Shown here: one piece after another, positions 1 through 64,000 of the stretch
Layout of the letters: the number at the start of each line of letters is the position of its first letter
Position numbering within the stretch: position 1 is the stretch's first letter
DNA from: Tetracentron sinense
Taxonomy: Eukaryota > Streptophyta > Magnoliopsida > Trochodendrales > Trochodendraceae
Assembly (NCBI GenBank): GCA_015143295.1
Contig: CM026567.1
Span: 9,442,416 to 9,506,415, forward strand
DNA: 64,000 nucleotides
Reading direction: 5' to 3'
Position numbers and translations under genes: made by a program
Notes under the pieces: model-generated
The model's database searches: none
The model's input: the letters and a program-made list of their open reading frames with translations, nothing else
Told to the model about the DNA's origin: nothing

Positions 1-176
1 ACTTAGCGAGCATGATTCTAATTTTTGCCTAAGCCGCTCCTTAGGGTTTTCAACTTAGCGAGTCATTTGTGCTCTAAATTTTACCTACACCGTCTTTTAA
101 AGTTTTGGTCTAGCAAGCGTTTCGATTCCTAGGAATAGTATCGCTTGAGGAATCTTGTATTGGTTGGAGGGATAAT
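1..176 (-). other. Tat-1 noncoding stretch downstream of integrase
   Basis: No coding similarity is seen here. On the minus strand this follows the end of the integrase region, where Tat elements carry a noncoding stretch before the polypurine tract and 3' LTR. Neither of those is within the window. Confidence 0.45.
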
Positions 177-1345
177 TCACTCTCCATCCATTGAGGTCAG
201 TAGGTACTCTCCGTTAGAATATACCTTCTCGACGACGTATGGCCCTTCCCACTTTGGTTCGAGCTTCCCCTTGGTTTGCCAAGTGACGATGATTGGAGTT
301 CTGACCATTAATACCAAATCTCCTGTTTTGAAAGACCTTAGTTTTGTTCTTTTGTTGAAGGCGTTAGTTAGCCTTTGTCTATACATTTCTAAACTCTATT
401 GGGCTTGGAGACGACATTCATCAAAAGTTTCGAGCTCTGCAAGATGAACTTTAGCTGAGTCTTCTTTTGTGATGGACTTCTGAATTACCACCTATAGGGA
501 GGAAATTTGATTTTCAAGGGGAAGAACTGCTTCACCGCCAAAGACCAGGGGATACGGCGTGGCCTGTGTTGGATTCCGATGAGTAGTTCTGTATGCCCAG
601 AGGGCTTCAGGTAGGCATTCATGCCAGTCTTTTTTACTTTTATCCATAACTTTCTTGAGGATTTTACATAAAGTTTTGTTGAAGGCTTCGGCGAGACCAT
701 CTGCGGCTGCATAGTACCGGGTGGAATGGTCCTCTTGGATACCAAATTTCGCATACAACTTGTGTATAGGGGCGCTTTAAAAAGGTTGCCCATTATCCGT
801 GATAATACTTTCTGGAATACCGAACTGATATATGATGTTGGTCCGGATGAAGTCGGCCACTGAGTGGTATTCGACCTCTTTGAGAGCGACGACTTTGGCC
901 CATTTTGAGAAGTAGTCTATCGCAGCTAGGATGTATTGATGCCCAGCAGATGATGGTGGGATGAATGGTCCTATGACATCCATTTCCCATGCTATGAACG
1001 ACCATGAGCATGTGGTCATGTGAAGAGGCTCGGAAGCCCGATGTATAAAATTAGCATGAAGCTGACAAACTTTATATTTTCTTGCATAGTTGAGATAATC
1101 AATGATCATTGCAGGCCAGTAGTAGCCTAATATTTTCAGCTGAATTTATAGTTTGGGCCCAGTTTTGGTGAACACCGCAGATCCCGGGATGAGTTTCTTC
1201 CAAGGCTTGATCTATTTCATTTCCTAAGAGACATCTCATTAAGATACCGTCCAAGGACCTTTTATATAAGGTTTCTTCCAAAATCACAAATTTTGTGATG
1301 CGTCGACAGACTTCGGCGTGTTTGGCACGGTATCCAGGCAATCGA
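177..1345 (-). pseudogene. Tat-1 integrase region
   Basis: Minus-strand translations give the parts of a Ty3/gypsy integrase in order. The HHCC-type zinc-binding N-terminal part lies near 1345-1100. The catalytic core near 1060-500 shows MDVIGPF, DYFSKW, IITDNGQPF and ALWAYRTTHRNPTQATPY. The C-terminal part near 386-177 shows FKTGDLVL and KWEGPYVV. Integrase joins element cDNA to host DNA. The first two acidic catalytic positions are visible in the core text, and the C-terminal motif is the usual GPY/F-type fold. The region is decayed across several frames and is a fossil. Confidence 0.85.
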
Positions 1346-1377
1346 CCAGGTTGAAGATAATCAATGAAGGACTGTCG

Positions 1378-1911
1378 CTAATCCTCGTCTTTTTCTTTGA
1401 TTTTCACATAACAAACTGTTTCCAAGAGATTTATCTCTTGAAGGGGTTTAAGAGTTCTTCTTTTCCCTACTATGATAGTCAACACCCAGTCTGTTGGCAG
1501 AGTTAGAGATGATGCAAGACCGGCCAGAGCATCGGCTTGATTGTTGAGTCCTCTATGGACATGGAAGAGGCTGCTTCTTGGAATTGGGGCAAGTAGCTGG
1601 TCCACTCTCTTCTAATAAGGAACGAGGCTGACTCGTCGCACAGTATATTCACCTCGGACTTGTTTGATGACAAGTTCCGAATCCATGTAGATTGTTAGTT
1701 CATCCATCGGGATCTCGAGAGCCAATTCAAGACCTGCTATCAGGGCTTCATATTCAGCTTCATTGTTCGAGCATCCTTTTGTTAGGGTGAAGGAATAAGG
1801 TAGTATCGCATTGTTTGGTGTGACAAAAACAATACCAACTCCTGACTTATTTTCCTTTGGGTTAATGCATTTGATTTCATCAGGACTTCTTGAAGCTCCA
1901 TCAAAATACAT
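1378..1911 (-). pseudogene. Tat-1 second (cellular-type) RNase H
   Basis: The minus strand encodes a typical plant Tat aRNH domain: MYFDGASRSP at the start (the first Asp), SNNEAEYEALIAGLELAL (the Glu of the active site), YMDSELVIKQVRGEY (the next Asp), and HRGLNNQADALAGLAS near its end (the last Asp). It lies between the retroviral-type RNase H and integrase. This extra RNase H is what separates Tat elements from most other Ty3/gypsy lineages. The region is decayed. Confidence 0.85.
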
Positions 1912-1929
1912 CTTCTAGCCTGATTTGAC

Positions 1930-2421
1930 CTAAACTTGCATGACTTCTTCGTCAGGGAGGTCGGTGACCAGAGGCGAGTCGGCAGGAATCGGATGTGCTA
2001 CAAGGAAGTCAGCAAGGGCTTGCCCTTTCATTGCTTTTTGGGTCACGAATTCAATTTCAAATTCAGACAGGAGTACTGCCCATTTTTCCATTCTACCAGA
2101 GAGAGTAGGGTGGGACACTATGTATTTGAGGGGAACGGCTCTAGATATTAGTTTCACTGATTGCTCGAGCATATAATGCCTTAATTTCTTTAGAGCGATG
2201 ATGAGGACCCATGAGGACTGGTGGATTGGTGAGATAGTTTTGATGCTATCAAGGGCATCTTGACAAGCTTGATCCCACTGGAATGGTATTCCATTCTTCA
2301 TTAGCCGGGAAAACGGTTGGCACCTTCTGGCCAAATTGGAGATGAATCTCTGGATGTAAGGGAGTCGACCCTGGAGTCCTTTTAAATCTCACAGATTTCT
2401 TGGAGGAGGCATTTCACGAAT
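1930..2421 (-). pseudogene. Tat-1 RNase H of the RT-RNase H unit
   Basis: The minus-strand translation contains blocks that follow Ty3/gypsy reverse transcriptase: the connection domain (IPFQWDQACQDALDSIK), then text matching the end of the gypsy RNase H (PLKYIVSHPTLSGRMEKWAVLLSEFEIEF and KGQALADFLVAHP). The upstream side is split from the reverse transcriptase by the solo LTR at 2427-4655, which duplicated GACCT. Decayed. Confidence 0.8.
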
Positions 2422-2638
2422 GACCTTGTAGAGCCCCAGACTTTTTCATGCTTAATACATGGCACTTTCGTAGCCAATTTTTCTTTAAAGTAGTACAATT
2501 AATAAATAAGGAAGAAATTGGAAATTCCAAAACATCAGAAATGTTCCTTTTCGAAGTACGAACCCAACGCAAGTTGAATCGTCAAAATCCGACGAACGAG
2601 TCAAAAGATATGGCCAAAACAGTTTGAACCTACAGACC

Positions 2639-2822
2639 ACCGATCGCTCGGTCCATGGAGCAATCGATCGGTCCAAAACCGATCGATCGGTAGCTATCGA
2701 CTGGTCAAGATTTTTGTATGGGGAAATTTTCCAGAGAGTTGATTTTTGGTCAAGAGCTCGGTCAACACACTGATCGTTCGGTAGGCAACCGATCGATCGG
2801 CCATAACCACCTATCGCTCGGT
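2639..2822 (+). repeat. CGATCG palindrome cassette in solo LTR-1
   Basis: Two groups of 14-bp palindromes of the form ACCGATCGATCGGT (with variants such as ACCGATCGCTCGGT) lie at about 20-bp spacing. They are separated by a spacer containing TTTGTATGGGG and TTTTCCAGAGAG. The cassette lies in the presumed U3, just ahead of where the promoter is expected. A regulatory role is inferred from position only. Confidence 0.85.
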
Positions 2823-3724
2823 CTTCGTGTTTTTGCAGAAATTTCATTAAAGGTGTTTTCGTCTTTTGGGCGTTTCACTCCTTCCTCTTAAGGGTTGCCC
2901 GAGCCTTTAGGGCTCATTTACCACACTTAGAAGATATTAGAGAGGAAGAGAGAAGAGAAGGGTTTTCCTAACCTAGGGTTTGATTTTTGAGAAGAAATCA
3001 AAGGGTTTGTGAACCCTAGATCACCTCAAGCTTGGATTGCTTCAAGATTCCGGTTCAAGCACTCGTGGAGCACTCTCCTCAAGCTAGGGCAACATCTACA
3101 CGCACGTTTTGGAGGACAGTTCCTTCCCTCATTTGTCAAGGTCGGTACTTCTTGCTACCCTCCTAGTCATAGTTCCTCTTTTCCTCCATGTTTCTTTGTT
3201 TTCCTTCATCTATACTTGTGCTAGGAGTTGGGATGTGTGGATGTTGTGAATGGAGATGGAATGGGCGATTCGATGCCAATGGTTGTGTTGTGATAATTGA
3301 AATGGGGAGGGCATTGTATCCATAATGAACAAACATGTATGATGGAATTATAATCCACCTAGAAAAGCATATTGTAGGGTTATCAAATAATGAACTTACC
3401 ATGTTTGATGGAATGCCAAAGTGAATGAAATGAGTATAAATCAAGAAAATGCATGCTAAATTACTTATGTAACTTATTAGGGATTTTGCTAGCATAAGTT
3501 CTTGTTTTCCCTAAAATATTATGAATGTTTAATTGTTTAAAAAATTACTATATGCTATACATTGTGAAATCCCCCAAATGTCATGTTTAAATTCAAATGC
3601 AAGTATGCACACGATCCCACGAGCACGACATGCATGACATGATTTATCGAGGTTTTCAAGAACATGATTAGAGGTGAGACATATCCTACGATATGTTTTA
3701 CCTCACTTTTCACAAGAAAACAAG

Positions 3725-3905
3725 AACAAACATTCCACGAGGGGTCTCCCCTCACTCACAAGTGCATAGCATAAAGAAGGGCCTCCCTTCCCTCGTAAGT
3801 ACATACATATCATGAAGAAGGGTCTCCCTTCCCTCTCAAGTGCATTGCATAAAGAAGGGTCTCCCTTCCCTCTCAAGGCATCTCACAAGCGCATCTCACA
3901 AGTAC
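3725..3905 (+). repeat. Short degenerate tandem repeat in solo LTR-1
   Basis: Several head-to-tail copies of a block around AAGAAGGGTCTCCCTTCCCT followed by CTCAAGTGCAT-like text, roughly 45-55 bp each, lie between the putative leader splice donor and the hairpin. The same motif, inverted, forms the 86-bp minisatellite at 46902-47270. Confidence 0.7.
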
Positions 3906-4237
3906 ATCTTACAAGTTTGTCTCACAAGTTACATGATCACAAGCAAACACGCATGACTTGACACGATCTACAAGAATCAAGCAAGATAGACAAGACGAGT
4001 TTTCAAGCACGAAAATGGTACTTAAGTCAAGTCAAGTGCACGGTGTTTTCAAGGGTTTTATCAGCTTTTTACGAAATGCAAATATGATTATAAATTGCTT
4101 TACTTCCTTGTATGAAATGAATTGTTCCCGTTTAATATATATGAATTGCTCCTGATTTATATATTGCCATTTGTATGCTATGACTGTTGGTTAGTATTTG
4201 GTACCCGCTGAGTATTTCATGCTCAGCCGTACATCTT

Positions 4238-4357
4238 ATGTCGGTAGGTGATAGCAGAACGGCTGCTCCTTTTGATGTCTATGCTCTGAGCCCTTGGGTG
4301 GAGGAGGAGTACGTTGAGGAGCCGGTGGAGGAACCTCAGGGAGAGGGTTATTATTAG
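4238..4357 (+). CDS. Small acidic reading frame in solo LTR-1 (LTR-encoded, conserved)
   Basis: This is an ATG-started frame of 39 codons ending TAG. It begins MSVG, has an APFDVYA block, a PWVEEEYVEE core and a GYY end. It starts right behind the GCTGAG/CTCAGC hairpin. The same frame occurs in at least five other LTR copies of diverged subfamilies (20801-20923, 14086-14226, 21713-21853, 28742-28882, 46444-46563), and in the core most differences are at third codon positions. The product is very acidic and has no recognised domain. It could be a separate small protein, an upstream frame that regulates gag, or the 3' exon of a spliced leader, since GGTAG|GT near the start could be a splice acceptor. 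Confidence 0.5.
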   Translation: MSVGDSRTAAPFDVYALSPWVEEEYVEEPVEEPQGEGYY

Positions 4358-4660
4358 GTGGTGGTAGATTCTGAGTGGATAGCTGTGGGTGAACTTGAGA
4401 GTTAGATTTATGTATTTTGGCGGGCATGTCCGCACTTTCTTTTGGTTTCATTTTTGTATAAATTTGGATCATGTGTGTATATACATAGAGGTTCGTTAGA
4501 CATCCGCTATGCTTTGTTATATGTTTCCGCTATCGTGTCCTCTTTGTATATGCTTTGTGGGTTTTTGCAGGTTAATTCGTCAAGCAAGTCATGCAAATCA
4601 TGATGAGTCATCCAAGATTCACTCTAACTCCTAGGGTGGGTTTTGGGTCGCGACAGACCT

Positions 4661-5170
4661 TAATTTTAGTAGGGTTAATCTCAATTCCTCTATGGTGTAC
4701 CACAAAGCCTGGTGCTGCCGCAATCTATCGAAGATTTCTTGAAGATCATCCAGATGATTACTTCGTTGCCATGTTTTGACAACCAAGTCATCGACACAGC
4801 ACTCGACCTTGTCATGGAGAATATCCCTAAATATGATAGTCATGGCCCTTTTATAAGTTGTTCAGGCATTTTTGAAGTCGAATGGCATTACTTTGTAGCA
4901 GAACACTCCCTTAGGGGTGCGGAAGGCTGTAAGTTCTTCATCTTCAGGGGCCATCTTGATCGAGTTGTAGCTGAAATATCCATCCATGAAGGATAAAGTT
5001 TCGAAGCCAGTTGTGGCATCGACCATAATTTCTGTGATGGGCAAAGGGAAGTCGTCCTTGGGACAGGCTTCATTCAAATCCAAGAAGTCTATTCAAACCC
5101 GAATTTGTCTGGTGTTCTTCTTTATGGGAACAACGTTGGCGAGTCAAGTAGGGTATTGAACATCTTATGA
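4661..5170 (-). pseudogene. Tat-1 reverse transcriptase
   Basis: The minus strand carries the palm and fingers of a Ty3/gypsy reverse transcriptase: DLNEACPKDDFPLP, FETLSFMDGYFSYNSIKMAPEDEELTAFRTPKGVFCYKVMPFDFKNA, and the catalytic box as VDDLVVKT. The RT copies element RNA into DNA in virus-like particles. Decayed over more than one frame. Confidence 0.85.
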
Positions 5171-7180
5171 ACCCAGCTTTGAGGAGTTTATCTACCTCAG
5201 CTTCAATTTGAGCAACCAGTTTTGGGTAAGCTCGTCTTTGTGCCTACTTAATTAGCCTGACATCTTCTCGAGTTGTGAGATGATGAACTGTAATTTTTGG
5301 ATCTAAACCAGGCATCTCTGTGTAATTCTAGGCAAAGGCATTCTTGTACTCTTTTAGGAGACAAAGATATTCCTCTTTTTCTATTTCAGAGAGGGAGGCA
5401 CTGACGAATGATGGCCTTGGGTCTTGTTCTAAGCCAAGGTTAATTTCAAGAAGTTCGTCAATTGTTGTTTGACTTCCTGCTTCAAATTCTGGAAGAGCCG
5501 GACGAACTTCCATTTCTATTGGTGGTTCTTCCATGATCATTTCTTCTCATGAAGAGGAATCTCCATTTACCGTAATAGTATTCACGACCCAGACCAGATC
5601 TTCATTTGGTGGAGGATCAGGATTTCCTAACTCAAATTTTCCCAAGTTGGAGCTAACCCGCTTGCTTATAGCTAACTGAAGTCCTGAGTGCCGGCATGAT
5701 TTCGTGCTCAGTTCACTTTTCTTCTTCAGTGTTAAATCCATGTTTCTTAAGCATTTTTTTGATTGCTGGATTAAACACGGGTTTCCTTTGATAAGGGTTC
5801 ATTTTCTGTCCCTTTTGTTGTTTCGGGGGGTGGCTTTGCCTACTTGCCCTGCGGAATGAAAAACAATGGGCTTTTCCCATGTTCCTCTGGATGGAATAAT
5901 GACACTGGGAATGATTTTCGCTGTCGACCATTTCTGCCATGCACCGAGACTAACCTTAACCAGGCTATCAATAATATCTTGATGTGCCGCCTTAAACCAT
6001 AGAGATGCTTGTAGGGATTCCGCTTTTTCTGGAATCCATTCCATGGAAACTTCTTCTGACATGGACTCCTCCCTGACCATGACCATATTTACAGCCTGGT
6101 TATGATCTCCTCCAAATACAAAGACTGGGGGATTATATCAAATTCCTAGCATATCTGTATCAACATAGTTACCAATATCCAGGTCTTTATGTTGCTCCAT
6201 TTTGAGCAGGGCTTCGTAAGCCGGTAGGAGAGTTTATTTGATTTGCTCTCCTTCCTCGGGATTAGATCCTTGGAATTTGAGGAATTTGGTAGTTGTTTTA
6301 CCAAAAATGATTTTCTTCCTGTAAGGATTAACGATCCTGCTCTTTTCATTGGTCCATGAGGAGTTTATCCTATCATATGTACCCAGGGAGTTAAAGAGCA
6401 TTGACTTCTGTCCTCTTTTCTTGACACGAACAATGAGACTGGAGGTAGTTTCTACCATTGTATAGTCCATTCTCCGTAAAGGGACTAGATGATCACCTTT
6501 CATAGCTTGAAGAGGATCAACTTGTTCAACCTCACAAATCTGGAAGGGATCTGCTGATTTATCCTTTTCTAGCCTTTGTGAAGATTCGACTAAAGCCAAC
6601 ATTGGTTGTCCTTCTTTTCTTTGGGACTTTGGGGTATATTTGAACACCATTTTCGAAACTGCAGTTTTTACAGGTCCATGATTGCTTTTTAGGTCACTTT
6701 CAACCTTCTCCCCTTTGGGCTTCTATTGAATGTTTATTTGGGCACTTTTGACATAGAAATACGCATCTGCATAATATGCCTCTATATCATTGAAAGGATC
6801 ATCATCAGCATTGATCCTTGCTTGCCTGTTCCCTTAACGGTATTTAAGGTATTGATGATAAGTGGATGGCACAACCAAATGGTTATGCATCAGTTGTCGT
6901 CCCAATAAGGCATTCTACAATGTATCAACATCGATCACCAGAAACATTGTAGTTTTAGCGATATCCCCAAACCTAGTTTTGAGGTTGATCATGCCCATGG
7001 GCTTTTGCTCATTTTATTTGAAGCCTTGGATGATCAGGTTACTTTCATGAAGCCAGCTTATTTGTACACCAAGCTTGGAAAACATCCTTCTTGGGAGGAT
7101 GTTGATGACCGAACCTCCATCTACCATCACTCTGGAGATACTAGTTTCATTAACTAGACTTGAGATGAACAGTGGTAAAT
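5171..7180 (-). pseudogene. Tat-1 protease and protease-RT linker
   Basis: Near 5540-5328 the minus strand has the block that precedes RT in Tat elements, ending LCLLKEYKNAFA. From 6950 to 6850 the translation resembles the end of a Tat protease (VIDVDTL, LLGR, VPSTYHQYLKY), and near 7135-7098 is the active-site text VDGGSVINILP, where the Asp and Gly-Ser are as in retropepsins. The stretch between (6650-5560) is low-complexity linker rich in Lys, Glu and Ser. Decayed. Confidence 0.7.
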
Positions 7181-7235
7181 TATGCTAGAGAGTCTCAGCT
7201 CGTATGTCTTCATCATCGAAACTAATTGTGAAGAG

Positions 7236-9749
7236 TTAAGGAGTCCCTGTTTTAGGAGACTGCGGCGACTGACTTGTAACTTCTTCAGAGAAATCTTCCG
7301 GATTGGAGAGGGCGTATATGAGAGACCTTCTCAATTTAGGGGACATCTTGAGAGCATCATAGACAAGTAGCAAAGAAGGAATTTTCTTCAAATGGGCCAG
7401 AATATCGTACTTGGCCCTCTCATTACCGAGAGCTATTTGGGCTGGGGCCGGTTGGGCTCTAGTCCGATTTTCATGTTGGACTGGAACAAACCTCAGTTGT
7501 AGCTTTCTACCTGACCAGAGGTTGAGTTGATAGACTTTGGCAATCATCTGATCTATTATTTCAAACGACTCTCCTTCCAAGAGTTGGACCATGTTCACAG
7601 AACTGAAGTCCAGCTTTCTTTTCTTGCTTTGAAAGGGTGACCGACTTCTTCTTTCATATTGCCCTATCAGACTTCCAGGCTAGGCTCAAATTTGTTCAGA
7701 TGCCAGTGAACTATCAGCTGGCCCTGAGTTTAGAATTGCTTCTTTTGTTGGAGAGTCCTTGTTCAAACCGATTACAGTAGGTGAATCTTGATTCTCAGGT
7801 TGAGTTGAGGTTTGCACTAATCATGGCATCTGAGGATGGTTTTGATTTGGGGCCTCAGGTATATTTAGCCTTTTTTGAGAGGAATCAGATTGCATTTGTT
7901 CATCATCCGCCTCTCGTTCTCCTCCAGATGAGAATCCTTCAGAGAGATCTGAAAACCCCGTAGGGGTCTGTCTTGGTGTGGATGGTCTCTTTTCTAGGAG
8001 TTCGACATCTTTAGATTGATCTAGCTAATCCTGAAATGCCTTATGCCTTTCTAGACTGCAGGCTACCGCTTGTCTTGGCATGTTCAACCGTGAAGGGTCT
8101 TCATTTGGGATTGCATCAATGATATAACAAGAGAAGATATTTTCATCTCCCAAGTCTATTGAATGGAGGCTATCATAATCACAGTCAGAGTAGAATCCTA
8201 GAGGGATGAAGTCCATTAAGGTGATTGTCATCAATGGCTTTTGTTCCAGAAGAGTATCTTGGGTGGGGCCATTTTTCCTGGCTTTCCTTGCCCTTTCCCT
8301 TTTCTTCTTCTTTTCAGTCTTGGCTATACGCTTCCCTTCTTTTCTTCGGGCTTGAGCCTACCTCACGCCTGAGCTACCTCTTTAGCATCAACATTCTGGG
8401 CTAACTACTTTTTCTTCTTGCCCCCCTTGCTTTCGAAGAGAGTCCAATCTTCTTCATTTGACGATTTATCACCAGGAAGATTACCACTTGAAGATGCTTC
8501 ATCTTTTTCAAATGGTTCTGAAGCCACTATCGTATTAGATATAGCTACCTGTTAGAGATCCTGATCAATGACAATTTCTTTATTGTCTAGAAGTCTTCGA
8601 ATGATGTCCTTCAGTACACAGCAGTCACCTATTTTGTGACTGATTATACGATGATAAAGGCAATATTTGGGATCATCTTTCATCTCGATTTCTCTCAGTC
8701 TCCTGCTTTCTAGGAGAGTGATGAGTTCATTGACGAGGTCTTCAAATAGATCTTTGACAATGTCTTCCGAGAATGAATATGTTTTATTCATTCTTTCCTC
8801 AATGGTGATCTTCTTTGGTGGGTCACGCTTATCTTACCATTGTGGCTTTCTGGCTCCACCTTGAGCTGGTTTAGTACCAATCTTGACTGGTGCTTTACCA
8901 TTGTTTGATCGACTAATTGGTCTACCGGTATTTGGTGCTGGTTGTGTAGTCTTTTTCATTTCTACTACTGTGGCTGTTAAGGATTCAAGGCAATCAATGC
9001 CTCTACCTTGCTTTCTCTTTCCTATGTAGCTCTCCATATCGTGTCCTTTTGTGCACAGATCTTCGAAACCAGTAAAGGTTTAAGCCATGAGGGCGGTTGA
9101 CAGATCATACCTGAAGTTGTTGAGGCACATCCGAATAAGTTCCAGTTGAGTGAACTTTTGAAGATAGGAGAAAGTCAAAGCTCTCTATCGGGCAATGAAT
9201 TTTGTTATAGACTCATTGTCTCTCTGTCTAGTTTTAATCAATTCTAAAACACCCACTCTTTATTGGGTGTTGTAGAATTGCTAGCTGAATTTGTTCACCA
9301 TCGTGCTCCAATCAGGTATCGATGCCTCGGGGAGGTTGGCATACCATGTGAATGCAGTGCCTTCTAGAGATTGCACGAAGAGTTAGAGACAGAGAGCTCT
9401 TGTCTTGGATACTAATCCACACCTCGAGAGGAAATGAGACAAATGTTGTTTCGGATCTCTGGTACCATCAAACATTTGAAATGTTGGTTGAACGAAGCCT
9501 GGCAGGAATGGAACCGCATCCATGATGGCTGGATAGGGATTCACAATCATCCAAACATCCTCTTCTTTTTTTTTGCCATGCCGTATTTAATTGCGAACAG
9601 TCTCTTTAATTGCAGCCAGAAGAGACGACAGAATTCCTCTTATGAGGGCAGCTTGATTTGGGATGGGACCTATTCTAGATAACCTTGGATGATTTGGAGG
9701 TGCAGGGACATTGCCTTGATTACTGCTATCTCCTTGATACAGGAAACGG
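7236..9749 (-). pseudogene. Tat-1 gag, C-terminal and middle parts
   Basis: The minus strand carries gag text of the Tat lineage. Near 8791-8552 is the knuckle-like block CLYHRIISHKIGDCCVLKDIIRRLL, the Tat version of a Cys/His motif. Near 9037-8834 is a basic Gln/Pro-rich linker. Ahead of that, 9700-9040 matches the retrotransposon gag core region. It is separated from its 5' part (21214-21407 and 30311-30846) by later insertions. Decayed, with several breaks. Confidence 0.7.
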
Positions 9750-10002
9750 TGTAGAGCCTCGAAACGTTTTGCATATGTCTTGGAATGTGTGTCAAGGCAT
9801 GATGCCTTTGTAATCTCTATTTTTCATGAAATAAAAAGTTGGAAACCTTTGAGAATTTTGCATTTGTAATGTAAAATATTTAATAAGGTACTATAGCCTT
9901 AGAAGGGCCCTATTCATGTCTAGAAGATATAGAATAGAAGTGGAATAAGTCCAAGTAGTGGATTGGATAGAAAATGGACTCAGTGTCAGAAATTACAGAG
10001 CA

Positions 10003-10172
10003 CCGATCGCTTGATCCATTGTAGCGATCGATTGGTATCGGTCGACTGGTTAACTAATTTGTATGGGAAATTTTTCCAGAGAGGGTGTTTTCAACCGATC
10101 GCTCGGTCAAAAACACTGGTCGCTCGATATGCGACCGACCGATTGCTCGGTCCTGACCACCGATCGCTCGGT
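10003..10172 (+). repeat. CGATCG palindrome cassette in solo LTR-A
   Basis: Variants of the ACCGATCGCTCGGT palindrome flank the shared spacer (TTTGTATGGG, TTTTCCAGAGAG). The cassette ends about 60 bp before the TATA-like CCTATAAGGG near 10234. The palindromes are more diverged than in the younger elements. Confidence 0.8.
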
Positions 10173-11169
10173 CTTTCGTATTTTTGCAGAATTTCACTAA
10201 GGGCTTTTTCATCTTTTGGGCATTACACCCTTGCCTATAAGGGCTAGCTCGAGTCTTGGGGGTCTCATTTACCATACTTAGAGTATTTTGAGAGAGAGGG
10301 AGAGAGTAGAAATGGTTTTGAACCCTAGGGCATCATCTTGAAGATATTCAAGGGTTTTGAAGTCCCAAGATCACCCCAAGGGTTTGGATTCTTCAAATCC
10401 AAGGCAAAACACGTGAGGAGCATGTTCTCCAAGCTAGGACAGCGTTTTTCATGGTATTTCTTGAGGGTTTTCTTCCCTATTCAAGGTCGGTACCCTATGC
10501 TACCGTCCTAGTTCATATTCTTCCTTCTTTTCTTCATTTTATGGTTTCTCCCCAAAAATCTAAGTATGTTAATGCTATGGGATGAATGAATGGAGGAATG
10601 TTGGGCGATGGATGCCATGTGGGAGTGATGCGATGAAACAAATGGGAAGGGCATTTCACCAAATAATGAACGTACATGTATGATGGATGGATTGGATGAA
10701 TTGCTAATTAAGAAATGCATGATTTAAAGTATGGAAATTTTAGGGTTTTATGTTAGTGTGTTACTCGCTTTCTAGAACGGCATGTGGTAAATGGATGTTT
10801 ATCTTGATGAATAGTATACTATGAAATTCAATATGCCATGTTTGATTTCAAGCTATAGCATGTACACGACTTCACGCGCACGACATGCATGACATGGTTT
10901 ATGTCGCGCCCCAAAATACCCCCTAGGAGTTTAGGGATACTTTAGGCGAGACTATACTTAACCTGGCAAATCATCCTGTCAAATACACAAGGCACTATAT
11001 ATTGTAAACATAAAGTAATGCGGAAGCTTAATCATGTGCGGAAGCATAACCCAAAATTTTCTTTTCTATATATATACTCTGTATTCCATGTTTGTACAAT
11101 ACATAAACAAGAGTAAAGGTGGACATGCCCACCTATCAAAATACAAAAGAACCCTTACAGTCTCTCCAC

Positions 11170-11235
11170 TCAGCAGTAGTCTAGATAGGGCCACCTATCT
11201 AGGTCTCTGTCCACCTGTGTCCACAAGTACCCTCT
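11170..11235 (-). other. C-terminal part of the small acidic frame in solo LTR-B
   Basis: The minus strand reads DRDLDRWPYLDYC and a stop, closely matching the end of the small frame in the Tekay element at 12099-18518 (DRDLDVWPYLDYC). The N-terminal part with the PWVEEEY core was not recognised here. Confidence 0.4.
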
Positions 11236-11339
11236 AAGAATAATAATCATAATATTACATACAAGTGCATGAGTAATTACGAATCACGAGTTCATGCTTG
11301 AAAACTCCGTCATGGAAAACCGTTCGTAAAACTTGTTAT

Positions 11340-11660
11340 TTTCATGGAAAACAAACCATCTCATGCATGCTTATGAGTTCGTATGAATGCTTGTGAGTCT
11401 CGTATTTTCTTATGAGTTCTTGTGAGCTTGCGAGTTCTTATGACTTTTCTTGTGAGCTTATGAGCTTCCTTGTGAGCTTGTGAGCTTCTTGTGAGCTTTC
11501 TTGTGAGCTTATGATCCTTGGAGACATATGCAAGATCTTAGACTTGTGAGTTTCTTATGAGTTCTTGAGAAGCCTTGCGAGACTTATGATCCGTGGAGTT
11601 TATGCAAGATCTTAGACTTGATCCTTGTGAGCATGAAGTAACCGATCTTAGACTACCAAC
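11340..11660. repeat. Degenerate short repeats in solo LTR-B
   Basis: Many imperfect head-to-tail copies of a CTTGTGAGCTTATGAG-like unit of 15-20 bp occupy the position where other LTR subfamilies hold longer minisatellites. Confidence 0.7.
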
Positions 11661-12310
11661 CCAAAGTTTGGCTTTCTCAAATGCTTATGCTTCTTTCTTA
11701 TGAATGCCTTTGAAAAACCTTGTTCATGACTCTTGAAATACATGCTTATGCAAAAACTCGATCATGCATAATTTATCGTGTTTGGTGTGCTTGTGAGCAT
11801 CATTGTGTATAAATGTAAAGCCTTAACAATTCATATAGGTTCATACAAGTCATAGTAGCATTGTAGTATCATTGGATAATTCTAAAACATAATATATTTC
11901 AATACATTTAATCACAACATCAAGACTATGACTTTTAGCCTAATTCATCACATCATTAAGACCATGTCATTTTCATCACATCATACTAAAAATCATGATT
12001 TATTCAGGGAATAATAATGATCTTATACATGTATAACTCTATTGATTCTTGTATTGCAACACCCCCAATTTATAAACCCCTATTTACTCATTTGTTCATG
12101 TAGCACCCCGGACTTTTTCATCTTTAATGAATGGTACTTTCGTAGCTAATTGGCTGTTTTTGTAGTCTAATTAATAAATAAGGAAGAAATCGGAAATTCC
12201 GAAATGTCAAAAATGTTCATTTTTGAAAGACGAACCCAACGCAAGTTGAATCGTCGAAATCCGACGAGCGAGTCAAAAGATATGGTCAAAACAGTCCAGA
12301 CATACAGAGC

Positions 12311-12495
12311 ACCGATCGCTCGGTCCAGTCAGCGATCGATCGGTCCATAACCGATCGATCGGTAGCTATCGCACGGTCAGAAATTTTGTATGGGGAAATT
12401 TTCCAGAGAGTGAGTTTTTGACCGGTCGATCGGTCATAAACACCGATCGATCGGTAGGCAACCGATCGATCGGTCATAACCACCGATCGCTCGGT
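12311..12495 (+). repeat. CGATCG palindrome cassette, 5' LTR of shortened Tekay element
   Basis: The clearest copy. Palindromes start at 12311, 12331, 12350 and 12364, then 12421, 12442, 12461 and 12482, so spacing within each group is mostly 19-21 bp, near two turns of the DNA helix. The spacer between groups carries TTTGTATGGGG and TTTTCCAGAGAG. It sits about 60 bp ahead of the TATA-like site. Confidence 0.9.
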
Positions 12496-13480
12496 CTTCG
12501 CGTTTTTGCAGAAATTTCTGTAAGGGCGTTTTCGTCTTTTGGGTGTTAAACCCTTACCCATAAGGGTTTGCTCGACCCTTTGAGGCCTCACTTACAACAT
12601 TGAGGGATTTTGAGAGATAGAGAGAGAGGAGGAGAAAGCTCTAACCTAGGGTTTGGTTTTGGAGAAGAAATCAAAGGGGTGAAGACCCTAGATCGTCCCC
12701 AAGCACGTTTTCTTCAAGATTTCAACTCAAGCTCGGGTGGGGTGCATTCTCAAAGCTAGGGCAGCCCTCACTCACATTTTAGAAAGGGATTTCTTCCCCC
12801 AACTCAAGCTTCTTTCAAGCAAAGGCTTCATCTTTCAAGTTGGAGCTTCAATCAAGGTCCCTACCAAGGATCAAGCCTTGATTCAAGGTTAGTACACCCT
12901 ACTAACTTCCCTTAGCAATAATCTAGATTTTCTATTGTGAAATGTGACTCTTGATAGTATGTTTTCTTCCTTATAAAGTGTATCATCTTCACTAAATATA
13001 AACAAGATAAGAAAAAGGTATGGATGTGTGGATGGGATGTCGATTGAGGCGATTGGATGCCGTATGGATGTTGTGTGATGTGTGAAATGGAAAATGGAAG
13101 ATGGGCACTTTACAAATAACGAATGTACCTTGATTTCTTGATGAAAAATACGCACTAAATAAGGGAAATGGAAGGACTAAGAAATGTGGCCCACCGTGTG
13201 TTTGATAAAATGACTAAACAAGGGATAAATGGACTTAATGAAGAAAATGGAAATAGAAATTGTGTAAATTTTCTTAGGAATGATAAATTGCTCAAATGTG
13301 CTATATGTTGCCTAAATTTTCATACCACTATGTTAAGGATTAAAATGCCATATTCATGTGATCTGCCCATTCAAGTATGTCATCATGATTACCACTATTG
13401 ACAAGCACACAAGCACGCATGCATGCATGAATTGGGTTTTCCAAGAGTAATTGTGCATAATAAAGCAAACAAGAGAAAGA

Positions 13481-13810
13481 ACATGACAAGGAGGTTGGTA
13501 GCCCAAGGAAGGGTGCTAGCCTCTGGCTCACAAGAGAAATGAAACAAGCACATGACAAGGAGGTTGGTAGCCCAAGGAAGGGTGCTAGCCTCTGGCTCAC
13601 AAGAGGAATGGAACAAGAACATGACAAGGAGGTTGGTAGCCCAAGGAAGGGTGCTAGCCTCTGGCTCACAAGAGAAATGAAACAAGAACATGACAAGGAG
13701 GTTGGTAGCCCAAGGAAGGGTGCTAGCCTCTGGCTCACAAGAGGAATAGAACAAGAACATGACAAGGAGGTTGGTAGCCTAAGGAAGGGTGCTAGCCTCT
13801 GGCTCACAAG
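13481..13810 (+). repeat. 69-bp minisatellite, about five copies
   Basis: Head-to-tail units containing ACATGACAAGGAGGTTGG and CTAGCCTCTGGCTCACAAG, the last one partial. The matching array in the 3' LTR has seven copies. Because 69 is a multiple of three, every frame through it is open and gives spurious repetitive reading frames on both strands. Confidence 0.95.
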
Positions 13811-14055
13811 TATACAAGTCAAGAACAAATCAAGACATGAAATACAAGACAAGACATGACACACATACATGATTTGACCGAGACACGAAAAAGGTTTTCG
13901 AGACATGAGTTTTACCGAGGTTTTTGCATTCATACACGCATGTCAAGATATGGCTATGTATCTTATGCTTTCATTATTGCTTTAAATTAATATCTTGTAT
14001 TGCTCACTGTTGTTATGCTTTCGCTATTGTTATGGTTAGCTAGTAGTTTGTACTC

Positions 14056-14076
14056 GCTGAGTATTCCATGCTCAGC
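14056..14076 (+). other. Conserved hairpin before the small acidic frame
   Basis: GCTGAG, a 9-base loop TATTCCATG, and CTCAGC form a perfect 6-bp stem. It is conserved at the same place in other Tekay-type LTRs (near 4207, 18067, 20770, 21873, 28894, 36870 and 46574), some with small changes. An RNA role is inferred. Confidence 0.6.
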
Positions 14077-14085
14077 CGTACTTTT

Positions 14086-14226
14086 ATGTCGGCAGGTACT
14101 GTGGATGTCCTCGACCCCGAGCCTTGGGTCGAGGAGGAGTATGTAGAGGAGAGGGAGCCACCTATCCCATGGCAGTCTCAGGAGGATAGGGACTTGGATG
14201 TGTGGCCATACCTCGACTACTGTTGA
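14086..14226 (+). CDS. Small acidic reading frame, 5' LTR of shortened Tekay element
   Basis: A 46-codon ATG frame ending TGA. It starts MSAGTVDVLD, has the PWVEEEYVEE core, a Pro/Trp-rich middle and ends DLDVWPYLDYC. About 280 bp separate it from the LTR end and about 600 bp from the gag start, so on a genomic transcript it would lie in the 5' leader. It is longer at the C-terminus than the copy at 4238-4357. No known domain. Confidence 0.5.
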   Translation: MSAGTVDVLDPEPWVEEEYVEEREPPIPWQSQEDRDLDVWPYLDYC

Positions 14227-14509
14227 GAGGAGAGGGTTAGAGAGTTCCTTTTTGTATTTTGATAGGTGGGCATGTCCACCTTTACTTTGATTGTATTTGG
14301 TATATGTTAACTTGGAATACTATTTGGAGTTATAGAAGAAAGGAAAAAATTGGCTTATGATTCCGCACTTATGTTTAGTTCCGCGCTCTAATTATCATTG
14401 TATTATATTATGTTTAGCCTCTTGCATTACAGGATGGTTTGACAGGTACACGTAGTCACCTCTAAAGTATCCCTTAACTCCTAGGGGGTATTTTGGGGCG
14501 TGACAGAGG

Positions 14510-14521
14510 TGGTATCAGAGC
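14510..14521 (+). promoter_or_regulatory. Primer binding site, initiator tRNA-Met
   Basis: TGGTATCAGAGC, four bases after the 5' LTR end, is complementary to the 3' end of plant initiator tRNA-Met. This is usual for Tekay elements. Confidence 0.92.
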
Positions 14522-14833
14522 TCTAGGCATTAGAGTCCCTAGGGTCACTTGGATGATTGAACAAGGTATTAGAATCACCTTAGAGAGTTGTATTCCAAGT
14601 ATAGACTAACAAGTTAGTCTTAGTCAAAATGGGTTGAACTTCAACCGAACATAGAGTCCTACGCTAGGAACACGGATTGTATGTTATGCTATTGTGTTAT
14701 ATACCCTGTGTACATTATTTGTGTTGTACTTATTAAATGTGCTTGATGAATATGTATTGAGTGAATTGCGAAATTTGTACTAAATGCGTATCCAAGTTAG
14801 ACTCATGCTGTATTGTCGTTCTCAGGAGAAATC

Positions 14834-15870
14834 ATGAGACGCAATACCCGGGGTCGCGGGTACAACACGAGGGGTAATGGAGGTGATGCTCCATCGGGTG
14901 ATGATCAACCCGACTTTGCCCAAGCATTCGCATCCATAGCCGAGACTTTGGCTATGTTGGCGGCAAGGCAACCGGCCACTCCGCCTAATGCGGCACTTAT
15001 ACCGGCTCCTCCTAACTGAGCCCAAGCCGGGATAGAAGCTTTCCGGAGGATGAGGCCTCCAACTTTTTGTGGAAGTATTGATCCACTTGTCGCCGAGGGT
15101 TGGATTCGGTAACTTGAGAAGATATTCTCGGTATTGGCACCTACGGAAGTAGAGAGGGTCACGTGGGCTGCCTTTATGCTTGAAGGCGAGGCCGACCATT
15201 GGTGGAAGTCTGCACTTCAGACCCGAGAGTTGACCCGGCAAGGCCAAGAATGGACATGGGGAGAATTCTTGGACGTTTTCTACAAGAAATACTTTCCGGT
15301 TGGGATGAGGTTGGAGAAAGAAATATTTTGGGCCCCGAGTTGATTGAACGAACCGCGGATAGGGTCAAGCTTATACGGGAGAGGTTGAAGACCGCACAGG
15401 ACAGACAGAAAAGCTATGCCGACAACCGAAGGAGGGATCTTGAATTCCGAGTCGGTGACTTTGTGTTTATCAAGATTTCACCGACCAAGGGTGTTATGCG
15501 ATTCAGGAAAAGAGGCAAGCTTAGCCCGAGATAAGTGGGTCCGTTCGAGATCATTACTCGAGTCGGTGAAGTTGCTTACCGTGTTGCTTTGCCCACTCAC
15601 ATGGCCGCGGTCCACAACGTGTTTCATATCTCCCAACTTCGGAAGTGCATCCCGGATCCTTCTCACGTCATCGAGCTTGATCCGGTTGAGATTCGAGAGG
15701 ATCTCACTTTGGTTGAGAAGCCGGTTCATATTTTGGATCGAAGAGACCAAGTACTTCGCAACAAGACTATTCCGCTAGTTCTCGTGCAATGGCAACATCA
15801 CGCTCGAGAAGAGGCTACATGGGAACGTGAGGCCGAAGTCAAGGTGAAGTACCCCGAGTTGTTTGAATGA
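14834..15870 (+). pseudogene. Remnant gag start and pol end of the shortened Tekay element
   Basis: The first part reads as a Tekay gag N-terminus (MRRNTRGRGYNTRG, AQAFASIAETLAMLAARQ, then VTWAAFMLEGEADHWW). The last part reads as the end of pol after the integrase core ([38 protein letters not shown], and the chromodomain-like [16 protein letters not shown]). Protease, RT, RNase H and most of integrase are absent. The copy is non-functional and depends at most on relatives in trans. Confidence 0.88.
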
Positions 15871-15967
15871 TTTTGGGTATAACTTGTAATTTTGTTTCGA
15901 ATTGTTATGCTAAGTTGTTTAAATTGTAAAGCACGCATTGTCCAAATTTCGAGGACGAAATTTTTGT

Positions 15968-15979
15968 AAGGGGGGAGAA
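15968..15979 (+). other. Polypurine tract of the shortened Tekay element
   Basis: AAGGGGGGAGAA directly ahead of the 3' LTR. It would prime plus-strand DNA synthesis. Confidence 0.88.
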
Positions 15980-16191
15980 TGTAGCACCCCGGACTTTTTC
16001 ATCTTTAATGAATGGCACTTTCGTAGCTAATTGGCTGTTTTCGTAGTCTAATTAATAAATAAGGAAGAAATCGGAAATTCTGAAACGTCAAAAATGTGCA
16101 TTTTTGAAAGACGAACCCAACGCAAGTTGAATCGTCGAAATCCGACGAGCGAGTCAAAAGATATGGTCAAAACAGTCCAGACATACAGAGC

Positions 16192-16376
16192 ACCGAATGC
16201 TCGGTCCAGTCAGCGATCGATCGGTCCATAACCGATCGATCGGTAGCTATCGCTCGGTCAGAAATTTTGTATGGGGAAATTTTCCAAAGAGTGAGTTTTT
16301 GACCGGTCGATCGGTCATAAACACCGATCGATCGGTAGGCAACCGATCGATCGGTCATAACCACCGATCGCTCGGT
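16192..16376 (+). repeat. CGATCG palindrome cassette, 3' LTR of shortened Tekay element
   Basis: Same two groups of palindromes and spacer as in the 5' LTR, with a few base differences. Confidence 0.9.
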
Positions 16377-17361
16377 CTTCGCTTTTTTGCAGAAATTTTA
16401 GTAAGGGCGTTTTCGTCTTTTGGGTGTTAAACCCTTACCCATAAGGGTTTGCTCGACCCTTTGAGGCCTCACTTACAACATTGAGGGATTTTGAGAGATA
16501 GAGAGAGATGAGGAGAAAGCTCTAACCTAGGGTTTGGTTTTGGAGAAGAAATCAAAGGGGTGAAGACCCTAGATCGTCCCCAAGCACGTTTTCTTCAAGA
16601 TTTCAACTCAAGCTCGGGTGGGGTGCATTCTCAAAGCTAGGGCAGCCCTCACTCACGTTTTAGAAAGGGATTTCTTCCCCCAACTCAAGCTTCTTTCAAG
16701 CAAAGGCTTCATCTTTCAAGTTGGAGCTTCAATCAAGGTCCCTACCAAGGATCAAGCCTTGATTCAAGGTTAGTACACCGTACTAACTTCCCTTAGCAAT
16801 AATCTAGATTTTCTATTGTGAAATGTGACTCTTGATAGTATGTTTTCTTCCTTATAAAGTGTATCATCTTCACTAAATATAAACAAGATAAGAAAAATGT
16901 ATGGATGTGTGGATGGGATGTCGATTGAGGCGATTGGATGCCGTATGGATGTTGTGTGATGTGTGAAATGGAAAATGGAAGATGGGCACTTTACAAATAA
17001 CGAATGTACCTTGATTTCTTGATGAAAAATACGCACTAAATAAGGGAAATGGAAGGACTAAGAAATGTGGCCCACCGTGTGTTTGATAAAATGACTAAAC
17101 AAGGGATAAATGGACTTAATGAAGAAAATGGAAATAGAAATTGTGTAAATTTTCTTAGGAATGATAAATTGCTCAAATGTGCTATATGTTGCCTAAATTT
17201 TCATACCACTATGTTAAGGATTGAAATGCCATATTCATGTGATCCGCCCATTCAAGTATGTCATCATGATTACCACTATTGACAAGCACACAAGCACGCT
17301 TGCATGCATGAATTGGGTTTTCCAAGAGTAATTGTGCATAATAAAGCAAACAAGAGAAAGA

Positions 17362-17823
17362 ACATGACAAGGAGGTTGGTAGCCCAAGGAAGGGTGCTAG
17401 CCTCTGGCTCACAAGAGAAATGAAACAAGAACATGACAAGGAGGTTGGTAGCCCAAGGAAGGGTGCTAGCCTCTGGCTCACAAGAGAAATGAAACAAGAC
17501 AAGGAGGTTGGTAGCCCAAGGAAGGCTGCTAGCCTCTGGCTCACAAGAGAAATGCAACAAGAACATGACAAGGAGGTTGGTAGCCCAAGGAAGGGTGCTA
17601 GCCTCTGGCTCACAAGAGGAATGGAACATGAACATGACAAGGAGGTTGGTAGCCCAAGGAAGGGTGCTAGCCTCTGGCTCACAAGAGGAATGGAACAAGA
17701 ACATGACAAGGAGGTTGGTAGCCCAAGGAAGGGTGCTAGCCTCTGGCTCACAAGAGGAATGGAGCAAAAAAATGACAAGGAGGTTGGTAGCCTAAGGAAG
17801 GGTGCTAGCCTCTGGCTCACAAG
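17362..17823 (+). repeat. 69-bp minisatellite, about seven copies
   Basis: Same unit as at 13481-13810 with two more copies, one unit being 6 bp short. Since both LTRs were made from one template at insertion, the array has changed length since then (or during the last replication). Confidence 0.95.
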
Positions 17824-18098
17824 TATACAAGTCAAGAACAAATCAAGACATGAAATACAAGACAAGACATGACACACATACATGATTTGACCGAGACACG
17901 AAAAAGGTTTCCGAGACATGAGTTTTACCGAGGTTTTTGCATTCATACACGCATGTCAAGATATGGCTATGTATCTTATGATTTCATTATTGCTTTAAAT
18001 TAATATCTTGTATTGCTCACTGTTGTTATGCTTTCGCTATTGTTATGGTTAGCTAGTAGTTTGTACTCGCTGAGTATTCCATGCTCAGCCGTACTTTT

Positions 18099-18239
18099 AT
18101 GTCGGCAGGTACTGTGGATATCCTCGACCCCGAGCCTTGAGTCGAGGAGGAGTATGTAGAGGAGAGGGAGCCACCTATCCCATGGCAGTCTCAGGAGGAT
18201 AGGGACTTGGATGTGTGGCCATACCTCGACTACTGTTGA
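18099..18239 (+). other. Counterpart of the small acidic frame, 3' LTR of shortened Tekay element
   Basis: Nearly identical to 14086-14226 and at the same place behind the hairpin. Being in the 3' LTR it would not lie in the leader of the element's own transcript. I treat it as a fossil copy. Confidence 0.5.
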
Positions 18240-21213
18240 GAGGAGAGGGTTAGAGAGTTCCTTTTTGTATTTTGATAGGTGGGCATGTCCACCTTTACTT
18301 TGATTGTACTTGGTATATGTTAACTTGGAATACTATTTGGAGTTATAGAAGAAAGGAAAAAGTTGGCTTATGCTTCTGCACTTATGTTTAGTTCCGCGCT
18401 CTGATTATCATTGTATTATATTATGTTTAGCCTCTTGCATTACAGGATGGTTTGACAGGTACACGTAGTCACCTCTAAAGTATCCCTTAACTCCTAGGGG
18501 GTATTTTGGGGCGTGACAGTTCATTATCTAGCTTCACCCCAAACTATAGATTTACCATTTGCATCACATTAAGGTTAAAATCACATATTAAATCATCTAT
18601 TCAATCTTAGTATGATGACAAAGTTAGATAGTGGTTTTACTTACAAGTATAGCTATATTCATCCTTGTTATAGAAAACCCCCAAATCATATACCCTTATT
18701 TACTCACTTGATCACAATCTAGTTTACCCTAAATCATACATTCACTATTTGCATTATAGCAAGGTTAGTCTCTATTTAAATCACCCCTTTAATCATCTTT
18801 TCTATCTTTGTATAATAACAAAGTTAGGTAGTAGAATCACTAACCTCTTGGACCAATTTCTTTGTAGAAGAAAGCCTTTGAGTAGAATCTCAACTTGGTA
18901 GTGGAAGATCCTTCTTGAAGGAAATGATCCAAGCTTTGATCTGGACTCTCTTTGATCTCTACAAGACCCCTCTTGGAAATTCCCAAACTTTTCCTCTCCT
19001 TTCTCTCTTTTTCTCTCAAAAAGTTCTTCTCTAGGTATTAGAAACCTTGGTCCCCTAAAAATAGGGTATATATAGGTGTTTGGGTTGAGAAAAACCCTTA
19101 AAAAAACGTGTCTGTGCAATCTCGCTCGAGCGGGCTTCCATCTCGCTCGATCAGGTTGCTCCCAGTACTCAAAAACTCAGTTTTGGTCTATCTCGCTTGA
19201 GCGGGTTTGGATCTTGCTCGAGCGATTTGTTTTGCAAAAAAGCGCTTCGGTAGATCGGCCATAACTTTTGACTCGGTGGTCCGATTTTGACGATTCAACT
19301 TGCGTTGGATTCCTCTTTAGAAGGGGAACAACTTTCATGTTTTGTACAACTCCAAATTTTGAGTTTACTTTACCAAAAATGTCTCCAAAGCTGACTGGTC
19401 TGTAAATGGGTTTTGACAGCCCAGATTTTCAACAGTCCCGACTTTGGAAATCAGACTTTTGACCCAACCCCAACTCAAAATCTGGAAAAATGGTAAACAT
19501 GAACCTCGAAGAGGGTTCTAATACCTTTTCAAAAATTTAATGCTCACTCGATTCCGAGCAACGATGACTAAACTAGAGTCCTTTAAAGTTGAGGTAAATG
19601 CCGAAACATACCTTTTCAACACCTAGAACAAAATGAACCATCCTACCAAGAACAAAATGTAAAGGCCTTAAGCCTTTACACACACCACACAAGGCACTAT
19701 CTACACACTATTGATGGCACTATTCTCGACCTAGGGAACTCGGTTCCGGGTTTCTACATACATACTAAGGGTATTTTCATAACCCATCCACCTCGAATCC
19801 AACCCCTACTCCATTCTCATAGCTCCCGACCCTAGGTTCTTAAACCAACTAAGGTAACCCATTGAGCACAACCCAAATGCATGGGAGGCCCCGGCTGCTA
19901 CAAAATCGCTCAAATTGACACTTAGAGTGTTTTTACACTCTTTCATGTTTTCCCAAAACACCTTACACTTCTTGATTCATACACCAACTCCCATCACTCT
20001 CAAGCCATGAGGAAACCCTCACTCTCATTAACCAAACCCAACTTGTAATAAAGGCATTTGGCCCTTCCAATACTAGTGCCCTCGACACAATTCACTCACA
20101 TGAACCGTCCTTGCACATGAACAGTGCTTGTAGAAAATCCAGGGCGCTATAGTTTATCGGTGTTTTTCAAGAACAAGGGTTTTTATTCTCGATTCACGAA
20201 CACCATAACATGGCCAAACGTAAGGGTTGGTAAATAGAGGTAGGGCATATCTTAAGATATGTTTTGCCTCGCTTTTTGACAAGAACAAGAACACGCCAAG
20301 CCAGACCCCAAGCATGCATGTTTACTTTCGATGCATTTTTGTTAAAGAGGGGTTTCCCCTCCCTCACAAGTTGTATCTCATTTAGGAAGAGGGGATTCTA
20401 AACCACCCTCCCTCACAAGTAGCATGAGCATGTTTACTTTCCAGTCAAGCAAGCAAGCATGAGCATTTACATTTCATGGCATGACATGCATGATACGACA
20501 AGACAAGAAATACATGATATGACACGAAAAGCAAGACATGGCATGACACGACAAAACGAACAAGACAGAATATGGCAAGACAATTTTTCAAACATGAAAA
20601 GAGCATTTCAAGTCAAGTCAAGCACATGATGTTTTTAAGAGTTTTTTCGACTTTGATATGATGCAAGCATGATCTATCAATTGTTTACTCTTCGTGTCAA
20701 TTATATGAACTGCTTCCTGCTTATTTCTGTTATTATTATGATATGAATGTTGGTTAGTATTTGATCCCCGTTGAGTATTCCATGCTTAGCCGTACTTTTG
20801 ATGTCGGCAGGTGTTAGTGGAGCGCCTGCTCCTTTTGACATCTATGCTCCCGATCCGTGGGAGGAAGAGGAGTACGTTGAGGAGGTCCCTGCTGTGAAGC
20901 CTCATGTGGAGGACTACTTCTAGGTGAGTGTGAGTGAGCATGAGAAATTCATACCCATGTATTTTGGCGGGTATGTTCGCACCTTCTTTTGTTGATTTCC
21001 TTTTTTACAAACTTGGATTACATGTATATACATAGAGGTTTTGTTTAGACTTCCGCTGTGCCATGTTTAGTTTATGCTTTCGTTATCTTGTCCTCTTTTG
21101 TATATGCTCTGTATATGTTGCAGGATGGTTTGTCAAGCATGTCATGTAAGTCATGATAAGTCATCCAAGATTCACTCTAACTCCTAGGGTGAGTTTTGGG
21201 TCTCGACAAACGG

Positions 21214-21407
21214 AGTCCAGGTGCCGATGCAGATTTAAGAGCTAACAATTGAGTAGCCAACTCTTGCATTTAAGACATCATAGCCATGATCTCATCATCC
21301 TTATACCGGAGCTGAGCCTATAGGGCTACTATTTGATCACCTAATGGTGGAAGTGCCGAAGTTGGAGTGTTATTCCCTTAATTTGCGTTCCCGTCCAAAT
21401 TTGCAAT
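21214..21407 (-). pseudogene. Tat-1 gag fragment between two insertions
   Basis: About 190 bp of Tat-1 between the AACGG duplication of solo LTR-A and the GCAAT duplication of the Tekay element. The minus strand gives gag-like text without a clear motif. It joins the two longer gag stretches in position only. Confidence 0.55.
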
Positions 21408-21712
21408 TGTCGCGACCCAAAATACCCCCTAGGAGTTAAGGATACTTTGACTCGTGACCGCCGTATCATACCTCCAGTATGATACATAAGGCACACGTGG
21501 AAACCTGTCAGAGTACCTGAATATACATTGCGGAAACAAAATACAATGCACAGCGGAAAAATAAAATACTAAACATAGCGGAAGCAAAATGAATACTCCT
21601 ATAACTTGGCTCAAGTAAGAACCAACAAGTACACATGTGTGAGAAACCCAAAAGTGGAGTGGACAAACCCCACACTCACCTAACAAAATGACACAAGTTC
21701 TAAGTCGGTCGA

Positions 21713-21853
21713 TCAACAGAAATCGAAGTCACGACTCCTATCTAAAGCACCATCGTCATGATAGTGATCCATGGAAGGCTCCGGGTCACGGTACTCCTCC
21801 TCGACCCAAGGTTCTTCGCCACACAAATCGAATGGAAGCCGAGCACCTGCCGA
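21713..21853 (-). CDS. Small acidic reading frame, 3' LTR of Tekay element
   Basis: On the minus strand the frame reads SAG, a PFDLC block, EEPWVEEEY, a His/Asp-rich middle and DRSRDFDFC before TGA. It aligns with the other LTR small frames from the SAG onward. No in-frame ATG was found directly at the family's usual place, so either translation starts elsewhere or the frame is joined to an upstream exon by splicing at GGCAG|GT. Confidence 0.45.
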   Translation of the reverse strand, partial: SAGARLPFDLCGEEPWVEEEYRDPEPSMDHYHDDGALDRSRDFDFC

Positions 21854-22866
21854 TCATAACAATATCGACTGAGCATGGAATACTCAGTGTATACAAACTA
21901 ATAACAATAAAGCGGTTAGGCATGGAGCATACAAGACATGGAGAATGAAATCCGTAAATTCCTTAAAGCATGGAAATCGTGAAAGCATATGTGAGATAAC
22001 ATTCGAAAAACAAAACTGTAACTGTGTGAGTCAATCGATAATCATAGCCTTATGAGTTCTTGTGAGTTCATGGAGTTACTTAGAGTCATTATGATCCGTA
22101 GAGACATAGAGCATAGAGCAATAACCTTAGAGCATTTCCATAGAGCATAACCTTAGAGATCTTGGAGCATTTCATTGTGATCCGTGGAGCTTGTGAGACG
22201 ATCTTATAGCATTATCATAGAGTTTCCTTGTGAGCATGGTATGATCCTTAGAGCTTGTGAAACGATCTTAGAGAAATCATAGAGTTACTTAGAATCATTC
22301 ATTATTCGTCTTTTCGTGAAAAACCTTTGTTTGTATTTTGAGAAATCCATGGAAACCATCGGTTTATGCGAGACATGCGAGCATATGCACTTAATAAGAG
22401 AAATCATCGTATTTAAGCATAGAATCCCTTAGAGGTATTTTATCAAACACTTAGAGTGCATCATAATAGTAACCTTCATCTAAGTATATAATCACACCTT
22501 TTCATACATAAAATCAATACATATAGATAGGGCATAGATAAGAAGAATCATATTTAGTAACTAGTAGGATTGCAAGATTGTAGTAGAGTGTATCTACCTT
22601 GATGAAATCAAAGACTTTGATTCCCAAAGGCTTGAACAAGCAATAACCTTGTGTTCTTGGTTGAGAATCACCAAGGGAAGTGGAAGAACCTTGATCTTCC
22701 ACAAGCTTGATCAACAAGTAGTTCCTCTCCTTCTTCTCTCTCTCAAAATCTCCTAAGATAGGGCACAGAGGGTTTCTGAAACCCTAAGGCACGAACTCAG
22801 CCTATTTATAGGCAAAGGGTGATGGTTAAAGTCTTAAACACCCTTAATGAAGAAAATCTGCGTATG

Positions 22867-23052
22867 ACCGATCGATCGGTGGTATGGACCGAGCGATTGG
22901 TGGCTTACCGGTCGATCGGTGTTATGATCGAGAGATCGGTCAAAAACACACTCTCTGGAATTTTTCCCCATACGAAAAAGTTAATCGTGCGACAGCTATC
23001 GAGCGATCGGTAGTTGACCGATCGATCGCAGGTAATGACCGAGCGATCGGTC
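22867..23052 (-). repeat. CGATCG palindrome cassette, 3' LTR of Tekay element
   Basis: Palindromes ACCGATCGATCGGT and ACCGAGCGATCGGT with the spacer (CTCTGGAA and CCCCATACGAAAAA on the plus strand). It lies about 60 bp upstream of TATAAATA when read on the minus strand. Confidence 0.9.
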
Positions 23053-23286
23053 GACCCCTGTTTTGCTGCAAAACCTTGTTTACACCACTCGAATCTTCCC
23101 CAATGCACTTCCAACACTCTTTTATGCTTTCAACACATTCCCTAAGGATATATAGACCCATTGGAACATATACGCCATAATTCCAAACACATATATTAAC
23201 ATAAGACTCATAAGTGTACAAAACCACACTTGGGCACTATTCACACACTATTCTTTCTTAGTGAAATGAAATTTTGGGGCTCTACA

Positions 23287-23302
23287 TCCCTCCCCCCTTA
23301 CA
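23287..23302 (-). other. Polypurine tract of the Tekay element
   Basis: Read on the minus strand as TTGTAAGGGGGGAGGGA directly before the 3' LTR. Confidence 0.88.
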
Positions 23303-23378
23303 AGAATTTCGTCCTCGAAATTAGAACGATGCCAAAAACATAACAAGAACAAAATACACACAAAACTAACAAGGAAAA

Positions 23379-26300
23379 CTACTCAAACAAGTGAGGGTAC
23401 TTTTCCTTCACTTCCGCTTCTCGCTCCCATGTAGCCTCTTCCTTGGAATGATGCTGCCACTTCACTAGGACTAAAGGGATAGTCTTGGTTCGCAACACTT
23501 GATCTCGACGATCCAGAATCTGAACTGGTTGTTCAACCAACGTAAGATCCTCTCGAATCTCAACAGGATCAAGAGCGATGACGTGAGACGGATCCGAAAT
23601 ATATTTTCTAAGCATAGAGACGTGAAATACATTATGGACCGCTGCCATGTGAGGCGGTAGTGCTACTCTGTAAGCAACCTCACCAACCCTTGTGACGATC
23701 TCAAATGGTCCCACGTACCTAGGACTGAGCTTTCCCTTCTTCCCGAATCGCATGATTCCCCGACTCGGCGAAATCTTCACAAAGACCCGATCTCCAACTC
23801 GAAACTCTAAATCTCTGCGGCGTTTATCCGCATAGCTCTTCTGCCTATCCTGAGCACTTTTCAATCGCTCCCGGATAATTTTGACCATTTCTGGGGTCCG
23901 CTCTATCAACTCAGGACCAAGAATTTTCCTCTCACCAACTTCATCCCAGTATAGCGGTGATCGACAACTCCGACCATACAGAGCTTCAAAAGGTGCCATC
24001 TGGATGCTTGCTTGATAGCTATTGTTGTAGGCAAACTCAACCAACGGCAACTGTTCCTCCCAACTACCCTGAAAATCCAGCATACAAGCTCGGAGCATAT
24101 CCTCCACTACTTGATTCACTCTCTCCATTTGTCCATCGGTCTGAGGATGGAAGGCGGTACTGAATTCTAAACGAGAACCCATAGCATCCTGGAAAGTTTT
24201 CCAAAACCTGGAAGTAAACCGAGGATCTAGATCGGACACGATAGAAACTGGTACACCGTGCAGTCGAACCACCTCCTTAACATATAGGGCTACCAACTGA
24301 TTTGCATTGAAAGTAGTTCGGTACGGAATAAAATGTGCAGACTTAGTCAACCTGTCCACAATCACCCAAATAGCATCGGAGCCCTTCGCCGTTCGCGGCA
24401 AACCCACAATGAAATCCATCGAGATGTTCTCCCATTTCCACTCCGGAATAGGAAGGGACTGCAAAAGACCTGCCGGCCTTTGATGTTCGGCTTTTACCTG
24501 CTGGAAAATCAAACATCTGGCGACGTACTCAGCGACTTCCCTCTTCATGTTTCGCCACCAGTAGTGCTTCTTGAGATTCTGGTACATCTTAGTACCTCCC
24601 GGATGTACCGTGTACTTTGATCGGTGAGCTTCATTCAAAATTTCATCCCTCAAAACTGCGTCGGCGGGGACACACAACCTGACCTTGAATGTGATAGCAC
24701 CATCATCATTTAAAGCGAACTCCTGATTGCCGTTACTCACCGACTTGTCTCGGTAAGCAAGCAACTCAACATCTGAATTCTGTAACTCCTTGATCTGGCT
24801 CAGGATCTGTGGCCTAACCACCATATTGGACATTATCGGCCCATAGGTGACATGCCCGAGAGTAGCGTCCAAATGACACATATCATGTAATAATTTCCAC
24901 TCTTGCACTCTCAATTGAGCCATAACTCCGTAAGGTTTTCTGCTAAGAGCATCGGCTACCACGTTAGCCTTACCCGGGTGGTACTGGATGGAACAGTCGT
25001 AGTCCTTCATGAACTCCATCCAACGACGCTGCCTCATATTCAACTCCTTCTGGAGGAAAAGATACTTCAAGCTCTTGTGGTCTGTGAACACCACGAACTC
25101 TTCTCCGTAGAGGTAGTGACGCCAAAGTTTCAGTGCAAAGATGACTGCAGCGAGCTCTAAGTCATGTGTGGGGTAATTCTGCTCATGCTCCTTCAGCTGA
25201 CGGGAAGCATAGGCGACCACCTTTTTATGCTGCATCAAAACACATCCAAGTCCCACTAGTGAAGCATCACTATAGACTTCGAAACCACCGCTCCTAGATG
25301 GAACTGTAAGAATAGGAGCCGAAGTAAGCTTCTTTTTCAACTTCAAGAAACTAGCCTCGCACTTATCACTCCAAGTGAACCTCGTGTTCTTCCGTGTGAG
25401 ATAGTTAAGCGGAGCTGCTAAACTTGAAAATCCTTCCACAAACCTTCTGTAATATCCTGCCAACCCAAGGAAACTACGAATCTCGGTGACACTCTTCGGT
25501 CTTTCCCAATTCATCACTGCTTCAATCTTTGCAGGATCAACTGAAATACCTTCAGCAGATACCACGTGTCCAAGAAAAGACACCTTGTTCAGCCAGAACT
25601 CACACTTGCTCAACTTAGCATATAGACTATGCTCTCGAAGTGTCTGCAATACCAGACGGAGATCTCTCGTATGATCCTCCTGTGACTGTGAATACACAAG
25701 GATATCATCTACGAACACGATCACATATTGATCAAGAGACGATTTGAACACCCGATTCATCAAATCCATGAATGCTGCCGGCGCGTTAGTCAGTCCAAAG
25801 GACATGACCAAAAACTCGTAATGACCGTATCGAGTTCGGAATGCTGTCTTCAGAATGTCCTCTTTCTTGATCTTCAACTGATAATAACCAGATCGAAGGT
25901 CAATCTTGGAGAAAAACTGCGCACCCTTCAATTGGTCAAACAAGTCGTTTATCCGAGGCAATGGATAACGATTCTTGATCGTGACCTTGTTCAATTGCCT
26001 GTAATCAATGCACATACGCATTGATCCATCTTTCTTCTTCACGAAGAGAACCAGAGCTCCCCAAGGTGAAACACTTGGCCGGATAAAACCAAGGCCTTGT
26101 AATTCTTCTAACTGCTCTTTTAACTCCTTAAGCTCAATAGGGGCCATCCTATACGGAGCTCTTGAAATCGGAACTGTGCCTGGAGCTAGCTCAATCGCAA
26201 ACTCGATTGCACGATCGGGAGGCAATCCCGGCAAGGTTTCCGTAAAAACATCCATATACTCACATACCACCGGAATAGGTGTGGAGTCTCGCACTTCTAC

Positions 26301-26705
26301 ACCCTCGAGACTAAGAGCTGCAAAGCGGGCAATGTCTCTTCTCTGAAGTCCCCTGAAATGAAACGGCTTTAACCCCACGGGTTTAAAATGCACCACCTTC
26401 TCGAAACACGCCACGTGTCCATGGTGAGTTGAGAGCCAATCCATACCTAGGATGACATCGAAATCCCAATCCTGAAATCCCAGAAGGATCAAGTCGACTG
26501 GCAACTCGTGCTGCATGACTTGTACAACACTATCCGGATACACTTTATCTGTCTCAATAGATTTTCCCAATGGAGTCGAAATGGACAACTCCCTAAGTAG
26601 CTTGCTTGGCTCGGACATATAGCCTTTGGCAAAGCTTGGTGAAACGAACGAGTGAGTGGATCCTGTGTCTATCAACACTCTTGCCAAACATTCATTTACG
26701 AGCAA
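23379..26705 (-). CDS. pol: Tekay pol: protease, RT, RNase H, integrase, chromodomain-like end
   Basis: A long open frame of about 1108 residues. Protease: DTGSTHSF at about 13-20. Reverse transcriptase: about 215-380, with [18 protein letters not shown] and the catalytic FVDDILVYS at 331-339. RNase H: about 480-590, with YSDAS and TDHKSLKYL. Integrase: a zinc-binding part, then [19 protein letters not shown] and [14 protein letters not shown]. The C-terminal end [19 protein letters not shown] resembles the group II chromodomain of Tekay/Del elements, thought to guide insertion to marked chromatin. There is no ATG at the upstream end; in this lineage gag and pol are normally one polyprotein. 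Treated as a fossil copy that still looks largely open. Confidence 0.93.
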
Positions 26706-26983
26706 CGAACCTGAGAATTTGAATCATCCCAGTTATAACACAACTATACATATAGATACAAACATCACAAAACACCACATAGGATATATATATAGATACG
26801 AACATATCATGGCAATATTAGAACTTCGACAAAGACTAGTTCGCGCGTACCTTGTACAACATCATCAGATGCCTGTGCGTCTCTATCAGTCATGGCAAAG
26901 ACTCTGCCCTGGTTCGCCTGACGAGGCTGCTGGGTAGGCTGCAAGGATCTAGAGGCCTGAGATGAAGACCCCTGAAGTGAATT

Positions 26984-28066
26984 CTACCTGCCTGGAGGCC
27001 GAACTCCCTGTGATCCAGACTGTGACTGCTTGCGCGGGCAATCTCGAATCATATGGCCCATCTCGCCACAGTGGAAGCATCCACCTGACATTCTTCGGCA
27101 ATCTCCAGTCTTATGCCGACGACCACATACGGCGCACTCCTCAAATGTCTGCGATGCGGAGGAAGCCGGAGGCATAACCCTCGTAGCTTGCGATGCCGTA
27201 GGACGCGGTGCCTGAGGCGCCAAAGAAGGTCTCTGAGCCGACATCGGCTGGGAGAACTGGTACGGTGCAGTCCTAGTCCTTTTCTCTGAAGAACTACTCG
27301 ACTGACCCCGAGACATGCTCTTCCTGAAGCCACTGTCTCTTCTTCTCACGAAGTCTTCCGCATTCTTTTCGGCGATCTTTGCCTTCCCTACTATCTCTCT
27401 CCAAGAATCTACCTGGAGGATGGACACCCGATCTCGGATGAAAGCCTTCAAGCCCATCTCAAACTTCCTGACCTGTAGGTCTTCAGTAGCCACCAAGTGC
27501 GGAGCAAACCTAGACAACTCGGTGAACTTAGCCTCATACTCGGCTACGCTCATCGACCCTTGCTCCAAAAGCATAAACTCTCTCGCCTTTTGTTCCCGAA
27601 TAAACCTGGGAAAGTACTGTTCCCTGAAAGTCTCTAAGAACTCCACCCAAGTCCAGGGCACACCTGCCTTAGCAACATCTCTCTGCCTTTGGGTAGCTCT
27701 CCACCAGTGTTCGGCTTCACCTTCCATCACGAAGGAAGCCCATTCTACCCTTTGCTCATCGGTACAACGGAGAGCCCGGAAGGTCTTCTCCAGCTGCATA
27801 ATCCAAGACTCGGCCACCATGGGGTCCAGAGTGCCATAGAATGTAGGAGGCTGCAGTCTCCTAAAAGCTTCGAGCCCCGCGGTGTGATGCACCGGTGTAG
27901 GCACAGGCGTGGACGGTGGGGTAGGCATAGGCCTTGCTGCCAACAATGCCAAAGTCTCGGCTATGGAGTCCATAGCATTTGTGAAATACAACGGTTCCTC
28001 TTCTCTCGGAACTTCACTCTCGGCCTTCCGAGTATGGTAACCTCGACCCCGATTGCCACGTCTCAT
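26984..28066 (-). CDS. gag: Tekay gag
   Basis: About 360 residues from the ATG at 28066 (MRRGNRGRGYHTRK), chosen because the same MRR-N-RGRGY start occurs in the related element at 14834. It has the retrotransposon gag core (AESWIMQLEKTFRALRCTDEQRVEWASFVMEGEAEHWW and TWVEFLETFREQYFP), a Ser/Pro/Gln linker, and two Cys/His knuckles near the C-terminus (CAVCGRRHKTGDC and CFHCGEMGHMIRDC). Gag forms the virus-like particle and binds element RNA through the knuckles. Confidence 0.93.
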   Translation of the reverse strand: MRRGNRGRGYHTRKAESEVPREEEPLYFTNAMDSIAETLALLAARPMPTPPSTPVPTPVHHTAGLEAFRRLQPPTFYGTLDPMVAESWIMQLEKTFRALRCTDEQRVEWASFVMEGEAEHWWRATQRQRDVAKAGVPWTWVEFLETFREQYFPRFIREQKAREFMLLEQGSMSVAEYEAKFTELSRFAPHLVATEDLQVRKFEMGLKAFIRDRVSILQVDSWREIVGKAKIAEKNAEDFVRRRDSGFRKSMSRGQSSSSSEKRTRTAPYQFSQPMSAQRPSLAPQAPRPTASQATRVMPPASSASQTFEECAVCGRRHKTGDCRRMSGGCFHCGEMGHMIRDCPRKQSQSGSQGVRPPGR

Positions 28067-28420
28067 GATATCGAATCCTGAGATCAATTTGGCAAAACAT
28101 GAGTCTAACTTGGATACCAAACCTCACATATCATATAGCAATTCAATAATCATGAAATGCTATACTGCACGTAGTATACATCGAGGTATATATATATATC
28201 ATCATATAATTATACTTTAGAGCCTATACTAGAACCTTGCATAGGATCACATCGATCTCGGATCCTATACTGACCTAAGAATTCACTTGATACCGGTTAT
28301 GTCGTGGTAACAAGCCTAAGACAACTGAGTCCTTCCGAGTTCTAAGTTCAACTCATAGGAATTACTTCCGCTTAGGCCAAGCCTGAGTGACCTAACTACG
28401 TCTATCGTCAGACATAACTA

Positions 28421-28432
28421 GCTCTGATACCA
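28421..28432 (-). promoter_or_regulatory. Primer binding site, initiator tRNA-Met
   Basis: TGGTATCAGAGC on the minus strand, four bases from the 5' LTR end. Confidence 0.92.
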
Positions 28433-28741
28433 AGTCTGTCGCGACCCAAAATACCCCCTAGGAGTTAAGGATACTTTAACTCGTGACCGCCGTATCATAC
28501 CTCCAGTATGATACATAAGGCACACGTGGAAACCTGTCAGAGTACCTGAATATACATCGCGGAAACTAAATACAATGCACAGCGGAAAAATAAAATACTA
28601 AACATAGCGGAAGCAAAATGAATACTTCTATAACTTGGCTCAAGTAAGAACCAACAAGTACACATGTGTGAGAAACCCAAAAGTGGAGTGGACAAACCCC
28701 ACACTCACCTAACAAAATGACACAAGTTCTAAGTCGGTCGA

Positions 28742-28882
28742 TCAACAGAAATCGAAGTCACGACTCCTATCTAAAGCACCATCGTTATGATAGTGATCCA
28801 TGGAAGGCTCCGGGTCACGGTACTCCTCCTCGACCCAAGGTTCTTCGCCACACAAATCGAATGGAACCCGAGCACCTGCCGA
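28742..28882 (-). CDS. Small acidic reading frame, 5' LTR of Tekay element
   Basis: Same 46-codon frame as at 21713-21853: SAG, PFDLC, EEPWVEEEY, DRSRDFDFC and stop. In this LTR it would lie in the 5' leader of the genomic RNA, between promoter and gag. The start is not an obvious ATG; see the copy at 21713-21853. Confidence 0.45.
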   Translation of the reverse strand, partial: SAGARVPFDLCGEEPWVEEEYRDPEPSMDHYHNDGALDRSRDFDFC

Positions 28883-29885
28883 TCATAACAATATCGACTG
28901 AGCATGGAATACTCAGTGTATACAAACTAATAACAATAAAGCGGTTAGGCATGGAGCATACAAGACATGGAGAATGAAATCCGTAAATTCCTTAAAGCAT
29001 GGAAATCGTGAAAGCATATGTGAGATAACATTCAAAAACCAAAACTGTAACCGTGTGAGTCAATCGATAATCATAGCCTTATGAGTTCATGGAGTTACTT
29101 AGAGTCATTATGATCCGTAGAGACATAGAGCATAGAGCAATAACCTTAGAGCATTTCCATAGAGCATAACCTTAGAGATCTTGGAGCATTTCATTGTGAT
29201 CCGTGGAGCTTGTGAGACGATCTTAGAGCATTATCATAGAGTTTCCTTGTGAGCATGGTATGATCCTTAGAGCTTGTGAAACGATCTTAGAGAAATCATA
29301 GAGTTACTTAGAATCATTCATTATTCGTCTTTTCGTGAAAAACCTTTGTTTGTATTTTGAGAAATCCATGGAAACCATCGGTTTATGCGAGACATGCGAG
29401 TATATGCACTTAATAAGAGAAATCATCGTATTTAAGCATAGAATCCCTTAGAGGTATTTTATCAAACACTTAGAGTGCATCATAATAGTAACCTTCATCT
29501 AAGTATATAATCACACCTTTTCATACATAAAATCAATACATATAGATAGGGCATAGATAAGAAGAATCATATTTCCTAACTAGTAGGATTGCAAGATTGT
29601 AGTAGAGTGTATCTACCTTGGTGAAATCAAAGACTTTGATTCCCAAAGGCTTGAACAAGCAATAACCTTGTGTTCTTGGTTGAGAATCACCAAGGGAAGT
29701 GGAAGAACCTTGATCTTCCACAAGCTTGATCAACAAGTAGTTCCTCTCCTTCTTCTCTCTCTCAAAATCTCCTAAGATAGGGCACAGAGGGTTTCTGAAA
29801 CCCTAAGGCACGAACTCAGCCTATTTATAGGCAAAGGGTGATGGTTAAAGTCTTAAACACCCTTAATGAAGAAAATCTGCGTCTG

Positions 29886-30070
29886 ACCGATCGATCGGTG
29901 GTATGGACCGAGCGATCGGTGGCTTACCGGTCGATCGGTGTTATGACCAAGAGATCGGTCAAAAACACAATCTCTTGAATTTTTCCCCATACAAAAAAGT
30001 TAACCGTGCGACAGCTATCGAGCGATCGGTAGTTGACCGATCGATCGCAGGTAATGACCGAGCGATCGGT
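29886..30070 (-). repeat. CGATCG palindrome cassette, 5' LTR of Tekay element
   Basis: As in the partner LTR. About 55-60 bp separate the cassette from TATAAATA. Confidence 0.9.
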
Positions 30071-30310
30071 CGACCCCTGTTTTGCTGCAAAACGTTGTTT
30101 ACACCACTCGAATCTTCCCCAATGCACTTCCAACACTCTTTTATGCTTTCAACACATTCCCTAAGGATATATAGACCCATTGGAACATATACGCCATAAT
30201 TCCAAACACATATATTAACATAAGACTCATAAGTGTACAAAACCACACTTGGGCACTATTCACACACTATTCATTCTTAGTGAAATGAAATTTCGGGGCT
30301 CTACAGCAAT

Positions 30311-30846
30311 CATGATCGCTACCAGTCGTTCTGACATTGTTCCTTGTAGTTGGAAAAAATTTAAAATTCTTCTTCTGTGAAGTAAGCACCAGTCATCTCA
30401 TATAGAGGATTAGGTGCATTGAAAACCACTTGAGGTATTTCCGATACTGCCTCTAGCATTACTGACTAGACCATTGGTTTTTCAGAGTCATAACCTTCGG
30501 GTGGAAGGATTCTTCCTAATTTTCTTAGAGAGGTTATTAGGGCCTCTTCTTACTCTGATCCCTCTTGGGATCCATTGGCATCAGGCTCTGGGGCTGATTG
30601 AACTAGGTCCTGGGCTTTGCCTTCGGCCTGATTCTTACAACTCCTCCTCCTCGGAATTGTTTGATTGGGAGCTACTGTTTCAACAGCTCTAGAAGATTCT
30701 GTCTCATCCAAAGTAGCTAGAATGGCAGTGGCTGTGTTCTGAGAGCATTGCCTTTTTGAGAGATTTTGCTCGAGCGGTGTATCGGTTCCTTGGAACAACG
30801 GAGTTGTAAACTGCTCTGGATTGGGATTGTTCCTTCTACCAACCAT
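30311..30846 (-). pseudogene. Tat-1 gag, N-terminal part
   Basis: The minus strand from an ATG at 30846 reads MVGRRNNPNPEQFTTPLFQG, then Glu/Ala/Pro-rich text, the low-complexity N-terminus usual for Tat gag. It continues into the insertion at 21408-30305. Decayed. Confidence 0.6.
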
Positions 30847-30849
30847 ATT

Positions 30850-32690
30850 TACAGATACCCTTTCATAATGGGGTTAAGACGTACTGGTCCTTGGTTCCTC
30901 CCGAACACGATGAGTATGAGATGGTCTTTGCTTTTTAGACCTTCTTAGCTTTGACCGGTAATTGTATGCCCTCCTTGGAGGAGCTGAGGGGTATTTCTGA
31001 TTTCTGAGCTGGAAGATTTCTTCAAGAGTCTTCTTCCTTGGCATTTCAAAGGGAAAAGAACTTATATTTAGCACTTTGACCAGAGGGTCATAGGGTGCTC
31101 TAGTTCTTCTTTTTGGTTTCGTATTTGTTCGGCCCCAGAATGGGCTGACATCTTTAGATGGACGTCGTTGATGTTGATGACGAATATTTGTCGTCATTAC
31201 TACGAAGGTCATGGGATTAATGCCTCTGAATACATTTGGACCTAGTCTGAACAACAAGTTCCTGTCTGCTAGTGCTGAGTCCAGGTTTATGTTTGCATTA
31301 ACAACTAGGTGACTTTGATCACAGTTGTTAATGCCCCTTACGTAGTTCGAGGAGACTCACAAGTTCACACATTCACTTCTTTATCTGATAACATCGTTCA
31401 TGATGTCATCAGGAGTTGAATTCTATCCCAGGGGGACTCTGTTCCTGTTGGCCTTCAACTGCCAACTTTTCCCTTTCTTGGAAGAGTAACTATCTATGGA
31501 TGGTGTTGAATTTTTCCACTCTTCCCTCCTTCTACTAAGAGGGGCTTGTTCATGCACTCTTTTATCTGCAGACTCAGGTCTGCTTCTAGACCTATCCATG
31601 GAGTTGCTTGCAACTCTGCTTGCAAGATAAGCCTCAGCTGGACCCTTAGGTCGGGCTGGGTTTTGGGTCCATAGACCTTGATTAGTGTCTGTGGAAGGGC
31701 ATTGCCTCTTGCTCGTGGAGTGGCCTTGGCCAATTCTTCTTCTGTCTGCAGGATTAGCTTGCGAACCAGTCTTTTGATCTGGGGATCTAGTCCGAGGATT
31801 AGTTCCCTGCAATTTTGCTGAGAAAGCTTTTGTAAAATCTTTTAGGCCAGTGGCCTTGTTTTTTTGCCCTAAGATAATTTGGGCAGCATCTCCCTTCTAT
31901 TGATAAACTTTTGAAGGGTGAGTCCCATCAATCGACTTGGGCTGGAGGACTTCAACAGTTTGTCTTAGAATCGGCCCATATGGCTTTTCTTGTTTAGATC
32001 TTGACTGGCTTATGGTTTAGGCTCGAAACGAGCTCGCTCCATTAGTTGACCCCGAAGGGTTAACAAATTTGGAATCCCTTTTTAGAGTTTTTGGTGACAT
32101 AGGTCTACCTTTTAGACTGACCTGTCGTGAAGTGGCTGAGCCACTTTGCCTTGTGTGCACCCGGTTGGGTGCACCCTTCTTGATATCCATGGACAAAATT
32201 GTTTGCGGGTGGGTACTTCTTTTCTGAAGTGCTCGTGGATTGGCTGGCATCCTCTGGGATACCTGCTGACTGGCGACCTGTTGTTGGTGGACAACCTGAT
32301 GTGGGCGGGCTGCCTGCCTTTGATTTAGGCGGGCAAACTGCCTTTCCACCCCTAAGTTGATGGGGTGGGTTCTGCTTCTGCTGCGGATTGGGGCGTCTTC
32401 AACAGAGGCCTAGTCTGGTGACCGCGGCCTTTTTACAAAGGTCTGGCCATTTGGCTGGACTTGCCTGGCTGGAGCTACTGCTACCTCTGCCCAGGTGAGT
32501 GGATGAGTCACCGGGATCCGAATCGGGGCTATATACACCCGCCGGTTAATGGTCAGGATGTAGGACCGACGAATGCAGACTATCTCGATGATCCTGGTCA
32601 GCGACTATAAGAAAAGAGAGGAAATAATCACTCAACTGCTCTTTTTTTGTGATTTTTATTTTTATCTTTCTTCAAAGATGAGAGGAGAAG
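30850..32690 (-). other. Tat-1 leader between 5' LTR and gag
   Basis: About 1.8 kb with several medium open stretches on the minus strand (near 31257-30874, 31812-31423 and 32349-32017), rich in Arg, Gln, Ser and Pro. None shows a domain I recognise. Tat elements often have long leaders, sometimes with an extra ORF before gag, so this may be a decayed ORF or untranslated sequence. Confidence 0.45.
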
Positions 32691-32693
32691 AAT

Positions 32694-32711
32694 GTCCCAC
32701 CAAGCGTGCCA
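32694..32711 (-). promoter_or_regulatory. Tat-1 primer binding site
   Basis: On the minus strand TGGCACGCTTGGTGGGAC, starting with the TGG that pairs with the tRNA CCA end. It resembles the TGGCACGC..GGTGGGAC primer sites seen in plant Tat-type elements. The exact tRNA was not determined. Confidence 0.65.
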
Positions 32712-34020
32712 TTAATTTATAAGTATCAAAATTGTTTCTTTGTTTTCAAATTTCCTCCATTGATGTATGCAGTTTATTGATTGTTGTGGGGGACAATCCT
32801 TCCAATCTGAGTAAATTCAGACTGTTAATTACCTTCCCTATTTGGGGAAGTACCTTTGATTAAGAAGAAAGATTAAACAAAGAACAAGATATTGAATAAA
32901 GTATTTGTATTTATTCAATGGAGTTGCCCAGATCCCATGTAGGCATTACAAGATACCTCATAGAGGTTTTAACATCAAAAGAAAGAAAAGAAAGAGAGGT
33001 GGCCTTATTGAGGGTTCACTTGGTATTCTCCATATGGGGGAGATCCTTCTTCAACCTCTTTTGTTGCTGTTGTTCCTGCCAAGAAAGCTCTGCTCTGTAT
33101 GCTTTTGTGCCTTTCGAGTGTCAGAGTCCTCTTTGGACTCCCCTTTGACATGCTCTTTTTTAGGAAATCAAAAAAGTCCAACTCTTCTTAGAGAGGGTCA
33201 TCTGTCCAAGATAGTTGGTTTCTCTTATCTTAGAGAAACCACCCGGATGAGAGTCCTTTTTGAAGGACTACAAATTGGCTTCTGTTTCTGGGAAACCTAG
33301 GGAGATTCAACTATCCCCCTAAAAAGAGAAAAGATTCTTATCTTTCCATAAAAGGGAAGAGATAACTTTCCCTTTCAGATAAGGTGCCATATGGCACTCT
33401 CTCATTAGAGAAAGAGAATGGATCTCTATCTCGGGATCCCCCAAAGCTGACATAGAGTCCTTTTTATTAAGGATTCATTGTCACATGGCAGTTAAATAAT
33501 GGCTGCCATCTTAGAAAGGACTAACCTTGGTCAGTCTGTAATTAAAGAGGTGAGACCCATGGTCTCACCTGCGGTTTAGGTCAAGTTCAAGCATATTTGG
33601 ACCGCAGACCAGGGTCTGACCTTAGTCCGCAGACCAATATAGGGTGCGACCATGGGTCCAACCCTTGGTCTAGGTTAGGTCCATGGCCTTTTATGGTCAT
33701 GGACTGGGCTAGTCATTGACTGGCCAACAGATGGACTCGTGAAGTCTATCCGCAAGTTTGAATAAGGGTCTATTTGCAAGGGTTGGCCTTTGGCCAGCCT
33801 GCAAGATTGACTTATAAAGTCTATCCATGGGGAATATTTATAGGTCTGCTCGTAGACTAACTTATGGAGTTAGTCCGCAAGGGTCTGTTTAACCGGGTTT
33901 GTCTAAAGAGATAGACCCAAACCATGTGAGGTCTTGGGCTTGATGTGGTGTACACACTCCTCCTTTGATTTGGTGTGAAGTGGCGCACTGAAGTTGGTGA
34001 ACCCCGGCTTAATCTGGTGT
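32712..34020 (-). repeat. Tat-1 5' LTR (approximate edges)
   Basis: About 1.3 kb between the primer site and the point where Tat-2 RNase H text begins. The minus strand has TATAAATATT near 33842-33833. Short degenerate palindromic repeats (GGTCTGCGGAC-like, CCATGG) lie at about 33540-33720. The left edge is within about 25 bp of 32712. The right edge may be TGTGACACC on the minus strand near 34023. The partner LTR lies off the window, so the edges cannot be confirmed here. Confidence 0.55.
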
Positions 34021-34197
34021 CACAATTTCGCTCCCCATAATTAGCACATTGAGGTAGGCCAAGTACAGGACTTGCCTTGCTTCTCGGATGGCCCAAGATT
34101 CATTTGCCTGATAAATTACCAAAGATGAGTCGCCATAGACGTCTTTCTCTTCAATCTTGATGCCCAAGGCTTCCTTCAGTCCGAATATGCACACCTC
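34021..34197 (-). pseudogene. Tat-2 second RNase H, downstream part
   Basis: The minus strand reads CIFGLKEALGIKI and VYGDSSLVIYQANESWAI, the middle of a Tat aRNH with one active-site Asp. The preceding residues (NNKAEYEA) lie on the other side of the solo LTR at 34198-36414. Similarity ends near 34040, taken as the junction with Tat-1. Confidence 0.7.
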
Positions 34198-36414
34198 TGA
34201 AGGGGGATCCAGATAAAAATTTATGCAGAAACTAGATCCCCTAGATCTTAATACCATAGAAAGCATCAAAATTATCTAAAAGTTTTAGTCATATCACCTC
34301 GGTGAATGTTTTTTCACCGGTGAAGTTTAATCCACTCGAACCATCAGAACTCTTTGTAGAGATTTCTCCGAAAAAATACTAGAAGCTCGATCCTTGTTCT
34401 CGCTATCTCCACGAAGCTTTAGAATCTCCTTTGGAATTATAGAAGCAAGAGGAAGAAGATGGATCAATGGTGTAGACCTTCTATCACCAATAATACTAAG
34501 GTTCAAAACCCTAGATTTGCAAAACCCAACTAGGACCACCAATATAGCTCATGAAAATCCTTAGGGGTCTCCCCTAGGGCTCATGGTTTGGAGAGAGAGA
34601 GGAAAGAAAAAACAATTCTGGAGAATTCTAGTTAATGGTCTAGGGTGTTGGGGTATTTATAGACTAGGATCTTATCCTAATCCTACTCCAACTTGATCTT
34701 ATCTAGTAGGATTTAATAATTAACAATAACTCTTATTATTAATTAAATAAACGCCTACTTAATCTATAACTACTTTAGTTATAGTAGTCCTATTAATTAA
34801 AGAGTCCCTATTATAAGTGGATTTGTTAATTAAAAGGGATAAGTCAACATTCTACACCAAAGTAGGAAACCTAGTCAAACTAGGAATCCACAAGGGGGGG
34901 CGTGAGCTTCTATGCGGCGTGGGATTTGGGGAGTTAAAACTCCTTATTGTAATCTAATTACAATAGCATCTTAATCCTAATTTCAATCCAACACTTGGAT
35001 TTTAATTCCATAATAAAAGGAATTATATTTCAATAATTATTCAATTAAACAAATCCTAATCCAATTAAGATTCCTCAAGTGGGTGCCCCACCCTAGGGTT
35101 TAAACCCATGGGCTTTGGCCCATATTAAAGGTCCTTTTTAATGGGTTTATGGATAGTGGTCAAACCCATTTCCCCTTTAATTATGTTAATCAAATAATTA
35201 CTAAAATAATCCATTAGTTTAAATTAACAATTAATTTAAACAATAGATTAACTATTACTCTATTTAATTAAATGATTAACTTTTAATCACTTAAAACAAT
35301 TGATTAACTTTTAATCAATTATTGAGCTTGTATTTCTTATGTGAGCACCTCCACAGATTGCTCTAGGACATTCTTACCCTGGCTTATCTAATGTTATCCC
35401 ATTGACCCTAAATGGGAATTACATCGGAATTGCAAGTGACGTGAGATATCCATGTTGCAATTGAATCCCAGTGTATGAACATTAACCATTACGGATCCCG
35501 CCACATGAACTTTTAAATTCGATTTATCCTTCCAAATACATTATCCCTAATGGGCCTTTGAGATTGACATACTATCTAACCCATTGCCCATTGCAAATCA
35601 TCCGGGTTTCCAAGACTTATGATTAAGCCATGAGAAACAATTTCTCATGAAAAACATTTTGAAAAAATCTTTTTATAAGTATAATACCTTTTAATAATAG
35701 TATATTTCAAAACTTATTTTGTTTTCAAAATCACCTGCGCAGGATTTGAACTTAATCAACTGTCTTACCCGAAACTTGGATAATCTCTCAAATTAATGAA
35801 CATGGATTTCTTGTTTGAAATTCATCATGACTTGAACAACTTTCTGACTATTCAACTGTCACTGTATTGTTTTCCCTAAGTTAAAAAATACGTTGGTGGA
35901 ATCAAAACAGTCAAATCACTGCCCAATCATAAAAGAACTCATCAGATTTAAGGATCATCAAAACCGTTCAATGTGAATAAGAGACCAACTATCTGATAGT
36001 ATGTTTATGCAAGAGGTCTCTCATTGAATGCAATCAGTCAATCTACATTTAAGCACCCATATGCTGATGTGTAGTCTCCACTACGATAGTTCGAGATAGA
36101 ACTACATCTCATCTATTGAGAACATCTTAGCATTCTCGCAGCCATATAAGTGAAGTGCCCTGCTTCACCCACAGCTATTACTATATAAGGTATAAGGAAC
36201 CAGAAAGTTATATTTATCTGTGATAATCTAATCACATAACTTTCCTACAATATATCCTATGGACCTTTATCGATATCTCATATCGTATAGATCATCTCAT
36301 GATCATGGTCAATTACCCATAATGAATACACAATAGATTAATAAGAAGCATTTATTAATCAAATTAATAAGGTTCTAACAATCTAAATGACTTTTCTGGG
36401 CATCATGTCCAACA
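34198..36414 (-). mobile_element. Solo LTR-C, lineage unassigned
   Basis: TGAAGGGGGATCC to CATGTCCAACA, 2217 bp, flanked by ACCTC/GCCTC (four of five bases match). The minus strand has CTATAAATACCCC near 34665-34653 and would start TGTTGGACATGATG, so minus orientation is preferred. It is very AT-rich at 34680-35400. It lies in the Tat-2 aRNH. A second copy is at 49094-62386. No internal region or coding text, so superfamily is open. Confidence 0.85.
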
Positions 36415-36419
36415 GCCTC

Positions 36420-36480
36420 ATACTCTGCTTTGTTGTTTGAACTTCTGAATTGCAGTTTGACAGAGATGGGGAGGTATGCT
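36420..36480 (-). pseudogene. Tat-2 second RNase H, upstream fragment
   Basis: The minus strand reads SSNNKAEYEA, the Glu-containing block of aRNH, directly continued by the fragment at 34021-34197 across the solo LTR. Confidence 0.7.
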
Positions 36481-36660
36481 TGTCACGACCCAAAATACCC
36501 CCTAAGAGTTAGGGATACTTTAGCTCATGACCGCCGTGTCATACCATCCTGTGATGACACATAAGGCATACATACCATCCTGTGAAATACACAAGGCACA
36601 AAATAGCGGAAGCATAAAATTTCTTAAACATAAAACCACAGGTATTCTAAGTCCAGACTA

Positions 36661-36855
36661 TTATAAATATACAAAACATATAACTGTAAAGTGGACATGC
36701 CCACTATCAAAATATACAGGTTCTCTCCCTTGCCAATAATCTAAATAAGGCCTCCTATCCAGCACTTTATCCTCATGAGGATGATCCATAGTAGGCTCTA
36801 GATCATAGTACTCCTCTATCCAAGGCTCAGGAACACGCTCATCAAAACTTGCCGA
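36661..36855 (-). CDS. Variant small acidic reading frame in solo LTR-E
   Basis: The minus strand reads SASFDERVPEPWIEEYY, then LEPTMDHPHEDKVLDRRPYLDYW, matching parts of the frames in the other two subfamilies (EPWVEEEY, MDHYH, WPYLDYC). It continues past the usual end to a stop at 36661. Confidence 0.45.
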   Translation of the reverse strand, partial: SASFDERVPEPWIEEYYDLEPTMDHPHEDKVLDRRPYLDYWQGREPVYFDSGHVHFTVICFVYL

Positions 36856-37098
36856 AGACAACAACTTCGACTGAGCATGGAATACTCAGCATCTACAAAC
36901 CACTAGATAATAATGTCATAACATAACATGCTTTCATATGGCAGTTTATCAGATACACATGCAAATACTGTAAACAATTTTGGAAATCCCTTTTCATTTA
37001 CACTGTGCATGCATATTGTACATATACTTCTTTTGTTTCTTTTCTTATACCTTATTTTTGCTTTCTTATCATTTCATTTGTTTTACATATTGCTTATC

Positions 37099-37570
37099 AT
37101 TTGGAATCAGATAACAATGCTTACCCTGCTTGTGGTAAGAGCCTACTGTCATCCTTCTAATACATATACTTCTACTTGGAATCAAATGATAATGCTCACC
37201 CTGCTTGTGGTGAGAGCCCACTATCATCCTTCCAGTACAAATGCTTTTTACTTGAAATTAGAAGATAATGCTCACCCTGCTTGTGGTGAGAGCCCACTAT
37301 CCTCCTCCCAATATAATTACTTTTTTACTTGGAATCAGAAGATAATGCTCACCCTGCTTGTGGTGAGAGCCCACTATCCTCCTCCCAATACAATTACTTT
37401 TTACTTGGAATCAGAGAATAATGCTCACCCTACTTGTGGTGAGAGCCCACTATTCTCCTTCCAATACATATGCTTGTTCATGGTTTTACTTGGAATCAGA
37501 TGATAATGCTCACCCTGCTTGTGGTGAGAGCCCACTATCATCCTTCCAATACAAATGCTTGCTTATCATC
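37099..37570. repeat. Minisatellite of about 77 bp, six copies, in solo LTR-E
   Basis: Units begin TTGGAATCAGATGATAATGC and contain CACCCTGCTTGTGGTGAGAG and CCACTATC. They start near 37099, 37178, 37252, 37330, 37405 and 37490. It holds the same slot in the LTR as the 69-bp array at 13481 but has unrelated sequence. Confidence 0.9.
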
Positions 37571-38371
37571 TTTTACTTTGCGTTCTTTACAATTGCTTTG
37601 CTTTTCATCTTTTGCTTGCTTTTACAATATATGTACATATACAAAAGCTCGCTCATGCATATACGATGTTCATATACAATAATGAGTGAACATGGTAGAC
37701 AATTAGAAACACTTGATCATATAGCACATGTTTTTCTACTTCATTTAATCTCAATCACATAATCACTTACACATGGCACATGCTTGAATTCATCATATAA
37801 TCATTTCATTCAGTTGGTATTAACCATAGAATCATCATATCATAACTAGTAGGATTTTCTACTTGTCTTCATCAAAACACATAGGTTTTCTTCTTGGTTT
37901 TTCCCAAAACTCAATCTTTTAATCATCTTTTTCTCAATTGAATCATTACACAATTACTTAGTAGTAAGAATACACGTTTTTCATGCTTTGGGTTAAGGCA
38001 TAGAGGCATCACAAATTAACTCACATCACAACTATAGATTTTCTCTCTTACTTTTACAATATGGGTTATGACATTAAAATCTAGTAGAGTGTATCTACAT
38101 TTCGATATCAAACCCTTTTGATCTAAACGCTTTGGAATGATTGAGAAGCAAGAAGGACTCCTTCTTTGTTGAGAAATCCAACTCAAGAAATACTTCACTA
38201 AACCTCTTCCTTGTCTTCTTTCCCTTCTCTATTAAACTTTCTCCCAAAAACTTGCTTAGGGTTTTAGAAACCCTAAGACCCACAAAAATGGTCTTTAAAT
38301 AGGCCAAGGGGGTTGCCCAAAGACCCCCATACCCTTAAAAATATCCAGGGAGTCGCTTACAGGCCAAAAAC

Positions 38372-38404
38372 CCAGCTGACTGGTCGACCGGTTTGGTCAC
38401 CCTG
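38372..38404 (-). repeat. Variant palindrome at the cassette position in solo LTR-E
   Basis: Contains TGGTCGACCGGTTTGG, with GGTCGACC palindromic. Only one clear copy is seen, about 75 bp upstream of the TTTAAAT element on the minus strand. Confidence 0.5.
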
Positions 38405-39183
38405 TTTCTTGTTTTTCCTACTTTGATATTTTAACCATAAATTTTGACTCGCGTATTGGATTTCAACAATTTAACTTGCGTTGGATTCGACTTTCAAAGG
38501 GGAACAACTTTCATGTTTTGTATACCTCCTAATTTTGAGTTTTTCATAGTCTATATGGACCCACAAGTGGACTGGTCCAAAATGACTACTGAATTGACAG
38601 CAGACCACCTTTCGGAAACCTCACATTTGACATAACTTACACTCAAAATCTGAAAAAGCGTAAAGCATAAAACTTGAAGAGGTTTGAATATCTTTCTAAT
38701 GGCTCAAGAATCACTCAATTCCGATAAGAGGTGACCAAACTAGAGCTTCCACAATTTGAGGGAATGTAAAGACATCCCTCTTTCTCGATAATTAGAGTAT
38801 GTTATACTCTTATTTATTCATCCCAACTATCCAACAATAACACTTAACCTAATTTAAGCTATTCTTATCATGTCTTATAAACCAAGTTATATAAATGACC
38901 CTCGTTATTTACAAGACTTGTGCCCATGGCACTATTCACAACATTGTGAAATGGGTTCTTGGGGTTCTACATTCATACTTAAGGTATTTTATACCCTAAA
39001 TACTTGAGTATTGTTATAATCTTGTTTCAAGACTCAACATACACATATAAGACCTTCACTTCACTTTTCCCAATATCAAGAACACATGGTAGGCCTTAGG
39101 CCTTTACTTGCACTGCACACAAACACTATTCATTGCACTATTCATATGAACAAGGCTCTCGAATTCTGGGTTTCTATAGTGCT

Positions 39184-40420
39184 CCCTTGGGTGAGATCAG
39201 GATTGCTCCTGCCCCGTGTCTATGATTGTTAACGGCTCCATCGAAGTATAACTCCCAGCTGAGGTACTCTTATTGCTCTTCTGCTTCTGTATACAGAATG
39301 GCTTCATCTGGAAACTGATTATGTACTGAAACATAGTCTTGCACTGGACTGTGGGCTAGGTTATCCACAATCGCCTACCCCTTGATTGACTTCTAATTCA
39401 TGTACATGATGTCGAATTCAAACAACATCATAAGCCATCGGGCTATCCTCCCAATGGTGGCTGACTTTTCTAATAGGTACCTGAGTGGATCTATCCAGGA
39501 GATCAAGATTATTGGATAGGAAAGCAGATAGTGTCGTAGACGCTGAGTAGCCTGGACCATTGCCAAACATATTTTCTCATCATATTGTGCCAATACGCAC
39601 CCCATGGAGGTTTTTTGCACTGAGATGTGTAGTAGCAGTGACCGTCCCGATGTCGGAGGCACAAGTACTGGAGGTTGTAGAAGATACTGCTTTATTCTGT
39701 CAAAGGCTTCCTAACACTCGGCTGTCCAGACTGTAGGTACATTCTTCTGGAGAAGCTTGAAGATTGGCTTGCATATTGGAGTGAGCTGAGAGATGAATCG
39801 ACTGATGTACTAAATTTTGTTAAGGAACCCATGGATTTCCTTTTCAGTTTGAGGAGTTGGCATTTCGATGATAGCCTTAGCTTTGGCTGGATCGATCTCT
39901 ATGCCTCTTTTCCTGACTATGAAGTCGAAGAGTTTTCCTGATGAGGTTCTGAAGATGCATTTTGCCGGATTTAATCTTAGGCTAAACTCTCTGAGTCTGT
40001 CACAAAGTCTCTTCAAGTCTTCGTGCTACCTAGCAGTTAGAGATTTGACAATCATGTCATCCATATAGATTTCAATTGACTTGTGGATCATGTTGTGGAA
40101 CAATGCCGCCATGGCCTTCTGATAGGTTGCCCCCACGTTCTTAAGTCCGAAAGGCATTACCTTGTAGCAAAATGTACCCCAAGGTGTGATGAATGAGGTT
40201 TTCTCCATGTCTACATCTGTCATTCTGATCTAGTTGTATCCGAAGAAATCATTCATGAATGAGAGTGTCTCATGCCCTACAGTGTTGTTGACCAGGATGT
40301 CGGTGTGCGAGAGAGGGAAGTTATCTTTAGGGCTTGCCTTGTTCAAATTACGGTAGTCGATACACATCCGGACCTTGCCGTCCTTCTTGGGTACCGGCAC
40401 AATGTTGGCTAACCACTCAG
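39184..40420 (-). pseudogene. Tat-2 reverse transcriptase and RNase H
   Basis: On the minus strand, RT text near 40400-40026 includes KKDGKVRMCIDYRNLN, ETLSFM, TSFITPWGTFCYKVMPFGLKNVGATYQKAM and the catalytic YMDDMIVKS. The thumb is near 40016-39810 (LRLNPAKCIF). RNase H near 39662-39393 includes SMGCVLAQYDE, RLRHYLLSYPI and PLRYLLEKSATIGRIARWLMMLFEFDI. Decayed across frames. Confidence 0.85.
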
Positions 40421-42448
40421 GATAGGTTGCTACTGTTAGGAAGCCTGCACTGATTTACTTTTTAACTTCTTCTTTGACCTTCTATGACCATTCGAGCCTC
40501 ATCTGTCTTAGCTTCTGCTTAACTATTCTGACTTCAGGGTTCAGGGGCAGTCTGTGTACCACCAATGCTAGGTCTAGGCTGGGCATGTCTACATATGACC
40601 AGGCGAAGACATCACTGTAGCTATTCAGGAAACTGATCATGTCTGTTCTTTGCTAAGAGCTCATGGTTGTGCCGATCTTAACTACCTGGGGAGTACCCTC
40701 AGATCCCAAGTTTACTGTCTCAGTGTCCTTGATGTTCGACTGTAGTAGCCCTTCACTGTGCTCTAGGAGGTCTAGAATTTCTTGAGACGTTTCCTCTTCC
40801 TGTTCTAAGTCATACTCCACTTTTGAAGGTTCAGGAGGGTTTCAAGGGTAGCCTTATCAGAGGCGATTTCCTGGTAAATTAATTAGCTTAGTTTAGCATG
40901 CTTATGATTTATGTTTTTGTTGGCTTCAGGACACTAGGCCTTCCAGGGGAGAGTCCGTGTGATTTCGTCATCAGGCGATATGAAATGTTTATTGAAAAAA
41001 AAACATGACTTTGAGTCAAAACATCTGATATTCATTGATAAAATAGATGACTATTTACAAAATGACTCAAACAAAAAGAGGTCGACAGTGGCCTGACATT
41101 TGGATTTTTGTAATATAAGCAAAAGAGAGATAGAAGGAGGAGAAGGGTGGTGTTTCGGTCACTAGATCGAACAACCTGCACTACAACTGGCTATTTACCC
41201 TAGTATTGACTGGCTTCAATGGTGAGAGCCTCGGTCCACCAACGGATCAGTGGTCGGTGATTGGAGGATGCTTCGACACTGTTGGAGAGGCTGCAGACCT
41301 GCTCTCCTGCTGGATTCTTTGCTTCGGTGGCATCTTCGACAGTCATCTCATTGAATAGTAGGGCCATGTGGAGTATTTCTGGATTCAGGATCCCTGAAGA
41401 TTCAACATTTGGCTGAGGGTTTGCGGTATTGGTAATAGGTGCAAGAAGTGTATCTAGGTAAGGTTTAAAGGTCCCTACTAGGAAGGTTATAGAGATGTGA
41501 GGTCGAGGTTCAGTTTTCCAATCGGCTGCTCTTATTGGTAAATTTGGAGAGATACTCCTCAGACCTGGGCTTGTACCCCAGTCCAAATGGTGGGGTATAA
41601 TGAGGAGGTGTATATCTCTTCTTCATCCCTTGATTTCTGATCCCAGGCCTGCCCCTGGTTGGTAATTCATCCTGGCCATCATCTTGACAAATGACGGGAT
41701 CATCTAGCCATCTCCTCTGAAGGGATTACGACCAAGTGGTCGTTCTGAATAAATTTGATTCTCTGATGGAGAGAGGAGGGAATGACTCCAATCGCATGGA
41801 TACACGGCCTTCCCAAGTGCAAGGTAAATGAAGCTGGCACATTCACAACCTGAAAGTTTGTAGTAAACTGAGCTAGTCCGACCCTGATGGTCAAGTCAAT
41901 ATCACACATGTTCTACCTGGTAGAGTTTTTGAATGCCCTAATGGTCATCGGCACTTTTTCACTTGACTGAGATCTAGGCCCAGTCTTTACAGTGTGGAGA
42001 GAGTGCAGACATTCAGGCCAGAACCGTTGTCAATGAGCATTGATGATAATGTTCGATCCATGCATTGAACTGCGATGTATAAAGCCCGGGTGTGATCCCT
42101 ATCACTTTCCGGTATTTCTTTTTCAGTGAAGGAGATGATTCTGGATTCAAGTACTTGCCCTACCATATACTGCAGTTTCTCAGGCATGATGTCCGGTGTT
42201 ACGTGGGCATTGTTGAACACCCAGAGCAATTGCTTTCTATGATGTTCAGAAGTCAGAAGAAGACCCAAGATGGATATCTGTGCGGGCACTTTGCTTAGCT
42301 GCCGGGTGATATTGAACTCTTTTGCTTTTTCCAGTATTTTCAGTAATACTGTCGAGTCTACTACCTCTCTTTCTGGGTCTGGCACCCCTGTTTTCTCTTT
42401 CTCTGTCTCCTTCGCCTTTGTCGGCTCAGTTGCTGGAGGTTGGTACAC
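40421..42448 (-). pseudogene. Tat-2 protease and linkers
   Basis: The protease active site is read near 42060-41987 as SSMLIDNGSGLNVC, typical of Tat proteases, and its later part near 41909-41700 as VVNVPASFTLHLGRPCIHAIGVIPSSLHQRIKF. The stretch 41690-40421 is linker up to the RT, with acidic and Ser/Pro-rich pieces. Upstream of the active site, 42448-42070 reads as the gag-protease junction (ITRQLSKVPAQISILGLLLTSEHHRKQLL), a block typical of Tat polyproteins. Confidence 0.75.
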
Positions 42449-44050
42449 TCGGCCAGTCCTGGTGAGATAGGCTATGCTAGCTCTTAAGGATGAGGGAGCG
42501 AGGAGCAGGTACTTGGTTGAGGTCGAAAGGTGGAGGTAGGATGTAAGGGATCTGGACAGGGCCTGAAGAGGTTGAGGCTTGAGAGCTGTGGGCCAGTTTG
42601 TAGGGCAAAGGATGGTGTAGACGATCTATTTAGGGACAAAGATCGGGACTGGAGACTGGATGGTCTGTATATTTGTTTGAGGAAGTGGGAGTATAACTGG
42701 GTGTTGGTAAGAGGGCTTGATAATGCCATCATCTACTGCGGGTGCATAGGGTCTCGGTTGCCCTGCTCCAGACGCTTCCCACTCAATAAAATTGATTTGA
42801 TTGTTGTGTAGGGCCGGTGGCACCTGGTCGATGCTAGGAGCCAGCTCAACCTTACCCTTATCCAGAAGATCCTGGATAGCCCACTTCAAGCCGATGCAAT
42901 AGTCTGTTGCATGGCCTAGGCCTTGATGAAAGACGCAGTGTTGATCGGCTTGGTAGTTTTTACTTCATTTGTCTAGAGGTAAGAGAGGGGTAGGGCCTCT
43001 CAATGTGAGAAGACCCTGCTTGGTCAAGAAAACCAAAAGCTGGCTAAGGAAGTAGGGAAGAGGGGTAAAGTTTCTGGGGGGACAGTTTTGCCCTTGGTTT
43101 TGTTTGTCTGACCGGGTACTTCCGGATGCTTGCTGAGTTTGAGCGGCAGGCGCTGGCAATCTATTAGGTGTTGTAGAAGACACCATCTGAACCTCTTCTC
43201 TTCTTTTTTGATCCTGGGGACCACTGTTTCTGTTTCCTGCTGTCGTTGTGTTCCTAGGGGGAGTAAGCCCTAGACTCGAGTGGATGGCACCGCTCTGAAT
43301 AGCCGTCTCGATGTGGGTACCAGTCTTGACAATGGTGCCAAAATCCACCCCTGGTAATGTCACCATCAAGGTAGAGTAGGGGTGCTTCAAAGTGCTCATG
43401 AATATACTTGCCAACTCCTCTTTGGGGATAGGAGTAGTGACTTTTACGGCCATTTCCCTCAAGTGGGTGGCGTACACTAGGAAGGATTCATTATTGCACT
43501 GGTACATCTGCTCCAGTTGGCTTTCCGGAGGCCGAAGCTCCTAATTGAAGGTGTATTGCTCTATAAAGCTATCCATGGCGTCTTGCTAAGTCTTGATTCT
43601 CTATTTGTTGACCGACATCTACCACGTAAGGGCTACCCCCTTCAGACTTTTCTGGAAGTACTGGATGAGCAGAGGCTGGTTCTTGTTATACTGGAGCTTG
43701 TTCCCTAGATACAACTGTAGATGTTGCTTCGAGCAACCTGTGCCATCGTACTTGTCAAAGTCTGGAACCTTGACTCCTGGGGGTACAGCATCCCTAGAAG
43801 AGAAAGTTAGGTCTTCCAATAAGAGACAGGGGCTAGTAGATGATCCCTTCATCCATCTCATCTCCTCTTTCATCTGTTTAATTTTCTCGTGTTGGTCCCT
43901 GAGGAACAGAGTAAGGTCTAAAGATGACGGTCGGTCCTGATTAACATGCGAGGCCTTGGGCTGCTTCTGATACTGATCATATTCTTCTCCTCCACCTGTT
44001 GCGGGCATAGGGTTTGGAATGATGATAGGGATAGGCTGAGGTGGCTCTAG
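42449..44050 (-). pseudogene. Tat-2 gag
   Basis: The minus strand shows the gag core: VPDFDKYDGTGCSKQHLQLYLGNKL near 43770-43690, and MYQCNNESFLVYATHLREMA with FMSTLKHPYSTLMV near 43507-43370. A Gln/Pro/Ser linker lies near 43200-43000, and a His-type block around YCIGLKWAIQDLLDKGKVEL near 42900-42840. The N-terminal Gln/Asp-rich segment with a short coiled coil (HEKIKQMKEEMRWM) is at 44008-43850. Decayed. Confidence 0.75.
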
Positions 44051-44565
44051 ATGAGGCTGATTAGGGGTTTCTCTGGTACGGATTCGAGTGGAGGGTTCTT
44101 CGGTTCAAGTACCAGTAAGAATTTTCAGGGATTCCAGAACACTGTCCAATTTTTCTTACATGACTGCTATATCCCAATTGTGTGCCTGTAACATCTCATC
44201 AATCCTTTGCTATTGGTCTGACGATTCTGCCATGGATTCTGAGCTGCTCTCAGATGGGGCGGTGTTAGGTACAATCTCCATGACTCGCACCTCTGTCTGG
44301 ATTACGTCTGTGACTGTTGCTTCTGTGAGAATCGCAGTCATAGAACAAGTCACGGGTCAGCTAATGCAAACTAAAGAGGATGCAATAGCTAAACATAAAT
44401 ATACATAATGACAGGAAGAAGATAGTAGAAAAAGATTTTTCATTGATGCATGCAAAGTAAGCACAGGGCTGTGTGACTTAAAGAAAAGAAAAATACTCGA
44501 TCCTAGGCAGGCCCATCAGGGATCGCGAAGTCAAGAGGCTGGAGTACTCCGTTTAGGTCCATGAT
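44051..44565 (-). other. Tat-2 stretch between ORF1 and gag
   Basis: No domain recognised. Ser/Thr/Val-rich open stretches, with a noncoding, AT-rich part around 44400-44500. It is probably the inter-ORF region of the Tat element. Confidence 0.4.
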
Positions 44566-45608
44566 CTGCTGTTGGAGGGATGTGACCTCAACCTCCATAT
44601 TTTTAATTGCCTCAGTAGCATTGAACAACTGGGATCTGAACTGTCGGATCTGGTCGGTCATCTCAGCCTTTGCTCTATCAAGCTACTCTTGGTAGAAGTG
44701 CAGTTGGACACTAATAACGGTTGCTTCCTTGGCGTCACTTTTCCGCTTCTTCTGATAAGACCAGACTGTCTGGTCAAGCTGCTCAATCTGCTCCAACATG
44801 GCCTGAAGCTCATGGTCCCGCTCTGCTTCCTGTAGCCTGAATGCTAGCTGGGCCTTCCATACCTTTTTCTCTTTTTGTTGGATCTGGATCTGTCTCTCAA
44901 GGAAGATGTCTCTCCAAGGAACCACCTTTTCAGCTAGGGGTATGGTCCCGTGTGATGGAGCTGAGACTGGTGTGGGTAGTTCCCTAGGTATGGGTATACC
45001 GGATGGAATGTCTGGATCTTACGCCCAAAGCCGGTATGCTGTATCTGTAGGTGGTCCTGATGTAACCACAAAGTCTGACCACTGATCTCGTTGGGTGCTT
45101 CGCCAATCTGACTAGAAGCGGTGAGTGAGGCTATCGGAGTGCACTGAGAAGGTAATCCAATCATTTCCCTGCCGGTCTATCACTGGGATACGTTGAAGGC
45201 GTCCAAATTGGTGGAGAACTCAGAGTGGTCTCTAAACGGCGGAGCTTGTAAGACCGGCGAGAATCATGTATCGCCTTCCGGTTATGACGACTCGAGGTAG
45301 CTTGTTTCAGGCTAGCCACTCGCATTACCATATGATCTCCTCCTCTGACAGGGTTTGGAGAAGTTGGTAGAGCTCTATGACGTCTGTAGTTGCTATCAGA
45401 CCTTGATTCTGAGAAATCTTCCAAGGTAAATTATAGGCTTCATGGAGGTCGACTGGTACTGATATGATTATAGGCAGGTGTCCTACCAACCATAGGTGCA
45501 ATAATGATGCACTTGCATGGAAGAAGCCCTTTTTATGGTCTATTGCCTGGTTGAGAGCCCTGAGAAGCTCTGCTAGTATGACTGGTACGACTAATCCGGA
45601 GTTGTACA
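44566..45608 (-). pseudogene. Tat-2 ORF ahead of gag (plant-mobile-domain-like)
   Basis: The minus strand from 45608 reads SGLVVPVILAELLRALNQ, DHKKGFFHASASLLHLWLVGHL and later text, which resembles the ORF that precedes gag in Ogre/Retand-type Tat elements (a domain related to plant mobile-domain proteins). The C-terminal part near 44925-44683 is a likely coiled coil (QIQQKEKKVWKAQLAFRLQEAERDHELQAMLEQIEQL). Its function in these elements is unknown. The N-terminal part is cut by the insertion at 45609. Decayed. Confidence 0.6.
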
Positions 45609-46153
45609 TGTAGAGCCCCGGACCTTTTCACATTTAATGCATGACACTTTCGCTGCCATTTTTCCTTTAAAGAGGTATAATTAATAAATAAGGAAGAAAT
45701 TGGAAATTCTGAAACGTCAGAAATGTTCCTTTTCGAAGTACGAACCCAACGCAAGTTGAATCGTCAAAATCGGACAAACGAGTCAAAAGATATGGCCAAA
45801 ACAGTCTGGACCTGCAGGCAATCGATCGCTCGGTTATGCACTAAGGATGTAGCGCGGAAGGCACTAAGGACGTAGCTCTGACAACGTGCTCTGATAAGGC
45901 ACAGACAACGCATAGACAACGTACTCTGATAACGTAGCTCTAGCTCTGATAACGTATACGTTGTGCATCCGTTGTGCAACAAACAACGGGTGCGTCGTGC
46001 AGTAGACAACGTGTACGTTGTACAGCTCACGACGGGCACATTGTACTTGAGACAACGTGACAACGGGTTCGGCACCCTTCACAGCACAACGTACTCGGCA
46101 CTATTCACAGCACAACGTGTTCGGCACCATTCACAGCACAACGTGTTTGGCAC
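45609..46153 (+). mobile_element. LTR-F: truncated Tekay LTR start with an AACGT-rich cassette
   Basis: It starts TGTAGAGCCCCGG, and its first 230 bp match the U3 of other Tekay LTRs, including the TTGAATCGTC box near 45750 and one ATCGATCGCTCGGT. From about 45850 the cassette slot holds AACGT-rich repeats and palindromes in place of the CGATCG palindromes. It stops at the opposite-strand LTR-G. The remainder of this LTR was not found on the far side of LTR-G. Confidence 0.7.
45850..46153. repeat. AACGT-rich repeat and palindrome block
   Basis: Many copies of ACAACGT/ACGTTGT, including the 12-bp palindrome AACGTATACGTT near 45953, near-palindromes such as ACAACGTGTACGTTGT near 46005, and three to four tandem copies of a roughly 27-bp unit around TTCACAGCACAACGTGTTCGGCAC at 46074-46153. 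Confidence 0.85.
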
Positions 46154-46443
46154 TGTCGCGACCCAAAACCCACCCTAGGAGTTAGAGTGAATCTTGGACG
46201 ACTTAATCATGACTTGCTTGACGAACCAGCCTGCAAAACTCACAGAACATATACAATAGAGGATAACAGCGGAAGCATACTATAAAACACAGCGGAAGTC
46301 TAACAAACCTCTAAGTATATACACATGGTCCAAGTTAATACAAAAGAAAACAAAACAAAGAAAGTGCGGACATGCCCGCCAAAATACATGGATATAATCA
46401 CTCATGCTCACCCACAGCTAATCCACTCGGAATCTAACACCAC

Positions 46444-46563
46444 CTACTGATAACCCTCTACGGGAGGTTCCTCCAAAGGTTCCTCGACGTACTCCTCCTC
46501 CACCCATGGACCAGGAGCACAAACATCAAATGGAGCAGCTGCTCCCTCAGAACCTGCCGACAT
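46444..46563 (-). CDS. Small acidic reading frame in Tekay LTR-G
   Basis: An ATG-started, 39-codon minus-strand frame ending TAG: MSAGSEGAAAPFDV, the PWVEEEYVEE core, and a Glu/Pro-rich end VEGYQ. It has exactly the same length as the copy at 4238-4357, with many synonymous differences. The hairpin lies just upstream at about 46574-46594. Confidence 0.5.
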   Translation of the reverse strand: MSAGSEGAAAPFDVCAPGPWVEEEYVEEPLEEPPVEGYQ

Positions 46564-46901
46564 AAGAAGTACGGCTGAGCATGGAATACTCAGCGGGTAC
46601 TAAATACTAACCAATAGTCATAGCAAAACCATAGCAGTATAGGAAGCAGGAAGCATTTCACATATATAAAGCAGGAAACAATTCAAGCATATAAAGCAGG
46701 AATAATTCATATCATGACAATAAAGTAAAGGAGTATATAATCATGCTTGAATTCATAAAAGCCGATAAAACCCTTGAAAACACCGTGCACTTGACTTGAC
46801 TGAAAATACCATTTCCGTGCTTGAAAACTTGTCATGTTTGTCTTATCTTATCGTATCATGCGTGTCATGCCATGCCTTGTCATGCTTGCTTCGAAAGTAA
46901 A

Positions 46902-47270
46902 CTACTTGTGAGGGAAGGGAGACCCTTCTTCCTAGAATGATTATGCTTGTCATGCCATGTCTTGTCATGCTTGCTTGAAAAAGTAAACTACTTGTGAGGG
47001 AAGGGAGACCCTTCTTCCTAGAATGATTATGCTTGTCATGCCATGTCTTGTCATGCTTGCTTGAAAAAGTAAACTACTTGTGAGGGAAGGGAGACCCTTC
47101 ATCCTAAATGCCCATGCTTGTCATGTCGTGCCATGTCATGCTTGTATCATGCTTGGAAAAGTAAACTACTTGCGAGGGAAGGGAGACCCTTCTTCCTAAA
47201 TGCTCATGTCATGTCCTTTCACTTGTGAGATGTCCTTGTGAGATGTACTTGCGAGGGAAGGGAGGCCTTT
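46902..47270. repeat. 86-bp minisatellite, about four copies, in LTR-G
   Basis: Units start CTACTTGTGAGGGAAGGGAG at 46902, 46988, 47074 and 47166 and contain GTCATGCCATGTCTTGTCAT-type text, with a partial copy at 47246. They occupy the leader slot, like the arrays in the other LTRs. Confidence 0.9.
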
Positions 47271-47784
47271 CTTATGAAAATGCATGATTGTCTTGTCCTT
47301 GCCAAAAGCGAGGTAAAACATATCGTACGATATGCCCCACCTCTAAATCCCATTCTTGAAAACCTCGGTAAATCATGTCATGTATGCTTGCTCGTGAGGT
47401 CGTGTGCATACTTGCATTTGGAAGTAAATATGGCATTTGAGTAATTCATAACACATAACATCAATGATTTGGGCAATTTAATATTGATATCATTTAGGGA
47501 AAGCGAACAATCACACTATCATAACCCTAGCAATTTCAATAAACCTTAAACATGCATTTTCTTAATTTATCATTCATTTTATTCACCTTGGCATTTCATC
47601 AAACATGGTACATTCATTATTTATTAACCATACAACATGCTTTTCTAGGTGGGTTATACTCACATCACACTTGTATGTTTATTATTAGTACAATGCCCTT
47701 CCCCATTCATTCCTTACATCATCCACACGGCATCCATTCGCCAACATCCATCTCCATTTACCATACATACCACCCATCTCATAA

Positions 47785-47801
47785 TATATATATATATATA
47801 T
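47785..47801. repeat. (TA)n microsatellite
   Basis: An uninterrupted TA run of about 16 bp inside LTR-G. Confidence 0.85.
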
Positions 47802-48187
47802 GAAGGAAAACAAGAAGAAATAAGGAAAGGAGAGGCTATAACTAGGAGGGTAGTAAAAAGCACCGACCTTGATCAAGTGGGGAAGAAATCCCCCTTTCCA
47901 AAACGACCGTGAGTTGCTGCCCTAGCTTGGAACACGAGCTCCACACGAGCTTGAGCCGAGATGTTGAAGGAAAACGTGCTTGAGGATGATCTAGGGTCTC
48001 AAACCCCTTTGATTTCTCTTCAAAATGGAAACCCTAGGTTTAGGAACCCTTTCTCCTCTCTTCTAATCTCCCAATTCTTCTAAGTGTTGAGAATGAGCCC
48101 TAAAGGATCGGGCAATCCTATATAAGAAAAGGTATAACACCCTTATGCCAAAAATGCCCCTAGTGAAAATTATGCAAAAACGCGAGT

Positions 48188-48371
48188 ACCGAGCGATCAG
48201 TGTTAATGACCGATCGATCGGTTGCCTACCGATCGATCGGTTTCATAACCGAGCGATCGGTTAAAATTTCACTCTCTGGAAAATTTCTCCATACAAAAAT
48301 CTTGACCAGTCGATAGCCTCCGAGCGATCGGTTTTGGACCGATCGATCGCTCCATAGACCGAGCAATCGGT
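48188..48371 (-). repeat. CGATCG palindrome cassette in LTR-G
   Basis: ACCGAGCGATCAGT, ACCGATCGATCGGT and variants in two groups around the shared spacer (CTCTGGAAAATTTCTCCATACAAAAA region on the plus strand, quoted in parts: CTCTGGAAAATTT, CCATACAAAAA). It ends about 60 bp before TATATA on the minus strand. Confidence 0.88.
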
Positions 48372-48685
48372 GGTCTGCAGGTCCAAACTGTTTTGGCCAT
48401 AACTTTTGACTCGTTCGTCCGATTTTGACGATTCAACTTGCGTTGGGTTTGTACTTCGAAAAGGAACATTTCTAACATTTCGGAATTTCCAATTTCTTCC
48501 TTATTTATTAATTGCACTACTTTAAAGGAAAAATGGCTACGAAAGGGTCATGTATAGATGTCAAAAGTTCGGGGCTCTACATCCTCCCCCCCTTACAAAA
48601 AAATTTCGTCCTCGAAATTTGGACGAGACATGCATTACAGAATCAAACAATATTACAAGCTACATATACAAAACCTATACAAAAT

Positions 48686-48895
48686 TCATTCAAACAATTC
48701 CGGGTACTTCGCTTTGACATCGGCTTCACGCTCCCATGTAGCTTCTTCCCGAGCATGGTGTTTCCATTGCACAAGAACCAAAGGGATTGTCTTGTTGTGA
48801 AGCACTTGATCTCTCCGATCCAATATGTGAATCGGCTTCTCAACCAACGTGAGATCTTCTCGAATTGAGTGGGCTATCCCTAAAGGAACTGCCAT
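48686..48895 (-). pseudogene. Tekay pol C-terminal end
   Basis: The minus strand reads [46 protein letters not shown] and KAKYPELFE (quoted in pieces: [29 protein letters not shown]), the chromodomain-like end of Tekay pol. It is close to the ends at 15700-15870 and 23379-23500. Truncated at its N-terminal side. Confidence 0.88.
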
Positions 48896-49093
48896 TTACC
48901 TAAAAGACAATTGATGTGAGTGTATTATGTATGCAGATGAAAAATGCAAAAGAATGATGATTATTTTTTTATTTTTCTTGATTTTCATTGGTGTTACAAG
49001 ACACATGTGATCCGATAGGGCAGACAAACGGAGGTCCAACGTGCTTTACCTGGGTTGTTGGAAACTGGGGATCTATCAAGTTAAGGTTGGGGA
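48896..49093 (-). other. Unassigned stretch, possibly Tat-2
   Basis: About 200 bp between the Tekay fragment and solo LTR-D. AT-rich, with no clear motif. It continues at 62387 on the other side of LTR-D. Confidence 0.35.
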
Positions 49094-49692
49094 TGAAGGG
49101 GGATCCGGATAAAAATTTATGCGGAAACTGGATCCCCTAGATCTTAACATCATAAAAAGCATCAAAATTATCTAAGAGTTTTAGTCATATCACCTTGGTG
49201 AATGTTTATCACTGGTGAAGCTTATTCCACTCGAACCGTCAAAACTCTTTGTAGAGATTTCTCTCAAAAAAAGACTAGAAGCTCGATCCTTGTTCTTCGC
49301 TATCCCCACGAAGCTTTAGAATCTCCTTTGGAATTATAGAAGCAAGAGGAAGAAAATGGATCAATGGTGTAGACCTTCTATCACCAATAATGTAAATCCC
49401 TAAATAGGTGTTGGCAAATTCCGTGATCATTAGATAGGTCATGTGAGTCGAGTCGTCGAGTCATGTTCAACTTGTCAGAAGAGAAGAGCTAAAGCTTAAA
49501 GAAGATTGAAGAAAAAGCTTCTACTCTGGATCTAGACAGGTAATGGACTTAGAGACCCCTACCTAGGTTGGTTTTGGCTTAGATAACTCTAAACATACCT
49601 AGGAGGATAGTTTTAAACCTAACAAAGTTGTTTGATCTTAGTTGAATCAAATAAACATAAAAGACATATGGTTTGAACAAAATTCTGTCTCA

Positions 49693-49858
49693 ACCGATCG
49701 CTCGGTATTGGGACCGATCGATCGGTGGCTATCGACTGGACAAAAAGTTTGTATGGGGTATTTTTCCAGAGAGATGATTTATAACCGAGCGATCGGTCAT
49801 TTGGACCGAGCGATCCGTTTTGGACCGAGCGATCGGTAGTGAGCACCGATCGATCGGT
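49693..49858 (+). repeat. CGATCG palindrome cassette, 5' LTR of SIRE-type element
   Basis: ACCGATCGCTCGGT, ACCGATCGATCGGT, then GGCTATCGACTGG, the spacer TTTGTATGGGG and TTTTCCAGAGAG, then four ACCGAGCGATCGGT-type palindromes. It ends about 45 bp before the TATA box. The order of parts and the spacer match the Tekay (Ty3/gypsy) LTR cassette. Confidence 0.93.
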
Positions 49859-49903
49859 CCCCGTAAAAAGAATTTTTCTTTTTTTGAATTGTTTTTTAAA
49901 CCC

Positions 49904-49911
49904 TATATAAA
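49904..49911 (+). promoter_or_regulatory. TATA box of the SIRE-type 5' LTR
   Basis: TATATAAA about 45 bp after the palindrome cassette and after a T-rich stretch. Transcription would start about 30 bp downstream. Confidence 0.65.
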
Positions 49912-50592
49912 CAACTTTTTGGAGACCTAATTCGTGTCTTTGATATTTTTGAAAGAGTAGAGGTCTGAGAAATTCTTCTAGGGTTTTTCTTATTGTTTTT
50001 ATTAGATCTTTGTTGATCCCTCCTCTTTCTTAGATCCTAGAGAATGCAAGTATAGATCTAAACCTTTGATCTTGCATTGTGTGATCTCAAATCTGTATGA
50101 GATCCCTCTAGGGTTTGAAATTTCTTAAATTGATTCACAACCCTACACCGTGTGTGTGTGTCCGGTGTTTGATCCGGAGCCTTCGTGGAAGGAGATCGAT
50201 CTTGTGTGATCGTGGTTTTAAAGTAGCTTGAAAAGATTTGGTCGGTGTGGAACCGAAGCTGCTACGGCGGAGATCGAACCTGCTGGTTCGTGGAAATCAA
50301 GAGTAAGAGTCTATACCTAGGAACGTCGTTTCTGTTTTGGTAAGGTCTTGTCTTGTACTTGATATCTTTTCATAGTGAAGTTTATTGCTGGACAAGGTCC
50401 CGTGGTTTTTTTCCCGTTACGGTTTTCCACGTAAAAATCTTCTGTGTTTGATTTGTGTGGATTGTCTGATTGACTTGTTCATTGATTTCTAAACATATTA
50501 ATTGAAAAATTAAAATTGGTTAGAAATTATTAGATAGACCTATTCACCCCCCCTCTAGGTCTTAGAGATCATTGATCTGGATAAATTTCAAT

Positions 50593-50604
50593 TGGTATCA
50601 AAGC
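50593..50604 (+). promoter_or_regulatory. Primer binding site of the SIRE-type element
   Basis: TGGTATCAAAGC, two bases after the 5' LTR. It resembles the tRNA-Met site TGGTATCAGAGC with one difference. Confidence 0.85.
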
Positions 50605-50657
50605 AAGTTCACTGATAAGGCTAATCCCTTAAGTGTGATCCTGTATTATCCGTGATC

Positions 50658-53600
50658 ATGAGTACTCTAAGAGAAGGTGGATCCATCTCTCGTCCCCCAC
50701 TTTTTGATGGAAATAATTATGCATACTGGAAAGCTAGAATGAGAGCCTTTGTCAAATCTATTGACGAGAGAATTTGGATGTCTATACAGAATGGGTGGAC
50801 TACGCCCATAAAAACTGTAGGTGATTTGACTGTCGTCAAATATTCTGATGAATGGACCAGAGAAGAGCTTGAGTCAAGTGGATGGAACACTAAAGGTCTC
50901 AATGCTATCTTTACTGCAGTCACTGCTGAGGAATTCAGACGAATTTCTTCATGTGAAACAGCAAAGGAGGCTTGGGACATTCTTGAAATTACCCATGAGG
51001 GTACTACCACTGTTAAAATCTCAAAACTCCAAATGTTAACCACCAAATTTGAACATTTAAACATGGAAGACAATGACACTTTTGATGAATTCTATGCAAA
51101 ACTTAGTGACATTGTCAACGCTCGTTTCAATTTAGGTGAGAAAATATCTGAGTCCAAAATTGTTAGAAAAGTCCTTAGATCTCTCCCAGAGAGATTTCAA
51201 CCCAAAGTCACTGCAATCAAAGAGAGTAAAAATGTTGACTCTCTGAAGATTGAGGAATTGGTTGGATCACTCCAAACCTATGAACTGAATCTACGTCCAT
51301 CCAAGAAGAACAAATCTTTAGCCTTGAAATCCATCAAGGAATCTTTGGATGAGGATGACAGTGATGGAGATATGAATGAGGAAGAAATGGCTCTCTTCGT
51401 TAAAAAATTTCGAAAATTTTTTAGAACGAAAAAGAGGTTCAATCCCAAACAGGGAGGAAAATCTTTTGAGAAGTCAAAGTCTAAGCCCTGGGAAAACAAG
51501 AAAAATTCCAAGAGTGGCGACAAGAAATCCCAAGGTGTTCAATGTTATGAATGCCATGGCTTCGGTCATATTTCACCTAACTGTCCTAACAAGAAGAAGA
51601 GTAAGGGCAAGGTGATGAATGCCTGTTGGGATGACAGTGATTCCGAGAATGAAGAATCGGACAGTTCCTCTTCAAGTGAAGATACTGGAAATCATACGGC
51701 TTTCACTGTTTCCCTTTCTGGGATTCTTGAGACTACCTCTACGGTTGATGAAAATGATAGAAGTGATGAGAGTATTCATACTGAGTCTAGTGATGACTTA
51801 CAGAAGAGTCAAACTGACTCTGAAAGTGATGAAGATTTGAAAACAACTTATGATAAGTTGTATGCTGAAAGTTTGAAACTGACTAAAACAAAAATCTGTT
51901 TGAGCAAAAAACTCAAACTCATTCAAAATGAAAGAGATATTTGTAAACTAGTAGCAGAAGAGAAGAGTGCACTAGTTAGTCAGTTGGAAAATGAAAAAGA
52001 AGCATTTGTTATAAAAGTTCAATGTCTTTTGGAAGAGAATGTCTCATTGACTAATGTGGTCAGAAAATTAGAAGTTGAAAGAGACACTTCCATGAAAGAA
52101 ATTGAAGAGTTAAGAACTCTGCAAATGGAGCTGGAAACTTTTAAAGACTCTCTTGTTGATAAGGTGAAATTTCTTGAAAAAGAACATCAAATTACCCTTA
52201 AAGACAAGACTGACTTGATTCAGAAGGTCTATACTCTTGAAAAAGAAGTAAGAATGTTTGGTAACACTAGCTGCCTAGATGAATTAGTTAGAAAGTATGG
52301 ATCAAATTCGAGTAGATCTGGGATAGGACATGTTGACACACCAGCTGGTCATTTAGCTATTGGTACAATGGCTAGTGCAGTGTTTGAACCAATACATTCT
52401 GATCCTAAAGAAAATTTACCTTCTACATCAAGTACTAAGGCTTATACAAATTTTGTAAAGCCTAGAAATACAGCTCCTAGAGTGAATGCTTTGAGGAATC
52501 AAATTCCTATTAGAAGAAATCCTCCTCCTCTCCCAAGATTCATACCCACATGTCACTTTTGTGGTGTGAGAGGTCACATTCGACCTAATTGTAATGCTTT
52601 TAGGAGAGCTCCCCGAAATGGTTCATGGAACCAAAATCAAAGTCAAGGGACTCTTCAAATGCAGATTCAGGTTCTAGCTGAAAAGTCTAGAATGTTGAGC
52701 GATGATGTTAATAGAATTGCTCAAATCTCTAGGACAAGAACTGGTCAATTTATTCCAAATGATTATTCAAGAGGAAACAATTTGACTTATCAAGAAGCTA
52801 GAACTGAACAAAACAGAAAAAGGTCAAGGAGGACAAAAAGGAAAAAGGTCTCTACTACACAGATTAATGATCAAAGATCTAAACAAAGTTTAAAGACTGT
52901 GTATGTAAGAAAGGAAGACCTTAAGTGCTTTGTCATTCATACTGCCTTGAAAGCCCAAAACACAGAAATGTGGTACTTCGACTGTGGGTGTTCTCAGCAT
53001 ATGACAGGTAACAAGTCCTTATTTATTCAATTTGAGGACTGTCCAGATGGGACTGTTACTTTTGGTGATGGAAGCAAGTCTTTAGTCAAAGGGAAGGGTA
53101 TCATCGATTCACCAGGCATACCTAAATTGAAAGATGCCTTGTTTGTTGAAGGACTGAAAGCTAATTTAATTAGCATAAGTCAACTATGTGATAATAACCA
53201 TGCTGTACACTTTACCCAAAATAAATGCTTAGTCATTAATGGTAAAGGTAAGTGTGTTCTAGAAGGATTGAGAACCACTGACAATTGCTACGGCTTAACT
53301 CCCAGTCCTAATCCCTCAAATGTCTGTTATAAGACTAAAATTGAGGAGGTTGATTTGTGGCACCGAAGACTAGGTCATATGAACTTCAAAGACCTATGTA
53401 AAATCTCTAAGCAAGAGCTTGTGAGAGGTGTTCCCAAACTAGGAAAGCCTTCTACTGCTGTGTGTGGGCCATGCCAAATTGGTAAACAAATTAGAACCCC
53501 ACATAAGAAGACTTCAAGTATTGCTACTTCATATCCACTGGAATTAATTCATATGGATCTAATGGGTCCTACAAGAACTGAAAGTCTAGGTGGAAAGCGA

Positions 53601-55976
53601 TACATCCTAGTCATGGTTGATGATTTCTCAAGAATGTCATGGGTGGCATTTATAAGAGAGAAATCCGATGCTTTTGACAATTTCAAAAGTATTTGCTTGA
53701 AAATTCAAAATGAGAAAAGATGCCCAATCACTCGAATTCGAAGTGATCATGGAAAGGAGTTTGAAAACTCTAAGTACAACGACTTTTGTGATGAGTCGGG
53801 TATCAAACATGAATTTTCTGCACCTATTACACCTCAGCAGAATGGTGTAGTAGAGAGGAAGAACAGGGTGGGTTCTCCAAGAAATGGCTAGAGTTATGAT
53901 TCATAGCAACAATCTAGCTTCTCATTTCTGGGCTGAGGCAGTTAACACTGCTTGCTATATAGTTAATAGAGTTTTTGTAAGACCTGGAACAAGGAAAACC
54001 CCATATGAGTTGTGGAATAACAAGAAACCTAGTGTCAAGTACTTTCGAGAATTCGGAAGTAAATGCTATATCCTTAAGGATAGAGAGCAACTGGGCAAAT
54101 TTGAATCCCGGAGTGATGAAGGGATATTTCTTGGATATTCCACCAACAGTAGAGCTTATCGAGTTTATAACTTGAGATCCTCTGCAATTATGGAGTCCAT
54201 AAATGTAGTTATGGATGACTCCGGTGTTGAAAATGTGCAACTTGAGGATGATGAAAGTGCTGATAATGAAAATGTTGAAACTGTTTCAACTCAACTTATT
54301 GATAAGCAAACATCTCCATCAAAACCTACACATCCTAGGGTAATGCGTCCTCACACTCCCACTGATATAATTGGTGATGTTGAAAGTGGTGTGAGAACGA
54401 GGAAACAAATTGAAAATGAAGTTAGCTACATTTGCTATACTTCATCTTTTGAACCCAAGAATGTAGCTGAAGCTCTTGCAGATGATAATTGGATAAATGC
54501 AATGCAAGAAGAGTTACTTCAGTTTACTAGGAATGATGTTTGGTATTTAGTACCTAGGCCTAACAATACAAATGTGATAGGTACCAAATGGATTTTCAAG
54601 AACAAATCTGATGAAAAAGGTACTATCATAAGAAATAAGGCTAGGTTAGTTGCACAAGGATACACCCAAATTGAAGGTATTGACTTCGATGAAACGTTTG
54701 CTCCTGTAGCTAGGCTAGAATCAATAAGAATTCTTCTAGCTATGGCTTGCCATATGAAATTCAAACTTTTTCAAATGGATGTTAAGAGTGACTTTCTGAA
54801 TGGCATTCTACATGAAGAAGTCTATGTGGAACAACCAAAAGGGTTTGAAGATCCACATCACCTTGATCAAGTCTATCGGCTAAAAAGGGCCCTCTATGGT
54901 TTAAAGCAAGCTCCAAGAGCTTGGTATGAGAGGCTGACTACATATCTCTTGGAAAACAGATTTTCGAGAGGGGGAGTAGACAGAACCCTTTTCATAAAGA
55001 ATGTGAAAGGTGATATTGTCATCGCCCAGATATATGTTGATGACATTGTGTTTGGTTCCAAATTAGACTTACATGCTCGTTCATTTGCTGAACAAATAAA
55101 AAATGAATTTGAAATGAGCATGGTTGGTGAGCTAAGTTTCTTCCTTGGTCTTCAGATCAAGCAATTGGATTACGGGATCTCAGTATCTCAAATCAAATAT
55201 GCTAAAAATCTAGTGAAGAAATTTGGCATGAGCTCTGCTAAGCATGTAAGAACTCCTATGAGTTCTATTACAAAACTTAGTAAAGATGCTACAGGCAAAT
55301 ATGTTGATCAAACTTCTTATAGAAGCATGATTGGTAGTTACTCTACCTAACTGCTACTAGACCTGACATAGCCTTTAGTGTTGGTGCATGTGCCCGCTAT
55401 CAAGCGAGCCCAAAAGAGTCTCACTTACTTACAGTTAAGCATATCATTCGATATGTGAGTGGAACTTTATCATTTGGCCTCTTGTATTCTTTTGATACAA
55501 ATGCCACAATAGTTGGATATTCCGATGCCGATTGGGCCGGAAATGCTGATGATAGGAAAAGCACCTCAGGAGGATGTTTCTATATTCGAAATTGCTTAGT
55601 TGCTTGGCTTAGCAAAAAGCAGAATTCAATTTCATTGTCCACTGCAGAAGCTGAGTACATAGCAGCTGGCAGTTGTTGCACTCAACTTCTGTGGATGAAA
55701 CAGATGTTGAATGATTACGGGATTGAACAGAGCACTATGACTGTGTATTGTGATAATTCTAGTGCTATCAATATTTCCAAAAATCCCGTTCAACATTCTC
55801 GCACAAAACACATAGACATAAGACATCACTTCATCCGTGATCTTGTTGAGCAAAAGATTGTGTCTATAGAGTATGTCCAAACAGAGAATCAATTTGCGGA
55901 CATTCTAACAAAACCCTTAGATTCCCTTAGGTTTGAATTCCTTAGGAAATCCATAGGTTTGTGCGGAGTTGAGTAA
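50658..55976 (+). pseudogene. SIRE-type gag-pol (gag, protease, integrase, RT, RNase H)
   Basis: It starts MSTLREGG at the ATG 50658. Gag: FDGNNYAYWKARM near 50705, knuckle CYECHGFGHISPNC near 51541, a long coiled coil at about 51850-52260, and a second knuckle CHFCGVRGHIRPNC near 52550. Protease-like WYFDCGCSQHMTG near 52972. Integrase: WHRRLGHMNF near 53358, then HMDLMGP, DDFSRMSW and RSDHGKEF through 53870. [11 protein letters not shown] near 54580, [23 protein letters not shown], and [10 protein letters not shown] near 55030. RNase H: YSDADWAGN near 55518, STAEAEYIA, and KHIDIRHHFI to 55976. All domains are in copia order, integrase before RT. The region carries about two breaks. Confidence 0.93.
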
Positions 55977-57052
55977 AGATGTACTTGTTTCATAGCCTAT
56001 GTGTTCTTCATGTTCTATTTATGTCATAGAGCTATTTTTTTTTCTTTAAGTAATAAAAATCCAAAAACATTCAAAAATATTGAAAAATATTGCAAAAAAA
56101 AATAATGTGTTTGTATGACCTTATTTGTCCTATCATTTTGCTTAATGTTATTTCCTTGAAATCATATTTGAACATATAATCCAAGGATAAATATTTCATA
56201 GGATTGAGTAATATAGGATAGTTCAATTGTTGGTTCGATCTTGTGATTGAATTTGGTCATACTAACAAATCTCAGTTAGAGTTGAGTAAACAAAGATGTT
56301 ATCTAATGCACATGCACTCTGACTGATTCTTTAGATGGTATTAGTTCCTAATTAAAGGTTCTGATATTATACCATATGGTTCCCTAGATTAATCAAATCT
56401 AGTATAACCAATGTCATAAAAAATTCCATAAGGTGAGCCCCCTAGTTATAAAAATTATTGACATGGAGAGGACTACCTGTGAGTTTGTGTGATAGCTACT
56501 AGTGAATGCAAACAGTGAGTAATGGCTACCTAGACAAACAGTAGGTATCTATATGGATTGCTAGTGTGAAAGCCCCTACTGTCATTAGAAAGAGCTACCT
56601 TCTCACTTGAGTGAAAGTCACCAGTGTGCTAAAAACTATATATGTGTACTCCAAAAAGAATTTTCACAATGAGTACAATTTGACTGAAAAAGAAATGAAA
56701 TAAATTTGTTAGTCAAATTTCGGGTAAAAATTGCTCATCATATAAATATGGATGATTATTGGTTTTAAAACTAGTTTTTGAAAATTTTAGAGTCCCATTT
56801 GAATTATAATCTCAAAATCTAGATTAAGGAAGGAAACCATTTCAAAGAGTCAAGTAATGAATTTTGATTTCACACTCACATTCCTTCTAATTGTTTCTTG
56901 ACTCCGATTATTATTTATGATTTTAATGAAATCAATTGTTGCATATTTTTTGGTCAATTGGTCATTTTGAGGTAAACAATGAGTTTAAACCAAACCATAG
57001 GTTAAGGGGGAGAAATGGTTAAAATTGTAAAATTTTTGAAAATTTTCAGACC

Positions 57053-57087
57053 ACCGATCGCTCGGTGCTAAAGACCGATCGATCGGT
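57053..57087 (+). repeat. Internal CGATCG palindrome pair in SIRE-type element
   Basis: ACCGATCGCTCGGT and ACCGATCGATCGGT, 21 bp apart, outside any LTR. A TATAAAA follows 17 bp after the second palindrome. Confidence 0.9.
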
Positions 57088-57103
57088 CTTTTGTGAACAG
57101 AGT

Positions 57104-57110
57104 TATAAAA
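57104..57110 (+). promoter_or_regulatory. Possible internal TATA box before the SIRE extra ORF
   Basis: TATAAAA, 200 bp ahead of the extra ORF and right after the palindrome pair. The same palindrome-then-TATA order as in the LTR promoter suggests a separate transcript. Inferred. Confidence 0.4.
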
Positions 57111-57309
57111 CCCTCATTTTTATTTTTTTTGTTCGCTTGTTCTCCGATCTCCAGAGCGATCTCTCGGTTACCTCTCCTCCAAATCTTTCCTACGGTCATT
57201 CCATTCTATTCTAAAGGTTTCCCAAGCATCTAAAAGGTAAGATTTGTGCATTTTCTTGGATTTAGATTGATTTTCTCATCTAGGGCATCGTTTTCTTGCA
57301 TTTTCTTCC

Positions 57310-58602
57310 ATGGCTTTCGTTTTGTCGTTAATCCTTCTTGCTTATCTCATGTCTGGCGTTCCCAAACGTCGGAGGTTGGTCCTCAACAACCAAGAGGATC
57401 CTCCTCTTGATGAGGAAAACCTAGAGCCCTTTACTTTCACTCCAATAGGGCATGGTATTTCAATTGGGGACAGGTCAATTCGTAGAATGATAGATTCTAC
57501 AATTGAGAATCGTCAAAAATCTTTGGCTGATAAAACTCGGAAAAATAAAGGTAAAGCTTCATCTTCCCAGTCCAGTAAGTTATCCCAGTTTATAAGTCCT
57601 ACTGCTGCTCAACTCTATAGTGAGTATTTTAGTAAGAAAGGTGTTATGGTTGAAAGGGACATACATATTTCTGATTTTGGTGATTATTATCTTCCTACAC
57701 TCATTTCAGATCGTCAATGGGAAGGTATACTTACCTTATCCGGTCCTGCTTCTGTCCAGTTAGTTAGAGAATTTTACTCTAATTTTTTTGAAATCAACCA
57801 GAAAAAATGGTCATTCAAATCTCGAGCATTAGAACAATCTGTTGTCATAAATGCTGATTTGGTTTCTAAATTCCTTGGCTGTCCTCGAGTTCCAAATGCA
57901 TATTATCCTTATATTTATAAGACTGATGAGGATAAAGACTCTATGGAACATGTTGTTACCTTTCTTAGTGGTACTCCTAAGTTTTGGGTTGGGTCTCTTA
58001 TTGAAGTGGCGAAACTCACTAAGGATGCTAGACTAGTAAACCTAGTTATGAGTGCAAATATCCATCCAAAGGTTCATACTGCAGACCTTAGGGAAGATAG
58101 AGCTAGATTTTTGTTTAGTCTTCTACGTGGGCGTGATATTGATCTTGCCGCTCACATCATTGACTTGATGATCCAAGCCCATCAAACTAGTACAGCAGTT
58201 GGAGCCCTACCATTTGGTTCACTCATCACTAAACTTCTTGGTTCTCAAGGAGTTATCGCTCCTCCTGGTGTTCCTACTCGAGTTCCTAAGGGTCCAATCA
58301 ACAAAAAGACCCTAGCTCAGAGTTTTTCACATGCCTCAGTTCGAGATACAGAGGAGGGAGCAGAAGTTGGTGCTGGGTCATCTCGTCCTCCTTCGACCAC
58401 TATGGATGATCTTAGGAGGATGATGCAAGAGATGCAGATGGATCTCCGGACTCATGTTTCATCATACGAGGAGTTTACTACAGAGGTTCGTGGTAGACTT
58501 GGATCTCTCGATGCAGCCATGCTAGGAGTACAGAGAGATGTTTGGGATTTTCGAGCTTACTATGAGTCCCAGCTCACTTCTGATGATGAACGGGAGGGAT
58601 AG
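57310..58602 (+). CDS. SIRE-type extra ORF after pol, 430 aa
   Basis: An open frame from ATG 57310 to TAG. A short hydrophobic start (AFVLSLILLAYLM) is followed by basic VPKRRR. A central domain at about residues 110-260 (LVREFYSNFFEINQKKWSFKSRALEQSVVINADLVSKFLG in parts: REFYSNFFE, INADLVSKFLG) resembles the so-called putative plant transposon protein domain seen in many plant retroelement ORFs. The C-terminal 65 residues look coiled coil (DDLRRMMQEMQMDLRTHV). SIRE elements are known for an extra ORF here, often called env-like, but I see no clear fusion peptide or transmembrane anchor at the C-terminus. Function unknown; treated as part of a fossil element. Confidence 0.8.
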   Translation: MAFVLSLILLAYLMSGVPKRRRLVLNNQEDPPLDEENLEPFTFTPIGHGISIGDRSIRRMIDSTIENRQKSLADKTRKNKGKASSSQSSKLSQFISPTAAQLYSEYFSKKGVMVERDIHISDFGDYYLPTLISDRQWEGILTLSGPASVQLVREFYSNFFEINQKKWSFKSRALEQSVVINADLVSKFLGCPRVPNAYYPYIYKTDEDKDSMEHVVTFLSGTPKFWVGSLIEVAKLTKDARLVNLVMSANIHPKVHTADLREDRARFLFSLLRGRDIDLAAHIIDLMIQAHQTSTAVGALPFGSLITKLLGSQGVIAPPGVPTRVPKGPINKKTLAQSFSHASVRDTEEGAEVGAGSSRPPSTTMDDLRRMMQEMQMDLRTHVSSYEEFTTEVRGRLGSLDAAMLGVQRDVWDFRAYYESQLTSDDEREG

Positions 58603-59255
58603 TTCGTGATTAGAGTTTATCTTAGTCGAGTGATAGTTTTTATTTGACATTTTGATGTATTTTGTCTTGGTTGTACTTAGTACAAACCTACTTGGATATT
58701 ATTGACTTGTTATGGATGTATACATTTGAATGGTTTATGCTCATTATCTTTTATCTCATCTCATTTGGTTGATTATGCATTACTTTTCAAGTCCACCTTT
58801 GGCATTTTGAGCCAAAAAGGGAGAGAGTTATGATTAATGAATGTGTTAATGTGTTGGAATGTTGAATGTGTTAATGTGTTGGAATGTGTTAATGTGTTGG
58901 ATGAGGTTATAAATGTTTTGGATGATGTTATGGAATGCTTAACCTGTTATGGATATAGTATTGTGGAATGGATATAGTATTGTGGAATTGTGGATGTTAT
59001 GTTATACATATTTTCATTCTTCAAATATTTTATCCTATATTTTATTTCCCATGCTTCACAGGTTTTTGATTTAGCATGTGCAGGCAAACAGGTTCTAAGT
59101 TTGGTGAATCATGACAAGCTAACATGTCAAAAGTCTTGTAATTATATTTTTGAGTCATGTAAAGGTCAATTTTCCATTTTTGAATCAATTGGGAAAATTT
59201 GAACCTAGTATATGAGTTAGTCTTGTTTTGTCCCGGAATTGCCAAAGGGGGAGAT
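58603..59255 (+). other. SIRE-type 3' noncoding region and polypurine tract
   Basis: No coding frame of note. A short GTTAATGTGTTGGAATGT repeat near 58840-58900 has about four imperfect copies. AAAGGGGGAGAT at 59244-59255 is the polypurine tract directly before the 3' LTR; a similar AAAAAGGGAGAGAG near 58812 may be a second tract. Confidence 0.7.
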
Positions 59256-60483
59256 TGTAAATCCCTAAATAGGTGTTGGAAAATTCCGTTATCATTAGAT
59301 AGGTCATGTGAGTCGAGTCATCGAGTCATGTTCAACTTGTCAGAAGAGAAGAGCTAAAGCTTAAAGAAGATTGAAGAAAAAGAAGAAAAAGCTTCTACTC
59401 TGGATCTAGACAGGTAATGGACTTAGAGACCCCTACCTAAGTTGGTTTTGGCTTAGATAACTCTAAACATACCTAGGAAGATAGTTTTAAACCTAACAAA
59501 GTTGTTTGATCTTAGTTGAATCAAATAAACATAAAAGACATATGGTTTGAACAAAATTCTGTCTCAACCGATCGCTCGGTATTGGGACGGATCGATCGGT
59601 GGCCTATCGAGCGATCGGTGGCTATCGACTGGACCAAAAGTTTGTATGGGGTATTTTTCCAGAGAGATGATTTATAACCGAGCGATCGGTCATTTGGACC
59701 GAGCGATCCGTTTTGGACAGAGCGATCGGTAGTGAGCACCGATCGATCGGTCCCCGTAAAAAGAATTTTTCTTTTTTTGAATTTTTTTTTAAACCCTATA
59801 TAAACAACTTTTTGGAGACCTAATTCGTGTCTTTGATATTTTTGAAAGAGTAGAGGTCTGAGAAATTCTTCTAGGGTTTTTCTTATTATTTTTATTAGAT
59901 CTTTGTTGATCCCTCCTCTTTCTTAGATCCTAGAGAATGCAAGTATAGATCTAAACCTTTGATCTTGCATTATGTGATCTCAAATCTGTATGAGATCCCT
60001 CTAGGGTTTGAAATTTCTTAAATTGATTCACAACCCTACACCGTGTGTGTGTGTCCGGTGTTTGATCCGGAGCCTTCGTGGAAGGAGATCGATCTTGTGT
60101 GCTCGTGGTTTTGAAGTAGCTTGAAAAGATTTGGTCGGTGTGGAACCGAAGCTGCTACGGCAGAGATCGAACCTGCTGGTTCGTGGAAATCAAGAGTAAG
60201 AGTCTATACCTAGGAACGTCGTTTCTGTTTTGGTAAGGTCTTGTCTTGTACTTGATATCTTTTCATAGTGAAGTTTATTGCTGGACAAGGTCCCGTGGTT
60301 TTTTTCCCGTTAGGGTTTTCAACGTAAAAATCTTCTGTGTTTGATTTGTGTGGATTGTCTGATTGACTTGTTCATTGATTTCTAAACATATTAATTGAAA
60401 AATTAAAATTGGTTAGAAATTATTAGATAGACCTATTCACCCCCCCTCTAGGTCTTAGAGATCATTGATCTGGATAAATTTCA
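59256..60483 (+). repeat. 3' LTR of the SIRE-type element
   Basis: 1228 bp, near-identical to the 5' LTR. It is longer because of an extra palindrome copy in the cassette and a short GAAGAAAAA duplication near 59380. Confidence 0.94.
59567..59751 (+). repeat. CGATCG palindrome cassette, 3' LTR of SIRE-type element
   Basis: As in the 5' LTR but with one more palindrome (CTATCGAGCGATCGGT) in the first group, 19 bp longer overall. Confidence 0.92.
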
Positions 60484-62386
60484 AATAATACTAAGGTTCA
60501 AAACCCTAGAGTTGCAAAACCCAACTAGGACCACCAATATAGCTCACGAAAATCCCTAGGGGTCTCCCCTAGGGCTCACGGTTTGGAGAGAGAGAGGAGA
60601 GGAGAGAAAAAATTCTGGAGAATTCTACTTACTGGTCTAGGGTGTTGGGGTATTTATAGACTAGGATCTTATCCTAATCCTACTCCAACTTGATCTTATC
60701 TAGTAGGATTTATTAATTAACAATAACTCTTATTATTAATTAAATAAACTCCTACTTAATCTATAACTACTTTAGTTACAGTAATCTTATTAATTAAAGA
60801 GTCCCTATTATAAGAGGATTCCTCAATTAAAAGGGATAAGTCGACATCCTACACCAAAGTAGGAAACCTAGTCAAACTAGGAATCCACAGGGGGGGCTTG
60901 AGCTTCTATGGGGCGTGGGATTTGAGGAGTTCAAACCCCTTATTGTAATCTAATTACAATAACATCTTAATCCTAATTGCAATCCAACACTTGGATTTTA
61001 ATTCCATAATAAAAGGAATTATATTTCAATATTTATTCAATTAAACAAATTCTAATCCAATTAGGATTCCTCAAGTGGGCGCCCCATTCTAGGGTTTAAA
61101 CCCATGGGCTTTGGCCCACATTAAAAGTCAATTTTAATGGGTTTATGGATAGGGGTCAAACCCATTTTCCCTTTAATTATGTTAATCAAATAATTACTAA
61201 AATAACCCCTTAGTTTAAATTAACAATTAATTTAAACAATAGATTAACTATTAATCTATTTAATTAAATGATTAACTTTTAATCACTTAAAATAATTGAT
61301 TAACTTTTAATCAATTATTGAGCTTGTATTTCTTATGTGAGCACCTCCACAGATTGCTCTGGGACATTCTTACCCTGGCCTATCCAATTTTATCCCATTG
61401 ACCCTAAATGGGAATTACATCGGAATTGCAAGTGACGTGAAATATCCATGTTGCAATTGAATCCCAGTATATGAACATTAAGCATTACGCATCCCGCCAC
61501 ATGAACTTTTAAATTTGATTTATCCTGCCAAATACATTATCCCTAATGGGCCTTTGAGATTGACATACTATCTAACCCATAGCCCATTGCAAATCATCCG
61601 GGTTTCCAAGTCAAATGATTAAGTCACAAGAAACAATTTCTCATGAAAAACATTTTCTATAAGTATAATACCTTTTAATAAAAGTATATTTCAAAACTTA
61701 TTTTGTTTTCAAAATCACCTGCGCAGGATTTGAACTTAATCAACTGTCTTACCCGGAACTTGGATATTCTCTCAAATTAATGAGTATGGATTTTTTGTTT
61801 GAAATTCATAATGACTCGAACAAGTTTCTGGCTTTCCAACTGTCACTGTATTGTATTCCCTAAGTTAGAAAATACGTTGGTGGAATCAAAACAGTTAGAT
61901 CACTACCTAGTCATAGATGAACTCATTAGATCTAAGGATCATCGAAACCGTTCAATGTGAATGAGAGACCAACTATCTGATAGTATGTTTATGCAAAAGG
62001 TCTCTCATTGAATGCAATCAGTCAATGTACATTTAAGCACCCAGATGCTGATGTGTAATCTCCACTACAATAGTTCGAGATAGAACTACATCTCAACTAT
62101 TGAGAACATCTTAGCATTCTGGCAGCCATATAAGTGAAGTGCTCAGCTTCAACTATATAAGGTATAAGGAACCGGAAAGTTATATCTACCTGTGATAATC
62201 TAATCACATAACTTTCCTACAATATATCCTATGGACCTTTATCGATATCTCATATCGTATAGATCATCTCATGATCAAGGTCAATTACCCATAATGAATA
62301 CACAATAGATTAATAATAAGCATTTATTAATCAAATTAATAAGGTTCTAACAATCTAAATGACTTTCTTGGGCATCATGTCCAACA

Positions 62387-64000
62387 GGGGATAGGTCTAG
62401 TAAAGACTTGTCTGCCTGAGATTTGAACCTCATATGCTATGTCTGGAAGTAGGGTAAGATGTAGTTTATTACAAGCACAGTTTTGGCTCATTATATGCCC
62501 CTTGGTAGGTGCTTATCCTGGTAGAATATTTTCAGGTAGTCAACCATGATTGGGGACAGGTATAGGGTGCATGCAGGTTAGGGTTTAGGGTAACCCTCCC
62601 TGGGTGGGGCTGCTTGTAGACTATACCCTAACCAAGGCTATATGTATGAATGTTGGTTTGATGCAAGTGTGTTCCTAGTAGAGTGAGAGGATTACATAAC
62701 ACTGTATACACGACTCCCTTGAAAAGAGACGATTGGTGGAAGCGGGAGCGTTCAGAATCCTTTCCTAAGAATAATCACCTATCAGGAGTAATTCCGTAGA
62801 CCACTAAGAATTTTAAGCAACTGACATTGAGGATGATCATCCACTAGCCATTAACGTAATAAGCATCACTAATGGGTTTAATGGGATAATTACACTACTA
62901 TGACATGTATGGGGATGCATAGTACATAATTAAACAAAAGATGTAAAATGAGTAGTATTATGTTAAACACCTAGGCACTTTAACAAATTTGAGATTAATT
63001 GGCTTAATCCTAGGTTTCGGGTTGAACCTTGGTTAGTGTAATCCCCAGTAGAGTCGCCAGAGTTGTGAGTGCAGGTTTTGGAACCCTGATTAATCTCACG
63101 GGTTTAGAGTCGCCACCTATTCATTCAAAAGGGATAAGTCCCCAGGAAATTGGATAAGGTCTTGGTCTGCGATTTGAGATTAGGGTAAGAGGTTCGGTTA
63201 AGTCCGGGAAAGATGTTAGGCACCCGAGGCTGCCATATTACAATAGTTCCCTACTCCCTAGGTTTAAACCAATTAAAGTCAATTTTTGTTAAAATGCCTA
63301 AGTTTTTAAGATAATACTAATTTAAGAAAGAAAAGCTAACTAGGGTTGAACCCGGGTTGGGTTGCCTACGTATTCACATTGGGGTGAGATCAGACCGAGC
63401 ATAGTTTTAGCACGTGAGCCCGTGCTAAAGCTAGGAGGTGTGTGTGTGTGTATAAAGGGTGACTAATGGACTAGTCCAGTAGATTAGGGTTAAGTTGACC
63501 GGGGTTGGTTAATTGCAAGGTAGCGGGCCCGGTAGGCCAAGGGTTTAGTTCGGTAGACTAGGGTTTAGGCCCAATAAACCAAGGCAAAGTTTGACCAAGA
63601 TTAGGATTACTAATCGGGGTTAGGTAAAACTAACCATGGTTAGGATTGTTAACTATAACTAAGGAGGTATGGTCAAGCCCGGTAGGCTAGGATTTGACCT
63701 GGTAGGCCAAGGGTAAGCCCGGTAGACTACAAGATAGGCCCGGTAGGCCAAAGATGAATTTAACCGAGGTTAGGGTTCCTAATCGGGGTTAAATGGGTGT
63801 TAACCATGGTTAGGGGTTCTAACCATGGAAAAAGGTTCATAAAAAGTATTTTTGGTCTTTTTGTATTTTTTTGAATGCTTTTGAGATTTTTCTAGATTTT
63901 TTCATGGGTTAAGGATTGCTTAACCGTAGTTAAAAGGATAGGTCACCATGGTTAGGACTGCTAACCATGATTAAATGGCCAAAGTAGACCATTTTCGGGC
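62387..64000 (-). other. Tat-like noncoding region, probably Tat-2 leader or LTR
   Basis: No domain recognised. AGAGTCGCCA near 63052, AGAGTCGCCACC near 63107 and TTAGGCACCCG near 63216 resemble text common in plant Tat-type element leaders and LTRs. From 63,500 to the end there are degenerate short repeats of CCCGGTAGGCCAAGG and of the palindrome TAACCATGGTTA. A GT microsatellite lies near 63437. Assignment to Tat-2 is by position only. Confidence 0.4.
63500..64000. repeat. Degenerate CCCGGTAGGCC and TAACCATGGTTA repeats
   Basis: At least six copies of CCCGGTAGGCCAAGG-like text and several of (C)TAACCATGGTTAG, itself a 12-bp palindrome, are scattered at 20-60 bp spacing and continue past the window end. 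Confidence 0.75.

Follow-up and report, generated by a model that had tools for sequence, protein, structure and literature searches.

A palindrome-array cassette shared by Ty3/gypsy and Ty1/copia LTRs suggests that a control switch moved between unrelated retrotransposons

Results

The 64-kb window, the whole stretch of DNA analysed here, contains all nine copies of the cassette described below and three fully bounded LTR retrotransposon insertions. One of these is a Sirevirus (SIRE) element at 49391-60483, with LTRs at 49391-50590 and 59256-60483 and the 5-bp target duplication AATAA. Its gag-integrase and RT ORFs (50652..55350, + strand) encode Retrotran_gag_2, rve and then RVT_2, and this order, with integrase ahead of RT, is diagnostic of Ty1/copia. 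The sequence TATCAAAGC at 50596 differs by one mismatch from the Sirevirus PBS TATCAGAGC, and the PPT octamer AGGGGGAG lies exactly 10 bp upstream of the 3' LTR (59246; LTR at 59256). The octamer recurs at 57005 in the linker and at 54969 in pol, so that the linker has two copies in all, counting 59246; Sirevirus linkers carry four on average (PMC2829016). An extra ORF of 430 aa in env-like position (57310..58602, + strand) begins at the first ATG after an internal TATA and encodes PF20167 (Transposase_32) and a KRRR basic cluster, without an env domain. It had no homologue at E<=0.001 among 8000 candidates scored and no NCBIfam family up to E 1, and comparison with solved structures gave just two weak, chance-like matches (E 0.28).

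The second insertion, Tekay B, lies on the - strand, with LTRs at 28437-30305 and 21408-23286 and the target duplication ATTGC. Its gag and pol ORFs (23379..28120, - strand) carry RVT_1, RNase H, the zinc-binding and C-terminal parts of integrase and a chromodomain at the pol C-terminus, which is diagnostic of a Ty3/gypsy chromovirus; the core rve domain is not among the listed domains. The third, Tekay A, has LTRs at 12099-14505 and 15980-18518 and the target duplication GTTCA, and is tied to Tekay by tblastn to the Tekay B pol (84% aa). Of the remaining cassette copies, named here by their first coordinate, 2639 and 10002 are assigned to Tekay by LTR similarity alone, and a chromodomain was found ahead of the LTR of copy 48188. 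The lineage name Tekay rests on the preliminary description together with domain content, while the domains themselves bear out its claim that two superfamilies are involved.

Seven Tekay-type LTRs and both SIRE LTRs share one palindrome block. This cassette consists of three and four 14-bp boxes (ACCGATCGMTCGGT), about 20 bp apart, that flank a 57-bp core; in two of the nine copies, the 5' SIRE LTR and Tekay copy 10002, the boxes number two and four. On the + strand, the cassette of the Tekay A 5' LTR spans 12311..12495 (boxes 12311, 12331 and 12350; core 12364-12420; boxes 12421, 12442, 12461 and 12482), that of the 3' LTR of the same insertion spans 16192..16376 (3+4 boxes), that of a Tekay A-like LTR starting at 2427 spans 2639..2822 (core 2692-2748; fourth box, at 2749, decayed with 6 mismatches), and that of an older Tekay copy (C) spans 10002..10172. 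On the - strand are those of the Tekay B 3' LTR (22867..23051) and 5' LTR (29886..30070), both with 3+4 boxes, and that of a Tekay A-like LTR starting at 48581 (48188..48371), which is preceded by the chromodomain fragment. The SIRE cassettes, both on the + strand, span 49693..49858 (5' LTR; core 49727-49783) and 59567..59751 (3' LTR; core 59620-59676). Coordinates of this kind had earlier been given as those of the LTRs, which are larger. Orientation and LTR region are the same in all nine copies, and the box spacing (20, 19, 71, 21, 19, 21) is identical in Tekay copies 12311 and 16192 and the SIRE 3' LTR. The two SIRE cassettes differ by exactly one box plus linker, or 19 bp, which is consistent with box-mediated strand transfer or slippage.

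The box motif CCGATCGATCGG occurs 43 times in the window at <=1 mismatch, against 0.01 expected. At <=2 mismatches to the 14-mer there are 58 boxes: 55 in the nine cassettes, one (45821..45834, + strand) at the equivalent position of a truncated Tekay A-like LTR starting at 45609, and two inside SIRE, ahead of a TATA box. Every one of them sits either at the LTR cassette position or ahead of the SIRE extra ORF. The two internal boxes (57053 and 57074; 57053..57087, + strand) are 21 bp apart and lie 16 bp ahead of TATAAAAC, and the second is part of a 22-bp perfect palindrome (57070-57091). SIRE thus has 7 + 2 boxes; the 3' LTRs of Tekay A and B contain 7 each, and their internal regions yielded none. 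The boxes have the dyad-symmetric form ACCGA-NCGN-TCGGT, with neighbours about two helical turns apart. Linkers between boxes are near-equal in length, their identity being at chance level (7/30 to 10/31). CpG o/e is 1.73-1.87 in the cassettes, compared with 0.45-0.70 in the remainder of the same six LTRs.

A TATA[AT]-type site follows the cassette end at about 45 bp in SIRE, 56 bp in Tekay B and 63 bp in copy 48188, and copy 10002 has TATAAG at about 63 bp. On reading by eye, copies 12311 and 16192 have just CATAAGG at that position, and copy 2639 shows no such site; this departs from the earlier statement that in all copies the cassette lies about 45-70 bp upstream of a TATA-like site.

The core measures a constant 57 bp in all nine copies (in copy 2639, when the decayed fourth box at 2749 is taken as its border), and 23 of its 57 columns are invariant. 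Its own conserved sites are CTATCG, TTTGTATGGGG and TTTTCCAGAGAG. At <=1 mismatch, TTTGTATGGGG was found 11 times against 1.6 expected, nine of these being the nine cassettes, and TTTTCCAGAGAG seven times against 0.8 expected, all in cassettes, with the two Tekay B copies below threshold; the spacer motifs noticed previously are therefore real. The closest SIRE-Tekay pair of cores, SIRE 5' and copy 2639, is identical at 47 of 57 positions, ungapped (shuffle p about 1e-12). SIRE cores match those of copies 2639 and 48188 at 44-47 positions and are thus nearer to them than the Tekay B core is (43 and 40). Conversely, Tekay B is nearer to copy 12311 (46/57) than SIRE is (41-42/57), and Tekay B and SIRE match one another weakly (33-34/57, p 1e-4 to 1e-3). 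Once the boxes were masked, the SIRE LTRs matched nothing in the window, apart from each other, but the cores of five of the seven Tekay LTRs (E<0.05, down to 8e-7); the Tekay B cores did not reach E 0.05 against the SIRE LTRs. The mask admitted up to 4 mismatches and in some Tekay cores also covered the initial 14 bp, so this comparison is conservative. The spacer match thus persists in alignment.

In-register likeness between the boxes of SIRE and those of four Tekay copies is no better than out-of-register likeness (0.29-0.59 of permutations at least as good), leaving in-register descent of single boxes between SIRE and Tekay unsupported. The test has little power, because Tekay A and B fail it as well (0.36). 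On this sequence evidence, it is the core and architecture alone, and not single boxes, that prove homology of the cassettes.

Outside the cassette, local alignment against shuffles detected no similarity between SIRE and Tekay flanks, either upstream (four Tekay copies) or downstream (five copies), with shuffle fractions of 0.08-0.88, and nothing common to Tekay A copy 12311 and Tekay B upstream of the cassette. An apparent extension of homology upstream between SIRE and Tekay A (9-11 of 20 positions per bin, ungapped) was likewise dismissed by local alignment. The flank alignments and the masked search thus agree with the preliminary description that the LTRs have no other detectable similarity.

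Searches of viral, bacterial and archaeal collections gave no match to the core pattern TTTGTATGGGGN{0,6}TTTTCCAGAGAG in viral or genome contigs, and in viral contigs no match to the box pair and no relatives of the Tekay pol or the SIRE RT; absence from collections of this composition means little. The one box-pair match in genome contigs, from the bacterium Ornithinimicrobium, was taken as chance or an unrelated operator. An unrooted tree of the nine cassettes, of the kind proposed earlier for comparison with RT as a test of exchange, cannot decide the matter: bootstrap values are 32-69 at the nodes that matter, no direction of transfer emerges, and SIRE nesting is untestable with a single SIRE branch among nine copies and no root.

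Discussion

Two unrelated elements have retained one set of boxes, with its spacing and core, in LTRs that otherwise have nothing in common. The core is homologous, the architecture matches, the borders are island-like, the position is the same, and the carriers belong to different superfamilies. An annotation or assembly artefact, with one superfamily misnamed or the LTRs chimeric, can practically be dismissed: we found no point in its support, the domains and their order are diagnostic, and the block is carried by the two LTRs of all three bounded insertions, whose 5-bp target duplications are intact, which refutes an artefact for these insertions.

Could the block be a small transposon or satellite that inserted into each LTR? 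It is an island with sharp borders, and its ends are inverted copies, although trivially so for palindromes. However, no target duplication is present at the borders (at most one matching base in all nine copies), and when borders are shifted by <=3 the sole repeat of >=4 is GGTC, which occurs in the pair of Tekay B copies and overlaps a box. Moreover, the block occupies the same LTR region and orientation in every copy and is never found alone in the window. This reading, raised earlier as a possible refutation of module exchange, is thereby largely refuted and seems extremely improbable.

Independent construction of the same array by both element types under one host regulator is improbable too. 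Palindromic boxes of differing sequence do occur in many Sireviruses (PMC2829016, Table 3), and the linkers are unrelated, as convergence would have it. Nevertheless, an ungapped 57-bp core with up to 47/57 identities, boxes excluded, together with an identical six-value spacing, lies far beyond single-site convergence. Movement of the module explains the data better than either convergence or common ancestry of entire LTRs, because the superfamilies differ, nothing else detectable is shared, the flanks do not align, the core survives masking, and the borders lack target duplications; common ancestry of entire LTRs had been called excluded in the preliminary description.

We therefore consider it probable that the block is a homologous, promoter-proximal cis-regulatory module of the Sirevirus RM-box kind, which moved between superfamilies and was kept by selection. 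We infer protein binding, activation, selection and a route of transfer: the likeliest partner of the boxes would be a nuclear protein acting as a dimer, which would turn on the LTR and, through the internal promoter, the extra ORF of SIRE as well. Transfer between the superfamilies would lie some time back, with recombination or template switching as the probable mechanism and the boxes providing the short stretches of homology; since then, purifying selection would have preserved the boxes, their spacing and the core, and allowed linkers and flanks to diverge. Several points count against this reading: the nine copies all stem from one 64-kb window with three fully bounded insertions, the Tekay B cores resemble those of SIRE weakly, single boxes agree no better in register than out of it, and TATA sites in Tekay A are poor or missing. 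Of the capture or exchange proposed in the preliminary description, movement of the module is supported; Tekay and SIRE may have exchanged it directly, in either direction, and its regulatory role is putative.

Each element may instead have taken the module separately from a third source, be it a family of host gene promoters or a further mobile element with the same array, which is possible but rather doubtful. The island-like borders and dissimilar flanks fit this origin equally well, the cassette is common to the LTRs of Tekay A and B, which show no likeness upstream of it, a pattern suggestive of repeated acquisition, and boxes also precede the internal ORF of SIRE. Against it, no box at <=2 mismatches lies outside LTR elements in the 64-kb window, in which the SIRE core matches LTR cores only. 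Alternatively, the palindromes could act not as protein sites but as hairpins in RNA or single-stranded DNA, serving as small-RNA source or as packaging or dimer signal. Both cassettes tested do fold better than 200 of 200 shuffles (z -7.9 and -4.1), but any palindrome array folds well, and the two predicted structures differ. Furthermore, in none of 62 boxes (of 63 listed, the decayed fourth box of copy 2639 being left out of the dyad and register counts) have both members of a dyad pair changed, and 34 of the 62 have lost the central pair 6:9. This lack of compensatory changes disfavours an RNA structure, for which constant spacing and a conserved core would be unnecessary, and we regard the hairpin reading as unlikely.

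RM boxes of Sireviruses are palindromic and CpG-rich, and many of them precede the TATA box of the LTR at a short distance, with extra ones ahead of the env-like gene (Bousios et al. 2010, PMC2829016). The SIRE element resembles this system in its LTR boxes upstream of TATA and the two more before the extra ORF. The criterion for an RM is at least eight copies over linker and 3' LTR (PMC2829016). The Tekay cassettes are likewise palindromic, CpG-rich by CpG o/e and upstream of the promoter (with a poor TATA in Tekay A), but their carrier is Ty3/gypsy and not a Sirevirus. In the passages of PMC2829016 drawn on here, RM is described as Sirevirus-specific and absent from classic retrotransposons, the comparison set being Ty1/copia, and none is reported for Ty3/gypsy. 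The box ACCGATCGATCGGT matches none of the 13 consensus RM boxes listed there; Barbara's box, TCGGTCYCACCGA, has the same half-sites in opposite orientation. Half of our finding is already known, since Sireviruses are established carriers of palindromic boxes ahead of the TATA box (PMC2829016). What appears to be new is that Ty3/gypsy LTRs carry this array and core too.

Bousios in 2016 (Genome Research) reportedly described a palindrome-rich promoter-proximal region in the LTRs of maize Sireviruses, with a hairpin/siRNA reading. The place in the LTR is the same as here, although that study reportedly concerns Sireviruses only, unlike the present array. VANDALs, which are DNA transposons, offer a further comparison. 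In Arabidopsis, VANC target motifs are short non-coding repeats that are bound by a sequence-specific protein and diverge fast between families (PMC10398659, PMC5735166); that system has an identified, element-encoded binding protein (PMC10398659), whereas a factor for the present cassette is hypothetical. It is a long shot, but this genome might hold a common stock of palindrome-array modules that LTR promoters can exchange. A cognate trans-acting factor would read them, conceivably the product of the SIRE extra ORF, which looks nuclear and lies behind the same boxes, and Tekay would then rely on a factor produced by another element or on its behalf. Boxes of the Tnt1 Box I type are not known outside a single element family, nor to have a core in common with another superfamily. 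Tnt1 Box I and comparable activator boxes of LTRs, which PMC2829016 mentions, are symmetric regulatory boxes of a retrotransposon, as the present ones would be.

If the module did move between superfamilies, exchange of parts joins drift as a way in which LTR promoters evolve, and one signal could activate, within the same cells, elements that have unrelated proteins. The purpose of Sirevirus palindromic boxes would then become directly testable.

A different palindrome-like array (CGCTCGAGCGAGAT; 19119..19226, - strand) lies at the corresponding place in another Tekay-type LTR, with four boxes spaced 21, 50 and 21, and its statistics are weak. It has TGAGTTTTTG in common with the core of copy 12311 (shuffle fraction 0.0065); we claim no homology with the cassette core, because the comparison with the core of copy 2639 gave 0.34. 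Finally, substitutions after insertion accumulated faster inside the cassette (14/536) than outside it (63/4942; Fisher p 0.019), and the cassette is thus conserved between families, yet mutable after insertion.

Elements carrying the cassette

Plant-type LTR retrotransposons abound in the window, whose G+C content is 41%; three of the insertions have both ends intact and 5-bp target duplications. These are a Sirevirus-type Ty1/copia element (SIRE; 49391-60483, + strand, target duplication AATAA), with gag, integrase and then RVT_2; a Ty3/gypsy element of the chromovirus type, putatively of the Tekay lineage (Tekay B; 21408-30305, - strand, ATTGC), with gag, RVT_1, RNase H, parts of an integrase and a chromodomain; and a gypsy derivative (Tekay A; 12099-18518, + strand, GTTCA). 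RVT_2 after the integrase in SIRE, versus RVT_1 and a chromodomain in Tekay B, confirms that the cassette, a block of palindromic boxes around a core within the LTRs, has hosts of different superfamilies, as the preliminary description held. Gypsy placement of the Tekay A insertion comes from an alignment in which 15301-15867 matches the C-terminus of the Tekay B pol at 84% on the amino acid level, that of the copy at 48188 from a chromodomain upstream of its LTR, and that of the copies at 2639 and 10002 from LTR similarity alone.

The LTRs of the Tekay A insertion are 98% identical and its internal part measures only about 1.5 kb, comprising gag and pol-end fragments. It is an internally deleted element, which either transposed in that state or was shortened afterwards. 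Both of its LTRs carry 69-bp tandem repeats in unequal copy number (13342-13917 and 17223-17930), and across those of the 3' LTR a frame of 245 aa is open on the opposite strand. SIRE, in turn, is inserted in an older repeat (49094-49391/60484-62387), of which a second, SIRE-free copy, 93% identical, lies at 34198-36415.

Architecture of the cassette

All nine LTR copies share a 14-bp box whose consensus is ACCGATCGATCGGT, position 9 being either A or C. The first group holds three boxes in seven of the nine copies and two in the others, the second group holds four, and a 57-bp core lies between them. A window-wide count of the 12-bp box core, with at most one mismatch, gave 43 occurrences against 0.01 expected. 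At two mismatches or fewer there are 58 boxes, 55 within the nine cassettes, one at the equivalent place in a truncated Tekay LTR (45821) and two in SIRE upstream of its extra ORF (57053 and 57074). Measured from start to start, the boxes of copies 12311 and 16192, like those of the SIRE 3' LTR (cassette 59567-59751), are spaced 20,19,71,21,19,21; the spacing is 21,19,71,20,19,21 in the two Tekay B LTRs (cassettes at 22867 and 29886), and 20,19,71,20,19,21 in copy 48188 and, with the decayed fourth box placed at 2749, in copy 2639; that box fits best there (6 mismatches versus 12 at 2750). Copy 10002 reads 21,71,21,23,21 and the SIRE 5' LTR (cassette 49693-49858) 20,71,21,19,21. The difference between the SIRE LTRs amounts to exactly a single box plus linker (19 bp). 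This loss of one box between the LTRs of a single insertion shows that template-switch-type events, or slippage, occur. A TATA-like site had been proposed about 45-70 bp downstream in all copies; where a TATA region is recognisable it does lie about 45-63 bp beyond the cassette end, but it is not visible in every copy.

Homology of the core and limits of the similarity

Since boxes alone might make unrelated LTRs seem similar, the core was tested without them, by hiding all boxes of up to four mismatches and searching the entire window with each SIRE LTR. Beyond themselves and their partner, the SIRE LTRs then match cores only, in five of the seven Tekay LTRs (E between 8e-7 and 4e-4). The proposed shared spacer thus persists for these five, whereas the two Tekay B cores give no match at E 0.05. 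In ungapped comparison, the SIRE 5' core is identical to those of 2639, 10002, 12311, 16192 and 48188 at 47, 40, 42, 41 and 45 of 57 positions, and to both Tekay B cores at 34, with dinucleotide-shuffle p values between about 1e-12 (2639) and about 1e-3 (Tekay B).

Outside the block, we found no LTR similarity between the superfamilies: once the cassette was masked, a comparison of SIRE with the LTRs of Tekay A (12099) or B gave nothing better than E 0.28, and the SIRE flanks, compared upstream with four and downstream with five Tekay copies, scored like shuffles (fractions 0.08-0.88). The outermost boxes are the limits of the similarity on both sides. Tekay A (12311) and Tekay B likewise show no similarity upstream of the cassette, but do share one short purine-rich match about 110 bp downstream, exceeding all 500 shuffles, as well as sections of the LTR's 3' half. 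The linkers between boxes are nearly equal in length; between SIRE and three Tekay copies they are identical at 7/30, 8/30 and 10/31 positions, which is chance level, and among the three Tekay copies at 14/30 to 20/30. A small transposon inserted into each LTR would be expected to have target duplications at the cassette borders; none was found there.

Origin of the shared cassette

How, then, did one core come to lie in two superfamilies? As had been claimed, the LTRs cannot descend as wholes from one ancestor, SIRE and Tekay LTRs being similar only between the outermost boxes, and convergence is implausible for a 57-bp core. What is left is that the module was transferred, directly between element types or out of a third source. 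The capture or exchange of a regulatory module proposed earlier survives in this form, although its function and the route of transfer we only infer. The SIRE core shares 44-47 of 57 positions with copies 2639 and 48188, with which Tekay B shares 43 and 40, and the Tekay B core shares 46 of 57 with 12311, above SIRE at 41-42. Moreover, the core variant CGACTGG occurs in SIRE, 2639, 48188 and 10002, and CGCACGG or near in 12311, 16192 and Tekay B, a split that runs across the LTR relationship. From these few sites there is a hint that the exchange may postdate the separation of Tekay A from Tekay B; support in the cassette trees is poor. Template switching could take place at the boxes, which are plausible places for it.

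Six cassettes have a CpG observed/expected ratio of 1.73-1.87, against 0.45-0.70 in the remainder of the same LTRs. Between the LTR pairs of the three insertions, substitutions accumulated faster in the cassette (14/536) than in the remainder (63/4942; p 0.019), CpG transitions making up 4/14 and 12/63 of them. Because the cassette mutates fast when unselected, and yet is the stretch kept between families, constraint probably acts on it in active copies.

Relation to Sirevirus boxes and proposed mode of action

In the available text of Bousios et al. (2010, PMC2829016), palindromic repeated motif (RM) boxes are reported for 13 Sireviruses, of which 12 show a CGG-CCG signature; they cluster upstream of the TATA box and border CpG islands, with additional copies preceding the ENV gene, and a role in regulation and in support of an internal ENV promoter is proposed. 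SIRE is a clean example of what that text describes. It calls the RM Sirevirus-specific and not present in classic retrotransposons, and mentions 'gypsy' three times, two of these passages being on other matters. The matches listed in the open-licence literature included no paper that gives the box sequence in plants or a module common to Tekay and SIRE. Sirevirus-type promoter palindrome arrays with a common core in Ty3/gypsy LTRs are a real, well-defined extension of that known system, undescribed as far as searched.

In a set of 62 boxes, A to C at position 9 is the most frequent change (26), followed by T to G at position 6 (7), C to G at position 2 (7, a first-group variant) and G to A at position 13 (5). 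The centre between ACCGA and TCGGT is therefore the most variable part. In none of these boxes are both members of a dyad pair changed, and two predicted RNA folds are both strong and mutually dissimilar. This variation is more in keeping with two putative half-sites that a dimer would read than with a hairpin, and the boxes may serve as paired half-sites for a candidate dimeric binding factor.

In the SIRE interior, two boxes 21 bp apart (the second ending at 57087) are followed 16 bp later by TATAAAAC and then by the extra ORF (57310-58602), with no other ATG between TATAAAAC and the ORF. This arrangement is as expected of a putative internal promoter. The ORF product contains PF20167 and has a hydrophobic N-terminus and, at residue 19, the basic cluster KRRR; among 8000 scored candidates, a protein search gave no homologue at E<=0.001. 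PMC11728184 reports PF20167 from an extra ORF of Athila in sunflower.

Other palindrome arrays

A further Tekay-type LTR, its block beginning GAGTCAAAA at 19274, carries another array in the corresponding slot (19119-19226, - strand), with four CGCTCGAGCGAGAT-like boxes spaced 21, 50, 21 and then TATATATA. None of 200 Markov shuffles gave more than three such boxes, but four or more also occur in 13 of the 160 window stretches taken as controls, four of these being cassettes and others plain tandem repeats. The Tekay-type LTR at 36481-38971 (- strand), which includes tandem repeats of about 76 bp (37084-37641), has a single ACCGGTCGACCAGT-like box in the corresponding slot (38379), whose centre resembles the Vitis Sirevirus box CGGTCGACCG in the available text of PMC2829016. 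Directly after the truncated Tekay A LTR lies a CpG-dense stretch (45841-46150), in which the motif GCACAACGTGTTCG recurs from about 46004 on, mostly at intervals of 26 bp. At 63591-63974, reaching nearly to the end of the window, lies a further, third type of array of 14-bp palindromes, made up of CTAACCATGGTTAG and variants with up to four mismatches. Its boxes, spaced 19-22 bp, form three groups, two of which have a 20-bp tandem repeat, CCCGGTAGGCTAGG, between them.
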